A DNA stretch of 64,000 bases from Morchella semilibera (Eukaryota > Ascomycota > Pezizomycetes > Pezizales > Morchellaceae), in contig CM018605.1 of the NCBI GenBank assembly GCA_009192285.1, forward strand, positions 706,767 to 770,766. The letters run 5' to 3'. Below the pieces are notes generated by a model. It searched no databases. It saw only the letters and a program-made list of their open reading frames with translations, and had not been told where the DNA came from. The position numbers and the translations under genes are program-made. Positions 1 to 64,000 of the stretch are shown here, one piece after another; the stretch's first letter is position 1; each line of letters opens with the position of its first letter.

Positions 1-289
1 GCTATCGTCAGGTTCGAGTTTATATGGCTGTCGCTTGTCGGTATGTTTATTTCTCTCTCTGTGTGTGTGTGTGTACTTGCGCACGGGACTGATACAGAAT
101 GTGCGCGCACGGATAGTCATCGCGGTGATCCTCTGCGTCACAAACGGCGTCGCCTTCTCGCGCGCAGACAAGTTCGGCAATGCATCGTCGTTTGCCGGCC
201 ACGCCATGAACACGGCCGGGGGCGGGTTTGCGAGGAGAATGGCGGGCAGCGTGGCGAATAGGATGTTCTTCTCCGGCGGGAGGAGCTAG
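1..289 (+). CDS. TVP23: Golgi membrane protein TVP23, C-terminal part (cut by window start)
   Basis: The last 70 codons are visible in two exons, 1-40 and 117-289, with the stop at 287-289. The first exon reads AIVRFEFIWLSLV and the second continues with VIAVILCVTNGVAFSRADKF. This reproduces the last membrane helix and the conserved 'AFSRxDKF' segment of the TVP23/FAM18 family, a small multi-span protein of the late Golgi that acts in vesicle traffic and retention of membrane proteins. The intron (41-116) starts GTATGT and ends TAG; it holds a CT/GT microsatellite. A nearer CAG at 95-97 would put the rest in the wrong frame, so TAG at 114-116 is used. The tail is Gly/Ala/Arg-rich (AGGGFARRMAGSVANRMFF), as in fungal homologues. 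The N-terminal helices lie outside the window. Confidence 0.88.
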   Translation, partial: LSSGSSLYGCRLSVCLFLSLCVCVYLRTGLIQNVRARIVIAVILCVTNGVAFSRADKFGNASSFAGHAMNTAGGGFARRMAGSVANRMFFSGGRS

Positions 290-2052
290 GCGAAGGAAGG
301 GGGGAAGGGAGATGGGACTATGGGACTATGGGACTAAAGAGGGACCTGGGACGAGAGGAGAAACTGTGAGGGACATGTGAATAGCTAACTTAAGTAGGGC
401 AGGGGCGGCGTTTAAAAAGTAGCCGCTTTTTTTCTTTTCTTTTCTTTTTTGTTATTTTGTGTTTTTATGTTGTTTGGATTTGGATTTGTTTTTTGCTCTG
501 GTGGGTCTTACTGGGCTGGATAGTTCTTTGCAGGTACATGTAACTACAGCAACGTGATATTCGTGCGGTAGACATACAGTATGAATACCGTCTTCTTAAG
601 AATGGTACATTCCCCAAAACGCCGATATAGGTCGGTCATCTCCAGAAGCAAGTCAGGCAGGTGATACGCATTACAAGTTGAATGCCGCCTGTACACTCCC
701 GTCTTCTGAGCACTACGATAGTCCGAGCGTAGCGCATGGTAAAGAAACTAGCAGCACAGCAGTAGGAGTGCCGCATTCTATGGCGTCTGGAATGCGGCAG
801 CACCACCGAAGCACCGCTGTATGCAAGGCCATGCGTCTTCCCCTGTCATCCTGTCGTGTTACTGTATTCTCTTGACACAGAGTACAAGATGGGTATGGTG
901 ATACTACGGTCTGGTAGATAATGTCACGTCAATTCTCTGCGCGGCCATCGCAGTACCGGTATTCTTCTCGAGAGTATATTTAGGGGAGTGTAGTTGTGCT
1001 ATAGTACGGCCTCTGGATGCGGTAGGGCTATCGAATACACATTTGCGGCAATGTCACTTCTACTCCAGAAAAAAGACCCCCGGCCATATACTCCTCCGGG
1101 CGCGCATGGCACCAGTGTACTTACGTAAGAGCACCCGGTCTGTCTCGGGCGGTTGAGTCACGGTGGCTCACTCGCCCGCCGGCGGCTGCGGCTGCGGCTG
1201 TTCTATGTTGTTCTAACCCAATGCGGTTCGACGCTCTGGGCGTAGACCTGTGGCCCGGCGTGTTTCGGGTAGCTGGTTCTGGAGTCGGTGTCTGGACGGT
1301 GCAACATCGCTGACCTGCCATATAAGTACGGCTACGATAAAACGGCCCGTTGGGCTTCCGAGTGATGGTGGTGCATGGCCGCCACCCTCCCTGCCGTAAC
1401 GCAGGATATGGCAAATGTGCCTGTCTATACCATACTTTGCGTAGGCTCTCGCGCTGTGAGACACTGGCGATGTCTATGCTCCCCTCCTTGTTGTAAGCAA
1501 CGGGTTGCTGGGGCGGTTTTGGGGGGGGGCGCTTTTCATACATTGCTAGAGCTAGGAATTATTCCCACCGTTTTAAAGCCGGGGAATACTTGATTACCCG
1601 CCGTCCAAAACATCCAAGAGATACATGTAGGTAAGGGAGTGGCTATCGCCCGGGAATTGGGGCCAGCAACAACAGACTCGGACCGCCCCCGTCCACCAGA
1701 CAGAGCCTTGTACATAAGAGGTCCCGCGCAGGCTCTACTATAGTAACTAGGGGATAGATATAGTGTAAGCTATTATCTAGATACATATTTATCACTCATG
1801 ATCACTGGTATAATATGACACACATTATCATACTGTGTCTTTGAAGACAGGATAGGGGTATATCATTACGGCCCGTTAGAAGCAAGAAAGGGTATCAGTT
1901 GCGGGGAAGGAAGTCTACTACCGGGACAGAACGCTCTAAATCTACGCATTATCCCCCGCCCTCAGCGCGCGGCCATCTCTATCACCACTGCCCTGCATCT
2001 CCTTTGCCGGGTCGAAAACATACATCGGAAACTGTCAACACATTATTAGCAA
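290..2052. other. Intergenic spacer
   Basis: No convincing gene. It holds T-rich sequence behind TVP23 (420-500), two TACATGTA palindromes (535 and 1622) and a GC-richer patch around 1090-1540 whose open frames on both strands show no recognisable domain. The strand ends at the tail of the DUF1295 gene. Confidence 0.6.
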
Positions 2053-3106
2053 CTACCCGAGAAGCGCAACAGGGAATACTACCTCGAGCCCCACGGTCCT
2101 CTTCACCACGACCGGCAACACCTCCCACACCCTCCTCGGCATCGGAACCAAGATACTCGTCCTCCTCAAGTAGCGCTCATACTCGCTCCAGCCCGCGCCG
2201 CCTCTGCCACCTCCTCCTCGCCCCGGGCCTCTCCTGCAGGTTGACGCCGCTCAGAAACAGCAGCAGCACAACCAGCAGTACGGGCCCCGCAACACTCGCC
2301 CACAGCGCTGCGGCCGCCCTCCCGCGCACCGCCCCCGCCGCCGCCGGCGCAACAGCGATAAGCCAGATGCCAAAGTGCAGGGTGATCTCCCCAAAGTAGT
2401 TTGGGTGGCGCGACCACTTCCAGAGGCCGCTGCACATGAAGAGGGACTTGTCGCGCTGCCCGGGGCCCGCGCGGAAGGCGTACTTTTGCGCGTCGGCGAC
2501 GGTCTCGGTGGTGAGGCCTAGGGCGAACAGGAGGGTGCCAATGATGTCGAGCGGCGTGTGTCCGAACCGCGGGTGCGGGTGGGTGCGGGTCGTGGAGGGG
2601 CTATTGAGGATGGTGATAGGGAGGGAGACGGTCCATACCCAGAGCATCTGGAAGAGCCAGAAGCCGAGGAACTTGAGGAATTTGTCGCGCATCTCGTCTA
2701 TAGGGCGGGTTAGTATTTGTGAGAGCCTTACACAATTGAGTTGGGGGGGGGGTACTGAAGCGGTCGTCCTGGCCGGTTTTGAGAATGCGGAAGAAGAGGA
2801 AGCCGGAGAGGCGGGCGCCCCAGTTCATCAAGAAGATTGAGGCTACGATGTTCTGCGGAGGAGGGGGCTTGTTAGCTGGAGTATGGACTTTGGCGGGTTT
2901 ATACTCACTCTTGCATCTTTGGCACCGCTGAAGCACAGAGTGACGACCGCGAGGAGTATGAAGTTTGTTCCCACCCGCAAAGTCTGTAAGCTTATCGAAC
3001 CTGAGCGAGAACGCAATCGTGAGAAGAACAGCTGGTAGGCGATTGTTATGAGCAGTGTTGCGATGAGGTAGTAGTCGTCAATTGCGTATAGGGACATCAT
3101 GATCAC
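2053..3106 (-). CDS. DUF1295 / steroid-reductase-like membrane protein, with apparent frame disruptions
   Basis: Exons (minus): 3106-2909, 2852-2756 and 2697-2177 give an open product of 271 aa; family-like sequence continues in another frame to a stop at 2053-2055. It resembles DUF1295 proteins (3-oxo-5-alpha-steroid 4-dehydrogenase-like, isoprenylcysteine methyltransferase superfamily), multi-span membrane proteins. Seen: DDYYLIATLLITIAYQLFF at the N-terminus, MNWGARLSGFLFFRILKTG in exon 2, FLKFLGFWLFQMLWVWTVSLP in exon 3 and the hallmark WSRHPNYFGE. Introns are 56 and 58 nt. Odd: codons 29-45 (3022-2972) read SRLRSRSG..., while another frame of the same DNA reads SLRFDKLTDFAGG, the conserved family sequence; two opposite one-base shifts explain this. 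A third shift near 2180-2230 would restore WSEYERYLRRTSILVPMP. It may be a damaged allele or assembly errors. Substrate unknown. Confidence 0.8.
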
Positions 3107-4793
3107 AACAAGAATAGCTAGCTAGTTTATAAACTACTACTGAGTAGCTTGAGCCTGAAGAGATGGCAAGCTGTACCTGATATCTGTCTGTCTGATATAA
3201 TAGTAAAGTTAAAGGGCAAGGCTTCCATTTGGATGCATTGCTCGAGGCTGCATTTGCTATGGCTGTGTTGTGTAGGTGTTTTTATTGAGTCCTGTGATGC
3301 TCTCGGAAAGTGTTGATTCGCAGTATCCCATGGCGTCATTGACTCACGTTCCCGAATCGCCCGCTTATGTAAAGCAAAGCAGGCAAGCAAGGGGCAGGCA
3401 AGCAAGGCTTTGTGGTATTTGGAATATTTCGAGGCTGGGAGATTGCAAACAGGGCTTCTGGCTTCGAGTGTTGTTGGAAAAGGTACATGTATGATACCTT
3501 CATGGTCAGTTCGCTGGAATGGGGTATACATGTATGCTTTAGAGGAAGCCCCCCCGCGAGTTGGACCCAAAACTAATCGCCGGGGAGCACTACTCTATGT
3601 AAAGTAGCTTAGTAGAGTATCTACCGCTTCGGATCATGAATGGGCACAGTTCAATGAGGTTAACTGCTGGTCGGGTCATGGACGATCACTCAAGATCGGA
3701 GGCTAATGTCGTAATGTGTTAGCCGTAGGAAAGGATAGAGGCTCGTTAGAGTGGTATCTGGTACCTACTAGTAAAGTCCGTAAACATTTCTCTTACTCCT
3801 GAAAGCCCAAGTCAATCATCATCGACTGCTAATTCAGTCAGTTCTACAGACCTCAATTGCGTAGGTAATAACTACATGTATCAGTCTGCTCTGCTGATTA
3901 TCGTGATATTGCCAAGAGATGCGGGCGGATCTGATAATCTCAAACTCCCCGCGTCAGAAGTCCGTGTGTATCCTCACCAAACCCGAGGGCCTCGGCCACC
4001 ACCCCACACAAAAGGGCAAACAATTCAGCCTGGCCGTTTGACGCAGGTCCCCCCCCCCCCCCTACAACATGTAACCTTATGTTCGACGATTCCAGGAATT
4101 TAACCCCAACCCTGGCCGGTAAACATATAACCTTACATCTCTTCGTCTATGTATCATCATCGGCGGTGAATGGAGAATAGACGGGGATGGCGCGTGTGGG
4201 ATGTTCCGCTTTTGCATGTGAATAGGTAATACGGCCAAGACCTAGACCCTTTCGGAACGCGGGGGTAGAAAAAAATCTGGAGAAGGAGAGTCTCTCCTCA
4301 AACCCTTATGTAGTTTAGATTGGTGAGAGATCGAGGAACAGCGTGGGATGGTTTTCACATGTCAGTCAGGAAGTCACCTTGCTGGAAGGTTGTGGTTGGA
4401 CAACACTCAGGCCGTTCTTCACATGATGGTGAACTCTGGGTTCAAAGCTTCATGTGGAACCAAAATGACCGTCATTCAAATCCGTAAGCAGGTCTCTGAT
4501 TGGCTGGCCCCACACTTTTCACGTCCTCCGCGTGCCAAGGGCTGACAGGAAAGCCTCGGTTGTACGATACCCCGAAACAAGACGCACCCCCCCATTGCCG
4601 CTTGCGAGCGGTACAAAGTCAGATCCCAGCCCACCACGTCTTCCCACTTCCTCTACTCCTCCACCTGCTTCGTGTCCTCATAACTCACCTCTTGCCCTTT
4701 TTTCTCATTCATTGCACAGAGCTTTTCAGTGAAATTACATCTTAGAAAACAACAGCTTGTCGTTATTACTATCTTTCATCACAAACTGAAATA
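3107..4793. other. Intergenic spacer and promoter region of the fumarate reductase gene
   Basis: No gene recognised. Contains three TACATGTA palindromes (3484, 3527, 3873), a short GGCAAGCAAG-type direct repeat at about 3374-3408 and a run of 14 C at 4049-4062. The last 150 bases are pyrimidine-rich, as is usual upstream of fungal start codons. Confidence 0.5.
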
Positions 4794-6910
4794 ATGGCTC
4801 CACGAGTAATTGTCGTCGGTGGCGGTCGTAAGTTGCCCTACCATGAGCTTAATGAGCTTTAGAGGGACAGAGCATCATGGATATAAACTAACCTACCTGC
4901 CTTATGGACAGTTTCGGGTCTCAGTGCTGCCCACACATTGTACCTTGCCGGTGGAAATGTCCTTGTTCTTGACAAGCAAGGTACTTCAGCCCCACCAAAG
5001 CTTGCCAGCAATTTCTAACATGAGACATAGGATTTTTCGGTGGAAATTCCACAAAGGCCACGTCTGGTATCAACGGTGCTCTCACACGCACTCAGGTCGA
5101 CTCAAAGATCCAGGACAGTGTGCAGCAATTCTACGAGGATACCATGAAGTCGGCACGTGACAAGGCGCGACCAGATCTTATCAAGGTTCTCACATACAAG
5201 TCCGCAGCTGCCGTGGAATGGTTGCAGGATGTATTCGGACTTGATCTTACGCTTGTTTCACGTCTTGGGTATGACTTATTCCTGTTATACTATCGATACC
5301 TTAGTATTCTAACAGAAGCAATAGTGGCCACTCACAACCTCGCACACACCGAGGCCATGATGCCAAGTTCCCTGGAATGGCTATCACATATGCTTTGATG
5401 CAGAAGCTTGAGGAGCTCGCCGAGAGCGAGCCTGACCGGGTCAAGATTATCAAGAAGGCTCGTGTCACTAAGATCAACAGCGAGGGCAACGTCGTTACCG
5501 GTCTCGACTTTGAGTACGAGGGAAAGACACACACCGAATATGGCCCAGTCGTTCTCGCTACCGGAGGATACGCTGCGGATTTTGACAGCCCAGACTCTCT
5601 CTTGAAGAAGCACCGTCCTGATGTCCTCAAGCTTTCATCTACCAATGGAACTCACGCTACCGGTGATGGGCAGAAGATGGTTATGGCTCTTGGTGGTAAC
5701 GGAATCGACATGGACAAGGTCCAGGTGCACCCTACTGGACTTGTAGACCCTAAGGACCCCACCTCCAAATGGAAGTTCTTGGCTGCTGAGGCTCTCCGCG
5801 GTGAGGGTGGTCTTCTATTGAACGCCGATGGCAACCGATTCTGCGACGAACTCGGTCACAGAGACTATGTCTCTGGTGAAATGTTCAAGAACAAGTTCCC
5901 CATCAGACTTGTTCTTAATAGCAAGGCCTCGAAGGTTCTTGATTTCCACACAAGACATTACTCCGGACGTGGTCTTATGAAGAAGATTACTGGTGCTGAG
6001 CTGGCCAAGGAAATCGGCTGCGGACCCGAGCACCTTCAGAAAGTCTTCAAGCAATACAACGCCATTGCTGAAGGAAAGGTTAAGGACCCCTACGGCAAGA
6101 AGTTCTTCCACAACACTCCTTTCGATATTAACGATGATTTCCATGTTGCTCTCATGGAGCCCGTTGTCCACTTCACCATGGGAGGTGTTGAAATTGATGA
6201 CAAGGCTCGTGTCCTCAACAAGGAAGGCAAGCCTTTCGAGGGTCTCTATGCCTGTGGTGAGATTGCCGGAGGTGTTCACGGTGCTAACCGTCTTGGTGGT
6301 TCATCTCTCCTTGGGTGTGTTGTTTACGGCCGTGTCGCTGGTGACACCGCCGCGGAATATCTCTTCCAGAAGGTCTTGTCCGGCGCAGCATCAGGATCTT
6401 CCGCTGCCGCTCGTCTGAACCAAATTTCGCTTCACATTGACCCCAACAGCCCAGGAAAGCTCGTCATCGAGTGGAATGGCGGGAGCTCAGGTGGAAGCAT
6501 TCCCGGGCAGACTGCGACTCACTCTGTTCACAAGGGCAGTGCCGAGGGCCAGGATCCCGGCACAGTAGCGAAGCCTGCGGCAAAGGAGTTTTCCATTCCC
6601 GAGAAGGAATTCACATTGGAGGAGGTTGCAAAGCACAACACTAAGGGCGACGTATGGGTTGTTGTCAAAGGAGTTGTCATGGATGTGACGAACTTCCTCG
6701 AGGACCACCCCGGTGGTGTCCAGGCCGTCATGAACTTTGCTGGTAGAGATGCAACTGAGGAGTAAGGCAGCCTTACCGTCAAATTTGATATCCTTTACTA
6801 ACATTTTCTTTAGATTTGCGATGTTGCACGACGATGAGGTCATTCCTAAGTACGCCCCTGCTACCGTTATTGGGCGGATAAAGGGCGTTACCCCCAAGTT
6901 GGATATTTAA
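4794..6910 (+). CDS. FAD-dependent fumarate reductase (OSM1/FRD1-like) with C-terminal cytochrome b5 domain
   Basis: Five exons, 4794-4827, 4912-4980, 5031-5268, 5325-6761 and 6814-6910, encode 624 aa. The N-terminus has the dinucleotide-binding motif VIVVGGGLSGLSAA (residues about 5-18), then the flavocytochrome c/fumarate reductase fold with VHPTGLVDP, GGLLLNADGNRFCDELG (flavin and active-site region), VHFTMGGVEI and CGEIAGGVHGANRLGGSS. Residues from about 540 form a cytochrome b5-type haem domain with the HPGG signature (FLEDHPGGVQAVMNFAGRDA). Known family members reduce fumarate to succinate to reoxidise reduced flavins/NADH when oxygen is short; b5-fused forms occur in fungi and trypanosomatids. 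No N-terminal targeting sequence is obvious, so a cytosolic or ER-linked site is possible. The first exon has only 34 coding bases; the last intron splits a Glu codon inside the b5 domain. Confidence 0.93.
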
Positions 6911-7308
6911 GTTGGGCTAGTTGTGTTTTTTCTTTTGTAAGGGACGGTTTATAGAAACCAAATTGGATTGTTTGCTTTCGGTTAATGAAGTTGATGCCCA
7001 AGCGTTCGAGAATTTCTCGGTTGTATAAATAAATATCTGACTTGTTTTGGCTGTATTTCTTATTCCCTACTGGTTGTAATTTCTTCGGTAGTCAATGGAT
7101 TGATATTACGACATCTACTTTAAAGATCCTCAACACGTGATATGTTCACAGCCTCTCACTCGAAGTCAGAACCAAGGATTTAATTCTCTTTAAGCGGCAG
7201 AGTGATACACAAAGTTTTATCCGCTGGTCCCAGAGACTCACCACCGACGCCTTCCCATAGACTTCTACCAACTCCCGTTTGAAACGCCGTACACCCTTCC
7301 GCAGTTAA
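6911..7308. other. Intergenic region, 3' of fumarate reductase gene
   Basis: T-rich 3' flank of the fumarate reductase gene with AATAAA-like sequence near 7027. Nothing else recognised. Confidence 0.4.
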
Positions 7309-7740
7309 TCATGTATCAACTTTACTGTCTTCGTGGATAATTACACCGACAAACTCAACTGTCAATATCTCCGGAGGGATAGTGCGTGCAACCTCCGACC
7401 TACAGAACAGCCTAGCAATCCTAGAGACACAAGCATCTGTCCTCTGCCCGTCGCTCCCACCCCCACTGGCACCCACAGCCGCCGCCCCAGTCTTACCAGT
7501 CCCCCCCCGCGCGCCGCGGAGGACACAGATACCGATACAGAGCGCTGGGCCGTCAGCCAGGGCGCTGTCCCTGTCGGTGCCGCGCGCGACACACTCGATC
7601 GCGGTGAAGGCCGTGTCGTGCTCGTGCAGGAAGAGGACAACGCGGTCGAAGAGGTCGCCGGTGAAGAAGGCGCTGGGCGAGGCGGGGAGGGCGAAGGACC
7701 GGCGGGGGGCGGGCGTGGTTAGGATTTGGGGGTGGGGCAT
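7309..7740 (-). CDS. Doubtful single-frame ORF, 143 codons, GC-rich
   Basis: An open frame with ATG at 7740 and stop at 7309-7311. The DNA (about 7440-7740) is clearly richer in GC than its surroundings, which in this window is often a sign of coding DNA. The middle part reads DLFDRVVLFLHEHDTAFTAIE and looks like an amphipathic protein segment, but the second half is Gly/Ala/Arg-rich and low in complexity. I do not recognise a domain. It may be one exon of a spliced gene, or chance. Confidence 0.2.
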   Translation of the reverse strand: MPHPQILTTPAPRRSFALPASPSAFFTGDLFDRVVLFLHEHDTAFTAIECVARGTDRDSALADGPALCIGICVLRGARGGTGKTGAAAVGASGGGSDGQRTDACVSRIARLFCRSEVARTIPPEILTVEFVGVIIHEDSKVDT

Positions 7741-9453
7741 GGCTGGGGGTGCTGGTTGGGGGGAAGGGGTGGCATTGTCGGGTCTGGATGGGTGGGGAGT
7801 GGTGGATGGTGTACGTGGTCGTGTCGTCTGCGTAGGTGGTGGGACGGCGTTGGGTCGTAAGCTCCCTTTGGAGTGGCCGGGGGAGGTTGAGTAGCTATGT
7901 AGTAAAGGTACCCACCCTATGGGACAAAAGCGAGAAGCCCAAACATGATGCCGGTTCCTGATATCAGTACCTCCGCCCTAGCTATATATATATAAGTATA
8001 TAGCCACCCCACAGTGGAAACCAGGGTGTTGATATCAAACACGGGGCATCTCAAGACGTTTACTGTGCCCAGTCCGCTGGTAAGGGTGACTCCAGTGCAT
8101 GTAACTAGACCAGTGGGTTAAATCAACAAACAAGTAAAATCCCCCGGGTCCACCGCGCGAGTGATATCCTGTGCTCCGAACCGAATCAGTAGCCCATACA
8201 TCTTACCCACCCCCACCCCCCGAACATTCCTCCCCACTGGTGAGGGTTGGGATTGTGTTAACGTAGGACACTCAACCTCCCACTCACCCACCCTCTAGTG
8301 CCCAACGGCCAGCCCCTGGACCTCTATCGACAACACCAGCGGAAATGATCGGTTCTGCATGAATTGCGGCCGCGGTCGCTCTAGCTCCAGGGCGCCCGGC
8401 CATTCCCGGCCTGGACACAGATCAGCGGCGGCATGTGCCGTTGTAGACCCCCGGATACGGGCTCAGCCCCACAGACAGACAGAGGTCACGTTTCGTGGAA
8501 TACCTCAGGCACATATTCGCAGCTAAAACAGGGAAAAAGCAATTTAATTCCCCAAGCAGACCCTATCTATCCCGCGAGAACAGAACAGTGTCCCAGGACG
8601 CATGCCTACATACAAACAAACAGACAGACGGCCACGGCAGCTTCCACCGGGTAAATATACCCCACCCACCCACTACTAATCCTATAAATAGCGCCCGAGC
8701 TGAAAACCGGGGAACTGACTACCACACGGCGCCCTGCCCGAGGCGGTTTTTGGGTGGGGCCGTCGATCGGTGTCGGGTGGTTGCACGGGTGGCTCTCGGA
8801 GGTGGGAGGTGGTGTTGACCTGGCATGACTGACTGTGTTATCGTTGACAGGCAGACAGGCAGACAGACAGACAGATAGGTGCCGAGAGATATCTGTGCTG
8901 TGCTGTCTGTGCCCAATCGGTATCGACAGCATCCAGGCCCGGGACTACACACACACAATACCTACAATACGATACCTCCATAGCATACACATAGTCCTGT
9001 CCATAGATAGTAATTCTTGGGCACGAGACCGCTGCACACTCCTACCCAAATCTCCGAGTTTCAGAAGAAGCCTGTGCGTCGAAAAGAAAACCTAAAGCTT
9101 GGATAAGGTTTCTGGTTGGTCGGTTGGTACGTGGACGCGTAATGGGTGGGTTGGGCTGGAGTGGAGTGAAGGGGGGGTGGGTTACCCTGGTCCGTGGTGG
9201 TGGTGGTGTCAATGGCTGCTTCGGCATGTTTTTGGTGGTGGCGGCGGTGCACTCTGGCATGGCATGATTACAATACATACAGCGGCTTGGCTGCGTTGGG
9301 ACCTGATTCTTGTAGAAAGTACATACATAGGTTTAATAGAACTGCGTAGTTGGTGTAAATATTTTGTATCTATATGGGGGTCACCGCACACCTATCTCTA
9401 AGTCTACTTGTACTTAAAGTCGGCCCGGGTGAGTCTATCTTCTGGGCCGGCTT
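7741..9453. other. Intergenic spacer with simple repeats
   Basis: No convincing gene. It contains a (TA)n stretch near 7980-8000, C-rich runs near 8200-8225 and a CAGA-type microsatellite at about 8847-8878. ORFs here are repetitive in composition and change frame with the repeats. Confidence 0.5.
8847..8878. repeat. CAGA/CAGG microsatellite
   Basis: Tandem tetranucleotide units (GACAGGCAGACAGGCAGACA...) drifting between CAGG and CAGA. Simple-sequence repeat with no associated gene. Confidence 0.85.
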
Positions 9454-11257
9454 CTACGAGTCCGGCACCGTCCCCTTCTCCTCCTCAAACACCCTCTCAA
9501 CATCCACGCCCCCCATCCTCGCCTTCTCCACCACCGCCCTCGCCGCGCCCACCACCGGCGCATCCACCATCTTGCCGTCGAGCGCCCAACTGCCCTTTCC
9601 CTGGCCCTCCGCCACCCTGTCCGCCACCAACACCCTCACCGCACCCCTCACCCTCTCGTCGCTCGGCAGGAACATGCGCTGCACCGTCTCCACCTGTCCC
9701 GGGTGGATGACCTGCTTCCCGTTGAAGCCCATAGCGGCGCCCTCGCGGCACTCGCGCGCCAGTGCGCCCGAGGCGCTGGTGTCCTTGTACTCGGTGCACA
9801 CCAGGTCAATGGCGGAGGGGATGTTGTAGGCACGTGCGGCGGCGACGATGGTCTGGCGGGCAAAGAGGAACTCGGTCAGGCTGGGGCTGCGCGTGAGTGA
9901 GAGGTCGAGCGCAAAGTCTTCGGCGGCAAAGATGAGGCCCGAGAGGCGTGGAGAGGAGGCGCAGATGGACCGGATGTCCATTATGGCGCGGGCAGACTCG
10001 AGGAGTGCTGTTATGGGGGTAGTTTGTTAGTTGGTGAAGGAGTGGTAGTGCTCCTGGAGGGGGGGGGGGGGACCAATGATTTTTATGCTAGTTTTGTTGG
10101 GGTGGTTCGAGTGCTCGAGGACATTGGCAACAAAGGTTCTTAGGAGGGAGTCAGATCCACGGGCGGTATAGAGGTATCGCTTTAGATGGCATACATATCA
10201 CCCGCACTCTCTACCTTCGGCACTACAATAGAGTCGAGATGTGGCGCTTTGAGCTGTGCGTCCATACCATTGGTCAACCAACCGACATATAATACATAAC
10301 TACATGGGCGACAAAGTACTTACAACTTCAGTGAGATCGTCAAGCGCAAGCCCGGTACCGATGGAATTTATGCGTACGGCCTGCTCACGGATGCCGGTGG
10401 CGCGGGGCTGCGACAGCACCTCGCGGATGCGAGAGCGGGCTGCGAGCTTAGCAGAGACGGTGACGGAGTCTTCGAGGTCGTAGGTCTATTGTAGGATGGA
10501 TGGAGAGGTTATCATTTTTTTCCCCTTCTTTTATTTATTATTTTCTTTTTCTTTTTCTTTTTGGCTTTTTTCATTGGAGATCGGTGGACGAGGGTGTGAG
10601 ACAGGGAATCGGGCATTTTACAAGATGTAGGGATCTCTGGGAGGAAAGAGTGCAGAAAGAGGGAAAGACAAGTCAAGTCATGATGATGGAAGGGATATGA
10701 GATAAGGATAGGCAAAGGTACATATAGCTAGGTAGGTGAACAGGTACATATATGGTATGTGCTCAGATAGGCCCGTGCTTCAGAGCTCGGAGCTCTACTA
10801 TTTCCTCCCAATTGGAACGAAAAGCTCAAGACGCCAAGGGCTGGGCATGCATGAAAAACCGCACCAAGATGCGTGGAGGCCAAGTGAATAGAAGTGCACA
10901 TCCGCAAGGCAAATACCGAGGTAAGGAAAAGGGAAGGTCAGATCTTAGCTTACGATGCAATCAACGTTCAGTGCTCTTGACTTTTCCAACATACGTTGAC
11001 TGGACCCGGGAACTATATCCATCCGATGCCATGGTCAGCGTAAAGCGCTCAAGCGGAAGGGGGGGGTGGGGGAGGGAGAGAAGGGGCTTGTTCGATAGAG
11101 ATTGCTGTCCGATTTAGAAGCAGCAAGGTTTCTCCGTCAAACTCATGGAGTCTAGTTGATCATGATAGGTCTTGATCTATATCCAAATTGATTGCGGGAC
11201 AAACAGTGGCAATTACCCACCATAGAGTAACGCTCGCCGTAGTAATGGAGCCGCCAT
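9454..11257 (-). CDS. CitE-like citrate lyase beta subunit family protein (HpcH/HpaI fold)
   Basis: Six exons on the minus strand: 11257-11221, 11012-10954, 10485-10324, 10253-10195, 10138-10074 and 10007-9454, together 311 aa. The joins give [20 protein letters not shown], then ITYDLEDSV (conserved acidic metal-binding region), [55 protein letters not shown] and [17 protein letters not shown], all typical of the CitE/CLYBL branch of HpcH/HpaI aldolases. Stand-alone eukaryotic members are usually mitochondrial and act on malyl- or citramalyl-CoA type substrates; the reaction here is not proved. All acceptors are AG; the intron 10008-10073 has a weak donor (GTCCCC) followed by 12 further sense-strand C. 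Intron 2 is long (468 nt). A stop codon near 10180 lies inside the 56-nt intron 10139-10194, so there is no break. Confidence 0.9.
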
Positions 11258-13138
11258 TTTTTTTCTTCTTCTTCTTGTAAGGTAGCCTGTAACGGAACCG
11301 GGAGTAATGACAGTCCGGGGAAGAGGGAGAGAGGTGGGGAGCGGTGTATTTAGGATGTTGTCTTAGTGCAGGGATATAAGGGACAGATTTTTACTAAGCA
11401 CTCGGAAGGTCTTGGCAGGCACTTGCCTCAGACAGGAAATCGTAATAATTTTAAGTGGGGAGAGAGGGTGCATTGGCTTTCCCTCTGGAACAGCAGCTGC
11501 GATTGAGATGGTGGCAGAGTTTGTCGGATCGCTTCAGTAATATGTAGAGTCAGCACCGGTGACAGTAGCAATCTACATGTAATCATCAGTTTCCAAATCC
11601 GCCTGTGGGGGTACTCTAGGTAGGGAGTTTACCTACTCTATCCTAGGCAGTTGTATTACTACCTGGAGATACCCCCTCCCAGTGCCAAGTTGTCCTCAGG
11701 AATCCAGTGATTTGCTAGATCATCACGCCACAGTAGAGATAGGCTTTCTGACCAGTCACCAGAGGTGCTTCCTGACATTAATTATCACTGTGGGCTGTGA
11801 TTGGCCGGCTGAACGTCGCTGTTGTTCATGGATGGGATCAGTGACGTCGGGTGCCTTGGGTGTTTCTATTTCTAGCGCACCAGTCCTTGTTCCTTTTTCC
11901 CCAGCGCCACATACACATTGCGTACGCTTTTTTTGAACGAGCCCCACGTCTGCAACGTCGTTCACCCTCTCTCTTGAGCGGAGTTGTCCGTACCCGTTCC
12001 CGGAAAAAACGTGATACCCTCTCCTGGGGAACTATTTGAGGAGACAAATCAATAATGGGTTACAGTATATGCATGTACCTGGTAGAGTAGGAGGTACCAT
12101 ACCATGAGTGTAAATAGAATACATGTTGTTTTGCTGACCAGCTGGTTGACTGATGATTGATTGATATACTTTACACGCACCTATCGGTATCGGTACCTGT
12201 TGTATTAATTGGATGAAGGACGAGCAATGAAGGGAATGCACGTACGATTCACAGACGAGGAAATATCATCACCTCCTTTGTGTGAGTGCGAGAGGACGAG
12301 ACGAAGGGAAGCAGCCCGTATGGTGTGTGTAGAAAAAGAGCATACCACATACATACACACATACATACATACATGCCTTGCTCGCGTACTATTGATTGTG
12401 GTGCATGCAAGTTACGCAAGCTTTCATGTGGAACGCAGCAGAAGAGGCAGTTTTTTTTTTTTCAATTGTACCCTTCGTCATCTCTTTTCTCAACTTTGTT
12501 TCTCTCCCTTCTTCCTCTTTGCATCCTCTTCTTTCCCACTTTATACTTCCCCCCACAAAGCTTCTAGAGGATTCTTCTTTTCCCCCTCGTCCGGTTACTG
12601 ATTCCTTCCGCTGGAAGAGTCACTTGTGATCCTGTCAAACCTTCTTCATAGTAACCTACCACTGCTACTGCTGTTACCACCAACCACCACCATCTCTCTC
12701 TGCATCTGAAATTCGGCTGCGTCCCTGTTGTATAATAAGATCGTCTCGCTTGTTACACATTTTCGCGTGGCTCTACCCTAAAATCCTACGTAACCCTCAA
12801 CACCGTCGAACAGGGAAAAGAAAAGAAGAGCATTTCCTCATCCCGCACCGGTGTGTTTCAACACCTTACTAGTACACAGCAGTATCATCACTTAAAATAT
12901 ACAATCTACTCTATTGCCAACAACCACCCCTTGTGGATCCTTCTAGTCTGGTATATTTTTCCCCCTGCCGCCCTCCCCTCGTACGTTCCTGCGGGAAAGG
13001 GAACTAGCAAAACGTCGCTCTCGCCGATTTTTTTTTTCCCTCACCTAATCGCTGTAGACGAGCCGTCCATTCGCCACATCTTTCGATTCTTCGCACTACC
13101 GCTAGCACTCTCCTCCGTCAGATATATAAAGTAGAAAA
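11258..13138. other. Intergenic spacer; promoter and long pyrimidine-rich leader of the DUF2406 gene
   Basis: No gene recognised. One TACATGTA at 11574, a CATA repeat at about 12350-12375 and, from about 12450 to 13138, strongly CT-rich DNA with almost no G, typical of fungal promoters and 5' leaders. Short open frames in the CT-rich part have the Phe/Ser/Leu composition expected of pyrimidine tracts. Confidence 0.5.
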
Positions 13139-14559
13139 ATGTCCGCCGCATCGATAAAGAAGGGTCATTCTCGAACCTGGAGTTTGAGGTCGAAAAAGGA
13201 CAAGGACGAGACAAGACTGAGCTCATTACCGGCGCCGAAGCAGAAAAAGATGACTAAGAACGTGGATCCTACTCGAGCAATCACTGAGGACGAGCCCTGT
13301 ATGTTGCGTGCACTGGCCACTAGTCTAGTTCCCAATTTGAAGGGCCGTTGTCGCTCAATTGGTTGCAATTGCTGACATTGAGGCGCTGGACTAGTTCAGG
13401 TAAATCAGTCGACAAACCAGTACAAGAGTCTTTCGCAGCTCAAGTTCAAAGATCGCTTTGGAAATGATATCAGTAGGGAGATCCTTGCGAAATAGTAGGT
13501 GCAATTGAAGGGTTCTAACGTGGTGTTTTTTTTACAGCCGAACCGGACTTGACCAATCCCACTAGGCACCGCTGGGAAAGCCCGCTAGAGACAATTCGCG
13601 GCTTTGAAGCTGCAATTGATAAGGACGAGCATCGGAGCTCCTACGTAGGTACTTTATACCATTCCATGATCATGTCTGTGGGGGTTTAAACGAGTACTAA
13701 GTGTTTCAGCAGAGAGGGCTCCATCTAATTCTGGCGGTTACTCGTCGGACACTGTAGACAGCGTTGATGGCAATTCTTGGAGACACAACCGTCATCTGCA
13801 GCAGCGTTCGTTACCTCCGTTTCCCAGAGTTTTTTTTGTCTTTGTTTGCTAATTTTGTAGAGGGTAATTACTACACATCAGGATACCGGGGACGCCCGCC
13901 ATCGGATTCATTGCATTATACTGGTCGCTCTGGGTATTCTGAAACCCCTAGATCAGCAGTTGATGGGTAATATTAGCTTGTGGATTCTCGGCTAATTGTA
14001 AATTTGCTAACATGATTATAGTTATGGTGACTCTGAGATGGGCTATGGAAATATGAATAGAAGGTCGCCTGGATCAAATGCTGGATACGGATATAACGGA
14101 TACAACCCACACCCACACGAGCGCGTTGGGCGACCACAGAGAAGGCCAACCTACGAGTCACAGAATTATGATGGCCCTCCAAATCAGCCTTATGTTTACA
14201 ACAACCATGCTGCGAATGGGGGTGCTGAAAGCCCTATTAATCCTGGCTCGTCATCGTCGGGTGCTGGGTCCGATGGGCCCGGTGGATATATTCGGGAGCC
14301 AGCGTTGCCAGCCCCGCAACCATCCTTTGGATTCCGCGATCAAGCCATGTTCGAGAGTTCTCAACAAATCACCCCGTTTGAAAACTTTGGTCCCTCAGGG
14401 TCAGGCTCATCACAAGTGCCCCAAAGTCTCCCGACTTCGCCGCCACCGGCCCGAAAACCAATACCGCTCGGCTCTACACCGGCGCCAGCGCCACAGCCGG
14501 AAAAACAAGAGGAAAAGAAAAGGAGGAGCTGGTTCAAGAGGAAAAGCAGCAAAGGCTAA
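13139..14559 (+). CDS. DUF2406 family protein (fungal, function unknown)
   Basis: Six exons, 13139-13298, 13395-13472, 13538-13648, 13710-13805, 13861-13966 and 14022-14559, give 362 aa. The N-terminal half matches DUF2406: a basic Ser/Arg-rich start (SRTWSLRSKKDKDE), DPTRAITEDEP, SLSQLKFKDRFGNDITEPDL, NPTRHRWESPLETIRGFEAA. The rest is disordered, rich in Gly, Ser, Pro, Tyr and Asn, and ends in a very basic tail (KKRRSWFKRKSSKG). Yeast relatives are small proteins of unknown function. The donor of exon 4 is uncertain: GTTCGT at 13806 is used because it gives a 55-nt intron with a TGCTAAT branch site; GTCATC at 13791 keeps the same frame. A nuclear or membrane-edge role from the basic tail would be speculation. 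Confidence 0.85.
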
Positions 14560-16366
14560 AGGTTTTGGAGCATAATGCATAATGCACGTTTTTGAAAATT
14601 TTATTTTTATCCTTATTCTTCTGTTTATATTTTTTTTAGGGGTCTATGGTTGGGGAGGAACTCGCTATCAAGTTTGGAGTTGAGGGGGGGGGGGGGGGGG
14701 GAAGGCTTTATCGGGCTTTATCGATCCCGAAAATCTACCCATGGTCAGTCAGTGGGGCGTAGGAAAACGCAGCGTGGGAAATATGATGGCTGGTTTCCTT
14801 TCTGTAAGTGAGCTTTCTTCTAATTTTTTAGCGACGGAAAACAGTGTGTACTATCGGTAGCATATCGTTTCTCTCATTTCTATGCTCTTCTTTGTTTGGG
14901 GGATGTATAAACTAAAGCAAAGAAGTTTCACGATAATGGTTGGTGCGGTCAGATTGTATTGTCTATATATATGGTTTCCTTTCATTCCCCCTTTTCGTGG
15001 GTTACTTATATCTCTACCCCCGACGTTCCTTCCTTTCCCCTCTTATGAGTGTTATGTTTATGAGGTTTTCTTCTCTTACTTTTGTGTTTCCTCTTTTTTT
15101 TTCTTCTCTCCTTTGGGCACGGATTCATGGGGAAGGTTTCGGCGACACATTTTTCCGGGGTTTCACGCTTTTTTTCTTCTTCTTATGGTATTCCTTTGGG
15201 GGAGGGTGCAATTCTCACATCTCTTCCTTAATCTTGGGATTGTACCTGAATTTACGTCCCCCCTTACTTAATGTACAGGTGTGTGTGGGGTGGGATAGGG
15301 TGGGATGGGATGGGAAAGAAGCAGGGGTCGGAGTACAATCAATGATACCCAAGATGGTTTACTTATCAGCAACATTCCACAGCGTGCGGATAACAATTAA
15401 ATTCTTGCTAAAGATATGCTCTGTTTTGAATGCTGATTATCCCACGGGCCACCCACCCTTCGGAATGTTTACGGGGAGAGAATGGGTGGAATCATGGTGT
15501 AGCACTCGCACGCATGTACGACCCGCTAGGGATCACAATGCGAATATATATAGAGAGAGGGAATATAAGCATATAGAGGATAGCTTGTCGCGATCGGCTT
15601 TGGACGAAAGCCTTAGTACATGAATCTTATAGGAGGAATCGTTCTCGGTAAGGGTGCCCTTTCTTTCTTTCAGTTCGTATGTCGGGGCCCTGTACGTGAT
15701 CCACGGGCCCCCCATGGCCCACCCCGCTATAAGCGTGTTAAATTCTAGTCCCGGGCGCGCCCTTAAAGATAGCTTCTGCCGTAGAATGTGCCTATCGTTT
15801 CTCCCCCGCTCTCGCGCGTTTGCGAGGTATAGTATATGACAAGCTTCCCTTAGGACTACATGTAGTCAGCCAAACCCGTGGAAATCACCCTCGTTTCCTT
15901 ACTAGTAGGTCCTGCTTAGACACCGGGTCGGTGAGCTAAGATGCGTCCTTGAGATGCATTATTTATTTCTGTGGATATGCCAGGTTGGTTTGAGATTACC
16001 AATTTCGCGGGGATATTAGTGTATTGGAAACGGGTTGTGATATAGCCAGCCATGAGCAGGAGGTGTTGCTGCAATTACTCAATGTATGTATGCGTGTTTC
16101 TGCTACCTTGACGTCAATTACTACTTACATAGAGAGTATGTTTCTAATAAGCTATTCAGTAGTAGTAAACTATATGTACACACATTCTATAGCCAGTGCC
16201 GAAGGACTAATGGCTCTTCACCCCCTCACTGACTGCACCGGCCCCCCAAACCCAAGACCTTGGGCCATAAAGCACCATTGACACCGGCCCCAAACACGAC
16301 CCCGTGGACAGCCGACGTCCAGCACCTACATCCCCCATTAGCACCACTACTAGCACCCAAGCTAGG
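14560..16366. other. Intergenic spacer
   Basis: No convincing gene. A run of 18 G at 14684-14701, very T-rich sequence at 14820-15250, a GGGAT-type repeat near 15287-15320 and a 12-bp perfect palindrome GACTACATGTAGTC-type site (core 15857-15864). Long open frames at 14882-15623 are a product of T-rich composition. Confidence 0.5.
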
Positions 16367-16681
16367 CTAGGACCGGATTAGTATACCCGCCTCAACCCCC
16401 GCCGCATCATTCGTCCCCCCCTTCCTGCCCACCACTCCCGCAACAAGCCTCCCGAAGTACCCTGCCCACCCCGTTGTCTCGCTGCCATTCAGGGGCTCCG
16501 TGGCGGTCTCGGTCTTGGTCTCGGGGTCTGGGTGGTCGTCGCTGCAGGCGGGGCAGTGGTAGGGGAGATCGAGGTGGGTGAGGTCTAGGCTGCAGGTATA
16601 ACCACAGGCGGGGGTGAAGGGCGTGCGGGTGAAGGTGCGGTGGCCGCAGGTGGTGTGGGTGATGAAGAGGAGTTCGCACAT
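16367..16681 (-). CDS. Small Cys/His-rich protein, possibly zinc-binding
   Basis: Single-exon frame of 104 codons. The start MCELLFITHTTCGHRTF followed by CGYTCSL and LPYHCPAC places cysteines and histidines in pairs (C2, C12, H14, then C-x3-C and C-x2-C), in the style of small fungal proteins beginning 'MC...CGH' that are thought to bind zinc. The second half is Glu/Thr-rich with a short Gly/Val-rich end. GC content is above the flanks. Not assigned to a named family; the spacing to MPH1 (about 500 bp) suggests an independent unit. Confidence 0.5.
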   Translation of the reverse strand: MCELLFITHTTCGHRTFTRTPFTPACGYTCSLDLTHLDLPYHCPACSDDHPDPETKTETATEPLNGSETTGWAGYFGRLVAGVVGRKGGTNDAAGVEAGILIRS

Positions 16682-17194
16682 TGTAAAAGGGGGGTGGTAG
16701 CGATATGAGTATGTAATATTAGATAGGCATTAGAAATATTGAGTTTTAAGCTGTGAGAATTTAGATATTTAGATGGGGGGCGGGGGGCGATAGTTGCGTC
16801 ATTTATCGTGAGCCAGATGGTTTGCGGCGAGCTATATATATCTGTGTCTATACTTGGGGAATTTGATGGCGATTCTTAGATAAACTAGCAAACTTGTAGA
16901 TAGTGGGGTTAGGTTGAGTTCTTGGGGTCATGGCAGGCCGAGTGATAACTTATGACCGTCAGAAACCCAGCCCGTTGGTTCACCGCATATCACCCATTGG
17001 TAAGTTCTTTAACTTTAGGACCACATAGATTACATCTTTTAGAGGGGGCGGGCAGGAGGAATTAAACGCTATAACTTCACAACATCCAATAACACCTGAA
17101 TAAATGACGGGTAACTAGTGTACAAGGCCACCACCAAACAGAAGGAGAGAAAAAAATATTTTCAAGAAACCCCCCCCCGTATTTAACCCCCTTT
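16682..17194. other. Intergenic region 3' of MPH1
   Basis: AT-rich spacer with a G-rich patch near 16775-16790 and C8 at 17171-17178. No gene seen. Confidence 0.4.
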
Positions 17195-20100
17195 CTAGTC
17201 CTCATCACTATCCAACTTTCTCGTCTTTCTCCCGCGTGCCGGTTTCTTCTTCGTCACCTTCGCCGCCTTCGTAGTCCTCAGGGCCGTATTGCCCTTTTTG
17301 TTCGCGGCAGCCTTTGCGGCTTTCGATGTCATTGGTCGCACTGAGACCTTCCTGGTTGGCTTTAGCTGCTCAGTGTGGAAGCCTTGAATCATTTCTGTAA
17401 AGTTTGGTAGGACCTCATCATCGTCATCCTTGGCATCTTTTGTGTCATCTACTTTGGCATCGTTGTCATCGTCATCACCATCATCCTCGTCTGAAGTCCC
17501 GGTTGAGAACTTCTTCCTTGGGGCTCTGGGAGGGCTTGACGTTGACTCAGACTCTGCCATCGCGATGTCCTCGTCTTGACCATCGCCGCTTGTGTTACCG
17601 CCCCCATCATCTGAACTTATCAGGGATATTGTGTCTTTCTCCTCCCCCTCCATTGGGCTATTAGAGGCCGTCCGTCTCCGTTTTGCGGCGGGCGCAAAAA
17701 GGCCTGTAGAAAGTGATTTCGCCTTTGAGGGTTTGGGTGCGTTTCCGGAGCGTTCAACTAGGCCCTTGCCTGTCGGTACGACTGGCTTGAATGGTTTCGT
17801 TTTTGGTTGGAATTTTTGTACAATTGGTTCTGGGGGTGGTTTTAGTAGCTCAGGGTCGAACTTCTCTGCATAGACGTTGATGGAACCCTCGTCTATAGAG
17901 TTGATTTTCTTGAATAGCTGTATCATACTTTTGGTTACTCTACTGTGTTTTACATATCGTGTCTTTGTTAGAGTCCGCTGGAAAACTGGGAATCTATCCG
18001 TTTTGGGGATAGTGACGTGCTGTAGTTCATCTTGGGCATCGTATACAGTTACAGTTTGGAACCGGCGGGCGAGTTCCCGCTGTTCGCTAGGATTCAAAAG
18101 ACCAGCTTCAGGGTCGGTTAACACTGGTGCCAACTCCTCAGCGGGGAGATCCTCTGATTCCACGTCCGAATCCTTGCCTATTCTTGATGCTTTCATAAAG
18201 CCTGTCTTGGCACCTTCCGGCATGAAGAAGGGCTTTACTATCTTTGCCTTTTTGCCCGGCTTTGCATGTGTCCGCTTTGTTTCCGGTTGCGTGTTCTCAA
18301 CCGGTATTTCAATAACCATTTTATCAACAACAGGCTGAATGTCCTTGGGCAGTATCCGGGGTGACGAGTCATGGTGGTATGAGAATTTGTTCCCAGACTC
18401 GATTTCGTTCTGGATAAAGCGATAGTCGTCCCATGCCCTCCTGTAGTTTTCTTCCTCCTTTCCTTTGCTGAGCAAGACGAGAACATGGCCCTCACGTTTA
18501 CGACCAGTACGACCCATGCGTTGGAGCTACGGCCAAAAGTTTAGGACACGCCCATTGGTCTTGTAGGGGGAATAGGTTATCGTACCATACGGATAGGTGT
18601 TTTGTTCTGGTCGTAACAAACTATCATGTCAACCTCACCAATATCCAGACCTTCCTCACCAATGCTGGTGGCAACTATTACATTGTATATGCCTTGAGAG
18701 AATTTTTTAATGATCTACGTCCTGTCATTAGCAGTCTTTAATACGCTGTTGTTTTGTTAGAATAGATAATCCAACCTCTATTTGATCCTTCTGCTTCATT
18801 CCTTCAGCTGTCTTTGAATCCTGCTGACCAACAAAAATGTGTGGTTTGATCATTGGCTCATGCTTCTTGAGCACCCTCACAACCTCTTCCGCACTACTCC
18901 TGTAACTTGTGAAGACCATGATCCTGGTCTCCCGCTTCTGGTCCATATCTGCAGCCTCTGAAAAATGCTTCAGTATCGCCCCAACCATATAGTCTAGCTT
19001 GGGGTGTCCTGAGAAGTCTTCGTCCATTAACATGCCTTGAGCATGTCTCATAACCTTTTTAAATTTTTCATCATTAATGAACCCTAGTTTTGGCTTTGCT
19101 CCACCCCCAGATAATATATCATTCTGTATATTTACCAGACTTTGGTAGAAAACACGAATTCCATGTTCCGTAAGATAATGCAGTGGCAGCGCCAACGATG
19201 ATAAAAATGAAAATGTAAACATTAGCATACTCTTGAGTCCCTGGTTTGCATTTCGACCAGCATTGGACGCCATCCAGTCCCGGGATGCTTTATTGAGACC
19301 ATACAAGGTTAGCGATTTGGGGTCAGTGATCCAAAACGCTTTTGCATCATTCAATTTCTTGAGAAGAGGCTGTAGGCACTCGCAATAAAGATCGCGGAGC
19401 AAGATAATTTCATCTGTGAGTTCGAAGACTTGAGTCTCTATGTGTTTCTTGAATATGTAGGGCTGTATGTCTATAGACTCAAGATTCCTGATTTCGACTC
19501 TAGCGATTCCAAGAGAGTCGATAACCTCTTGAACTTTATCAATTGTGGCACCTGGAGTAGCTGTGAGTGCCAAAACACGGAGAGAGGCATTTGCCTTTCG
19601 AATCATATTGACCACATTAGCGAATGCATAGTTTCCAGTGGCCTTATGGGCTTCATCGACGACTAGGCAGACAATCCTTTTCGGGTTACAGATCCCGCGA
19701 GAAATATCGTTCTGCATTGTCTGTGGCGTGAGGAAAAACATTCTCTTCTCTTCCCAATACTCCCGACGCAGCCCGGCATTTACGGCACCTGTCATCTCTG
19801 CTGTCTGACTTCTCGGAATACCAGCAATGTTGTAACATGCATCGATCTGTTGCGCAACCAATGGCTTGGTCGGTGCCAAAAATGCTATCTGAGACTCTGG
19901 GGCCCATCGGAACCAGTTGAGCATTACGGTTGCAGCGATAAAGGTTTTCCCAAGACCTATTTGCAAGATTTCTTAGCCCAGCCCGGAATGAGTAGAATGA
20001 GGTATATTGCAGCATACCGGTAGGCAGAGCTACGAGAATATTGGAGAACAGCGCCTTGTGAACAATCGAGTACTGGTATTCTCGATGACTAACATTGGAT

Positions 20101-20570
20101 GGGTAAACCCAGGTTTTTGCAGCCTCTCGGTCGATTTTGTGATGTGTAGGGGGCTCTTGAGTACCAACTAATGGGTAATGGTGAACATTCCGCGGGCGAC
20201 CTGAGGACCCGGGGGGCTCGTCTGGGACTCGTTCACCAAAGAGAGTAGCCTGGCGGAGCTGTCCAGTGGAGGCCGGAGGTCTCTGAGAGCCGCAACCCAA
20301 AGTTCCCTGTGGTATTGAAGCACCTAGCAGCTCGACATCTGAGTCAAAATCATCTGAGAGGAACACAATATCATCGCCACCACCGGTACTATTGATACTG
20401 CTAGCCTGTTGGTCCAGCTGCGCGGAAGGTGGTGGCCGCTGGTGGGAATGAACAGTCTGTTCAGCCTGTGTAGCAGCTGCTAGAAGTTCTTCATCGTTAA
20501 TGTCCCCAAAATCATCACTCCCAAAGTCGTCACTGTCCATAACGGCGGTTGTCTTATTGTCGTTTACCAC
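17195..20570 (-). CDS. MPH1: ATP-dependent DNA helicase Mph1 (FANCM orthologue)
   Basis: Four exons on the minus strand, 20570-20018, 19956-18776, 18714-18586 and 18526-17195, give 1,064 aa, the normal size of fungal Mph1. Walker A ALPTGLGKT is split by intron 1; motif II is the DEAH box in [13 protein letters not shown] (residue about 285); ALTATPG is motif [31 protein letters not shown] and [12 protein letters not shown] are the C-terminal helicase motifs IV-VI. The N-terminus is acidic ([18 protein letters not shown]), and the C-terminal third is disordered with Asp/Ser- and Lys-rich tracts. The family unwinds D-loops and moves forks and Holliday junctions, limiting crossovers and acting in interstrand-crosslink repair in the nucleus. 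Intron 2 uses donor GTTGGA in frame after QKDQIE, which joins directly to [17 protein letters not shown]. Confidence 0.95.
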
Positions 20571-22256
20571 ACAGGGTCGCAGGAAGACGCGTCGGGTCGC
20601 GCAAACCGCGACGCTTATTCATCTTGGGTTTTGACAGAGCTTGGCGGTCTCTATCATGCACCCTATCGTGCAACCCCATGCAAATGCAATTACGGTAAGA
20701 TATCTCTCCAAAGTATTGCGTTTTCAAATCAGTGCACTTTAATAACGATTCTAAACAATGAAGTCATTGCGGGTTGGAGCTTCATTTGTGGGGGAGCCAC
20801 ACGCAAGATTCCGAAATGAAAGGGTTTAGCGAGCTGAGAACGAACAGACGCTCAGCTCAAGAACTCTAAACCTCCAAATACTAGGGCAAATACTCAAACA
20901 CATGCGTACATGTCATTGGACCCTTTAATCGAACCCCGATGTTTTTCAAACGATAGGAAAAAGTAAATTATACACATTCGGTGATCGTATTTACCCCTGT
21001 GCGACTTGCTCGTTCCAGGGTTGGCTCTGATACATGTCTCTAAGAAATATATTCGGAACCAACCCCTTTAATGGGTTCAAAAGTAGGGTACACCCGACGA
21101 ACAAAAATTAGTAATGATAACTGGCGTCAATAATCGAAATTTACCAGAGCGTTGCTAAGATCTTGTGACATCGGACTAGGTACGTACTAAGGTACCTCAT
21201 GTCTTCCTTAACGACCTGAGGCTGGATCACGCGCTGGGTAAAATCGCCAGAATCCTCAAACATATCACTCCCTCGGGAGAAGGGATCCCTACTTACTACA
21301 TAGAGCAAACCGTTAGCGACCTGGAGACAAGGTTCCTCTTTAGATAAACATTTAGAGTATGCCAACGCTTTAAAAGGAGGTGATGATCACTGATCAGGGG
21401 AGTGTGGACCGGAAAGTTCGGCTGTATTCACACTTAATCCGATTGCAGGTAACAGTTCATAGGTACCATAGGGAGGACTGTAGAATGCAAAAGAATAATG
21501 AGACTGCATGTAAGTACGTAATCTCCTTTCTCCCTCTTCTCCGATGAATTGTAGCCCTAGCCTCTACGTAGATTCATGTATTTATTCAATACAGACGGCT
21601 GCACGCGCAGTGCCTTTAAATCTAAAAATTGAGAACATGCATAAAACATGAAAAAGATAAAGTAACAACCAGCATCATTGATAACAAGCACACAACCCGT
21701 ATTCCAGATAGACCCATGGAAAAGATTTGCCAGGAAACAAAACCTATTTACCGCGCCGAGTTTTTACTATAATTTATCCCCCAACTTCTTGATTGGATGA
21801 AAAATTAGAGAGGCTTACAAAAATAGTAAATATCGCATCACATTGGGGTGGATGGTTTAAGCCAATTGAGGAATCCCTGCGACCGCGAAATTACATGTAG
21901 CTACATGTAGTGAACTAAAATCCCCTATCCCGCACCCTGCCCCGTTAGTCGCACATCGTTTGCCAAGGGGAAATAGTTTGCCCTTTCTGTCTCACGCCAT
22001 GCACCCTAGTCGACAATTTGGCCTGCCATATGTCCCCCTGCCCGCGCCAATTCTATCATACCCTCGAGTATTCATTCGCAGTACTTAAACCAAGTCCTCT
22101 TCTTCCCCTTCTGTTTCCTTTCTTCTCACCAGTCCACACACTCGCTCCGATCTCTCTTACTTACTACTTACCCTTACTCTATACTCTAATACCTCCTAAT
22201 AACTGCTCTTCAGCAAATAACAAGAAGTAACCCTCTTTCACCCACTAAACGCAAAA
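20571..22256. other. Intergenic spacer
   Basis: No gene recognised. AT-rich sequence with a pair of TACATGTA palindromes 10 bp apart (21892 and 21902). The last 200 bases are CT-rich and likely hold the promoter and leader of the downstream cysteine-rich protein gene. Confidence 0.5.
21892..21909. promoter_or_regulatory. Double TACATGTA site, 10-bp spacing
   Basis: Two palindromic octamers at 21892-21899 and 21902-21909, about one helical turn apart and about 350 bp upstream of the cysteine-rich protein start. A second pair with the same spacing is at 47960 and 47970. Confidence 0.6.
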
Positions 22257-22920
22257 ATGAGATTCTCTGCTATCCTTCTGTCCGCTGGCTTCATCGCCCT
22301 TGCTGCTGCTCAGTCATCAACCACTACTTCTGCAGCACCTGACCCAACCTTGGTCTGTATCGCCGCCTGCGATGATGGAGATGTCACTTGCCAGGCAGCC
22401 TGCGTTGGTGTTCCTGCCCCAGACTCATCAATGGCCAATGCAACAAATGAATGTGCTGCCGCTTGCCCTCAAGGCGTAAGTTAACGACTTATCCACCGAG
22501 TGATGAGCTGTGAACTAATCGATAATGAACAGAACGGTACCACAGCCGAGACCGAAGCCTTCTCTAGGTGCGTCCAGGGCTGTATCTCGCAGGAGTTTTT
22601 CTCCAGCTCCACTGCTGGTGCCACCGCCACCGGAACTGGAACTGCTGCCACTGGATCTGCCACTGAATCGTAAGCTCCCCATCACTGCTGAAGAATAAGG
22701 TTTGAATGCTAACTCTTCTTTCAGTGCTACTGGAACTGGATCTTCCGCCTCGGCCTCTGGTACCTCTGGTACTGCTACTTCTGGATCCGGATCTTCTACC
22801 GGGACCGAAATCGCTAACGCTTCTGCCACAGCATCGGGTTCTGCTGCTGCTGCTGGATACACCGTCACTGGTTCCTTCATTGCTCTCTTCGCCGTCGCGG
22901 CCGGTATCATAGTCTTGTAA
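22257..22920 (+). CDS. Secreted, GPI-anchor-type cysteine-rich cell-surface protein
   Basis: Exons 22257-22475, 22533-22669 and 22725-22920 give 183 aa. A clear signal peptide (MRFSAILLSAGFIALAAAQS) is followed by a compact domain with eight cysteines (residues about 33-95: CIAACDDGDVTCQAAC, NECAAAC, RCVQGCISQ). A long Ser/Thr/Gly/Ala-rich stretch follows, likely heavily O-glycosylated, and the end is a hydrophobic tail (YTVTGSFIALFAVAAGIIVL) of the kind cleaved on GPI anchoring. The eight cysteines and overall layout recall CFEM and related fungal wall proteins, but the spacing is not clearly CFEM, so I leave the family open. The role is probably structural or in surface interaction. All introns are short and canonical. 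Confidence 0.85.
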
Positions 22921-23754
22921 ACACCACAAGAGCTTTTTATGGGCAGGATAGGGTTGGAATAGGGCTAGGGTCTTAATGTGCTTACTCTGCGACCCTGTAC
23001 TTACGGAGCTTTTTTTTAATGAGGAGAGTGGATGAGGATTTTTTTCATTCAAATTAATCCTCTTCATTTCTTATTTTTTTGTGTTTACTTTATTTTTTCA
23101 CTGGTGTTTTTCGGTTCGGTTTTGATGTATTTTTTCGGCCTATTCTTTTTAACAACGGTTTGGGTGGTCATGATCTCAAAGGTATCGGAGAGGGCGGTTT
23201 TAATGTTGGGTCAATCATAAAACAGTGTGGTGAGGGTGGATTGGATTGGATGGATCGGGCACACCTCTCAGTGTGTTGTATTATTAGGGAACCGTTTGTA
23301 AAAAAAAAAAAAAGGAAAACAAATAGCCATAACAAAAACACCAAAAAAACAAACACTGCTCAAAGTATGTCCGGAGATGAGACGCCCGCATGTGACGTTG
23401 TGCGACACATAAGGAAAAAGAAAAAGATGATGGTGTGTGGTGTTGTGCAGACAGGGGCTGCGGGGGAAATTGAAGGCCTATTTTTGATCCTAAACGAAAT
23501 TAACCCTCCACCACAAAAGCTTGGTAGCAACCGCAACCGCCGTACCGCGTTGCGTCGAGTGCACCTCCCTTGGCATTAACAACAGGTTGCCACTCACGTA
23601 CTCATCCTACCATCCTACCGCTGCCCGCCCGCCCCACCATACCGCCCCCCCCCCCTTACATACCGCCATAGCAGTAGCTACGATCATCACATAGCTCACC
23701 CACCCCACAAGCTTAGGTTCCTTACTCATATCACCTACAGAAAAGTCAAACAGG
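22921..23754. other. Intergenic spacer
   Basis: T-rich 3' flank, an A13 run at about 23301-23313, then a C11-12 run near 23644-23655. No gene recognised. Additional 5' exon(s) of the downstream SUMO-like gene could lie in 23600-23740 because an AG (23739-23740) sits shortly before its ATG. Confidence 0.4.
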
Positions 23755-24228
23755 ATGGACGTTAAGCCAGATGTAAAGCCAAGAACTATCCAGCCTGGCG
23801 AGCCGCTCACAATAGTTGTGCGCTCTCAGCAGCACAGTGAGCCCTGCCCTATCTACTACCCATATTATACTCCAACCCATAGAATATTAGTAGTTACGGG
23901 TGTTGATTATGTGTGTGTGTGATATATTAGGTGAGCTGGCGTTTAAGATAAAGTCCAGCGCCCCGTTCTATAAGGTCGCCAATGCGTACTGCAAGACGAA
24001 GGGTATCAGCTTAAATAGTGTACGCTTCCACTCGGACGGTGTCAGGCTGGTGAACGACAAAACCATTGCTGAGGTATGTCACGGTCCTTTCTTCCTGTGG
24101 GGTGAAAGTGGAGTGGACTAATGGTGAGAGGGGTGTAGCTGGATCTTGAGCCGGAGGAGAGCGAGGAGGGGCTCAAAGTGTACATCGAGGCGTTTTTGGA
24201 ACAGGTCGGGGGTGGGTTGTCTAAATAG
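23755..24228 (+). CDS. Divergent SUMO-like ubiquitin-fold protein
   Basis: Three exons, 23755-23836, 23931-24073 and 24139-24228, encode 104 aa. The joins are canonical (GTGAGC...TTAG; GTATGT...GTAG). The product has a Lys/Pro N-terminal tail (MDVKPDVKPRTIQPGEPL), then TIVVRSQQHSELAFKIKSS, KVANAYCKTKGISLNSVRF, SDGVRL and a C-terminal EAFLEQVGG followed by GLSK. These are the landmarks of SUMO: the FKIK strand, the AYC...G..S..RF helix-strand unit, DG turn, and a di-glycine to be exposed by a Ulp protease. Compared with ordinary fungal SUMO it is divergent: the usual 'RFLFDG' is RFHSDG, and the acidic turn before the last strand is expanded (LDLEPEESEEGLKVYIE). It may be the main SUMO (SMT3) or a second copy. 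It faces MDE1 tail to tail. Confidence 0.8.
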
Positions 24229-24618
24229 TGGTAGGTAAACAAATGCCACCCAAATGATTTCATTTCTTGTGCGGTGTCATAGGAGTGCCAATGATTTTGT
24301 TTTTTCTCTGTGGGTTTTTTCTCCTTTGGTTTTCTGTCTGGGTGTGTGGGCTGGTAGGGTTTTAGGTTTAGGGTTACTACTATTGCTGGCTTTTCCCGAT
24401 TCCCGTACAACTGAGTTGTTATTTTTAGGTATCCGTTCATCAATAAATCCTCATTTCATCATCACCACCATCATCATCATGGGGGCCGTGAATAATTAAT
24501 TTGTAGAGCCACCAAACTCAGAATGTCTACGTGTCTGTCTCTATTTTCCCGCGCATGATCTACGCTGTATGGTCGTTATATGTGTATGCTGTTCCGGTTC
24601 CGGTTCACCTGCTCTGTC
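24229..24618. other. Convergent intergenic region
   Basis: 3' flanks of the SUMO-like gene and MDE1. T-rich sequence and a short (CAT)n repeat near 24455-24481. No gene seen. Confidence 0.5.
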
Positions 24619-25845
24619 CTATCCTTCAACAGGCGCAATAGGCCCCGCCGGGTCCAGTCCTAGCTTGTGCATTTCGACCGCGAGCTGAAATAGATAATCA
24701 AGACTGCCACCAGCGCATGTCAGTCAGGCTACATATGTACCGTCAACATGGGGGTGGGGGCGGAGGAGAGACTCACCTTTCGCACTGGGTTTTGGCCTTC
24801 CAGACGGTGTCGCCCCAGACATAGCTATTTCAGTGTCAGCACCTTAAAGATCTCCCGATGATCGGGGAGGCTGGGTCCATACACCCCATGTCGCCGCACC
24901 AGCACCGCGCAAGTATCGGGATGTTCGTTCATCGCCGCCTCCAGACTATCCCTCAGATCCTCCTCACTACCACCCACACACACATTAGACAATTCCCATC
25001 ACCCCCTATGTAGGGCCGATACTTACTGTGCGGTATTTTCAATAATTGGTATCGTCAGAGTATCAAAGTAACCACAATATCCACCCGTACTTGGCTTTGG
25101 TATAGCCTTGATCTGTTCTATGTTCGCAATCTTGAACGTCTTTCCGCGGCTAATAAGCGTGCACAGCACCGCCGCCTGTGAGTGCGTGTGGATACATGCA
25201 CCCGCGCCGCGCTTCGTGAAGGCCGCCATAAAGAGCGGTGTACACGCCGAGGGTTTGAGGTCGAGCGGCCTGCGCAGGTACTGTTGGGAAGAGAAGTCCA
25301 TGACGAACATGTTTGAGGGCTGGAGTCGCTCTTTTTGGACGCCAGAGGGGGCGAGAAAGACGTGCGGGCCATGGCGGATGGAGATACCACCGCCAGTGCC
25401 AGTTACCTAGGGAGTTAATATGGGAGCACGGAAAGCGGGCGAAGGTGAGTTACCCAGCCGTGGTCATAGAAGTTGCGACAGAGGCTACAAATGAGGTTTG
25501 CAGGGTGGTTAGGGTCTAGGCGGCGGTCAGCGGGGGTGGGGGGGCCAGGTATTATCTCTTGGGTTGTTGAGACTCGTAGAATTCAGGACTTCCTATTTTA
25601 GTAATACAATTGCTACCGGCCCAGTGACTATGCCACACCTCGAATAGGAAATCCTGGATTCTACGAGTCTCAATAGCCCAGGGGATAGTATTATAGCTGC
25701 TCGGTGGTGCCCAAATGGGGTTCCCACCACTGAGTGATTGCTACCAGCGAGGACGGCTTCAAACCGACGTCATGTCATGGGTGGGTGGGCAAGGCTTACC
25801 TTCTGAGCACACCAGTGCTTCATTGTCAGTGGTATTGTCCGCCAT
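24619..25845 (-). CDS. MDE1: Methylthioribulose-1-phosphate dehydratase (methionine salvage)
   Basis: Six exons on the minus strand: 25845-25800, 25557-25454, 25406-25027, 24966-24883, 24824-24777 and 24703-24619; 248 aa in frame throughout. It is a class II aldolase-fold enzyme that removes water from 5-methylthioribulose-1-phosphate in the methionine salvage pathway, in the cytosol. Seen: [49 protein letters not shown], the zinc ligands HTHS in [56 protein letters not shown] and a conserved last exon [18 protein letters not shown]. Intron 1 is long (242 nt) and contains a hairpin repeat (see separate entry); the others are 47-75 nt. The donor of intron 4 is the second GT of GGGGTGTAT, needed to keep the frame. 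Confidence 0.93.
25558..25681. mobile_element. Inverted-repeat element (MITE-like hairpin) within MDE1 intron 1
   Basis: Arms at about 25560-25597 and 25643-25680 are inverted copies (shared core TTGAGACTCGTAGAAT, then CAGGA, TTCCTATT) with about five differences over 38 bp and a 45-bp loop. The outer end of the left arm coincides with the AG that I use as the acceptor of intron 1 (25558-25559 on the minus strand). No coding capacity and no certain target duplication. Confidence 0.7.
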
Positions 25846-27439
25846 TGGGTTATTCTGCGATTGGATTGTGCTGAAGTGTTTGATCGCGGCGGCGGGGCGG
25901 GGAGAAGATGTATCGTTTGTACCCAACAGGGTTGTCTTGATTTGCCGCCCCACCGTAGGGTTTTTTCCTTTCTATGCACCCTGGTGGGTGGGGCTGTGTC
26001 AAGACTCATGAGTGCAGTAACACAGAGTAATTGGTTGCCACGATGGCTTGGCGTATGTATGAAAGTTTGCTTTGGAAACAGCCAGGTCTGGGTAAACAGA
26101 ACCAGCCAGCTCTTTTTCGTCGTAGTCTGGTTGGTGCCAATTAATTATCCATATACCAATCAGATAGTGTGAATTTAGAGCTGAAGCCTGGAGCCTTTTG
26201 ATTTTTGCCCTCAATATTGTCACAAGGCTTCGTGGTACGTAATTGTGCATGACCAGTGGAAGGCCAATTGCTAGAATCTCTTTATTGATAGTGGCAAAAA
26301 TAAAAGTTGTGTTAGGAGGTGAAGTGGTATGCAGTAGGCCGGACCCGATATACCAGAAAGTACTGGAACAATAAATTAATTCTGCCTGTTTGGCATATGC
26401 TTCGTGGGGTTGCGCGTACATGTAACTCCCGATGTACCGTTGCCGCCGGATGTGAGGTCGGGAACAAGCATCACACCAAACCGTAACCATAATTCGAAAC
26501 AAACACTGAATCTGGCTTTATACCTTAATTAATATCTGGGAGTGGTGAGCTCTTGGATAGTGGTGAACAAGCATGTTGAATACCGGGTCATGGATAATCA
26601 CTCGGTTGGAATATATCTGCTCTGAGTGATATGTGCATTTTAGGTTGCATGAGATCGAGATCGAGAGTTAGTCTCGTAGGATGTCAAAAATAAAACCAGC
26701 CTCGCAACTAAGCAACGAGGGTTTCCGGTTATTTTTGACAACCTATGCTTACGGGCAGCTTGTAGGAGGGCTGGGAACCAGCCCGTATTGAAGGCTGCTT
26801 GTATGTAGTTATGGTTAAGAAAACAGTTGGCTGGCGGTGATTTGACCCCAAACCGTGCGACTTTGTAACACCATCGCAGAATCGGAAGTCACCCATGTAC
26901 ATGAACTCGGTTAAAGTTTAGTACTAAAGCCACTTTTAGTTTATATTAGAGAAGTGATATTGTTAGGAGTAATCTGTGGGTATTGGCTAGGGGTGGCTGT
27001 GGCCGTGTCCTTGTGACCGGCTAATTCCTATCGTCGTCCCTAATAAACACAGTAATCTAGAAACTGACCTCCGGCTCGCATGGTGTATATATATATACTG
27101 TCGCGAGCACTGTGGCTGGGACGCTAGTTGTCGGCGACCTTAAATTTTCTTGGGCTTTCGGGGCTTTGGTCAGTGTCAATTGGATCTTTCCGATATTTCT
27201 CGTGTTCCCATATATTGTCCTTTTGTTAGCATGCAGTGAGGAGCAGAAAGATGTTAGTGTATATGTTAGGGTCAGGGGTTTTACAACGACCCTTGTTCCA
27301 AAAACCTTTACTTTCCAGCGTCAGGAGCGCCCCGTCCTCAGAGAGAGTTTCAGAAGGAAGTCTTGTCCCAGCCGTAGCGCTCGCGCACGGCAGTATTAAA
27401 ATTCCGTCTATGGGTGGTACATATGTACATGTATATATT

Positions 27440-27815
27440 GTACTAGTGAGGAGCGGCCTCCGGCCGCATATGTAATCGTCAGTTCGAGAAACCACCGACA
27501 ACTTAAAGATCCAGAAACCTCACAGCCCTGTTCAATGCAATAATGAAATAAACATCCCGGCACACAGTCGGGGCCACCTGCTGCTGCACGGCATGCTGGG
27601 CCCTCCTTGCTCGCATGAGGTTGTAGTTTTGGAAGAGGAGAAATATTGATCTTGGTTAGGGTACGTTTGCCAATGTATATGTATGCCGTCTCCCTTAATA
27701 CACCCGATTCTTTGTCTACTGAACAGCTGTGGCCCGCCAGACCACAGAAATCTGGGCAGCTACCCATCGTTGAAACCTTTCGTGATGACAGAGATACCTG
27801 AGTCCTATTCTGTAC
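27440..27815. repeat. Dispersed repeat, copy 1 (second copy at 49752-50145)
   Basis: Starts near ACTAGTGAGGAGCGGCC and continues through GGCCGCATATGTAATCGTC, GTTCAATGCAAT, TGGGCCCTCCTTGCTCGC, GAGGTTGTAGTTTTGGAAGA, AATATTGATCTTGGT and TGTATATGTATGCCGTCTCC to GGCAGCTACCCATC. The same order of blocks in the same orientation recurs 22 kb away, with small indels that change the reading frame. Family unknown; not evidently coding. Confidence 0.8.
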
Positions 27816-28087
27816 AACGGGCCGGGTTGGCGCTGTTCCTTGGCAACCGAGTGACAGCCTATGATTACCGAAGCACATTTATTTATTTATACTTCATACA
27901 TTGATTACCGAAGCTCCAACACGGTACAGCTAGGCTCGACACCAAAATAAGGTTTCCTGGTACAGCAAAAGCTTGATTATAATAACCTCTCTTGGTACTC
28001 TGAGACGCGCGTAGGGGGTACTGGGGTGAGGGGCCCTTGGGGGGGGGGGGGGTCAAATATTAGTTCCCGAAAATTAGAAGCGTGGGG

Positions 28088-28268
28088 TCCGGTCCCATAA
28101 CGGTTAAAGCGTCACCTTCCAGCGCTGGACGACGGCCGTTCGACTCAGGATCAATCCGTATTTGGGCCGGCCCTGGGAGTTTCGCCCAGGGTCGAGGCAG
28201 ATTACTCGCTGTTACGGTTACGGGCGAATGAATAAATACCGTAACAGTGAGGAACTGTTTTTTTTCCC
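28088..28268 (+). mobile_element. tRNA-derived SINE relic
   Basis: The 5' part looks like a degenerate tRNA: GGTCCCATAACGGTTAAAGC gives an A-box-like segment and CCGTTCGACTCAGG a B-box-like segment about 40 bp on, with an anticodon-stem-like CACCTTCCAGCGCTGG between. The 3' acceptor strand is missing. A tRNA-unrelated part with a small inverted repeat (TGTTACGGT...ACCGTAACA) follows, ending in T8 at 28258-28265, a pol III stop. This layout fits a SINE better than a functional tRNA. Confidence 0.5.
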
Positions 28269-29380
28269 CTTCTATCTTTCCCTTTTTACCTTTCCATTGT
28301 GAGTTGAGTGGGTGTGTGCCTTCCGATGTTTAGTTGTGGTGCATCATGCGCGCCGCTAGGTGCTTTCTTTCATCCAAGTATATACTCATAGGACTAGAGC
28401 GCTTCTTTTCTTTTGTAGTTGCGGCAGTTTGAATGGAAGGAGACTGGTATTCTACAGGAAAACGTACGGAGATATGGATCTCGGTATCGTTGTATGTACT
28501 TGTGCCTCTGGTCTCGCTATTCCATCCCCACCTCCTAGTACTACGTATGCACACAACCAAGAAAACGGTGCATCGTTAGCAAGGGTCACCGCTGCCCCGC
28601 CTTCACGATAGTTATCCCCCCTCCTGGGCGGCCCTCACCAACAAGCAAAACCCCGCCCGAGAGCTCTGCGTGTGGGTTCAGGACCCGGCGGGTGCTCGGC
28701 ATTGGGCGTAAACATACATATATCGGGGTCGAGGTGCGGACACTGTTTCAAGCACGGGGCAGGAATTCGGCCCTCAACGCCTCTTCACCCAGCACGATGA
28801 TACCTCCTCCCATTTTAACCCAGCCGATAGTATCTAACCCAGGAGGACTTACCGGGTTTTGGTAGTAGGCGCGCCAACGGCAGCAGTAAACACCGTAGCC
28901 GCTGCGGTGACAAAAAACAAGAGGCTGCATCATTGACCCGAATCCCCTGTGGTAAATGGCTGACATGGCCGTTCAAGGACAACGCCCCAGACATACTTAT
29001 GTGCTTAATCCCCACCGGAAGGGCCCTTCTGTTCCTTGGTGCCTCTTCCGATGTGGTGGTTAAAAATGTTGGTCATGAGATGTCACTCGCTCATGTCCTC
29101 TAAAGTAAGGCGAGATTCTTAAATGATTTGACTGGGTGCTATAATAGCTATGGGGTCGATAATAGTGACGGACAGTGCCGAAAGCCCGGTAGAGCTTACC
29201 ATAGCAGCTTAAGGAAGAGGTATGAGCACTAGACTATGATTTGAGGTTGGAACTCGGGTTCTTGGAGGTGTCGGTGCACATGGTAGCTGGTCAATTATAA
29301 CTAAGGGAGACGTACAGCTTTGGTTGTAGGGTATGAGGGGTTATTTCTCAACTATGGCGGCCAAGCGGCTTCATTTAGTG

Positions 29381-29575
29381 ATGGGCACGGGACGAGACGC
29401 CTCAGGACTTTGTCTCGAGATTAAGCGCGAGATGAGACGAGGCCAAGTCTCGTCTCGCCTCGTCTTGAGCTTTGTCTGGTAAAGGTGCAGGGCGTCTCGA
29501 GACTAGTAGCAAGACGAGATGGGAACGGGACCTCCGCGGGAAGAGACGAGACGAGACCCGGCCTAAACTAGCCCG
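29381..29575. repeat. GAGACGAG/CTCGTCTC-rich self-complementary patch
   Basis: Repeated GAGACGAGAC-type words on one side and TCTCGTCTCGCCTCGTCTT on the other allow hairpins (for example 29430-29470). Six or more copies of ACGAGA in under 200 bases. No coding sense recognised. Confidence 0.7.
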
Positions 29576-31287
29576 CCCCGCCCCGGCCCGCCCCGCGCCC
29601 ATCACCAGCCCGCCCGGCCAGGCACACGACAAACCCGCGCCTCCCGCGCCTCCCTAACAACCCACAGGCCACCCACGGGGTGCGGAGCCCAAGGCAGACG
29701 ACTGGTGTATACCTAGCTACGAGTGACTCGTACACGCAAATATTCGATCATTAACAGACGGAACTATACAACTACCCCCCTAACCCCGAACGCCGCCCCG
29801 CCCCACGGGCAACCCCGGGGGCCAATTAGATACTAGAACCCTAAGACTACATGTAGATAACACTATATAATTGATAGATATACGCCGACATCTATTTCAT
29901 ATCGGGAATACGCTATGTTTTTACAGGAGTGGTAACCCTAGCACTAAAAGTGTTATGTTGCCATCGAGGTGTTCCGGAGACATGTCATCAGCTGCCCGGG
30001 AAATTTCAAAGAATCAAAATACCGGCTCGGGTTTAGGTTTAAGACTGGGTGCGGAAGGGATTGGAGTAGCCTTTTAGGGCTCCCTATACACCATAATTGC
30101 AATTAACAGGACGGGTGTGGCCCAGAAAGGGTGGAGTGTGGTACTCCAGGTCTGATTCCAATTGCTCTCCCCAGAATAAGATTTAGCTCCACAAACCTTA
30201 AATCACCGGATGAAGAAAAGGGGATTGAAATTGAGGGCTGCCGAGTGATAGGCCGTGAGGAAAATGTGGGGGGAAAAGGCTTTCGCCGAAAGAACATCTG
30301 GGGAGAACAAAACTAGGGTTAATGCGCCCCGAAAGCTGAGAAATGATCCGGCAGCCTAAATTCTCCACTGGGGAATCGTTGACCGCGGCATTAGAGGATA
30401 CGTGCAATGCTGGTACGGGTGGTCTCAGATTTCAAAAAGGGCTGTTGATATGTGTCCTTTGTCAGCTGTCCCAGGGGAACCGTTTATGGGATTTTAGTAA
30501 GGCGGGACCCCAGGGACAAGATCTGGATCTCGGTTGCCGGATAATTACCCGGGTATTGCCCGTGCCCGTGTAGGGGCCTGCCGAATAGTTTTCAGACAAA
30601 TACTCTAAAAAGTACCTACTCTGCTTAGAGTAGATCTATATGGGTCATGATAGAGCACTCGATAAGCTGTAGGGAAAGACAGTCGTCTCACCGGCCGGCC
30701 GGTTACTAGCACGAGTCTAGGGCTCATGGGGTCCTCTCTATATCAATGTTTTATATATGCTCCTATGCTTGCAGGTACAATTTCTAGGCCTCCTTGGTTG
30801 GAGGTATGCTTTATGCCTTCGCTGGAATTCATGCGGTTATGATTCAAGGCAGATCATGAATCTGTTTATGCCGTGTCTTCTATTGGCACGTCGTAAAGTA
30901 GGCATTAATCTTCAGATGAGCGGGTGCCTTAACGAGTTGCAGGCGCATGTTTCACAATACGGCGATGGAAGGTTGTAGAAGTTCCAATTGCGCTACTCGA
31001 GGCAAGCTGTAGAAAGAGCAAAACGTGTCCTCAACCATATTGAGACTAGCGCCATCCCATCTAGCACACTAAGCCTAAAACACACGCAAAGGTGGCCTTT
31101 TCGTCTTCACGAGTACAAGAACCTACCTTTACCTCCATCTCTCCACTTCGACGCTTGCTCTTCCTCCTCCATACTCATTCTCTATCTTAACAATTTCACA
31201 CGCACGTACACTTCCCTTATCTACAGGTATCACCTTGCATTCGTTTTTTGTCTTTAGTACTTGCTAGTCCCATTTAATACAATCAAA

Positions 31288-33218
31288 ATGCGCTTCGACG
31301 CTCGTGTCGCCTACGGGCTTATGTCCGTTGCGTTGATGGGTTTTGGGGGTGTCATGGCCGATGACATTGATGATGCTCTCGGTGATGCTGCCTCCGTGGT
31401 AAGCTCGGCGGCCGCCTCATCTACATCCACAATCGCGAAACCTTCATTCACTGTAAGCTCTCCCCCGGGAATGGCTGGGAGCTAGTTGAGGATCAATTCT
31501 AACCTGCTGTCCTTACAAAATAGCCTACCTCAATAAAGGCGCCTTTCTTTGAACAATTCACCGAGGGCTGGGAGTCTAGGTGGAAGGTTTCGCATGCGAA
31601 GAAGGAGAACGACAAGACCGGTGACGAAGAGTGGACCTACGTTGGAAAATGGGCTGTTGAGGAGCCAACCGTTTTCAAGGGAATTGAGGGCGATGCAGGT
31701 CTTGGTAGGTCATACCGGTCTTGAAATTTCCAGAAAAATATACTAACGCTTCTCTATAGTTGTTAAGGACGTTGCCGCCCATCACGCCATTTCTGCTAAG
31801 TTCCCTAAGCCCATCGACAACAAGGGAAAGACTCTCGTAGTACAGTACGAAGTCAAGCTTCAAAGTAGGTTTTTCGGCAATATATCTCCATCCAATTCCC
31901 CCCTGTACTGACTTTGTACGCAATAGATGGTCTGGAATGTGGTGGTGCCTACCTCAAGCTTCTTAAGGAGAATGCAGATCTCCACGCCGAGGAGTTCTCA
32001 AATGCGTCGCCTTATGTCATCATGTTCGGTCCCGATAAGTGTGGTGCTACCAACAAGGTCCACTTCATTTTCAAGCATAAGAACCCGAAGACCGGCGAGT
32101 ATGAGGAGAAGCACCTCAAGACCCCACCAATGGCCCGCATTACCAAGCAATCAACTCTCTACACCTTGATTGTCAACCCTGATCAGACCTTTGATGTTCG
32201 CATCGACGGTACTTCTGTGAAGAGCGGAAGTCTTCTTGAGGATTTCTCACCCTCCGTTAACCCCCTTGCAGAGATTGATGATCCCAATGACAAGAAGCCT
32301 GAAACTTGGGTTGATAAGGCCAAGATCGCTGATCCCGAAGCCAAGAAGCCCGAGGATTGGGATGAAGATGCCCCGTACGAGATTGTCGATGAAGACGCTG
32401 AGATGCCAGAAGATTGGTTGGAGGATGAACCTGAATTTATCCCAGACCCAGAGTCAGCAAAGCCTGAGGACTGGGATGATGAGGAGGATGGTGATTGGAT
32501 CCCACCTACTGTCGCAAACCCCAAGTGTGAAGATGCTAGCGGATGCGGTAAATGGTCGAAGCCGATGAAGCCCAACCCAGCGTATAAGGGTAAATGGACT
32601 GCTCCCCTTATCGACAACCCAGATTACAAGGGGCCATGGGCACCTCGCAAGATCCCTAACCCTGACTACTTCGAGGATAAGACTCCCTCCAATTTCGAGC
32701 CCATGGGCGCCCTTGGATTCGAGCTCTGGACCATGACTAAAGATATTCTCTTCGACAACATCTACATTGGTCACTCGGTCGAGGATGCTGAGAAGCTTCA
32801 GAAGGAGAGCTTTGACATTAAGAAGAAGATCGAGGCCGAGGAGGATGCGGCATCAGCTCCCAAGGTTCCGGAGCCCCCCAAGCCTCTCGGAGAGACCACT
32901 TTCAAGGAAGACCCCGTTACCTTCATCAAGGACAAACTTGAACTCTTCTTCGCTGTCCTCAGGAGGGATCCCATTGGTGCTGTTCAGACTTTCCCAGAGG
33001 TGGCTGGTAGTCTCATGGCCCTCGTTGGTACTGTCTTGGCAATCTTGTTTAGCTTGATCTCCATGGCAAGTTCCCCGGCCAAGGTTCAGAAGCCTGCCGC
33101 AAAGCCTGTCGAGGATAAGAAAGAGACTGGGGCTAAGGCCAAGAAGGAGACTGAGGGGTCATCTACTGAGAGCGAGAAGCCGAAGGCTACTCGACGAGCA
33201 TCAAAGAAAGCCGAATAA
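31288..33218 (+). CDS. Calnexin (ER lectin chaperone)
   Basis: Four exons, 31288-31452, 31524-31704, 31760-31864 and 31927-33218, encode 580 aa. A signal peptide (residues 1-24) precedes the lectin domain: [35 protein letters not shown] and the family signature IMFGPDKCG. The proline-rich P-domain (about 265-400) has repeats of the KPEDWD and NPDYKG types with the GCGKW Cys pair. A transmembrane helix lies at about 509-532 ([20 protein letters not shown]), and the cytosolic tail is Lys/Glu-rich, ending RRASKKAE. The family binds monoglucosylated N-glycans on new glycoproteins and holds them in the ER. The ATG at 31288 is used because the signal peptide starts there; an upstream in-frame ATG at 31261 would add nine residues. 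S. pombe cnx1 and Aspergillus clxA are counterparts. Confidence 0.95.
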
Positions 33219-36200
33219 ACTTTTTATGTACAATAATTTAATTTCCCGGCCAACTTCTAAACGTGGAGTGTGGGGTTGGATCTTTCTTATTTCTTTTTGT
33301 TTTGGGATGTTACGGCGATGAATTGTGGTGGTGATGGGGTTCTTTTGTTTTCCGGATTTCATCATAGCATTTTCTGGTTTTTTTCTTGTCTTTCTAGTTG
33401 AGGCCATTTGCTCTCAGCTTGTAGCTTTAGGTTCGCCAGCGTTCAAAAGTTATTAAGTGAACTTCCAAGTTAGCTGTCCACTATAGATGCGTAAATAATG
33501 ACCTTTGTGATCCTCTCAATAAGATTCCGAGCTCTATATCCCTTCACCAGGCCTCAACGCTAGGAGTAGGGGTAAAAAAGGAATGCTCAGAGCACCCCAA
33601 ATTCAATACAAGTCCTGGGTTGCTAGTGGCATGTGGTAACAGACCTTCGGGCATAGCTTCTAGCACAATGGAGCTGCGTTGCGAGTGATATTATATGATT
33701 CAATCATTTGATATTCAACCATTTGAGTCTTAATAGTCACTTCTCCGGAGCGAAACTACATGTACCAAATCTGATCTTACAATCGACTCCCTTCGCCTTT
33801 GAGCTCAGGATTTACGGTCTTTACATCACGAAAGCCAAGATCCGTATTTGTAATAGAGATGTATTGGTAACCCAAACCAATAACCTCCTAGTAATGGTCT
33901 ATTATAGATGAGCGATAGACGCCCCACCTTGCCCTGCGGGCTTCGCAGGTTGTCTCCTGTGCCGGGTCGGGCCAGGGTATCCAAGTGGTGCTGGATCACT
34001 TTGCATGGGCGATGCCCTCACGGGGCAGGAACGGCTCAAGACATTGGCCACTCCTCGCCCCGGGCAGTCTCGAGGGCCGGGCTATACTAGACCGTCACCG
34101 TTACCCCCGTCCCCATAATGCCCCCCGAGCTATTATGCCGCACAAGACAATCTGCAGGCCTTTGCCCAAGTACCCATGGGGGGGGTATTTCCATAAGGGA
34201 ACCCTGGTATTTGCCTGGGCGTTGGTCACAATCTTTGCTCTGGGATGGGTTTGTCTTTTCTACTATGTGGTGTCTGTACCTATTGGGCAAGTAACCCTAG
34301 CGGGGAAATTGAAGGTGCGCCATATAACACCGGTCCATCTAGGCAAGGCCATGACACGGGCTTGGGCGTGCCTGTGCCGGATAGACAAAGGCCGGGGACA
34401 GCCCAGGGTGTAGACAAGATCCGTAACGTGTTTTAGCCCGACAGAGACGTTCTGTAAACGATGGTTCACAATCACGACGTTATTCTAGGCTCAGAGGGCC
34501 AGTGGAGATCATGTCAGTAGTGACCTACGAGTGCATCATATGTTGTCTCCCCTCCTCATCGTCTCCTGGTTCCCTTTTTAACCTTCTGCCGGGTGGTGCT
34601 CATCATCAGTTCCCACGGAGGGACTACCTGCCAAGTCTCGCCCCGGGAGGATAACACACATCTGTGCCTTCCCCTCCCGGGTGTGCCGCCGTAGGTAAAA
34701 CCTCTAGGTTCTATCCGACTTTCGGGGTGTTTGGTGGGTAAGCCTTAAGTTCCGCGCTGTACTCGGGGCCGAAGAGGCTGTCCTGGGTACTATACGTGCC
34801 TTGCCTTGCCCACGTAGAAAGAGCTCTCAATCTTTAATATTTTTTTTTAGCTAGAAGGGGAACCTACCCCTTCCAGGGTAATCTATATTAAAGGTTTCAT
34901 ACCTATAACTACAATTCCCACAAGCGAGTCTAAGTTGTCTCCATGTAAGAGCCCGGGGGCCCATATCCAGTGCCCTAGCAGTGTGAAGCAGGAATGGTAA
35001 CTGCCCTGTCTAAAGGGGTTGTCCGAGCTGTCTACCAGTTGCGGACCACTAGTGTGGGGAGAGTCAAATAAGGCCTCTCTCCGGGTATGTTATTTGTAGA
35101 CGTAAACGTAGCAAAGATGCATTGGATACAACGACGCTCAAGATTTCAACCACGTACGACCCAACATTGGCCCCGGCGGAGCGGCAATAAGTGGTATACA
35201 TATAGAGTAAAGAGAATAAGGTTAGGAATCAGGGTTGCGAAGTCACGGAAACCTCACCCAAGCGCAGAGACTGGAAGGCGTAATCCTTCGGCCTGGTATA
35301 GTCCCCGTGATGATCATCAGCTCGGTACTTGGCCTTATCCCTCTTGGTAAAGATAAAACAGGAGTTACATAGATATTGGCCTCTCACCACCGTGCGGCCT
35401 TTATTACCCCCCACGTATTCCGGCCCTCCAAGCAAATGCGCATCGAGGTTATATCCTGCCCAGGTATATACACCTTAGACAAGCTCAGGTCAGCACGCCC
35501 TCACCGGAAAGGCTATACACGTAAAAACCTAGAAAATCACGGGAAAGTTGGGCTTAATCCCTAACCAGGGCATCAGTTTTTTCCTTTCCCCTTCTTGTAG
35601 GGCCAGTTGTGGCATGTAAGGGGTCTAGGTTCACAAGGACGTGTCTGTAAGGATCACCATTTCGTCTGGGGTGTGGAGCTTTGGGTGTGGGTCCCTGCCT
35701 GGTCGCCTCCGCTACTGTGGGCATCGTTAGGTGCTCTGGGGTGCTATAGCGGATCATGAGGCCTTATTCTTTTAAACAGTATAAGCTTGTCTATCGTCAT
35801 TAGCTATTGGCTAAGGTGGTTTGCATTACTAGTACTAGAAGCATATTGACAAAGAATCGCTCCTGTGGTTGGAAGGGAGGCTACATTAAGAGGGATCCTA
35901 TATGATCACCATCCCAAAGAGCATGGCCGGGGAATTCACAGCCTACATAGACTGAGCTGAGTGGACACCAAAGGATTATATCGACCCCATGAACAGAGAC
36001 GAATCATTACGGACTAGAATGCACACGGCTACATTACACTTGTACCCATATAGTCTCATACCTATCCCCTACAGCTAGATTTAGGGTCTGGCACATATCT
36101 CAGATAGTTTTGGGAAAGGACCCCGACCCTATGTCGGGGTAAAAACAGACCTTAGTTTCCGGCCGGGGTGTTAAAGCTATGTCTGATTTCTCACGTCGGG

Positions 36201-36682
36201 GTGCTAAACCGCGTCTAATTCTTACTTCACGCACAAAAACAGAGTTTCTTAAACGGGGGCGGGCATATCTTAACGCTCCGACGTCATGAGAACCGGACAC
36301 GACCCCAGCACCCCGACATGGGAATTTTGCGGGGACGGGCATATACTGGCACCCCGACATGTCCACCCTGACCCGAGAACAGCCAACCAAACGCCGGAGG
36401 GTATTCGTCCAGCCCCTACGGTCCAGTGGGAGCTCGGGGGCGGTATATATATAGAGTCCTAAGTATCCTATCGACGGCCTTTTCGCAAACATAGACATAG
36501 TAAAATCATTGCACAACAGAGAGGTTCTTAGCTGTTCAGTGGGGGGTGAATCCGAGACAAGCATGCGGTGCTTCATTTTCCTGCATAACCGATCATTACC
36601 ACACAGACCCGAATTGGAAACCTATCTTATAAGTACAGTATATAGAAACCACCCCCCGTCCCAATAACCTCCATCCTATTCC
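33219..36682. other. Gene-poor spacer, probably old repeat-derived DNA
   Basis: No gene recognised. One TACATGTA at 33757. The part 33900-35760 has short open frames in all directions without recognisable domains. Between 36110 and 36400 short words of the type CCCGACATG, CCGACGTCATG and GGGGCGGGCATAT recur several times, followed by a TATATATATAGAG stretch at 36443. It could be remnants of a transposable element, but I cannot name a family. Confidence 0.4.
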
Positions 36683-37486
36683 TCAAGTCAACTTACTCCG
36701 GTCCCATTGATCCACATCTAGACACCCGTTAGCCCACCTGCCCTTGCAGCCCAGGGGGGGGGGGTACTCACCCGGATGCACGACAGGCTCCTCCAAGCCC
36801 TTCCTCAACTCCCTCTTCCTCGCGCTATCCACGCCCCACTTCTCATCGCGCTCCCTGACAAGCCCCTCTAGATGCGGCGTCATCTGCGTGGTGGACATCA
36901 TGAGCTTCGGCTCGCCCATGGGCAGGCGGTCGCCGCGGTCCACCTGCCACAGATGGTACGCCTTCCCGTACAGGCGCACGGTGCTCTGCATCTCGCGCGT
37001 CTCGGCCTTCTCCCATAGCGCCTGCGGCACGCCCGCGGGGCACGGCATGATCAGCTGCCCGGACTTGACCTCGAACACGTGCGAGTGCCACAGCGCCCGC
37101 TCGGCCGCGGGGAGCGTCTCGTAGAGCGCCGGCGTGATCATGTATTCGATGCCGATGAGGCGGGCGTTGGGGGCCGGGGAGTCGTAGAGGAGGCATTGGC
37201 GCACGTCTGTATGTCCGTGGGGGCGGGGGGGTTAGTTTATGGTGGGAAGAGGGGGGGGGGAGGGGAGGGTACCGGAGGAGATGTGGGAGCAGTAGTGCTG
37301 GGTCTCGACTTTGCGGCTGGGGTCGTCGGCGTAGATGTGGAAGGCGTTGAGGTGGGCGCAGATGTTCTTGACTGGCGCAAAGTCTTGGGTTATGCTGGCG
37401 GCGGATTCGAGGATCGAGTCGCTGAGGGGGACGGGGCCGCCGGGGACTTTGGAGTCGGGCTGGTTGGTGGTGGGGCAGCTGGACAT
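36683..37486 (-). CDS. DUF1264 / OBAP-like (oil-body-associated) protein
   Basis: Three exons on the minus strand, 37486-37273, 37206-36772 and 36717-36683, give 227 aa. Conserved landmarks are [82 protein letters not shown] and [14 protein letters not shown], which fit DUF1264, the family of plant oil-body-associated proteins and their fungal relatives. The biochemical role is not known. For intron 2 the acceptor TAG next to 36717 is preferred because it gives HPDVDQWD and has a GCTAACG branch site; an AAG acceptor farther upstream also keeps an open frame. Intron 2 begins GTGAGTA followed by C11, and intron 1 is also C-rich on the sense strand. Confidence 0.85.
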
Positions 37487-37924
37487 TGTGGGTTTTATAT
37501 TTCTCTCCTTTTTTTTTTGTATATATGTATATATGTAGATATATCTATCTATCTAAAGAAGGGTATGAGGGTATATAGCTAGAGTAAATAGCAAATAGTA
37601 AATAGCAAATAGTAAATAGTTGATTGGAAGTCGCTGCGCGCGATGAGGGTCTTGATATAAGTGTGAATAACTGACGTCATACTGATGGAAGGGGTAATGA
37701 TTGCGGACCCTGGTTTTTTGGGGGTTGATTAGTAGACGAAGCGGGCAGGCATCAGGGGGGTGAGACATACGAGCCTGTGATTGGTTTAATATATATATAA
37801 AAGAATACCAGAGAAAAAGAACTTTTAAATTACAGACCCAGCCCAAGTTATCTACAACACAAAAGAGAAAAAGGAAAGAAAGGGAGAAAAGAAGGTTTAT
37901 TATAACAACCCCCCTCTATTACCA
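37487..37924. other. Intergenic region with AT-rich tandem repeat
   Basis: Promoter side of the OBAP-like gene and 3' flank of SOF1. A 14-15 bp unit (AGTAAATAGCAAAT) is repeated at about 37582-37622, and GATA/TATA repeats lie at 37520-37555. No gene seen. Confidence 0.5.
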
Positions 37925-39412
37925 CTACTCCTTCGCAATAATCATACTCTCCCTCGCCGGGATCCTTCTCATCTTCCCCTTCTTGCTATGCCTCCTCTCG
38001 TTCTCCTCTCTCCTCTTGATGCTCGCCTCCTCAACCTTCTTGATCTCGCCCGCCTTCTTGATCGTCTTGGGCACATGCCTGTGTCTCGCGATCCTGCGAA
38101 TCTCGGGCATGTGCTTGTAGCGCTCCTTGAGCGCCGCATCGTACTCGAGCTTGAGCTGCTCCTTTGCGGAGCGCACGTGGGAGCGCGCGGAGGCCTCCGC
38201 GCGCCAGAGGCGAACGTTGCCGTCGTCGCTGCCGGAGAGGATGTAGCGCGTGTCGGTGGAGAAGACGACGGAGAAGACGCGCTGCATGCGCTTGGTGTGG
38301 TAAATGTCCCTATCAATGATCGGTCAGCATGCTGGGGATTACAGTAGGTGGAATAGATATTACATACCTCGAGTGTCCCTCGCGGGCCTTGAAGATCCTG
38401 ATGGTCCTATCATAGCCTCCCGTGACGAGCTCCTCACCGGTAGGTGAGTAGTCCACATCCATGACGGCCGCAACATGGTCCTTCAGCACATTGAGCGCAC
38501 GGTCAAGCCTCCTCATATCGAATATGTAGGCATTATGGTCCTCGCTGCCCGTCGCCAGGTTGAACGGCTCCATCGGGTTCCAGCAGATTGCATTCATGCG
38601 CAGCGTCGTCACGAGCTTCGAGATCGGCGACTGCGTCCTCAGGTCGTAGAAGATCAGCGTCCGGTCCGTCCCCGCCGAGGCCAGAACGCTCGTCTCGCTC
38701 TGGTTGAACTTGACGGTATTGATCGTGTCGATGCCCCAGTTCATGCTCGCCACGGGCTTCGACCTTGTCGCATCCCACACCTCGATCGTGCTCCCCGCCG
38801 TCGCAAACGTGTGCTCTGTCCTGTGGTGCGTGACGCCATTGAACGCGCCCGCACCCAGGTACGTCGCCACGGGCAAGTTCCCCGCCTCGCCCGCATACGG
38901 GTCCCACAGCTTGACCGTGCGGTCGCTTGCGCACGACAGCAGCCTCTGGTTCTCCCCGGTCATGTTTGCGAAGCACAGACCCTTGACGATCCCGTCGTGG
39001 GCCTTGACGCTGCGCATCTGCGAGCGGTCCGCAAGGTCCCAGATCTTGACCTCGCCGTCGCCGGACCCGGAGGCGACGCGGGAGAGGGAGCGCGGGTCTT
39101 TGGCCAGGACGTAGACACCGTCAACGTGGCCGTTGCCGAGCTGCGCGAGGAAGGGCGCGGCGAACATGCGCTCGAGCTTGGTGGCGTTGAGGGCGCGCGT
39201 GTACTCGCGCGCTTTCTCGAAGGGGTGGAGTTCGGGGTTGAGGTTGCGGGGCTGGACGGCGGAGGTGCTGCCGGAGGGGGCATAGGACTCTGCAGAGCGG
39301 GAGAGTGCTTTGACTTTCTGGGAGAGGGTGCGGGGTTAGTTAGTGTCTATGGATTTGAATTGGGGGGGGGGGGGGGAAGCTGGAGGGGAAGAAGAGGGGG
39401 ACAGCAGACCAT
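37925..39412 (-). CDS. SOF1: WD-repeat ribosome-biogenesis protein Sof1 (DCAF13)
   Basis: Exons on the minus strand: 39412-39410 (only the ATG), 39317-38368 and 38309-37925; 445 aa, the usual length of Sof1/DCAF13. The start joins M to KVKALSRSAESY, as in family members that begin 'MKxKxxxRS'. WD repeats follow (SGSGDGEVKIWDLA, SCASDRTVKLWDP, IEVWDA, ASAGTDRTLIFYDLR, ATGSEDHNAYIFDMRR, TGGYDRTIRIF, SGSDDGNVRLWRA). The C-terminus has the diagnostic Sof1 segment RHRHVPKTIKKAGEIKKVEE and a basic tail. It belongs to the small-subunit processome and is needed for 18S rRNA maturation in the nucleolus. The three-base first exon has a weak donor (GTCTGC), and the intron contains C15 on the sense strand. 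There is no in-frame ATG farther down that keeps the conserved start. Confidence 0.93.
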
Positions 39413-40201
39413 GATTGTATATGAGACCGTAGAGGTCACAGTGAATATTCTAGAGCTGGTCAAATATTCTAGAGCTGGCCAATTGATATAGAAGATGACG
39501 GGGCGGCGGCGGTGGTGGTTGTGGATTTGTAGAAGTGAGAGTGAGAGATGAGGGTTTGGGTGATATGCGGTGATTTGCGCCTGAGGTTGAAAAAAGATGT
39601 TGTGGGTTAGGGTTGCGTGGCTCCCACTAGTTCTGAACCCCACTAGCTGCGGGTGGGAAATGATCATTCTTACACAATCTGCAACAGGACCGGGGGCCGG
39701 CAGCAATAACACAATTTATTCAAAGCAAAGGGCACAGCTTATACAAATGCCCCAGTGGATACAACTATTAAGGGTAGAGTTATATACTCAGGCGCCGGAC
39801 GACCTTGGCCGATTAGAGGCCGTGGCTACTTCTTAGAGGCCGTGGCTACTTCTTGGTATGTATAAAATAGCTAGTGTTTCTGTCTCGAGGCATAATCCAT
39901 AGCCTACATTGCTTTAGTTTCGATAGGGAATTACTTTCAGAAACAAGGCAATGCTTATGCTTGAGTATGGGGGATCTTAGCTACATGTATTCACTCAAAC
40001 ACCCTACAAATATTTTATCTAGGTAGCCGGTATAAGGGTGCTATATATGTTCAGTGGTCCTAAAGAGCTGCACAAATTGCAATTATCACCAGATCCCAAT
40101 AATGCTAATGAGAAAGTTATTTTTGCTCGCCCAGTATGTATATATTTACAAAAGTGTACACCCGTTATCTGAGCCCCCTCCAATCCAATCCATCCATCCT
40201 T
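39413..40201. other. Intergenic spacer with short direct duplications
   Basis: SOF1 promoter side and 3' flank of the bL21m gene. A 22-bp unit (TTAGAGGCCGTGGCTACTTC plus two bases) is repeated head to tail at about 39812-39854; ATATTCTAGAGCTGG occurs twice at 39447-39480. One TACATGTA at 39982. Confidence 0.6.
39812..39854. repeat. Tandem duplication of a 22-bp unit
   Basis: Two perfect consecutive copies of TTAGAGGCCGTGGCTACTTC(TT), then divergence. A recent local duplication. Confidence 0.85.
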
Positions 40202-40789
40202 CTACACCTCCGGCGCGCCCGCAACCGCCACCTTGTCATTAACCACCAACTCACTGATCCTCAGCACCGTATATCTGTGCTTACTCTTGACCTTCTTGAT
40301 CCTCCTATTCCTCCTCTTCGTCTTCTCCTTGATCCTGAGCGGCTCGGACGTCTCCTCGACCACCGTCGCCCGGCACTCAAACAGCGCCGGATCGATGTAC
40401 GGCGACCCCTTGAGCGTGTAGTCCCTGGACCCGAGCACGCTCGCGTGCGTGATCCTCAACGAATCACCCACCTCAACATCCTTGAGCCGGAACGGCAGAC
40501 GCACCAGGTCCCCCACCGTGACCAGGAACGGGAACTTGTGGATGTGTATAGTGATGTACTGCGATGGCTGAGCCTTTAGCGCCGAGAGGAGCGACAGCGA
40601 CGGGTGGTGCGCGGACGGTGCGGCGCCCAACGGGCCGGTCTGTTGCGGGATTGTTGGGGTGACGGGGGTGACGGGGGTGGCTGCGAGGTCGCGGAGGCGG
40701 GGGGTTGTGGTGAGGGCCCGGAGGCCGAGGGAGGAGGTTGCGGGGCCGGTGAGGGGCCGGAGGGTGCGCTGGAGGGTGCGCAGCAGCAT
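40202..40789 (-). CDS. Mitochondrial large-subunit ribosomal protein bL21m
   Basis: Single exon of 195 codons from the ATG at 40789. The N-terminus (MLLRTLQRTLRPLTGPATSS) is basic, hydroxylated and free of acids, a good mitochondrial presequence; an upstream in-frame ATG at 40843 would add 18 less suitable residues. The body has ITIHIHKFPFLVTVGDLVRL, DVEVGDSLRI and ATVVEETSEPLRIKEKTKRR, followed by KKVKSKHRYTVLRISEL, the bL21 core with its basic loop. The yeast counterpart is Mrpl49. It sits near the exit tunnel of the mitoribosome. It is divergently placed to BCP1 with about 275 bp between start codons, so the two may share a promoter. Confidence 0.9.
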   Translation of the reverse strand: MLLRTLQRTLRPLTGPATSSLGLRALTTTPRLRDLAATPVTPVTPTIPQQTGPLGAAPSAHHPSLSLLSALKAQPSQYITIHIHKFPFLVTVGDLVRLPFRLKDVEVGDSLRITHASVLGSRDYTLKGSPYIDPALFECRATVVEETSEPLRIKEKTKRRNRRIKKVKSKHRYTVLRISELVVNDKVAVAGAPEV

Positions 40790-41065
40790 GGCGGTGGTTT
40801 TAAGGGTGCCGGATGTGTGATGAGACGCTGGCGGGTGCTGCAATTGATAGTTTGAGGATTTCGAGATACTTATGAAAATAACGGATCGAATGCCCGTCGA
40901 GTGAGGTACGTGGTGTTACCCTGCCCCCACGTTACCCGGCACCACCAAATTCACCCTCCATAAAGATTTCGATATTAACTACCTACAACTAAAAACTATC
41001 TATCTGCATCACCAGAACTCACCCACAGACCAGAACCCCCCCCCCCAAAAAAAAAAAACCCCACA
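40790..41065. promoter_or_regulatory. Shared divergent promoter of bL21m and BCP1 genes
   Basis: 275 bp between two outward-facing start codons, both for ribosome-related proteins. C11 directly followed by A12 at 41036-41058 lies in the leader, 8 bases before the BCP1 ATG. Confidence 0.6.
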
Positions 41066-41999
41066 ATGCCCAAGCGGAAAGACCCCAATGCCTCCAATCC
41101 CAATCCAAACCCGGACACCCCCATGGACGGCGACGACTCGGACTCAGACTCAGACTCCATGGACATTGTCAATGTCGACTTCGAGATGTTCGACCCGCAA
41201 CCCGCACACGACTTCCACGGCCTCAAGACGCTCCTGCGCCAGCTCCTCGACGCCGACAACATCCTCTTCGACATCTCCGCGCTCACAGAGCTGATCCTGT
41301 CACAGCCGCTCCTAGGCACTACCGTCAAAGTCGACGGCAACGAGAGCGACCCCTACGCCTTCCTCACCGTCCTCAACATGCAGGAGCACCATGTTTGTCC
41401 CCCCCCCCCCACAATTGCATTGCGCAGCACTAACACACCCCACCCAGGACAAACCAGTGATCCAGCAGCTCCGCGAGTACCTGATCTCCCGAGCGCCCCC
41501 ATCCCTCAAGCCCCACCTCGAGACGCTCCTCTCCCCCACGGCCCAATCCCACACAGGCCTGATCCTGACAGAGCGCCTCATCAACGTCCCCACCGAGATC
41601 GTGCCACCAATGTACAAGATGCTCCTCGAGGAGATCACCTGGGCCGTTGCCGACGGCGAGCCCTACCGCTTCGGCCACTTCCTGATCCCCAGCAAGACAT
41701 ACACGGAGGTGGCGTCCAAGCTCGACGGCGAGGACGCGCCGCCGCGCACAAAGAAGAGCAGGAAGGCCGCCGGAGGGAAGAAGGAGGTCTTCTACTTCCA
41801 CCCGGAGGACGAGGTCATCGGCAGGAAGGCACTGCAGAAGGGGCCATACAGATATGTAAAGGAGGCGGACGAGGGCGCGGCCGACAGCAAGAGGGCGTTT
41901 AGTGAGTGTGGGATCGCGCCGCAGGGCCATATGATGCTGCTTGAGAGTGGGCAGCTGGCGGGCGTGGTCGAGGACCTGGAGGCCCTGTTTAGGCCGTAG
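41066..41999 (+). CDS. BCP1: Bcp1 / BCCIP family nuclear chaperone-export protein
   Basis: Two exons, 41066-41392 and 41448-41999, encode 292 aa. A short basic start (MPKRKDPN) leads to an acidic Asp/Ser tract (DGDDSDSDSDSMDIVNVDFE), then FDPQPAHDFHGLKTLLRQLL, VDGNESDPYAFLTVLN, ERLINVPTEIVPPMYKML, EVFYFHPEDEVI and FSECGIAPQGHMMLL, all typical of BCP1/BCCIP. In yeast Bcp1 acts in nuclear export of the Mss4 kinase and as a chaperone of ribosomal protein uL14 (Rpl23). The intron (41393-41447) has a poor donor GTTTGT followed by 12 C; its removal gives NMQEHHDKPVIQQL. Confidence 0.93.
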
Positions 42000-42604
42000 T
42001 GAGGTGCGTTGGGGGGGGGGGGGGTAATGTAAATAATTAAATGGGAATTGTAATTGGCTTTTTTTTCTCCCTTTTTTTTCCTTCCCATTATTCATGGTCC
42101 TACTCTTTATGACTAGTCTAAATAAACAGCGAAATGTGGCTGTGATGAGACTCTTTGGGCGAGAGAGTCGCGAGTGGCCCCCCAAGGGACTGCCCGAGGA
42201 GAACTGGTCCGAGAGTCAATGATCGTAAGGCATGAAAAAAAAGAGATAAGATTTGGGGAGGGGAAAGCTTATCCGACTGCAGTACTGATGATCAATAGAG
42301 AAATATTACCTATGATAAGATTAGATAGTAGCCACTCCCTCCCCACTAATAATACTATTACTACTTATGTCACTTTACCACTTACCTACAACTACATGTT
42401 ACTTACTACCCACCCCCCCTCACATCAACCTCTACCCTAAATCATATCGAACAAATACAATTAAATACACTTCAGAAAGAAAAGGAAAAGAGAAAAAAGA
42501 GAAAAATTAATTTACTAAAGAAAAAAGAAAAAGAAAAATACAAAGAAGCCCCAAGTTGGTATCAAACACCACCCATCACTCGTCCCCCCCCCCCCCAAGC
42601 CTAG
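42000..42604. other. Convergent intergenic region
   Basis: 3' flanks of BCP1 and LCL3. G14 at 42011-42024, T-rich 42059-42080, purine-rich A/G tract 42470-42545 and C13-14 at about 42583-42596. No gene recognised. Confidence 0.5.
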
Positions 42605-43444
42605 CTAGACCTTCACCACCGTCCCCGTCTTCAACTCGGCATCCTTGACAGCCTTCTTGTACTGCCCCGGACTAACAAAGTCCACCTTCCTCTGCCGCCA
42701 AATACCCCTCCTGGCTCTCCTGGCCCTCATCTCCGCAATCTTATACCGCTCCTCACGCCCGCCAAACTCAGCTCCCGTCTTTGCCTCATACCTACATCCC
42801 CACCCCCTCCTCATTAGCCATAATTCCTCCACCACCAAGCAAAGCAAAAGACAAGAGAAAACTCACACCATAGCCAACCCCCTCTCCAACATCTCCCCGC
42901 CCACATCCCTCCTCGACCACCCCTTCCACACACTGACCCCTGCCACAGCCCTACCATACTGGTCCCTGCGGTACAGCGTGACCCTCACCGTATGCCCCAG
43001 CAAGTACTCCTTCAACCAGTCTAGGGCCTTCTCCGCGCCCGGCTGGGCGATCCTCCCGAAATGCGCGCCCTCGGGCGCGTCCACGCCCGCAAGCCTAATG
43101 TGCACCGTATCCTTGACGCCCCGGCCCGCAGGGACAGAGCGCAGCCAGTGCCAGCCAAGGAGGCGCCCGCCGGGGGTGTGGTAGATGCGGAAGCCGTCCC
43201 CATCGCCGACGGAGGTGACGGTCCCGGTGAGCTTGCGGTGCTGGGTGAAGTAGTGGTGGGGGATGGCGTCGGCGCAGGGGATACGGCGGAGGCGGGTGCG
43301 GTAGAGGTGAGTTGTGAGGAGGGCGATAGTTGTGAGGGTGAGTGTGGGGAGGAGAATAGGCTTGTATGTGTCCCAGTATTGCTGGAGAGCTGTTTGTGGA
43401 TGGGGTGGGGTGGGGGAAGAGGAGGTCCAGGGCGGCCAGGGCAT
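42605..43444 (-). CDS. LCL3: Membrane-anchored staphylococcal-nuclease-like endonuclease Lcl3
   Basis: Exons 43444-42867 and 42791-42605 on the minus strand, 254 aa. The N-terminus is Pro-rich with one membrane helix (ILLPTLTLTTIALLTTHLY, residues about 31-49). The SNase domain follows: VTSVGDGDGFRIYHTPGG, VHIRLAGVDAPEGAHFG, LLGHTVRVTLYRRDQYGRAV and MLERGLAMVYEAKTGAEFG. The acidic and arginine residues of the SNase active site (D in GDGD, R in IRLAGVDAPE, R in DQYGR) can be placed. The C-terminus is basic. In yeast Lcl3 is a mitochondrial-membrane protein found in a long-chronological-lifespan screen; its substrate is unknown. The intron splits the Val codon before YEAKTG. Confidence 0.93.
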
Positions 43445-44500
43445 GATATAGATCTACAGATATATATAATCTGTGGGGGGAGGGGTTAATTTGAGGCTTG
43501 TGGTAGGTGAGATCTAAGATGAGGAGCTGGATCTCAGGTACGTATGTAGTAGATTCATAGATTTCCAGATTTGAGACTTTGATATCGGACTGACTTGACT
43601 GGGTTGGGTTGGGGAGATGTCAGATTGGATTGGCAGATGAACTGAGACCCCCCCAAAAACAACAACAAATAACAAATCTCCTTTGCCAAGTTGTTCTCGG
43701 CTTCTTCCGCAGACTTTCGCTCTCAGTCGGGGAAGATCGACACCCCGCCTTATTATTATTATTGTTATTATTATGATAATTATCGGGTGTGGGGTGTGGC
43801 GAAGGGTTGTGGCTTTCCCTCCACTTCCCCCGAATGAGTGGTGCTGGATAAATGCTGCACATACTCCACATAAACGCAGATTCCCGAGACCCGAGGAGAG
43901 ACTAGGGCCTTTCCCCGCACTTTCGGGTTGGGACGTGGTTTCCGCTTCTGCGAGGAAATGCAATGGTTTTTTCTTCTTTCCCTACTTTCTTTATTTCACT
44001 GTAACTGACTGGCCAGCTCACTCACAACCACGATAAGCCTTCGATAGGCAGAAAGAATTCAACCAAGCACAGCTTTCCAACGCTGTTATTGTTTATAGAA
44101 AAATAGGTAGGTAGTCCCCAACCCCGCTCCATCCATGAAAGTCGTTACAAAAGCATACAAAAAAAAAGATATGTAGACAAGATACAATCTTTTAATTCCA
44201 TCCCCAAAAGAGGTGATAAAGAAACAAAAGGAGTGGTCTTAAGAAAGAGAAAAGAAAATGTTAGTAAAAATAAAAATAAAAATAAAAAAACGCCATGAGT
44301 CCCATAAAGTTCCATTAAACGAGAGCCTGTCGAACAAAACAGTGCACAACAAAAAAAATAAAAATAAAGGGTTATAAAAAAAGGACAAGAAATGAAGGCG
44401 GTAAAAAGAATACAAGCCCGGCACTGCTACCTCAACCCGCAGGGGTGGAGGTGGAGGTGGGTGGATACAGGGAGGGATCAGATAAGGATTTGGCTTGGAT
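43445..44500. other. Intergenic region with simple repeats
   Basis: LCL3 promoter side and 3' flank of ADK2. (ATT)n at about 43751-43778, A-rich AAAAAT repeats at 44260-44292. No gene recognised. Confidence 0.5.
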
Positions 44501-45574
44501 TTAAGCAAATCTTTTCTGGATCTCAGCATCAAGTTGGGGAGTTATCTCGTCACTGGTCTTGCCACGGACGGTCCACAATACACCAGCCTTGTCGTAATGC
44601 TCAAGGAGGGGTTCTGTGGCCTCAGCGTATGCCTTTAGACGCCTGGCAAATGTCTCCTGGAGGGACTGTTAGTAAATATAACCCCACCTATGGACGAACG
44701 GATATTATATTGGGGAAACATACAGGGTGGTCATCAGGACGGCGGGTCAAAGGTTCGCCAGTGATATCGTCGACACCCGGGTTCATGGGCTTATTCCATG
44801 TGGTATTGTAGACTCTACCCGAAGGCTCGTGCTAGAAAAAACCATCAGCACAAACTCTACCTAACCACCCAAAACGGGCATTAAAAAAAAGAAATTCAAA
44901 CATACCACCAGTCTCCCGGCAATCCTATCCAGAATCACATCATGGGGCACATCAAGGTTTACAACCTATCAAAAGAAAAAGTATTAGCAATGACTCATAC
45001 TCTGCAAACAACGCAAGGGCCCACAAACCAAGTTCATCTGGACTTCCTCATCCAGTGACTTTGCCTGACTCTGTGTCCTCGGGAACCCATCGAGCAAGAA
45101 ACTCGCTGACGGGCAATCCGAGGCCGCCGGGGCACCCGGTTTACTGATGACCGAGAGAGGGCCCGTGAGACAGATACCGGATGCCAGGTTTCCACGGGTC
45201 TCCACCCAGCCGCGTTTCGACAGTTCGCCGACGATAAGTTTGACCATGATTGAGTCGTGGACGAGGCCACCGGACTTCATGATGCTCTCAGCCTGGACAC
45301 CTGTTTCATAACTGTTAATTCCTTTCTTCTTTCTTTCTTTTGTCCCCCTCTGGGGAAAACCCCGGGCCGGGGGGAGGGGGGGAGGGGGGGAGTGAGGGCA
45401 CTAGTAATTACCAAGTGGGGTCCTGGCCCGGACATTCTGGCGCAGCAGGTCGCCCGAGGAGATTGATGAGAGTTTGAAGTGGTCGAGGAGACGGCCAGAT
45501 TGCGTTCCCTTTCCGCATCCAGGGGGGCCGACAAGAATCACACGGGCAGCTGTTCTGAGCCTTCCGAGGGCCAT
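44501..45574 (-). CDS. ADK2: Mitochondrial GTP:AMP phosphotransferase (adenylate kinase Adk2/AK3 type)
   Basis: Five exons on the minus strand, 45574-45412, 45300-45029, 44965-44906, 44831-44724 and 44656-44501; 252 aa in frame. The P-loop [11 protein letters not shown] is at residues about 16-26, followed by [17 protein letters not shown] (NMP-binding), [13 protein letters not shown], and a long LID domain [13 protein letters not shown]...[14 protein letters not shown] with no zinc cysteines, as in AK3-type enzymes. It interconverts GTP+AMP and GDP+ADP in the mitochondrial matrix. The N-terminus is short and basic ([14 protein letters not shown]). Residues about 102-124 carry an insertion before the FLLDGFPRT motif, which is common in fungal Adk2. 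Intron 1 is C-rich on the sense strand. Confidence 0.93.
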
Positions 45575-45678
45575 TTGTATTGTTGTATCTAGGTGGGTTT
45601 TGTAGTTTTAAAAAGTTCGAATATACTCGTACAAAGGGTTCGAGTTGAGTGATAAGTTGGCGAGTTTAAAATTCGTGA

Positions 45679-45718
45679 GCGAGAGAGAGAGAGAGAGAGA
45701 GAGAGAAGAGAAGAGAGG
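45679..45718. repeat. GA microsatellite
   Basis: (GA)n of about 14 units followed by AGAAGAGAAG, about 105 bp upstream of the ADK2 start codon. On the ADK2 sense strand it is a CT tract, so it may be part of that promoter. Confidence 0.85.
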
Positions 45719-47568
45719 GAACGAGGAATTGAGTGACTGGAACTGGTGGGTGGACGTGGCGAGACGGCAAGCTTTATTCACGAGCAAGATAGCAACGGGG
45801 GCGTTGTAATGGGGGGGCAGACACGATCTTGCACCCGGGACGGGGGGGGGGAATTTAAGCAATTGGAAAATCTAGATAGGGTAATATCTCTTGGTGTCTG
45901 GCATCTAGGTTACGAATATCTATGCAAGTCAAGTCCCCTCCATCTGGATTCTACTCAACAACCCACCATCCACCGCCCTCCCACCCACACCCACCCAACC
46001 ATGTCCGGCGATCTCGAAGGGGGCGGAGAAGTTCCAAGCGGGTAGCGAACGGGTTAGATCAGCGGTTTTTTTTTTGCTGGGGGAATGGGCCCACTGCGGG
46101 GTGGTCTGTGCGCTCGGTTATTGGGCAGAAAAAACTGTTGAGTGCAGGAGGAAGCGGGTGCGGTCTTGACTTGCTTGGACAGATCCCTTTTTGATATGTA
46201 CGATGCTGGATAAAAAAAGACCATACCCCCCCCCCCCAAACTGCTAGGGTAAAGACGTAAAGCCATCCGCCATATCCCCTACATGTAGTTACTAAGAAGT
46301 TCGGTTTAATTTGGCCGTTCCCAGCCTTCTAGTACAACAACGTTCTTCGTCCCGCACTTGTAGCCCTACAATTCAACCTGTCTCAACAGGAGAATTCTTT
46401 CTTACCTTCTAGAAGGTACAGAACTGCGGGCGAAAGAAAAAAAAGGGGGGGGGAGGGTTTCTACGTAACTACATGTAGGTAGTATGTAGCTACTCTCGCC
46501 ATCTCACCAGGAAAGCTTGTAACTACAACAAGTCAAACGTCACGATATTAGCGACGACGACAATGATGATGACCAATACCCAATCAACCCTGTTTTGTTC
46601 GTAAAAACCCAGGAGGATGGCTGCACAGTGCCCCTAACTGATTCCGCGTGATATGATTGCTGGCTGTTACATCATCACCACCATCATCGTCGCCATCATT
46701 CATCATCGGCGGTGCTACTAGGGAAAACTCCGATTCGTTTCACGGTGGTGGTAGTGTTTGGAGCTACCTAAACCCGACCGCGGTTTCGGGCTTGGACAGG
46801 CGCGCAGGCAGCTCTCCAAGTAACTGGTAACTTAACAGGTACAGAACATGGGCTCGCCAAATCCACTCGGGTCCTCCATGGCATGCACGTAAGGTAAGGT
46901 AAGGGAGTAGAGTACATGTATGTAGCTGGTATTTTCTACAAAAGTCTCATCCTCCTCCACTCCCTGTTCCCCGCTACTGGAGGTACGAGGAAGATCGATG
47001 GAGATCCAAATAAACCACCCGCTAGCTCGGGCTCTGACATCTCTCGGCGTTGAAGTGAGCTGGCAAGCAACAAGCTGGGTTTCTCGCCTAACGATGGGAT
47101 TGGTTGGAGGCAGGTCTAAGCCCTACCTAGCTAGCGATCATGATATTGCGAATAGCACTGCAGAACATCGGTCTCATCGGTGTGGAAGTTAGTACTTAAC
47201 TCATTGTTTTGACGAACCACACCCTCTTCTCCATGGGAAAGAAGAAGAAAAAAAGCTTGCCCCCCCCCCCCCGTAACACAGCCATAGGGCGCGGGATATA
47301 TGATGGATGAATAGCTGCTGCAGCCTTGACCAATGGCTTCTGGTTGAAGCACATGTGCATACAAGGTTTCAGTAGATACATGTAGATACACAATTGACTG
47401 ACTACTAAGTATGTGTAACTCTCTACCTGACTACCTGCCTGCCTGTCTCCACATACTTTACAGGGACATGGTAATTTGTAAGAATTGTAGCCAACGACCG
47501 CAGAGCATTTCTACAGGTGTCGGTGGTGGAGGCGCAATATACTCCCAGTATCTGTCTTCCATATACTA

Positions 47569-47672
47569 CAGCGATGAGTAGATGCACTACGGTAAGAGTC
47601 CTATTGGCCGGGCCAGCCGCCTAGGCCCTGTTTTTAGACCCCCTGTTTCTACAATCATTCTCCACATCGCTG
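47569..47672 (-). mobile_element. MITE family 2, copy A (TA-flanked)
   Basis: 104 bp with inverted ends CAGCGATG.../...CATCGCTG and TA on both sides (47567-47568 and 47673-47674). The interior, read on the minus strand, shares with copy B the blocks ATTGTAGAAACAGGGG, CTAAAAACAGGG and CCAATAGGACTC. TA target site and small size suggest a Tc1/mariner-type non-autonomous element. Confidence 0.75.
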
Positions 47673-47959
47673 TACACACCACTGCTGCTACTGAGGCAGA
47701 AGAAGGGAGGGGAAGGGGGGAGGGAGGGGGGGAGAGGGAGGTCGATGTGAATGTGCACTTCGCGTCACGGGGTATCAAGCCGGATCAGAGTAAATACAGT
47801 ACTACATTATCGTCAACAAGAGCTGAAGGCTTCGGCCGAGAGAGGCCGACGTGTAAGTATGTAGTCAGGAGCTTATCGAATGTTCACGAAAAAGATAAGG
47901 GATATTTATATTGAGTATCCAGTTCAATTTAGTCGGTTTGAGCTAGCTATAGAAGTACA

Positions 47960-47977
47960 TACATGTAGTTACATGTA
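47960..47977. promoter_or_regulatory. Double TACATGTA site, 10-bp spacing
   Basis: Octamers at 47960-47967 and 47970-47977 repeat the 10-bp spacing seen at 21892. It lies in the gene desert, far from any recognised gene. Confidence 0.55.
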
Positions 47978-48607
47978 CCTTTTGCATCATATCAGCCTCC
48001 CTGTGGTGAGACAATTATATCATTAACTCGACTCCGGGTCTAACTGCAACTACCCATAGATGAACCTTTCATTGTTTGAAACAAGTATGATCATATATAG
48101 CATAAACCACTCGGAAATAGCATATGTAGTTCCCAATATTGCCCTTTGGAGATAAGGGCGGCAGTTCGCATACATTTGGTTCTCACCGAGGGGTACATGT
48201 ATGTATGAATATGTAACCGGAACACAGAAGGCAGAGAACACACAGGACCGCCGGGCGTTATAATTCGTGCACTGGTGATTCAATTCATGTATGTACGCTT
48301 CATATGTGCGTACAGCTAGTCGGAAAATGTGGAGGAGGAGAGATCTCGAGCGCGCCTAGAAAATTGTGCAGGGTGCAGTACTACTGTATGTAGGTCTGGT
48401 TCGCCTTTAATTTTTTTTAGCGGTCAACCTTTGTGGGGAATTGGTATGCACCCAGTATGTACGTACGTGCAGGCACGGCAGAGGATCGAGCGAGAAGGCT
48501 TTGAAAATGTGACTTGTCGGGTAACATGGGTAAATGTTTACAATACATGTAGTTACCGTGTCATGATCAATCACTCGGCTGAGTCTAGCACTTTTACTCT
48601 GGTCACA

Positions 48608-48661
48608 CCACATCCCGGACTCCGACCCCGACTCCGACTCCGACTCCGAGCCCGACCCCGT
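48608..48661. repeat. CCGACT tandem repeat
   Basis: Hexamer units (CCGACT/CCGACC/CCGAGC) repeated about seven times. Simple-sequence repeat. Confidence 0.8.
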
Positions 48662-49751
48662 CCCCACCGGCCTTTAACGCTGCTCTTGCAGCGGCCATGT
48701 GAAAGCCCGACTGACTCCCTCTCCTCACGCTAGGAACACTTAAGTAAAACTAACTTGTTTAGCTTTAGCCTACCTCTTTCCCCCCCAACTAGAGTGCCTC
48801 TAGAGTCTAGACTTACCCTTACCCGGTACATACGGAAGGTGTTGGATCACTGCCGGAGTTTATTGGGAGGTGGTAATAGTCAAAATACTTGAGGTGGCTA
48901 TGGACAGAGATATCAGTAAGCTACACGAACTGAGGTGGAAAGAACTACATGGATGTGGAAGCAAAAGCAAGACCCCGCGATCACGAGGTGACCCCTCTAG
49001 TACTTTGAGTACGATAGTGGTAAAGTGTTTTTTGTATTCCTCTATTTTATTCTGGGGGGCGCTAGCCCCACCATGGGGGAGGGGGCGGCTACCGACTGAC
49101 ACGCATCTCAAACAGCCGCTCTGAATCTCCAACCCGAACCTTTCCTTCGCACATGGACCTTCTTGTATCTCTTAATATCCGTCCCCGGCGGAAATCATGC
49201 TCGAATACTGGTTCTCCAGCACCTCTCATGTTCGCAAGCGCGGGCTACTGGAGGTGCCATCGCAAAAGCTTATCAGACACTCTGTGAGGATCCGCCAGAT
49301 CTCGATACACAGGGTCCAGATGACATTAGCTATTTTCGTCCCACTATGAATCGACTATCTCCAGTACTATGTGCTCATGGAATAGCGATTTTCGCCCTTT
49401 CCCGATCGCTGATTGGCCGAGAGTGAGAAACCCTAACCCAGTATGGCAGCCAGCCCACACCCAGTACCAGAGTTGGACTTAATTTAACTGGAATAACTCA
49501 GCTAGAAAGAATTGGACTAGTAATGATACCATACGGTAGAAGAAGGGGGCGAGGGGCCTACGGCCCCAATAATAGCTGTAGAGGCCCAGCTGATCAGGAT
49601 TTGATATATAATAAAATCCCTACAACAAGCAGTCGCAAGATGGGATCCCTACCATCACAGTAAACATCGTATTTCCCAAGTTGCAGACGACTGTTGCTCA
49701 CCGATATAATGTCGCTCGAAGCTCTATGTTCAACACGTATATATATATACT

Positions 49752-50145
49752 AGTGAGGAGCCTCCGGCCGCATATGTAATCGTCAGTTCGAGAAACCGCC
49801 GACACTGAAGGATCTAGATCGAAAGCTCACAACCCTGTTCAATGCAATGATGTGGGATAAACATCTTCGCACGCAGTCGGGGCTACCTGCCGCTGCGCGG
49901 CATGTTGGGCCCTCCTTGCTCGCGTGAGGTTGTAGTTTTGGAAGAGAAGAAATATTGATCTTGGTCAAAGGGTTATTATATAGTGATTGAGGTTTGCCAA
50001 TGTATATGTATGCCGTCTCCCTTAACACACCCGATTCTTTGTCTACTGACAGCTGTAGCCCACCAGACCACGGAAATCTGGGGCAGCTACCCATCCAATT
50101 GGGACCTTCCGTGGTGGCAGAGGTACCTGACTATTCTATTTAGAT
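49752..50145. repeat. Dispersed repeat, copy 2 (first copy at 27440-27815)
   Basis: Same orientation and order of conserved blocks as copy 1 (GTGAGGAG..CCTCCGGCCGCATATG, GTTCAATGCAAT, GGGCCCTCCTTGCTCGC, AATATTGATCTTGGT, GCCGTCTCCCTTAA, GGCAGCTACCCATCC). Copy 2 has an extra stretch of about 20 bases near 49970-49990. Reading frames of the two copies do not stay in register. Confidence 0.8.
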
Positions 50146-50708
50146 AGATAGGAGCCTGCGTAAAAAGAACGATCCCTAGCACCTGGAGGAAATTTACTTC
50201 CGTAGAGGTGTACGTTGCGAAAGTGTGACCGATTTAAGTAGGATGTCATGTAGAGAAGAAGCCGAACCGAAACCCACCCTATATAATTTATGGTGTTCCA
50301 TACGTCCCAGCCTGTTCGATCATTCAACTTGGGCCTAAGCCTAGATTATAGGCGGGCGCGATGAGAAATCTCACTCAAGTGTCATGGATTGGTTGGAGTC
50401 CACAGTTGCGGTTCGTCATTACGCCCGAAGCAACTGTAGCCAAGTGTGTGTAATATCCATTCCGGTCTGTAGAACGAGTCTTGTTTTTAGGACTTAAGGC
50501 TCCACTGCTCCGATTAGTCGCAACCCACTACGGGCCCTTAAGATATGGACCAAGACCTTGGCCTTTCTTTTGGTTGGCAGAATGATTTATTGAAAGCCCG
50601 CACTTTCCGTGAGGCGTTAAAGGGGCTTCTATGGTACAGTTCGATATTGCCTTTTTTAGTTTTGGTATATCCAAGAGCAGGAATATGGTATTACAAAAAA
50701 GGGTGCTA

Positions 50709-50819
50709 CAGCGATAGGAAAAATTATTGTAGAAACAGGGGCCTAAAAACAGGGTTTAGGTGGCTGCCCCAGCCAATAGGACTCGTACCGTACTTCTACA
50801 ATAATTTTCCCCATCACTA
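50709..50819 (+). mobile_element. MITE family 2, copy B (TA-flanked)
   Basis: 111 bp. The left end CAGCGATAGGAAAAATTATT and the inverted right end TAGTGATGGGGAAAATTATT pair over about 24 bp, and TA dinucleotides flank both sides (50707-50708, 50820-50821). Interior homologous to copy A but in the opposite orientation. No coding capacity. Confidence 0.8.
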
Positions 50820-51073
50820 TAAATGACTTCCCCAACACGGTACCCTCAAGGTTCAACTCACTGGTCAGCAGCACAGTTCCATTGGCCCAACCGCGCCATG
50901 CCGTAGAACCTTGAGGACTCGCATTGTCAACTGCGACGGTCCCCAGTATAATAATAACTATAGCCTGAGAGAAGCTAGCGCCCCACAAACAGATATAGTG
51001 GTTGTTTAAGTATCATTAGAGACTGTGCGCAAATGATATTGGTAGACTTTGGATAGGTATGTAGTATCAATTA

Positions 51074-51211
51074 CCGCAAAAACTCGAAAAATTGCTATCT
51101 CCGGCCAGGGATTACCTCCTTCACGATTGGCTGAAGGGCGTAGATTAGGTCTGTTTATAGCTATAGTAATTTTGATCTCATATGCATAGCCAATTTTTCG
51201 AGTAATGGCGG
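51074..51211 (+). mobile_element. MITE family 1, copy A (TA-flanked)
   Basis: 138 bp with terminal inverted repeats of about 25 bp: left CCGCAAAAACTCGAAAAATT, right (inverted) CCGCCATTACTCGAAAAATT. TA flanks both sides. The centre contains CTATCTCCGGCCAGGGATTA and CCTCCTTCACGATTGG, shared with copy B at 57991-58123. Tc1/mariner-type non-autonomous element by target site; no coding sequence. Confidence 0.85.
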
Positions 51212-52334
51212 TAGGTTACCAGAGGATGCAGCCGGCTCCATCTGCGCAAAAGATTAAAAGCTACCGACACCGCCGACACGCATCTCAAACAGCCGGCCTA
51301 AATCTAACTGCAAACTCCAAGATTGATCACCGGCATCCGTTTGTCCATACTATGTACTTCTACATGCACCTTCCCAGAGACACATGCATACACCTACACC
51401 CACCCTGCCCACTGAACCCCCACAGCCGAAACTTTACCGAAACACCAAATGTAGCTACACACATGCAAATACGTAGGTATGACTCTATCAATCACGCACC
51501 ATATAACAAGCATTTGGCATCCTCGGCGCATCTCGGGTTCGTTGCGACTTCATCCGATTAGTGATTTTGCTTGGCGCTTAGCTATCTAGACAGAGTAGTG
51601 GGGGGTTGCTGCATGGATTATCACTCGGCACTTGTGGTTAGGCTAATTTCAACGTGGGACGTATGCTGTTCGTGTATGCAATGCCGTTTCACGGCTATTT
51701 GGGAGATTGAGAAGCTGGCGTCGGGTAGTAGCATACAGGACGAGGTTAAACTTTGGGGTGGTGGTGATTGTTGCGTTTTTTGTACAATTGTGCATGCAGC
51801 GGGATATCATGTATTAGCTATGAATTGCAATTGAGCCGTTGACTCCAGCTGTAAAATTGGATTGTGGTTTAGTGGGTGGAGGGGTCGGTACTACATGAGT
51901 AGATAGAAGATAGAACTGCCTTTTTTTTGATTGGGTTGTACTTGCCTAAAGGCACATGTATGTATATGCAGGTACCAAATTAAATATAAGTAATATTAGC
52001 CTTAGCTCCTTAGCTTAGAAACCTTTTTCTAAGTATTGTAAGGTGACAAAAGTTCTCGTGGCTTCTGCATAGCAACCAGCAGAAACTTCCTGAAAGTCTA
52101 ACCCGAAAAGCCGGCAATAGGGACTTCAGCCTAGATACTATGTTCTATCAACCTTGAGCTTTCTAACAATACTAATATCTTCTTTACATCTCTTGTGGTC
52201 GCCAGGTTATAGTTGGTTCACGACCCACCCTTCTACAAAATCACGGGAACCTTTGTCACCCTACATATACAATACATGTACTCGCTCATATCAGCTTAAG
52301 TTCAAAGACCTGGTTCATTATTCACGAGCCAAGC

Positions 52335-52369
52335 CGAGGACCTCGAGACGAGACTCGAGGGTGTCCTCG
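52335..52369. repeat. Short GC-rich perfect-type hairpin
   Basis: CGAGGAC-CTCGAG-loop-CTCGAG-ggt-GTCCTCG can fold back on itself. A second inverted pair, TATCCTCG (52411) and CGAGGATA (52441), lies 70 bp on and overlaps a TACATGTA site at 52447. Confidence 0.6.
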
Positions 52370-52799
52370 CTCAAGGCATCCCGTGCTCGTTGTCTTTAAT
52401 TACATCTATCTATCCTCGAGGTCCGTCGCCACAGGCACTCCGAGGATACATGTAGTAAAGATCATTCTGCGGGGACAGGGCTGGAGTAAAGTAGGGGCTT
52501 ATATATATGATCCCGAGTCCTTCAAGGAGAGCTATTAGTATCCTCACACCATAAGAGTTACTATACCCATATGATGCCCTCTAAAGAGCTCAAGGTAAGG
52601 ACAGGCAGTATTGTTTCTAATCTAGACCTCCTGTCCTTTCTAATTACTACATGTATCTATGTATGTCCTCTAGTGGCGCTTGACGTTCTCGTGGACCATA
52701 AACCTGACCCTAGGCCAAGGTTAAACCCGACCTTAGCCCTAAGAGCGGCCAAACTTTTTCTTAGCACGAAAATTGTTATTTCAATAAATAGTTCTTTTC

Positions 52800-52885
52800 T
52801 CCTCAACTCTCCACCACCAACCATCACCAACCACCACCAACCATCACCACCAACCACCACCCACCACCACCACCACCATCAGCAC
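52800..52885. repeat. ACC-rich trinucleotide repeat
   Basis: Repeated CCACCAACCATCA units degenerate to (CAC)n. Simple-sequence repeat without coding sense. Confidence 0.8.
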
Positions 52886-55800
52886 GGCTCCGGGGGCCAA
52901 GGACCGGAACTGTGGGGCGAGGCCCCGGACCTATCAGCCAATTGGGGATTAGGCACCCCCGCAGGCCCTTGTGGCCGCATCGCGAGGCTTGGCCTCCGAC
53001 GTCCCTGTTGCCTCTTCGGAGGCATAATGGGTTTCCGGACCAGCGCGCAACCCCCCCTAACCGTCCCTCTGTCTCCCTGTCCAGATTTTCTGGACTGGGA
53101 ACATGGACAATTTCTCGGTTTCCCCGTTAAAATTTTTTTTTAACGGGAACCGCGAAGCTACGGTCAGAGCATTCTTTGGTGGGTTAGGGTTTCTTTTGGT
53201 TTTTTTTATTTTTTTATTTTTTTTTAATGTATATTAATATTTTATTTAATTTATTATTTTATATCCATTAACTGTTCTATTCTTCATCTATTAACCTATT
53301 GTATTGATTGAATCGATTCAACCAGGCCTAGCCTAGGCTAGGCCTTCCTCGATGACCACATACTTACTGTCCCCGAGCTCGACGACTTCCTCATGAGACT
53401 ACATGTAAGTAGTAGACCCTCCTCTAAACCCTAGCTCCAGTATATACAGATATAATATAGGAGTATTAACGCGCACATATTCTATCCCTATCCTCAATGC
53501 AGTAACCGGGGTACAAATCTATTCCGCCCTCCCGGTCCCCCACAAAAGAAAAATGAAGAACATTGTGGGGCCGGTAGCACTAGAGAGGGAACCCAGGGCA
53601 AGATTACATCTGTAGCTATACAATTAGATCGCCCTATGAGGGTACCCTATATAGGTAGTCTGTGGGAATATTTGGCGTGAAATTGACTGGGGCCTAAGAT
53701 ATATGTAATCTTCCAATAGTAAAACGAGTAAACGACAAGCAGGACACCTCTGTCTCGAGCTACAAAATCCAAAACGCAATCGTTACAAGCTGGCTGTAGC
53801 TGGTAAAATTGAGCGCAAACCTTCCGCTTAGCCTAAGACTCATATTACCATACTATCAAGAACATCAGTATAGTTCATGAGGCCATAGTACTCTCGGGGT
53901 CGAGCACGGGCGGTACATACAAATCAAGTGATTCACAAAGCTGAGCACCTCGAGGCCACAAAGGAGACATCAAGGCCCTCAAAACTCTAGCTCTATATTT
54001 TAGAGAGTCTGGTACCTTAATTGTAAGGTTGGATTCTAGCCCGGATAAATCCTTGTATTCATAAATATATCCCTTTGGATATAGGCCATGGTTTTTCTTA
54101 ACAATCGATCGCGAGGGCGTGGGCCGTGGGTTAATTGGCCAAATACTTATGTGATTAATAGGGATATGAGTAGGCTATAGGTCTACATAGATGGGGTACT
54201 TCAGATTTCTTATACATACGCGATACTGGTGAGATTGGATTCGTAGGAGCGTGAGGCGCTTATAATTTTATACATCTATAGATCTAGTTATAATGCGATT
54301 GACAACGGTGTGAGAACTACATGTAGGCTTTTGGTTTTGATTCACATGTAGCTTTTCTCCAGCCTAGTGGAATAATATTTAGGTAAAAATTGAGGTGTTG
54401 TTTGTTAGGTGTGTGTTGTATAAAACCCATAGTGTGATGCACATTTCCTTCATAGGATCTCACTCGCGACCGGACAAACCCAAATCACTGCTTTTGATTT
54501 AAATATTCCGATGCAGAAACGCCAAGCGAAGACACCAGCAAGAGAATTGGTTAACTGGATACTCGTTTCATCCCAAGAACTCTCCCAGCAGCCTAACCTG
54601 ACTCACAGTACTGACTCATAGGGGCACTACAATGACAACGATATATATACTCCTAAAGCTAGAGGCCACGGAATTAACATTGGCTTTAGGGTTTTGCTCC
54701 CAAGTCCTCCCAACATCCTATTTGTGGTTTACCCATGGCCATCCCTCATTGCCTTACAGCAGGCTTGGAATCCAAAAGTTGGTAAGCAGGGTATACTGGC
54801 TAAAGTGTACAGAAACTCTTTAGGCTTGTTGGCGATGTAGAAACTACGCGCGTTACGAAACATCCTCCCTCTTCACTAAAAAATTTAGCTGCAGATTGTT
54901 TGTGCAGTATATATGCTTATTTGAAACAGATGACTTGACTTTGTAATGGGTCTAGACCACCTCACGACCTATAAAGTCATTCTTCTTGACGAGAATACCG
55001 CATGAACGTACGTTATGACCGCAGGGGAAAAAACGTTGTGTCAGTCTGAAAATGCGGTTCACTAGGAGAAATGTCTCTTATCTCACCTTATGAAGAAACC
55101 CGAGACATATCCACCATTGAGTTTTATACACCTCAGCACATCATAGTCCCCTCTGCTTGGAGAAGTCTGAGTGGTTTCCGAATTGCACACTATCTTCAAC
55201 TTATTTGGATATTGGGTAAAAGTACTTTAGATGCTATCCGGTAAATTTCAAGGCTCTGCACCTCTTCTTCTTCTAATACTTATGAACTGAGATTGCATGG
55301 GGTTTGAGGTTCAGTCAAAGTCTTGGGGAAAGGGTATTTTTACAAGGATCCTCCTCCATCCTTAAGATATCATTCCTTATGGTAATGTAGCTTGGGTCAG
55401 ATTCACTTGTAAGCAGGATCTGTTTATACAACTTGCATCATACGGAATGTATTGATGATAAACGTCTTCCATACCATACTTTGGGTCAGAAGACTCAGAT
55501 GCCATGATACGTAAAGGATCTTGAGAAAATCTCGCGAGTCTATCCCGTTTTTGTTCAAGAAAAAGGCCATTCCTGAACTGTCAAGTCGGACCAACCAGGA
55601 GGTTTAGGCAGCCGGCCTGAAATAGCGAGTCCGATTGAAGGGTAGCTCCAGTAAGTTTTTTTTTTTTCCCAGATATGCATGCCCAGATATAGTAGTCCTG
55701 TTTCAAGGCCAGAACTGCTTAGATTGAAAGGAGTTCAAGGAAGAGCAGAAAGAAACCAAATTCCTTCCTTTCGAAGCGCATTAAGGCTGACTAGGGCCTC

Positions 55801-57990
55801 AAGAACGGAAAAACCACTGGAATCTCTTACCCGGGATAAGGGAGTCGCTTATCCTTTGTATGGGCGCTGCCGTCGTTAGGGTGGTTTGGCGGTGGCTCTT
55901 GAACTAACTGTTGTATGTGGGGATACCAACAATCCATATATGGTCTTCAATTTATCATATTCGCCTCAGCCAGTAGGTCCTTAGCACCGTGCTTCTAGCG
56001 GACCAGTACGTTGTTCCGCAATACTAGGAAACTACAAAGATTTTAGGAGACTTTATAGGACTTGATTGTTAGTCCAAGATTGTAAACGATTGTATGAGTA
56101 TGTTGTATTTTTGCGCTATATTTAAATAAATTAAAGCCCATATTGTAACTAAGTCAAGGGAGGTAAATTTATGGTATCGAAGACCTTTACTTACCTGTGG
56201 TTTCCTTCCTTGTGATTTGGTTTTCCGCCCACCCTGCGATCAATGCCCCGCCAAACCCATCCACCATGCCTCATCGTTTTGATACATAAGCAAACGCGAT
56301 GGAATCTATCTATCGTTAGGTCATTATAGGGATCTAGGGGCGGCAATATTAAGTTATTTAACCAGGTTAACGGGTACTGTTACCTACCGCAGGGATGTAG
56401 GCCATAAGATCGGCTGTGCTCATGAAACCTCACTCCTCCCGGTCATTGCGGGGTTCTGAAGATTCGGTTCGAGATTAAATATTAGACCACGGGGCAATCT
56501 TTGGCTTTGATGCACCTTGAGGCAATGATACGTTGTCGTTGCATCTTGAAATTGACGACAGAATGAACGTACTGACACCTGACACACCTTATCCGACCTC
56601 GGGGCCAGAGGTAGTCTCGTACCCATCCCTACGAGCAGCTTTCTGCTAGCCGAGAGGCTATCTTAATGGGCCACCGACGTATAACTCTCTCTCTCTGCAG
56701 TGGTGAAGTGGCACCTCAATCAAATGGAGAAGGGTACCCTGTGTTGGCTGTACTTGTGGTGGGGATGGCAAATAAGGATTGCTTGTAGTAGAGGGTTATG
56801 GTTTAGGATTCGATCTAGTGAAGTGGACTGATGGTTTCTTTGTGTAACAGTAACAGTGTGTACAGCCTCTAAAATAGTGGGTAGGGTCGAGCTTAGTTTG
56901 TAAGGTAAGTGGTGGTGGTGGGAAGAAGGAAGGTTTAGCCACGGTTCTAGCGGATAACTAGGACAGAGTTACATAACTACATGTATTACTGTCAACCTTT
57001 CTCAAAATTTAATCCAGCCGTTTATCCTTACATGTTATCCAAAATTTTCTATTAAGACTCATGTACGTATCTATCGTTATCACTATAGCCGACTGGTGGC
57101 CAATGATGTCCTTGACTCACCCTTTCTCAACATTCCAAATCTAGAGTATATCATCTCTGGGATAGGATAAGCAGGATAACTTACTGATTCTTCGTGCTTT
57201 TAGCGCTAATTGATTTTTAAATATTATGGCATTCCAAATATACTTCATGTAAGACTCCAAAAAAATCTGCTATGGCTCTCGTGTCTTTGGCGTTTTATTT
57301 TTTTTCACCATTTTTAATATATACATATTTCGTACTGACGCGGCCTTTGACGTAGAAATCACACCCTCACGGGCGAATTATTACCGTGCCCGAAAAATTT
57401 AAGCTGAGTCTGTGCTTCTGAAGATTTGTACGAGCACTGCCAGCAATGCTCCCAGCCCGAATTTATTTAATGATTGACAGGTTTACAGGGGTTGCGTAGG
57501 ACTTTGCTACCATGGTACATACATGTACTTACTAACCCTAGTACTCTTTTCTCCGGTGGAAGGAAGTAAAATGGTACAGGCGTGGATTTCCGAGTCCCAT
57601 CCGCAGGATCATATTCCTACTCGAAGGAAACATCATCCCGACTACTAAATGAGTCAAATTTCAAGTTTGGGCATGAGTGCATGGCATCACTGCTAATATC
57701 TTCGGCGTCTTATTAGTCTGATTACTAGGATTATTTATGGTAACCGGACGGAGCGGGGTTCCGCGTCCCTTCCCCAGCCGAAATCTTTTGTCAACACGGG
57801 CCGACCCGACGGTGTAATATGTTCACCCAGGGGCTGAAGATCTTCGATGTCAAAGAGCTGCCCATGTTCTTATGCCTGCAGCATATCGGCGATATCCGAG
57901 GAATGAAGAGACAGCGGGTCCATGTTCCGGCCTGCGTATGCACCTTTGAAAAGAAGCGAGTTATCGTGTTACAGTTAACCAGATGATGTA

Positions 57991-58123
57991 CCACAAAAAC
58001 TCGGAAAATTGGCTATCTCCGGCCAGGGATTACCTCCTTCACGATTGGTTGAAGGGTGAAGAACAGCTCTGCTTATAGTAATTTTAATCTCATATGCATA
58101 GCCAATTTTTGGAGTAATGGCGG
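57991..58123 (+). mobile_element. MITE family 1, copy B (TA-flanked)
   Basis: 133 bp, same orientation as copy A. Left end CCACAAAAACTCGGAAAATT and inverted right end CCGCCATTACTCCAAAAATT; TA at 57989-57990 and 58124-58125. Shares the blocks GGCTATCTCCGGCCAGGGAT and AATCTCATATGCATAGCCAA with copy A; the middle carries a few substitutions and short indels. Confidence 0.85.
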
Positions 58124-59919
58124 TATCTCACGAAGTTTCAGGTTTACCTGCTACATACATAATACCCCCAAATATAGAAGATCTAGCTGGCAAAGAAGCC
58201 ATCAAGTGGTTACAAAAAAATCTCCGGATCCTCACGACGTATCACTCGGGCCACATGCCCGTGGTTAGTAATATACCTGGGGTAACTTATCAGATGTAAA
58301 CTTTGGGGCTGAAGGATAGGGACCCGGATTTTGTGGTATTTGTTCGAGAATATCTTCCTTCTGGGTCTGCTGCAAGACTGTCTATTCCTCACAAGGGATT
58401 AGGTAGCTTCAGCCTTACACCCGGAATGCTTAATTCTTTGACATTTATGTTTCAGACCTGAATAGGCAGATGTCTGGAAGGAAGAAATATTTTCCATACA
58501 TGGATTACTATAGTACGGACCACCACTACTCAAGTGCAAAATTATCTACCGACATACATACATACATATGTATGCACATATATGTAGTAACACCTCAGGT
58601 CACGTTACAAAAAGCCTGAATTATATGTACATACTTATGTACCCCCTATATAGTAGCTCAGCCCGTACCCTCGATGTATCTATAGCTAGGGTATGTGCGA
58701 AGGGTCAAACTACTTACATCTACATATTCTAGTCAATAATTAGAGACTCTGCTTAAGTCCAGTAGTGTAGAAAGCCTTGCCTATATGCAATTAAGTTCCC
58801 GTCTAAACATCAGGTAAAACAAGAAACCCGAAATATTATATTTATAGGGTGTAAGATCACAGGCATACTTGCTTACCGAGCCATACAGACGCTTAGTCTC
58901 GAGGCGAACCAAAGGATCAACTTTGAGAGTGCGAAACAAAGCAAAGCTGCATAACCGGTGACCATCAGAAAAGTATGCAGCCTCGTATGACCCGAGGGTA
59001 CCGAAGGGATACGAAGAGGGCGCGAGACATATGCAACGCGGCTGTGCTCTGAGACAGGAACCAGGAAAATACCATGCAGCGGCGCGGAAATCTCCAGAGA
59101 TCGCCAGGGGGGGAATCTTGGACAAAACCTTATTTCATGTGTGCAGTGTACCGCCACAACGTTGGTCAAGCGAGATGTGCACCGCCTTGAAAGCTTGAGG
59201 AGGCCTAATCCTGACTGCTGGATATATCTACATATATGTATATAAGTAATCGGAAAATTAAGTGTAATTTGTAAGAGAGTATAATCTTTTTTATAGATTA
59301 TAATATCGTTGAAAGCGACGTTGGTTGGTACTATTAACTGAAGCTTTGGGGCTAATTATGTAAGTACATGTATATATGTTTCTGGAGTATCGCCGGACTA
59401 GGGTATAGATTCAGACCCCGCTGATTGTGCCACAGATTCTACTCTACTCATACCTTAGCATCAGCTTTTGGTTCAGTTTTTTACTTAACACCGTAACTCA
59501 TTTACTACTTCACCCTTTCAAGAAACGAAAGTTTGATTTGGAATATCACACGCGGGCATAAGCGCTAGGCCTGAACCTGCGTCGAGAATCCCCGTATATC
59601 ACTAAACAAAAATATCAGCACCAAGACTTTAGAGTACAAGCCAGATGTACCTTATATCCACCTATCATTAATTGCTTACTATGTCACGTGGGAATCTTCA
59701 ACCCCGTGTTTCACAATTGTGGGACCCAGGCAGAAGACTACATGATGTACTTGTATTCCTACTTCGCCTCATGGCAGGTATGCAGGTATATGCATAAAAA
59801 AAGCGGGTTTAGTTATAAATATGTAATAATAGTAGAGAACAAGTAACAACACCACATCTTGACAGAAGTCAAGGCAAATTCATAATCAACGACACAAACT
59901 AGTATACCAACTTCCACCA

Positions 59920-59922
<3 letters not shown>

Positions 59923-59966
<44 letters not shown>
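59923..59966. repeat. Homopolymer A44
   Basis: 44 consecutive A, the longest homopolymer in the window, about 95 bp past the stop codon of the minus-strand gene at 60062 (T44 on its sense strand). It could be the tail of an old retroposed copy or simple slippage; no target duplication was found. Confidence 0.85.
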
Positions 59967-59967
<1 letters not shown>

Positions 59968-60061
59968 CCAGCTAAACACCAAATCGCTAAAGAGAAGAAA
60001 AAAAAACACTTTGACTCTCCTTAAATCGTACAGATCATGAGACGTGAGAATATATACCCAC

Positions 60062-60968
60062 TTATACACGGAGAATATACTCATTTTCACTGAGATACCT
60101 TTCCCGGTCACGAGTACATGTAAGCATAACTTCTTGCAGACGAAGTAAAGGGCCTTGGATATTACTTACTGAGACAAATGAGACGGTAAGGTATAGCCCG
60201 GAATCTTCTCCGCTGATTTCAATGCAGTAACTGCATCTTTGAATTGTAACTGTGCGTTCTTTAATGTGGAGACGTTTCCGAGAGACATACAAGCCTCCGC
60301 ACGCTATGCCTGTTGTCAGCAAAGTGTTGATACTACGTAGTAGATATCAAGGGTATCTCACAAGTGCTAGAAGCTCCCCAGTGAGACATTGGCGAATGTG
60401 CGAATTCTGGACAGCCCTTCCAAAGAATTCAACTGCAGGAATGAGAACCGCACGGGCCTCGACATAATTGGCGGTATGCCTTCTTTTCTCTTGGATTCTA
60501 TCATCTTCTTCAGTACCAGAAGAGGACCCTTCTTCCTGGTGAATCTTCGAAAGCCAATATTGTGCCTTTGAAAGCCAGGCTTGCCCAAGGCCTTTGTACA
60601 AGAGTGAGCATTTGTAGTAATACTTAGTGAGGTAAAACAAAAGATATATATATACCTCTCAAAGCGTCAATATTGGTACCATCGGTGCTAAGAACTCTGT
60701 TCCATTCCCGTTCGCACCACGCCGAAAGATCAGCAATTGAGCCATTGTCCGCATCAAAGTATGCAAAATTCTGGATTTCAGTGATGAACCAAAGTCTCTC
60801 GTCAAGACGGTTGGTGCCTAACATAATTTGGCTGGTCTCAATGTTGTTCACGCATGTACGGACTGTGTCGGCGTGTTTTTCCCACTGGGAGGGACTGTTA
60901 GAAAGGGTGCTACGGATGTTGTTGAGGCTGGCTTTGGCACTAGTGATGAGCTGCTCGTGTTTTTCCAT
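60062..60968 (-). CDS. Conserved fungal protein of unknown function (helical, TPR-like)
   Basis: Four exons on the minus strand, 60968-60656, 60591-60362, 60303-60170 and 60098-60062, 237 aa in frame. Strong sequence blocks are LGTNRLDERLWFITEIQNFA, YFDADNGSIADLSAWCEREW, GLGQAWLSKAQYWLSKIHQE, ARAVLIPAVEFFGRAV, GELLALRAEACMSLGNVST and IPGYTLPSHLSQYLSENEY. I recall this architecture from uncharacterised fungal proteins; the helix pairs look like TPR units that bind other proteins. No catalytic motif, signal or membrane segment. Intron 3 (60099-60163) carries a TACATGTA site, the only one inside a gene. The last exon is only 37 bases and would be missed if the in-frame TAA at 60166-60168 were taken as the stop. 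Confidence 0.8.
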
Positions 60969-63110
60969 TGTAATAGCTTCTGGGGATTGCTTGTAAGGTT
61001 TTTGGAACTGAAGAGTGTTCTATGGTGATTGTAGAGGATTGAGATTTGCTGTTGAGATGAATATATAGAAAAGCGAAAATAGAGGCCCATTATATACATA
61101 TATTGCAGTATGCATTGCTGATAATGCTCCGATCTGTTTTGGCATAGCACCACTTACTTCATGCTCTTCGAAAACAAGTCAAAAAAACAAAGAATAGGTT
61201 CCAAAACAACGGGACACAGTGACCGAATTGTCAACAAATGACGTGCATTTTGGAGCTGAAAGAGACTCGGGGAGAGTGGGGCTTCTCGTGTTCCCTATCC
61301 TTTTGCCCGGGAACCAAAGATGATATTCTCATCCCTTGTTTCGACCGCCACCCAGTCTCTATTGAACAATTGGCTGTAGAGTAATAACAATCTATTTTGA
61401 TCAAATGCATCTGAGGAGAAGGAGTCACCTTATCCCCGGGACAGTGCATGCAACTGGTTTCCGGGTCCCGGTACTATGTAAGGTTTCGTCTTCTCGGAAA
61501 GAAAGCTGTTTTCAGTATATTAGGCTATAGCCCTATTGAAATATCAGATGTTGATAGGCCTGGATAGAAAAGCCCTTAGCTAGTATTGTATCCTACAAAA
61601 GCATATTTATGCCGTGAGGACCCGAGTCCTCGGTGAGACGGTAGCATAAGCGAAAAGTATGCAGCTGCAACTCGATCGCAGGGCATCTGAAATCCCGGAA
61701 CCAAGGAAGCAGAGAGGAAATCCAGGCTTTAAGGTTCCACAGAAATCGATGGGCTGTGGAAAAAGACGCCGCTCGCGGTGGTATTCGAGCGGCAAAGATT
61801 TTGGGTTCGACGATAGCCGTTGGGTGGTAACCTTGCGGTCAAGATGGACTGGAATTAAAGAAACTGCCTTGCCTAATTTTCTCCGGCCTGACTCAGGTAG
61901 AGCAAAATATGCAAGTACATGTAGATACTACTATACGATAGTTAGCTATAGCTACGAGTGGTAACTAAAAAACATCTAGATATATCAGGAAACCTAATGA
62001 CAGCATGGGTATTCGGTCCGCTAGGGTCCAATACATGTAGATTATAGAAAGGCACTGCGTAATAGTAGATATGCAAGAGATATAATGAGGCCAAGAGTAT
62101 AAACATCAAGAGCCGCATAAATGCCCTCTTTTGTGTAGATACATACTTGGGTTTTCATTTACATACATACAAATCAGTCAATCATAAGCAAAAGGCAATC
62201 TAGAGAACCCCCGAGAACACTCTAGGGGTAGGGGGTGAGTGGATTATGACATACACATACACATACTCATGGGATGTTTAAGTCATGAGTAGTATGTAAG
62301 ACGGGCAGCGAACGTCCGCTAGCATTTTGTCATCTTGGAGGTTGAAGAATCGCATTGTTATTCGCCACGAGGTCAGCATGCATGGCATTGGGAACGAGGC
62401 TTAGTTCGTTGGTTGCACGATTTATCGGGCAGATTTTATGCCCGAGCTAAGATCTCGCCAAAATCCGGAGCGATCCTTTAGATATAGCATTTTAGGTATC
62501 CACGATAAAAATTTCCAGCTCGGCTCAAGAGCTGAAGAAGTTAATGATGATAGATTCGACTTTAAGCTGGATACCATCATATAGTGCTCGACATGGGGAT
62601 TCGAGGAATCAAAAGACCCTTGGAGCTCACCTTCCTGAAGCAGGGGAAGAAGGTAAGGTAAGGTAGGTACATGTGTGTAGTCGTCAGGGTAATTGGTACG
62701 GTAGTTGCCAACTCTCTCTCACATGACGGAACCCGTGATTTCAGTGATCAAAAGAGAGGGAGGTGGGATGGGAGAGGTTTTGTTTGGCAAGAGATCAGGT
62801 TTTCTTTGTGCCCAATAAAAGATGTGAACACGTAGGCCCTGTTTTTGCTCCTACCATCTTCCATCGTCCTTCTCGAATAGGTCCCAACTTCACTGGGTTG
62901 GACTTAATCGGAGCTTCATTTACCACTGCAATAAAGTAAGTAGCCCAGCCTGTGCGTATTGGTCCGCAGTGAACTGGTCCGTGCAAAACCCACACTGCTC
63001 CCGGAGTCCCCGACAGCTCCGGGCGCAAGAGAGCTTCCCTACATGTGCAAGCGCTGTGTAGAAGAAGCTCTGTAAAGTAGCTACCATCCCCTCCCTTTAC
63101 ACTCTTCTCC
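60969..63110. other. Intergenic spacer
   Basis: No gene recognised. TACATGTA at 61916 and 62032. The stretch 62810-63110 has GC-richer sequence with many CCC/GGG words and a 14-base match (TAGGCCCTGTTTTT) to MITE family 2, perhaps by chance. The last 60 bases are CT-rich, as expected ahead of the next start codon. Confidence 0.5.
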
Positions 63111-64000
63111 ATGGAGTCCGTAGTATATGCAAACTCGCCATTGGCAGAGTATCTTGAAGGTGTGTATTTGTCTTGGTCCTAATTTGTTAACTATTGTCGA
63201 TTAGTCGCCCACAGCGGAAAGAAGTAAGGAAAGGGAACACAAGCTTATGGTTTTTCTCGCGTATGCGCGCGTTCGGCATTGCAGGAAACGGAGAAAATGC
63301 GGCCGATTGGGAAGTCGAGCCTCAACTATCGGATCCAACGGATGGCTTCAATAAACATCACCACTTCGCACCGCCATTGTCGGCACGAATCACAGCTAGG
63401 GGATTGAAGTTGGGCGTGGGAGAGCCCGGATGGGCGCGGAAGGCGAAGTTCTATGAGCTCTTCTCCGTAAGGATCCTTACCTTACGCATCTCTCTTCCAG
63501 ACAAGGTCCCAAACTGATTGTTGTCATTCGTCTTTTTTTTTTCTTTTTTTTTTTTTTTAGAAAGCAGTAGATTCTCGATTAAGCCGATCCGAGAACGCTC
63601 GGTTTCTGGAACGATTTCGTTATGTGATTGTGGCCTCGCAACTCCTGAATGAGCATGTCAATGTCTCCCATTACGACCGGAAATCTGGGGAGGTCGCCCT
63701 ACCCCTCGATGAAGACGCCGCCTCTCATATATTTACTTCCCAATATGCAAAGAGCCGGTACTGGGCTGGTAGTGGAGGGTTTGTTCTCGCAGTTTCATTA
63801 CTACTGGCATACGTTTTGAGAGGCGGGAATGGAGGTGGCGGAATAGGGAAATGGCGGGCAATTGCGGCGCTGTTGCTCTCCATAATGGTGGCCATATTCT
63901 TGTTCGCCCATGCAAGGCGGACCTGGTTGCGATCACTAAGGGTAAAGGCAATAGAGTTTGCGACAGTGTTTGTGCAGAACAGTCAGTCGTTCGACGTCCT
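63111..64000 (+). CDS. Vezatin-like (myosin-binding-domain) membrane protein, 5' part (cut by window end)
   Basis: Exons 63111-63163, 63205-63466 and 63561 to beyond the window. The start MESVVYANSPLAEYLEG matches the N-terminus of fungal vezatin-like proteins, and the third exon has the diagnostic NARFLERFRYVIVASQLLNEH followed by two hydrophobic segments (WAGSGGFVLAVSLLLAYVL and WRAIAALLLSIMVAIFLFAH) separated by a Gly-rich loop. Human vezatin and yeast Inp2 are distant relatives that bind myosin; Inp2 tethers peroxisomes to a class V myosin. The role of filamentous-fungal members is not established. The first donor is chosen as GTATTT at 63164 because it keeps frame with exon 2; GTGTGT at 63160 would lead to an early stop. 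The rest of the protein lies outside the window. Confidence 0.82.

Follow-up and report, generated by a model that had tools for sequence, protein, structure and literature searches.

The window, a stretch of 64,000 nucleotides from the genome of Morchella semilibera, raises the question why a single 8-bp palindrome, TACATGTA, recurs along it and what might read such a word. A preliminary description had counted 33 copies where about one was expected by chance. All 33 were recovered, between positions 535 and 62039, and the chance expectation was equally accurate: dinucleotide-preserving shuffles of the window contained a mean of 0.72 copies (sd 0.84, maximum 3; 0 of 100 shuffles reached 33), and Markov expectations were 0.8 (order-1) and 1.29 (order-2). 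Among the 1,120 anagrams of the octamer, the runners-up in the window were ATACATGT and ACATGTAT, with 11 copies each, both overlapping TACATGTA; the remaining anagrams averaged 0.89 copies. Other octamers of the same composition were not, in other words, equally frequent.

Nor was the genome-wide count close to expectation. The assembly (56,756,124 bp; 56.8 Mb) contained 22,206 copies, a number that includes some loci twice because of duplicated sequence (contigs C12 and C13, for example, were identical over 9,963 bp in the 10 kb compared). At even base composition, approximately 866 copies would be expected (56,756,124/65,536), which corresponds to an approximately 25-fold excess. The reversed word ATGTACAT occurred 3,723 times. 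In the 314 kb analysed, 102 copies of TACATGTA were found, as compared with a mean of 4.8 for 1,119 anagrams and with 9 for the next commonest TACNNGTA word. In the window and the C1 block together, single-transversion neighbours (8 classes) were at background (73 copies vs. 71 expected) and transition neighbours (4 classes) were more frequent (81 vs. 36.5). TACATGTA is an over-represented word with sharp specificity.

Genes were called with our own ab initio HMM (order-3), whose calls are incomplete. By these calls, 101 of the 102 copies in the 314 kb were intergenic. The described absence from exons held for the window (0 of 33) and did not amount to avoidance, since exons overall carried 1 copy in 77 kb, near the 0.31–0.46 expected by chance. 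Location rates were calculated without the repeat-rich part of contig C1 beyond 1.14 Mb, an exclusion that left 1 copy in 65.7 kb of exons. In intergenic DNA no closer than 200 bp to a coding end, 97 copies were found in 161.7 kb (0.6 per kb), approximately 32 times the mean of the 1,119 anagrams. In contrast, introns and 200-bp gene flanks together held 3 copies where 16.0 were expected (Poisson P 9e-5), with none in 5.6 kb of introns and 2 in 10.5 kb of 3' flanks (0.19 per kb vs. approximately 0.6 per kb farther out). The control words T8/A8 and G8/C8, located with the same gene calls, were commonest in introns and 3' flanks, unlike TACATGTA. According to ab initio gene calls, TACATGTA is confined to intergenic DNA outside introns and gene flanks.

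Within intergenic DNA the distribution was nearly even. Measured by distance from coding ends, densities were 0.75 per kb at 200–500 bp, 0.51 at 500–1000 bp, and 0.59 beyond 1 kb, and no positional peak was observed near predicted start codons, from which distances to transcription starts were taken. Divergent intergenic regions held 0.83 copies per kb, convergent regions 0.56, and the two tandem types 0.61 and 0.24, so that the divergent excess was modest. Clustering per kb was weak (variance/mean 1.28). As previously described, 19 of the 33 sites in the window lay in the 15.9 kb between 46.2 and 62.1 kb (1.2 per kb, about twice the intergenic average), and one, at 39982, lay in the gene-dense 34–46 kb. 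The suggestion that the octamer marks gene-poor DNA as such found no support in the similar rates at all three distances, and the apparent preference for a gene desert mostly reflects general intergenic enrichment. The 46–62 kb interval may, moreover, not be free of genes: minus-strand open reading frames around 60.35–60.97 kb have the appearance of genes although the gene caller did not detect them, which makes the location label of the nearby site at 60115–60122 uncertain. A retroelement-rich segment in which a reverse transcriptase domain was present contained 1 copy in 50.7 kb, against a Markov background of 0.31–0.68.

Many sites were accompanied by a further TA at a fixed distance. Genome-wide, an outer TA stood exactly 2 bp from TACATGTA at 8,087 and 8,250 of the 22,206 copies on the two sides (36–37%) and on both sides at 3,317. 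Of 214 flanks, 74 had a TA at offset 4, as compared with 7–31 at other offsets from 2 to 28, with the exception of offset 10 (38). In the window, where sites carry no strand assignment, a TA at the 2-bp gap was found on both sides of the copies at 27426–27433, 46470–46477, 47377–47384, 57520–57527, and 59365–59372. It was on the right at 535–542, 1622–1629, 29848–29855, 46280–46287, 46913–46920, 48194–48201, 48544–48551, 52648–52655, 53400–53407, and 61916–61923, and on the left at 3873–3880, 39982–39989, and 56978–56985. Further copies were located at 3484–3491, 3527–3534 (inside a 10-bp palindrome), 11574–11581, 26417–26424, 33757–33764, 52273–52280, 52447–52454, 54318–54325, and 62032–62039. 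Several sites had been described as extended; the extended form CTACATGTAG occurred 6 times in the window, including around the copies that start at 29848, 46280, 46470, and 54318. A longer perfect palindrome, reported as the 12 bp at 15855–15866, exists and is in fact 14 bp long (GACTACATGTAGTC, 15854–15867, around the copy at 15857–15864).

The two pairs with a 10-bp spacing that had been noticed in the window were both correct: TACATGTA-GC-TACATGTA at 21892–21909 (sites 21892 and 21902) and TACATGTA-GT-TACATGTA at 47960–47977 (sites 47960 and 47970). Genome-wide, 606 pairs were spaced at exactly 10 bp. Spacings of 8 and 9 bp together accounted for 149 pairs (approximately 75 per spacing; 8 bp alone accounted for about 95, extrapolated from 32 among 50 places listed), and the 30 spacings from 11 to 40 bp for 2,106 in all (approximately 70 per spacing). 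Overlapping pairs at 6 bp numbered 501, an approximately 40-fold increase over background as compared with approximately 21-fold for octamers in general over their own. Across all octamers, with tandem arrays counted, recurrence was likewise more frequent at 10 bp (5.2 per 10,000) than at 9 bp (2.4) or 11 bp (1.0). This preference disappeared when duplicated flanks were excluded: of 175,435 other octamers, 5 then recurred with differing flanks at 10 bp, 10 at 9 bp, and 2 at 11 bp. For TACATGTA, the spacer differed from both outer flanks in all five 10-bp pairs in the 314 kb, and the two spacers differed from each other in 4 of 4 triplets among the matches listed. Tandem duplication was consequently rejected as the origin of the 10-bp pairs, given the unrelated spacers and the missing 10-bp preference of other octamers once duplicated flanks were excluded.

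Of the three meanings originally offered, a binding site for a homodimeric factor fits best because of the palindromy, the intergenic restriction, the TA at a 2-bp gap, and the 10-bp pairs with unrelated spacers; no binder emerged from the two protein families sought in the genome. The excess, the restriction, the TA offset, and the pairing were observed directly. From them we infer, with confidence slightly above an even chance, that TACATGTA may form the centre of a cis-acting regulatory element, recognised in double-stranded form by an abundant sequence-specific fungal protein that binds as a homodimer. The full site would be TA-NN-TACATGTA-NN-TA, in which the octamer would bind one dimer and the outer TA steps would act as weaker additional half-sites. 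Another octamer exactly one helical turn (10 bp) away would place two dimers next to each other on the same face, and their binding could be cooperative. A role in gene regulation is likewise a proposal drawn from the pattern of sites.

Several observations do not sit easily with a regulatory site. Site density did not peak close to start codons, although not every regulator needs such a peak, and divergent regions were modestly enriched. The 501 overlapping pairs at 6 bp are unexplained by dimers bound side by side, and a density of 1.2 sites per kb in 46–62 kb is high for a specific regulator. Clustering per kb was weak, the gene calls come from an ab initio method and are incomplete, and octamers in general recurred more often at 10 bp than at 9 or 11 bp as long as duplicated flanks were included.

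Some of the same observations would suit an insulator-like or general-regulatory-factor-like element of chromatin or chromosome architecture, spread across intergenic DNA rather than tied to promoters. Density changed little with distance from coding ends (200 bp to more than 1 kb), sites occurred in convergent and divergent intergenic DNA alike, and 19 lay within 46–62 kb. We regard such an element as unlikely; the modest divergent-region excess points to promoters. A further, more speculative reading, which we hold to be rather unlikely as well, is a genome-wide lattice of an oligomerising fungal DNA-binding protein. As a general regulatory or architectural factor, it would organise unique intergenic chromatin by reading TA half-sites on one helix face in 10-bp steps, and would be absent from transposon-derived DNA.

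A neutral origin, in which the dynamics of TACA/TGTA-type microsatellites or short hairpins generate TACATGTA, would require no protein. It would be consistent with the enrichment of TACATACA and TACCTACA, with the resemblance of the 6-bp overlaps to slippage (octamers in general also recur at 6 bp), with transition-only neighbours that look like decay, and with young retroelement DNA still devoid of accumulated sites. However, the other TA....TA palindromes, with the exception of TATATATA, reached 0–12 copies in 314 kb, the spacers of the 10-bp pairs were unrepeated (5 of 5), and introns and gene flanks, which are rich in poly-A/T and poly-G/C tracts, lacked TACATGTA. Such an origin is therefore judged improbable.

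The same eight letters are cited as a rare excision footprint of Tc1 in C. elegans. Insertion at TA, a cut 2 bp inside the CA...TG ends, and repair would leave TA-CATG-TA. Matches to transposase domains were indeed present (69 to DDE_3 and 96 to DDE_1, duplicates included), the 501 overlapping 6-bp pairs would represent nested events, and few footprints would be expected in young retroelement DNA. The spacing of pairs argues otherwise. From the autocorrelation of TA (1.37 vs. 1.63), pairs at 8 bp would be expected at approximately 0.84 times the number at 10 bp, i.e., approximately 500, whereas 8 and 9 bp combined gave 149 pairs, with approximately 95 at 8 bp. An unusual transposase preferring TANNTANNTA would escape this test, and would also yield outer TAs and 10-bp pairs. 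Across 254 kb rich in sites, no dispersed high-copy repeat was found beyond 2 of 101 high-copy 14-mers, both homopolymer-like, and positions with a 16-mer recurring within the 314 kb amounted to 0.8–2.6%; 22,000 footprints would therefore have no visible parents. Half footprints (TACATA/TATGTA) were 1.9-fold up, within the 1.6–2.3 of other TANNTA words listed, and no TACATGTA was found in 5.6 kb of introns. TACA-ended inverted repeats numbered 3, as compared with 0–2 for six control starts, a difference too small to read. The mobile-element footprint suggested in the preliminary description was thus a poor fit and was set aside as quite improbable on pair spacing, TA autocorrelation, half footprints, and repeat content. 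Transposase matches also hinted at paired contigs (C9/C10, C12/C13, and C21/C22), and the C12–C13 comparison contained no variation that could show an empty TA. A 3'-end or RNA element with UGUA on either strand, to which the TGTA on both strands of the octamer would correspond, is very improbable, since 3' flanks were poorer (0.19 per kb) than DNA farther out (approximately 0.6 per kb) and convergent intergenic DNA was no richer than divergent. Overall, microsatellite, transposon-footprint, and 3'-end readings fit worse than a site for a homodimeric protein.

For such a protein, two candidate families were considered. Irx proteins have an Ala at the specificity position of the homeodomain. 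A single TALE homeobox gene was found in the genome (intron-split genes may be missed); it reads WFINARRR, with Ile where Irx has Ala, and an Irx-type TALE homeodomain with Ala50 was on this ground rejected as the binder. A search of the genome for BEN domains gave 0 matches, and its positive control was also without signal. TACATGTA is the preferred site of the Iroquois (Irx) homeodomain, as cited in PMC3520976, so that the site is the same and the residue in the fungal TALE gene differs.

Abundant octameric palindromes occur in other organisms. HIP1 of cyanobacteria exceeds chance genome-wide by tens of fold and is frequent in coding DNA, whereas the fungal octamer, in similarly great excess, is confined to intergenic DNA. 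The Tc1 footprint shares all eight letters and differs from the situation described here in pair spacing, missing parent elements, and intron depletion. The octamer itself is already known as a promoter motif of Phytophthora: motif-1/M93 is TACATGTA, is associated with 12,070 Phytophthora genes, occurs 4,150 times in P. infestans promoters, was described as suggesting a homodimeric factor, and was linked to growth and infection-stage expression (PMC3520976, PMC3597505). The likeness lies in an identical octamer that is very abundant in upstream DNA there and in intergenic DNA here. However, Phytophthora is an oomycete and the present host a fungus, and shared letters do not imply homology of the two motifs. 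Motif-1/M93 was studied in upstream regions, whereas the density of the fungal octamer was flat across intergenic DNA. The TA gap and 10-bp rules come from the present fungal analysis. The literature searched for the octamer yielded no fungal report, of which one may still exist, and the accessible text of PMC10137650 held nothing on TACATGTA.

If a protein binds these sites, TACATGTA would rank among the most frequent regulatory words in this fungus. The strict grammar of a 2-bp gap and a 10-bp repeat would make the binder easy to fish out. Identifying it would reveal whether a general regulatory or architectural factor different from those of yeast exists in filamentous fungi, and the octamer shared with Phytophthora raises a testable question of convergence.

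The gene models on which locations depend required one correction. An order-5 HMM seeded with 38 kb of open reading frames placed a false gene opposite DCAF13; the order-3 model, for whose training antisense frames over DCAF13 were removed and the DCAF13 frame was added by hand, corrected this. Of 10 sequences compared with Pfam, 2 were without a match and 8 matched a family (Vezatin below its cut-off), including a DEAD-box helicase domain whose protein we take to be Mph1. Gene content marks the genome as fungal, namely through this helicase, the short GT-AG introns of the gene models, and a Sof1/DCAF13 protein, and the host is probably a filamentous ascomycete. For the Sof1/DCAF13 protein, the three best relatives of solved structure all bear the Sof1 label.

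Direct counting in the window (contig 3, 706767-770766 of the assembly) yielded the 33 copies of the octamer TACATGTA that the preliminary description had claimed, within its stated coordinates, and dinucleotide-keeping shuffles of the window gave a mean of 0.72 and a maximum of 3. The whole assembly (56.8 Mb, 23 contigs) contained 22,206 copies, versus approximately 866 expected at even base composition, a value similar to the scaled-up mean of its anagrams, octamers with the same letters (4.8 per 314 kb). Comparison words were surveyed in a 314-kb sample consisting of the window, C1:1.0-1.2 Mb (52 sites) and C2:2.00-2.05 Mb (17 sites), the latter two blocks having been picked by coordinate ahead of any site count in them; C12:300-310 kb, beyond this sample, held 5 further sites. 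Among 256 palindromes, TACATGTA reached 102 copies and the runner-up 17, with the dinucleotide repeats TATATATA and ATATATAT, the sole palindromes as abundant, set aside. Among 1,120 anagrams, the second and third words (35 and 30 copies) both overlapped TACATGTA itself. Since these counts fall far below that of TACATGTA, comparable octamers were not equally frequent and the reported over-representation survived. The reversed word ATGTACAT was also approximately fourfold above expectation (3,723 copies in the assembly). In the window and C1 block, one-transversion variants were at background and one-transition variants approximately twofold raised. The assembly contains duplicated sequence: C12 and C13 were identical across the 9,963 bp compared (at 300 kb), and matching transposase match positions suggest that C9/C10 and C21/C22 are two more duplicated contig pairs.

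Gene models came from a simple HMM caller trained for this analysis, which found genes for DCAF13/Sof1 and adenylate kinase as well as SNase-domain and DUF1264 genes, their identities being supported by Pfam matches or solved structures. It overlooks some genes, probably including one near window 60.35-60.97 kb, where overlapping minus-strand ORFs (60347-60968) inside the supposed gene desert resemble exons of an uncalled gene. By these calls, 101 of the 102 sites in the sample were intergenic and one was exonic. With C1 beyond 1.14 Mb excluded, the 161.7 kb of intergenic DNA lying 200 bp or more from any coding end held 97 sites (31- to 35-fold above the mean for anagrams), exons held one in 65.7 kb, and introns plus 200-bp flanks held 3 versus 16.0 predicted from the distal rate (P 9e-5). 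Over 77 kb of exons, one site was seen versus 0.31-0.46 expected; exons are thus close to chance level for TACATGTA, so that the earlier claim of absence from exons stands as a strongly intergenic location and not as purging. Under identical gene calls, the control words T8/A8 and G8/C8 were highest in introns and 3' flanks, and the location pattern is therefore specific to TACATGTA. Poly-G/C octamers were very common in the window and C1/C2 loci: predicted introns contained 6.4 per kb, and the 200 bp next to stops 5.1 per kb. Site rate showed no peak at any distance beyond 200 bp from coding ends. Divergent intergenic DNA was somewhat richer in sites (0.83 per kb) than convergent (0.56), (++) (0.61) and (--) (0.24) classes, and the 19 copies previously placed at window 46.2-62.1 kb were all recounted (1.2 per kb, approximately twice the intergenic mean).

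The flanks followed a single strong rule: of 214, 74 had a TA exactly 2 bases from the octamer, and each remaining offset between 2 and 28 was represented in 7 to 31 flanks, except offset 10 with 38. Across the assembly, 8,087 and 8,250 of the 22,206 sites had TA at this gap on one given side each, and 3,317 on both sides versus approximately 3,000 if independent. The 10-bp distance between starts, noted for two pairs in the window, recurred genome-wide in 606 pairs, versus 70 per spacing for the 30 spacings of 11-40 bp (2,106 in total). In all five 10-bp pairs read in sequence, the 2-base spacer was unlike both outer flanks. For octamers at large, recurrence at 10 bp exceeded that at 9 and 11 bp when tandem arrays were counted; after removal of duplicated-flank recurrences, 5 remained at 10 bp, 10 at 9 bp and 2 at 11 bp, showing no 10-bp preference.

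TACATGTA is a sharply limited palindrome confined to unique intergenic DNA and accompanied by further half-sites at set positions along the helix, as would be expected of a word selected by a dimeric protein that contacts DNA side by side. A putative regulatory site for such a candidate protein appears just on the probable side. The flat distribution of sites keeps a putative architectural role alive as a rather unlikely reading. The favoured binding-site model gives no account of 501 overlapping TACATGTACATGTA (6-bp spacing) across the assembly.

Excision of Tc1 elements might also have left these copies, as TACATGTA is mentioned in the literature as a rare Tc1 footprint and Tc1-type transposases are present in the assembly. 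However, footprints from adjacent insertions predict 8-bp pairs almost as common as 10-bp pairs, and the 8- and 9-bp spacings together gave 149 pairs versus 606; moreover, the site-rich 254 kb lacked a dispersed high-copy repeat: of 101 high-copy 14-mers, the 2 that were dispersed were both homopolymer-like. The end of the C1 block, 50.7 kb once N positions are discounted, was repeat-rich, with a recurring 16-mer at 12% of positions versus 0.8-2.6% elsewhere, and encoded a reverse transcriptase with RNase H. Its single site equals background (0.31-0.68 expected), which does not discriminate between the readings, because neither footprints of past excisions nor products of slow mutation would be expected in recently inserted DNA. 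An origin from microsatellites or hairpins leaves unexplained both the lack of increase in other such palindromes and the 0 sites in 5.6 kb of introns. A 3'-end element does not fit, as 3' flanks totalling 10.5 kb contained 2 sites.

An identical octamer constitutes Phytophthora promoter motif-1, which PMC3520976 assigns to 12,070 genes, suggests to be a homodimer site and likens to Irx homeodomain targets, and also M93 of a second study, with 4,150 occurrences in P. infestans promoters (PMC3597505). One TALE homeobox was found in the Morchella assembly, reading WFINARRR. Irx homeodomains differ from it in carrying Ala where this sole TALE homeobox found has Ile. No fungal report of the octamer appeared among the publications listed by the literature searches, which is weak evidence.

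In the 314-kb sample, two other words, CGAGTGAT with 53 copies and GGGTTAGGG with 21, were scattered singly through the DNA that holds TACATGTA, with 0 and 1 copies, respectively, in the retroelement-rich part. TACATGTA is thus the most extreme of several words dispersed through noncoding DNA, which mildly favours the binding-site reading. The non-palindromic CGAGTGAT, with extended form CCGAGTGATA, was approximately 11-fold above chance in noncoding DNA of the sample, with its highest densities in 3' flanks and at distances of 200-500 bp from coding ends (window 1359, 8158, 16939, 22497, 26597, 30242, 33682, 42575, 48570, 51620 and 58241; also C1/C2 loci). GGGTTAGGG occurred as single telomere-like boxes, scattered rather than arrayed (window 29778, 32654, 39604, 49431 and 53181; also C1/C2 loci). 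A local repeat array at C2:2035187-2036642 contained nine AATGAAGCTAAAAAG copies approximately 150-330 bp apart.
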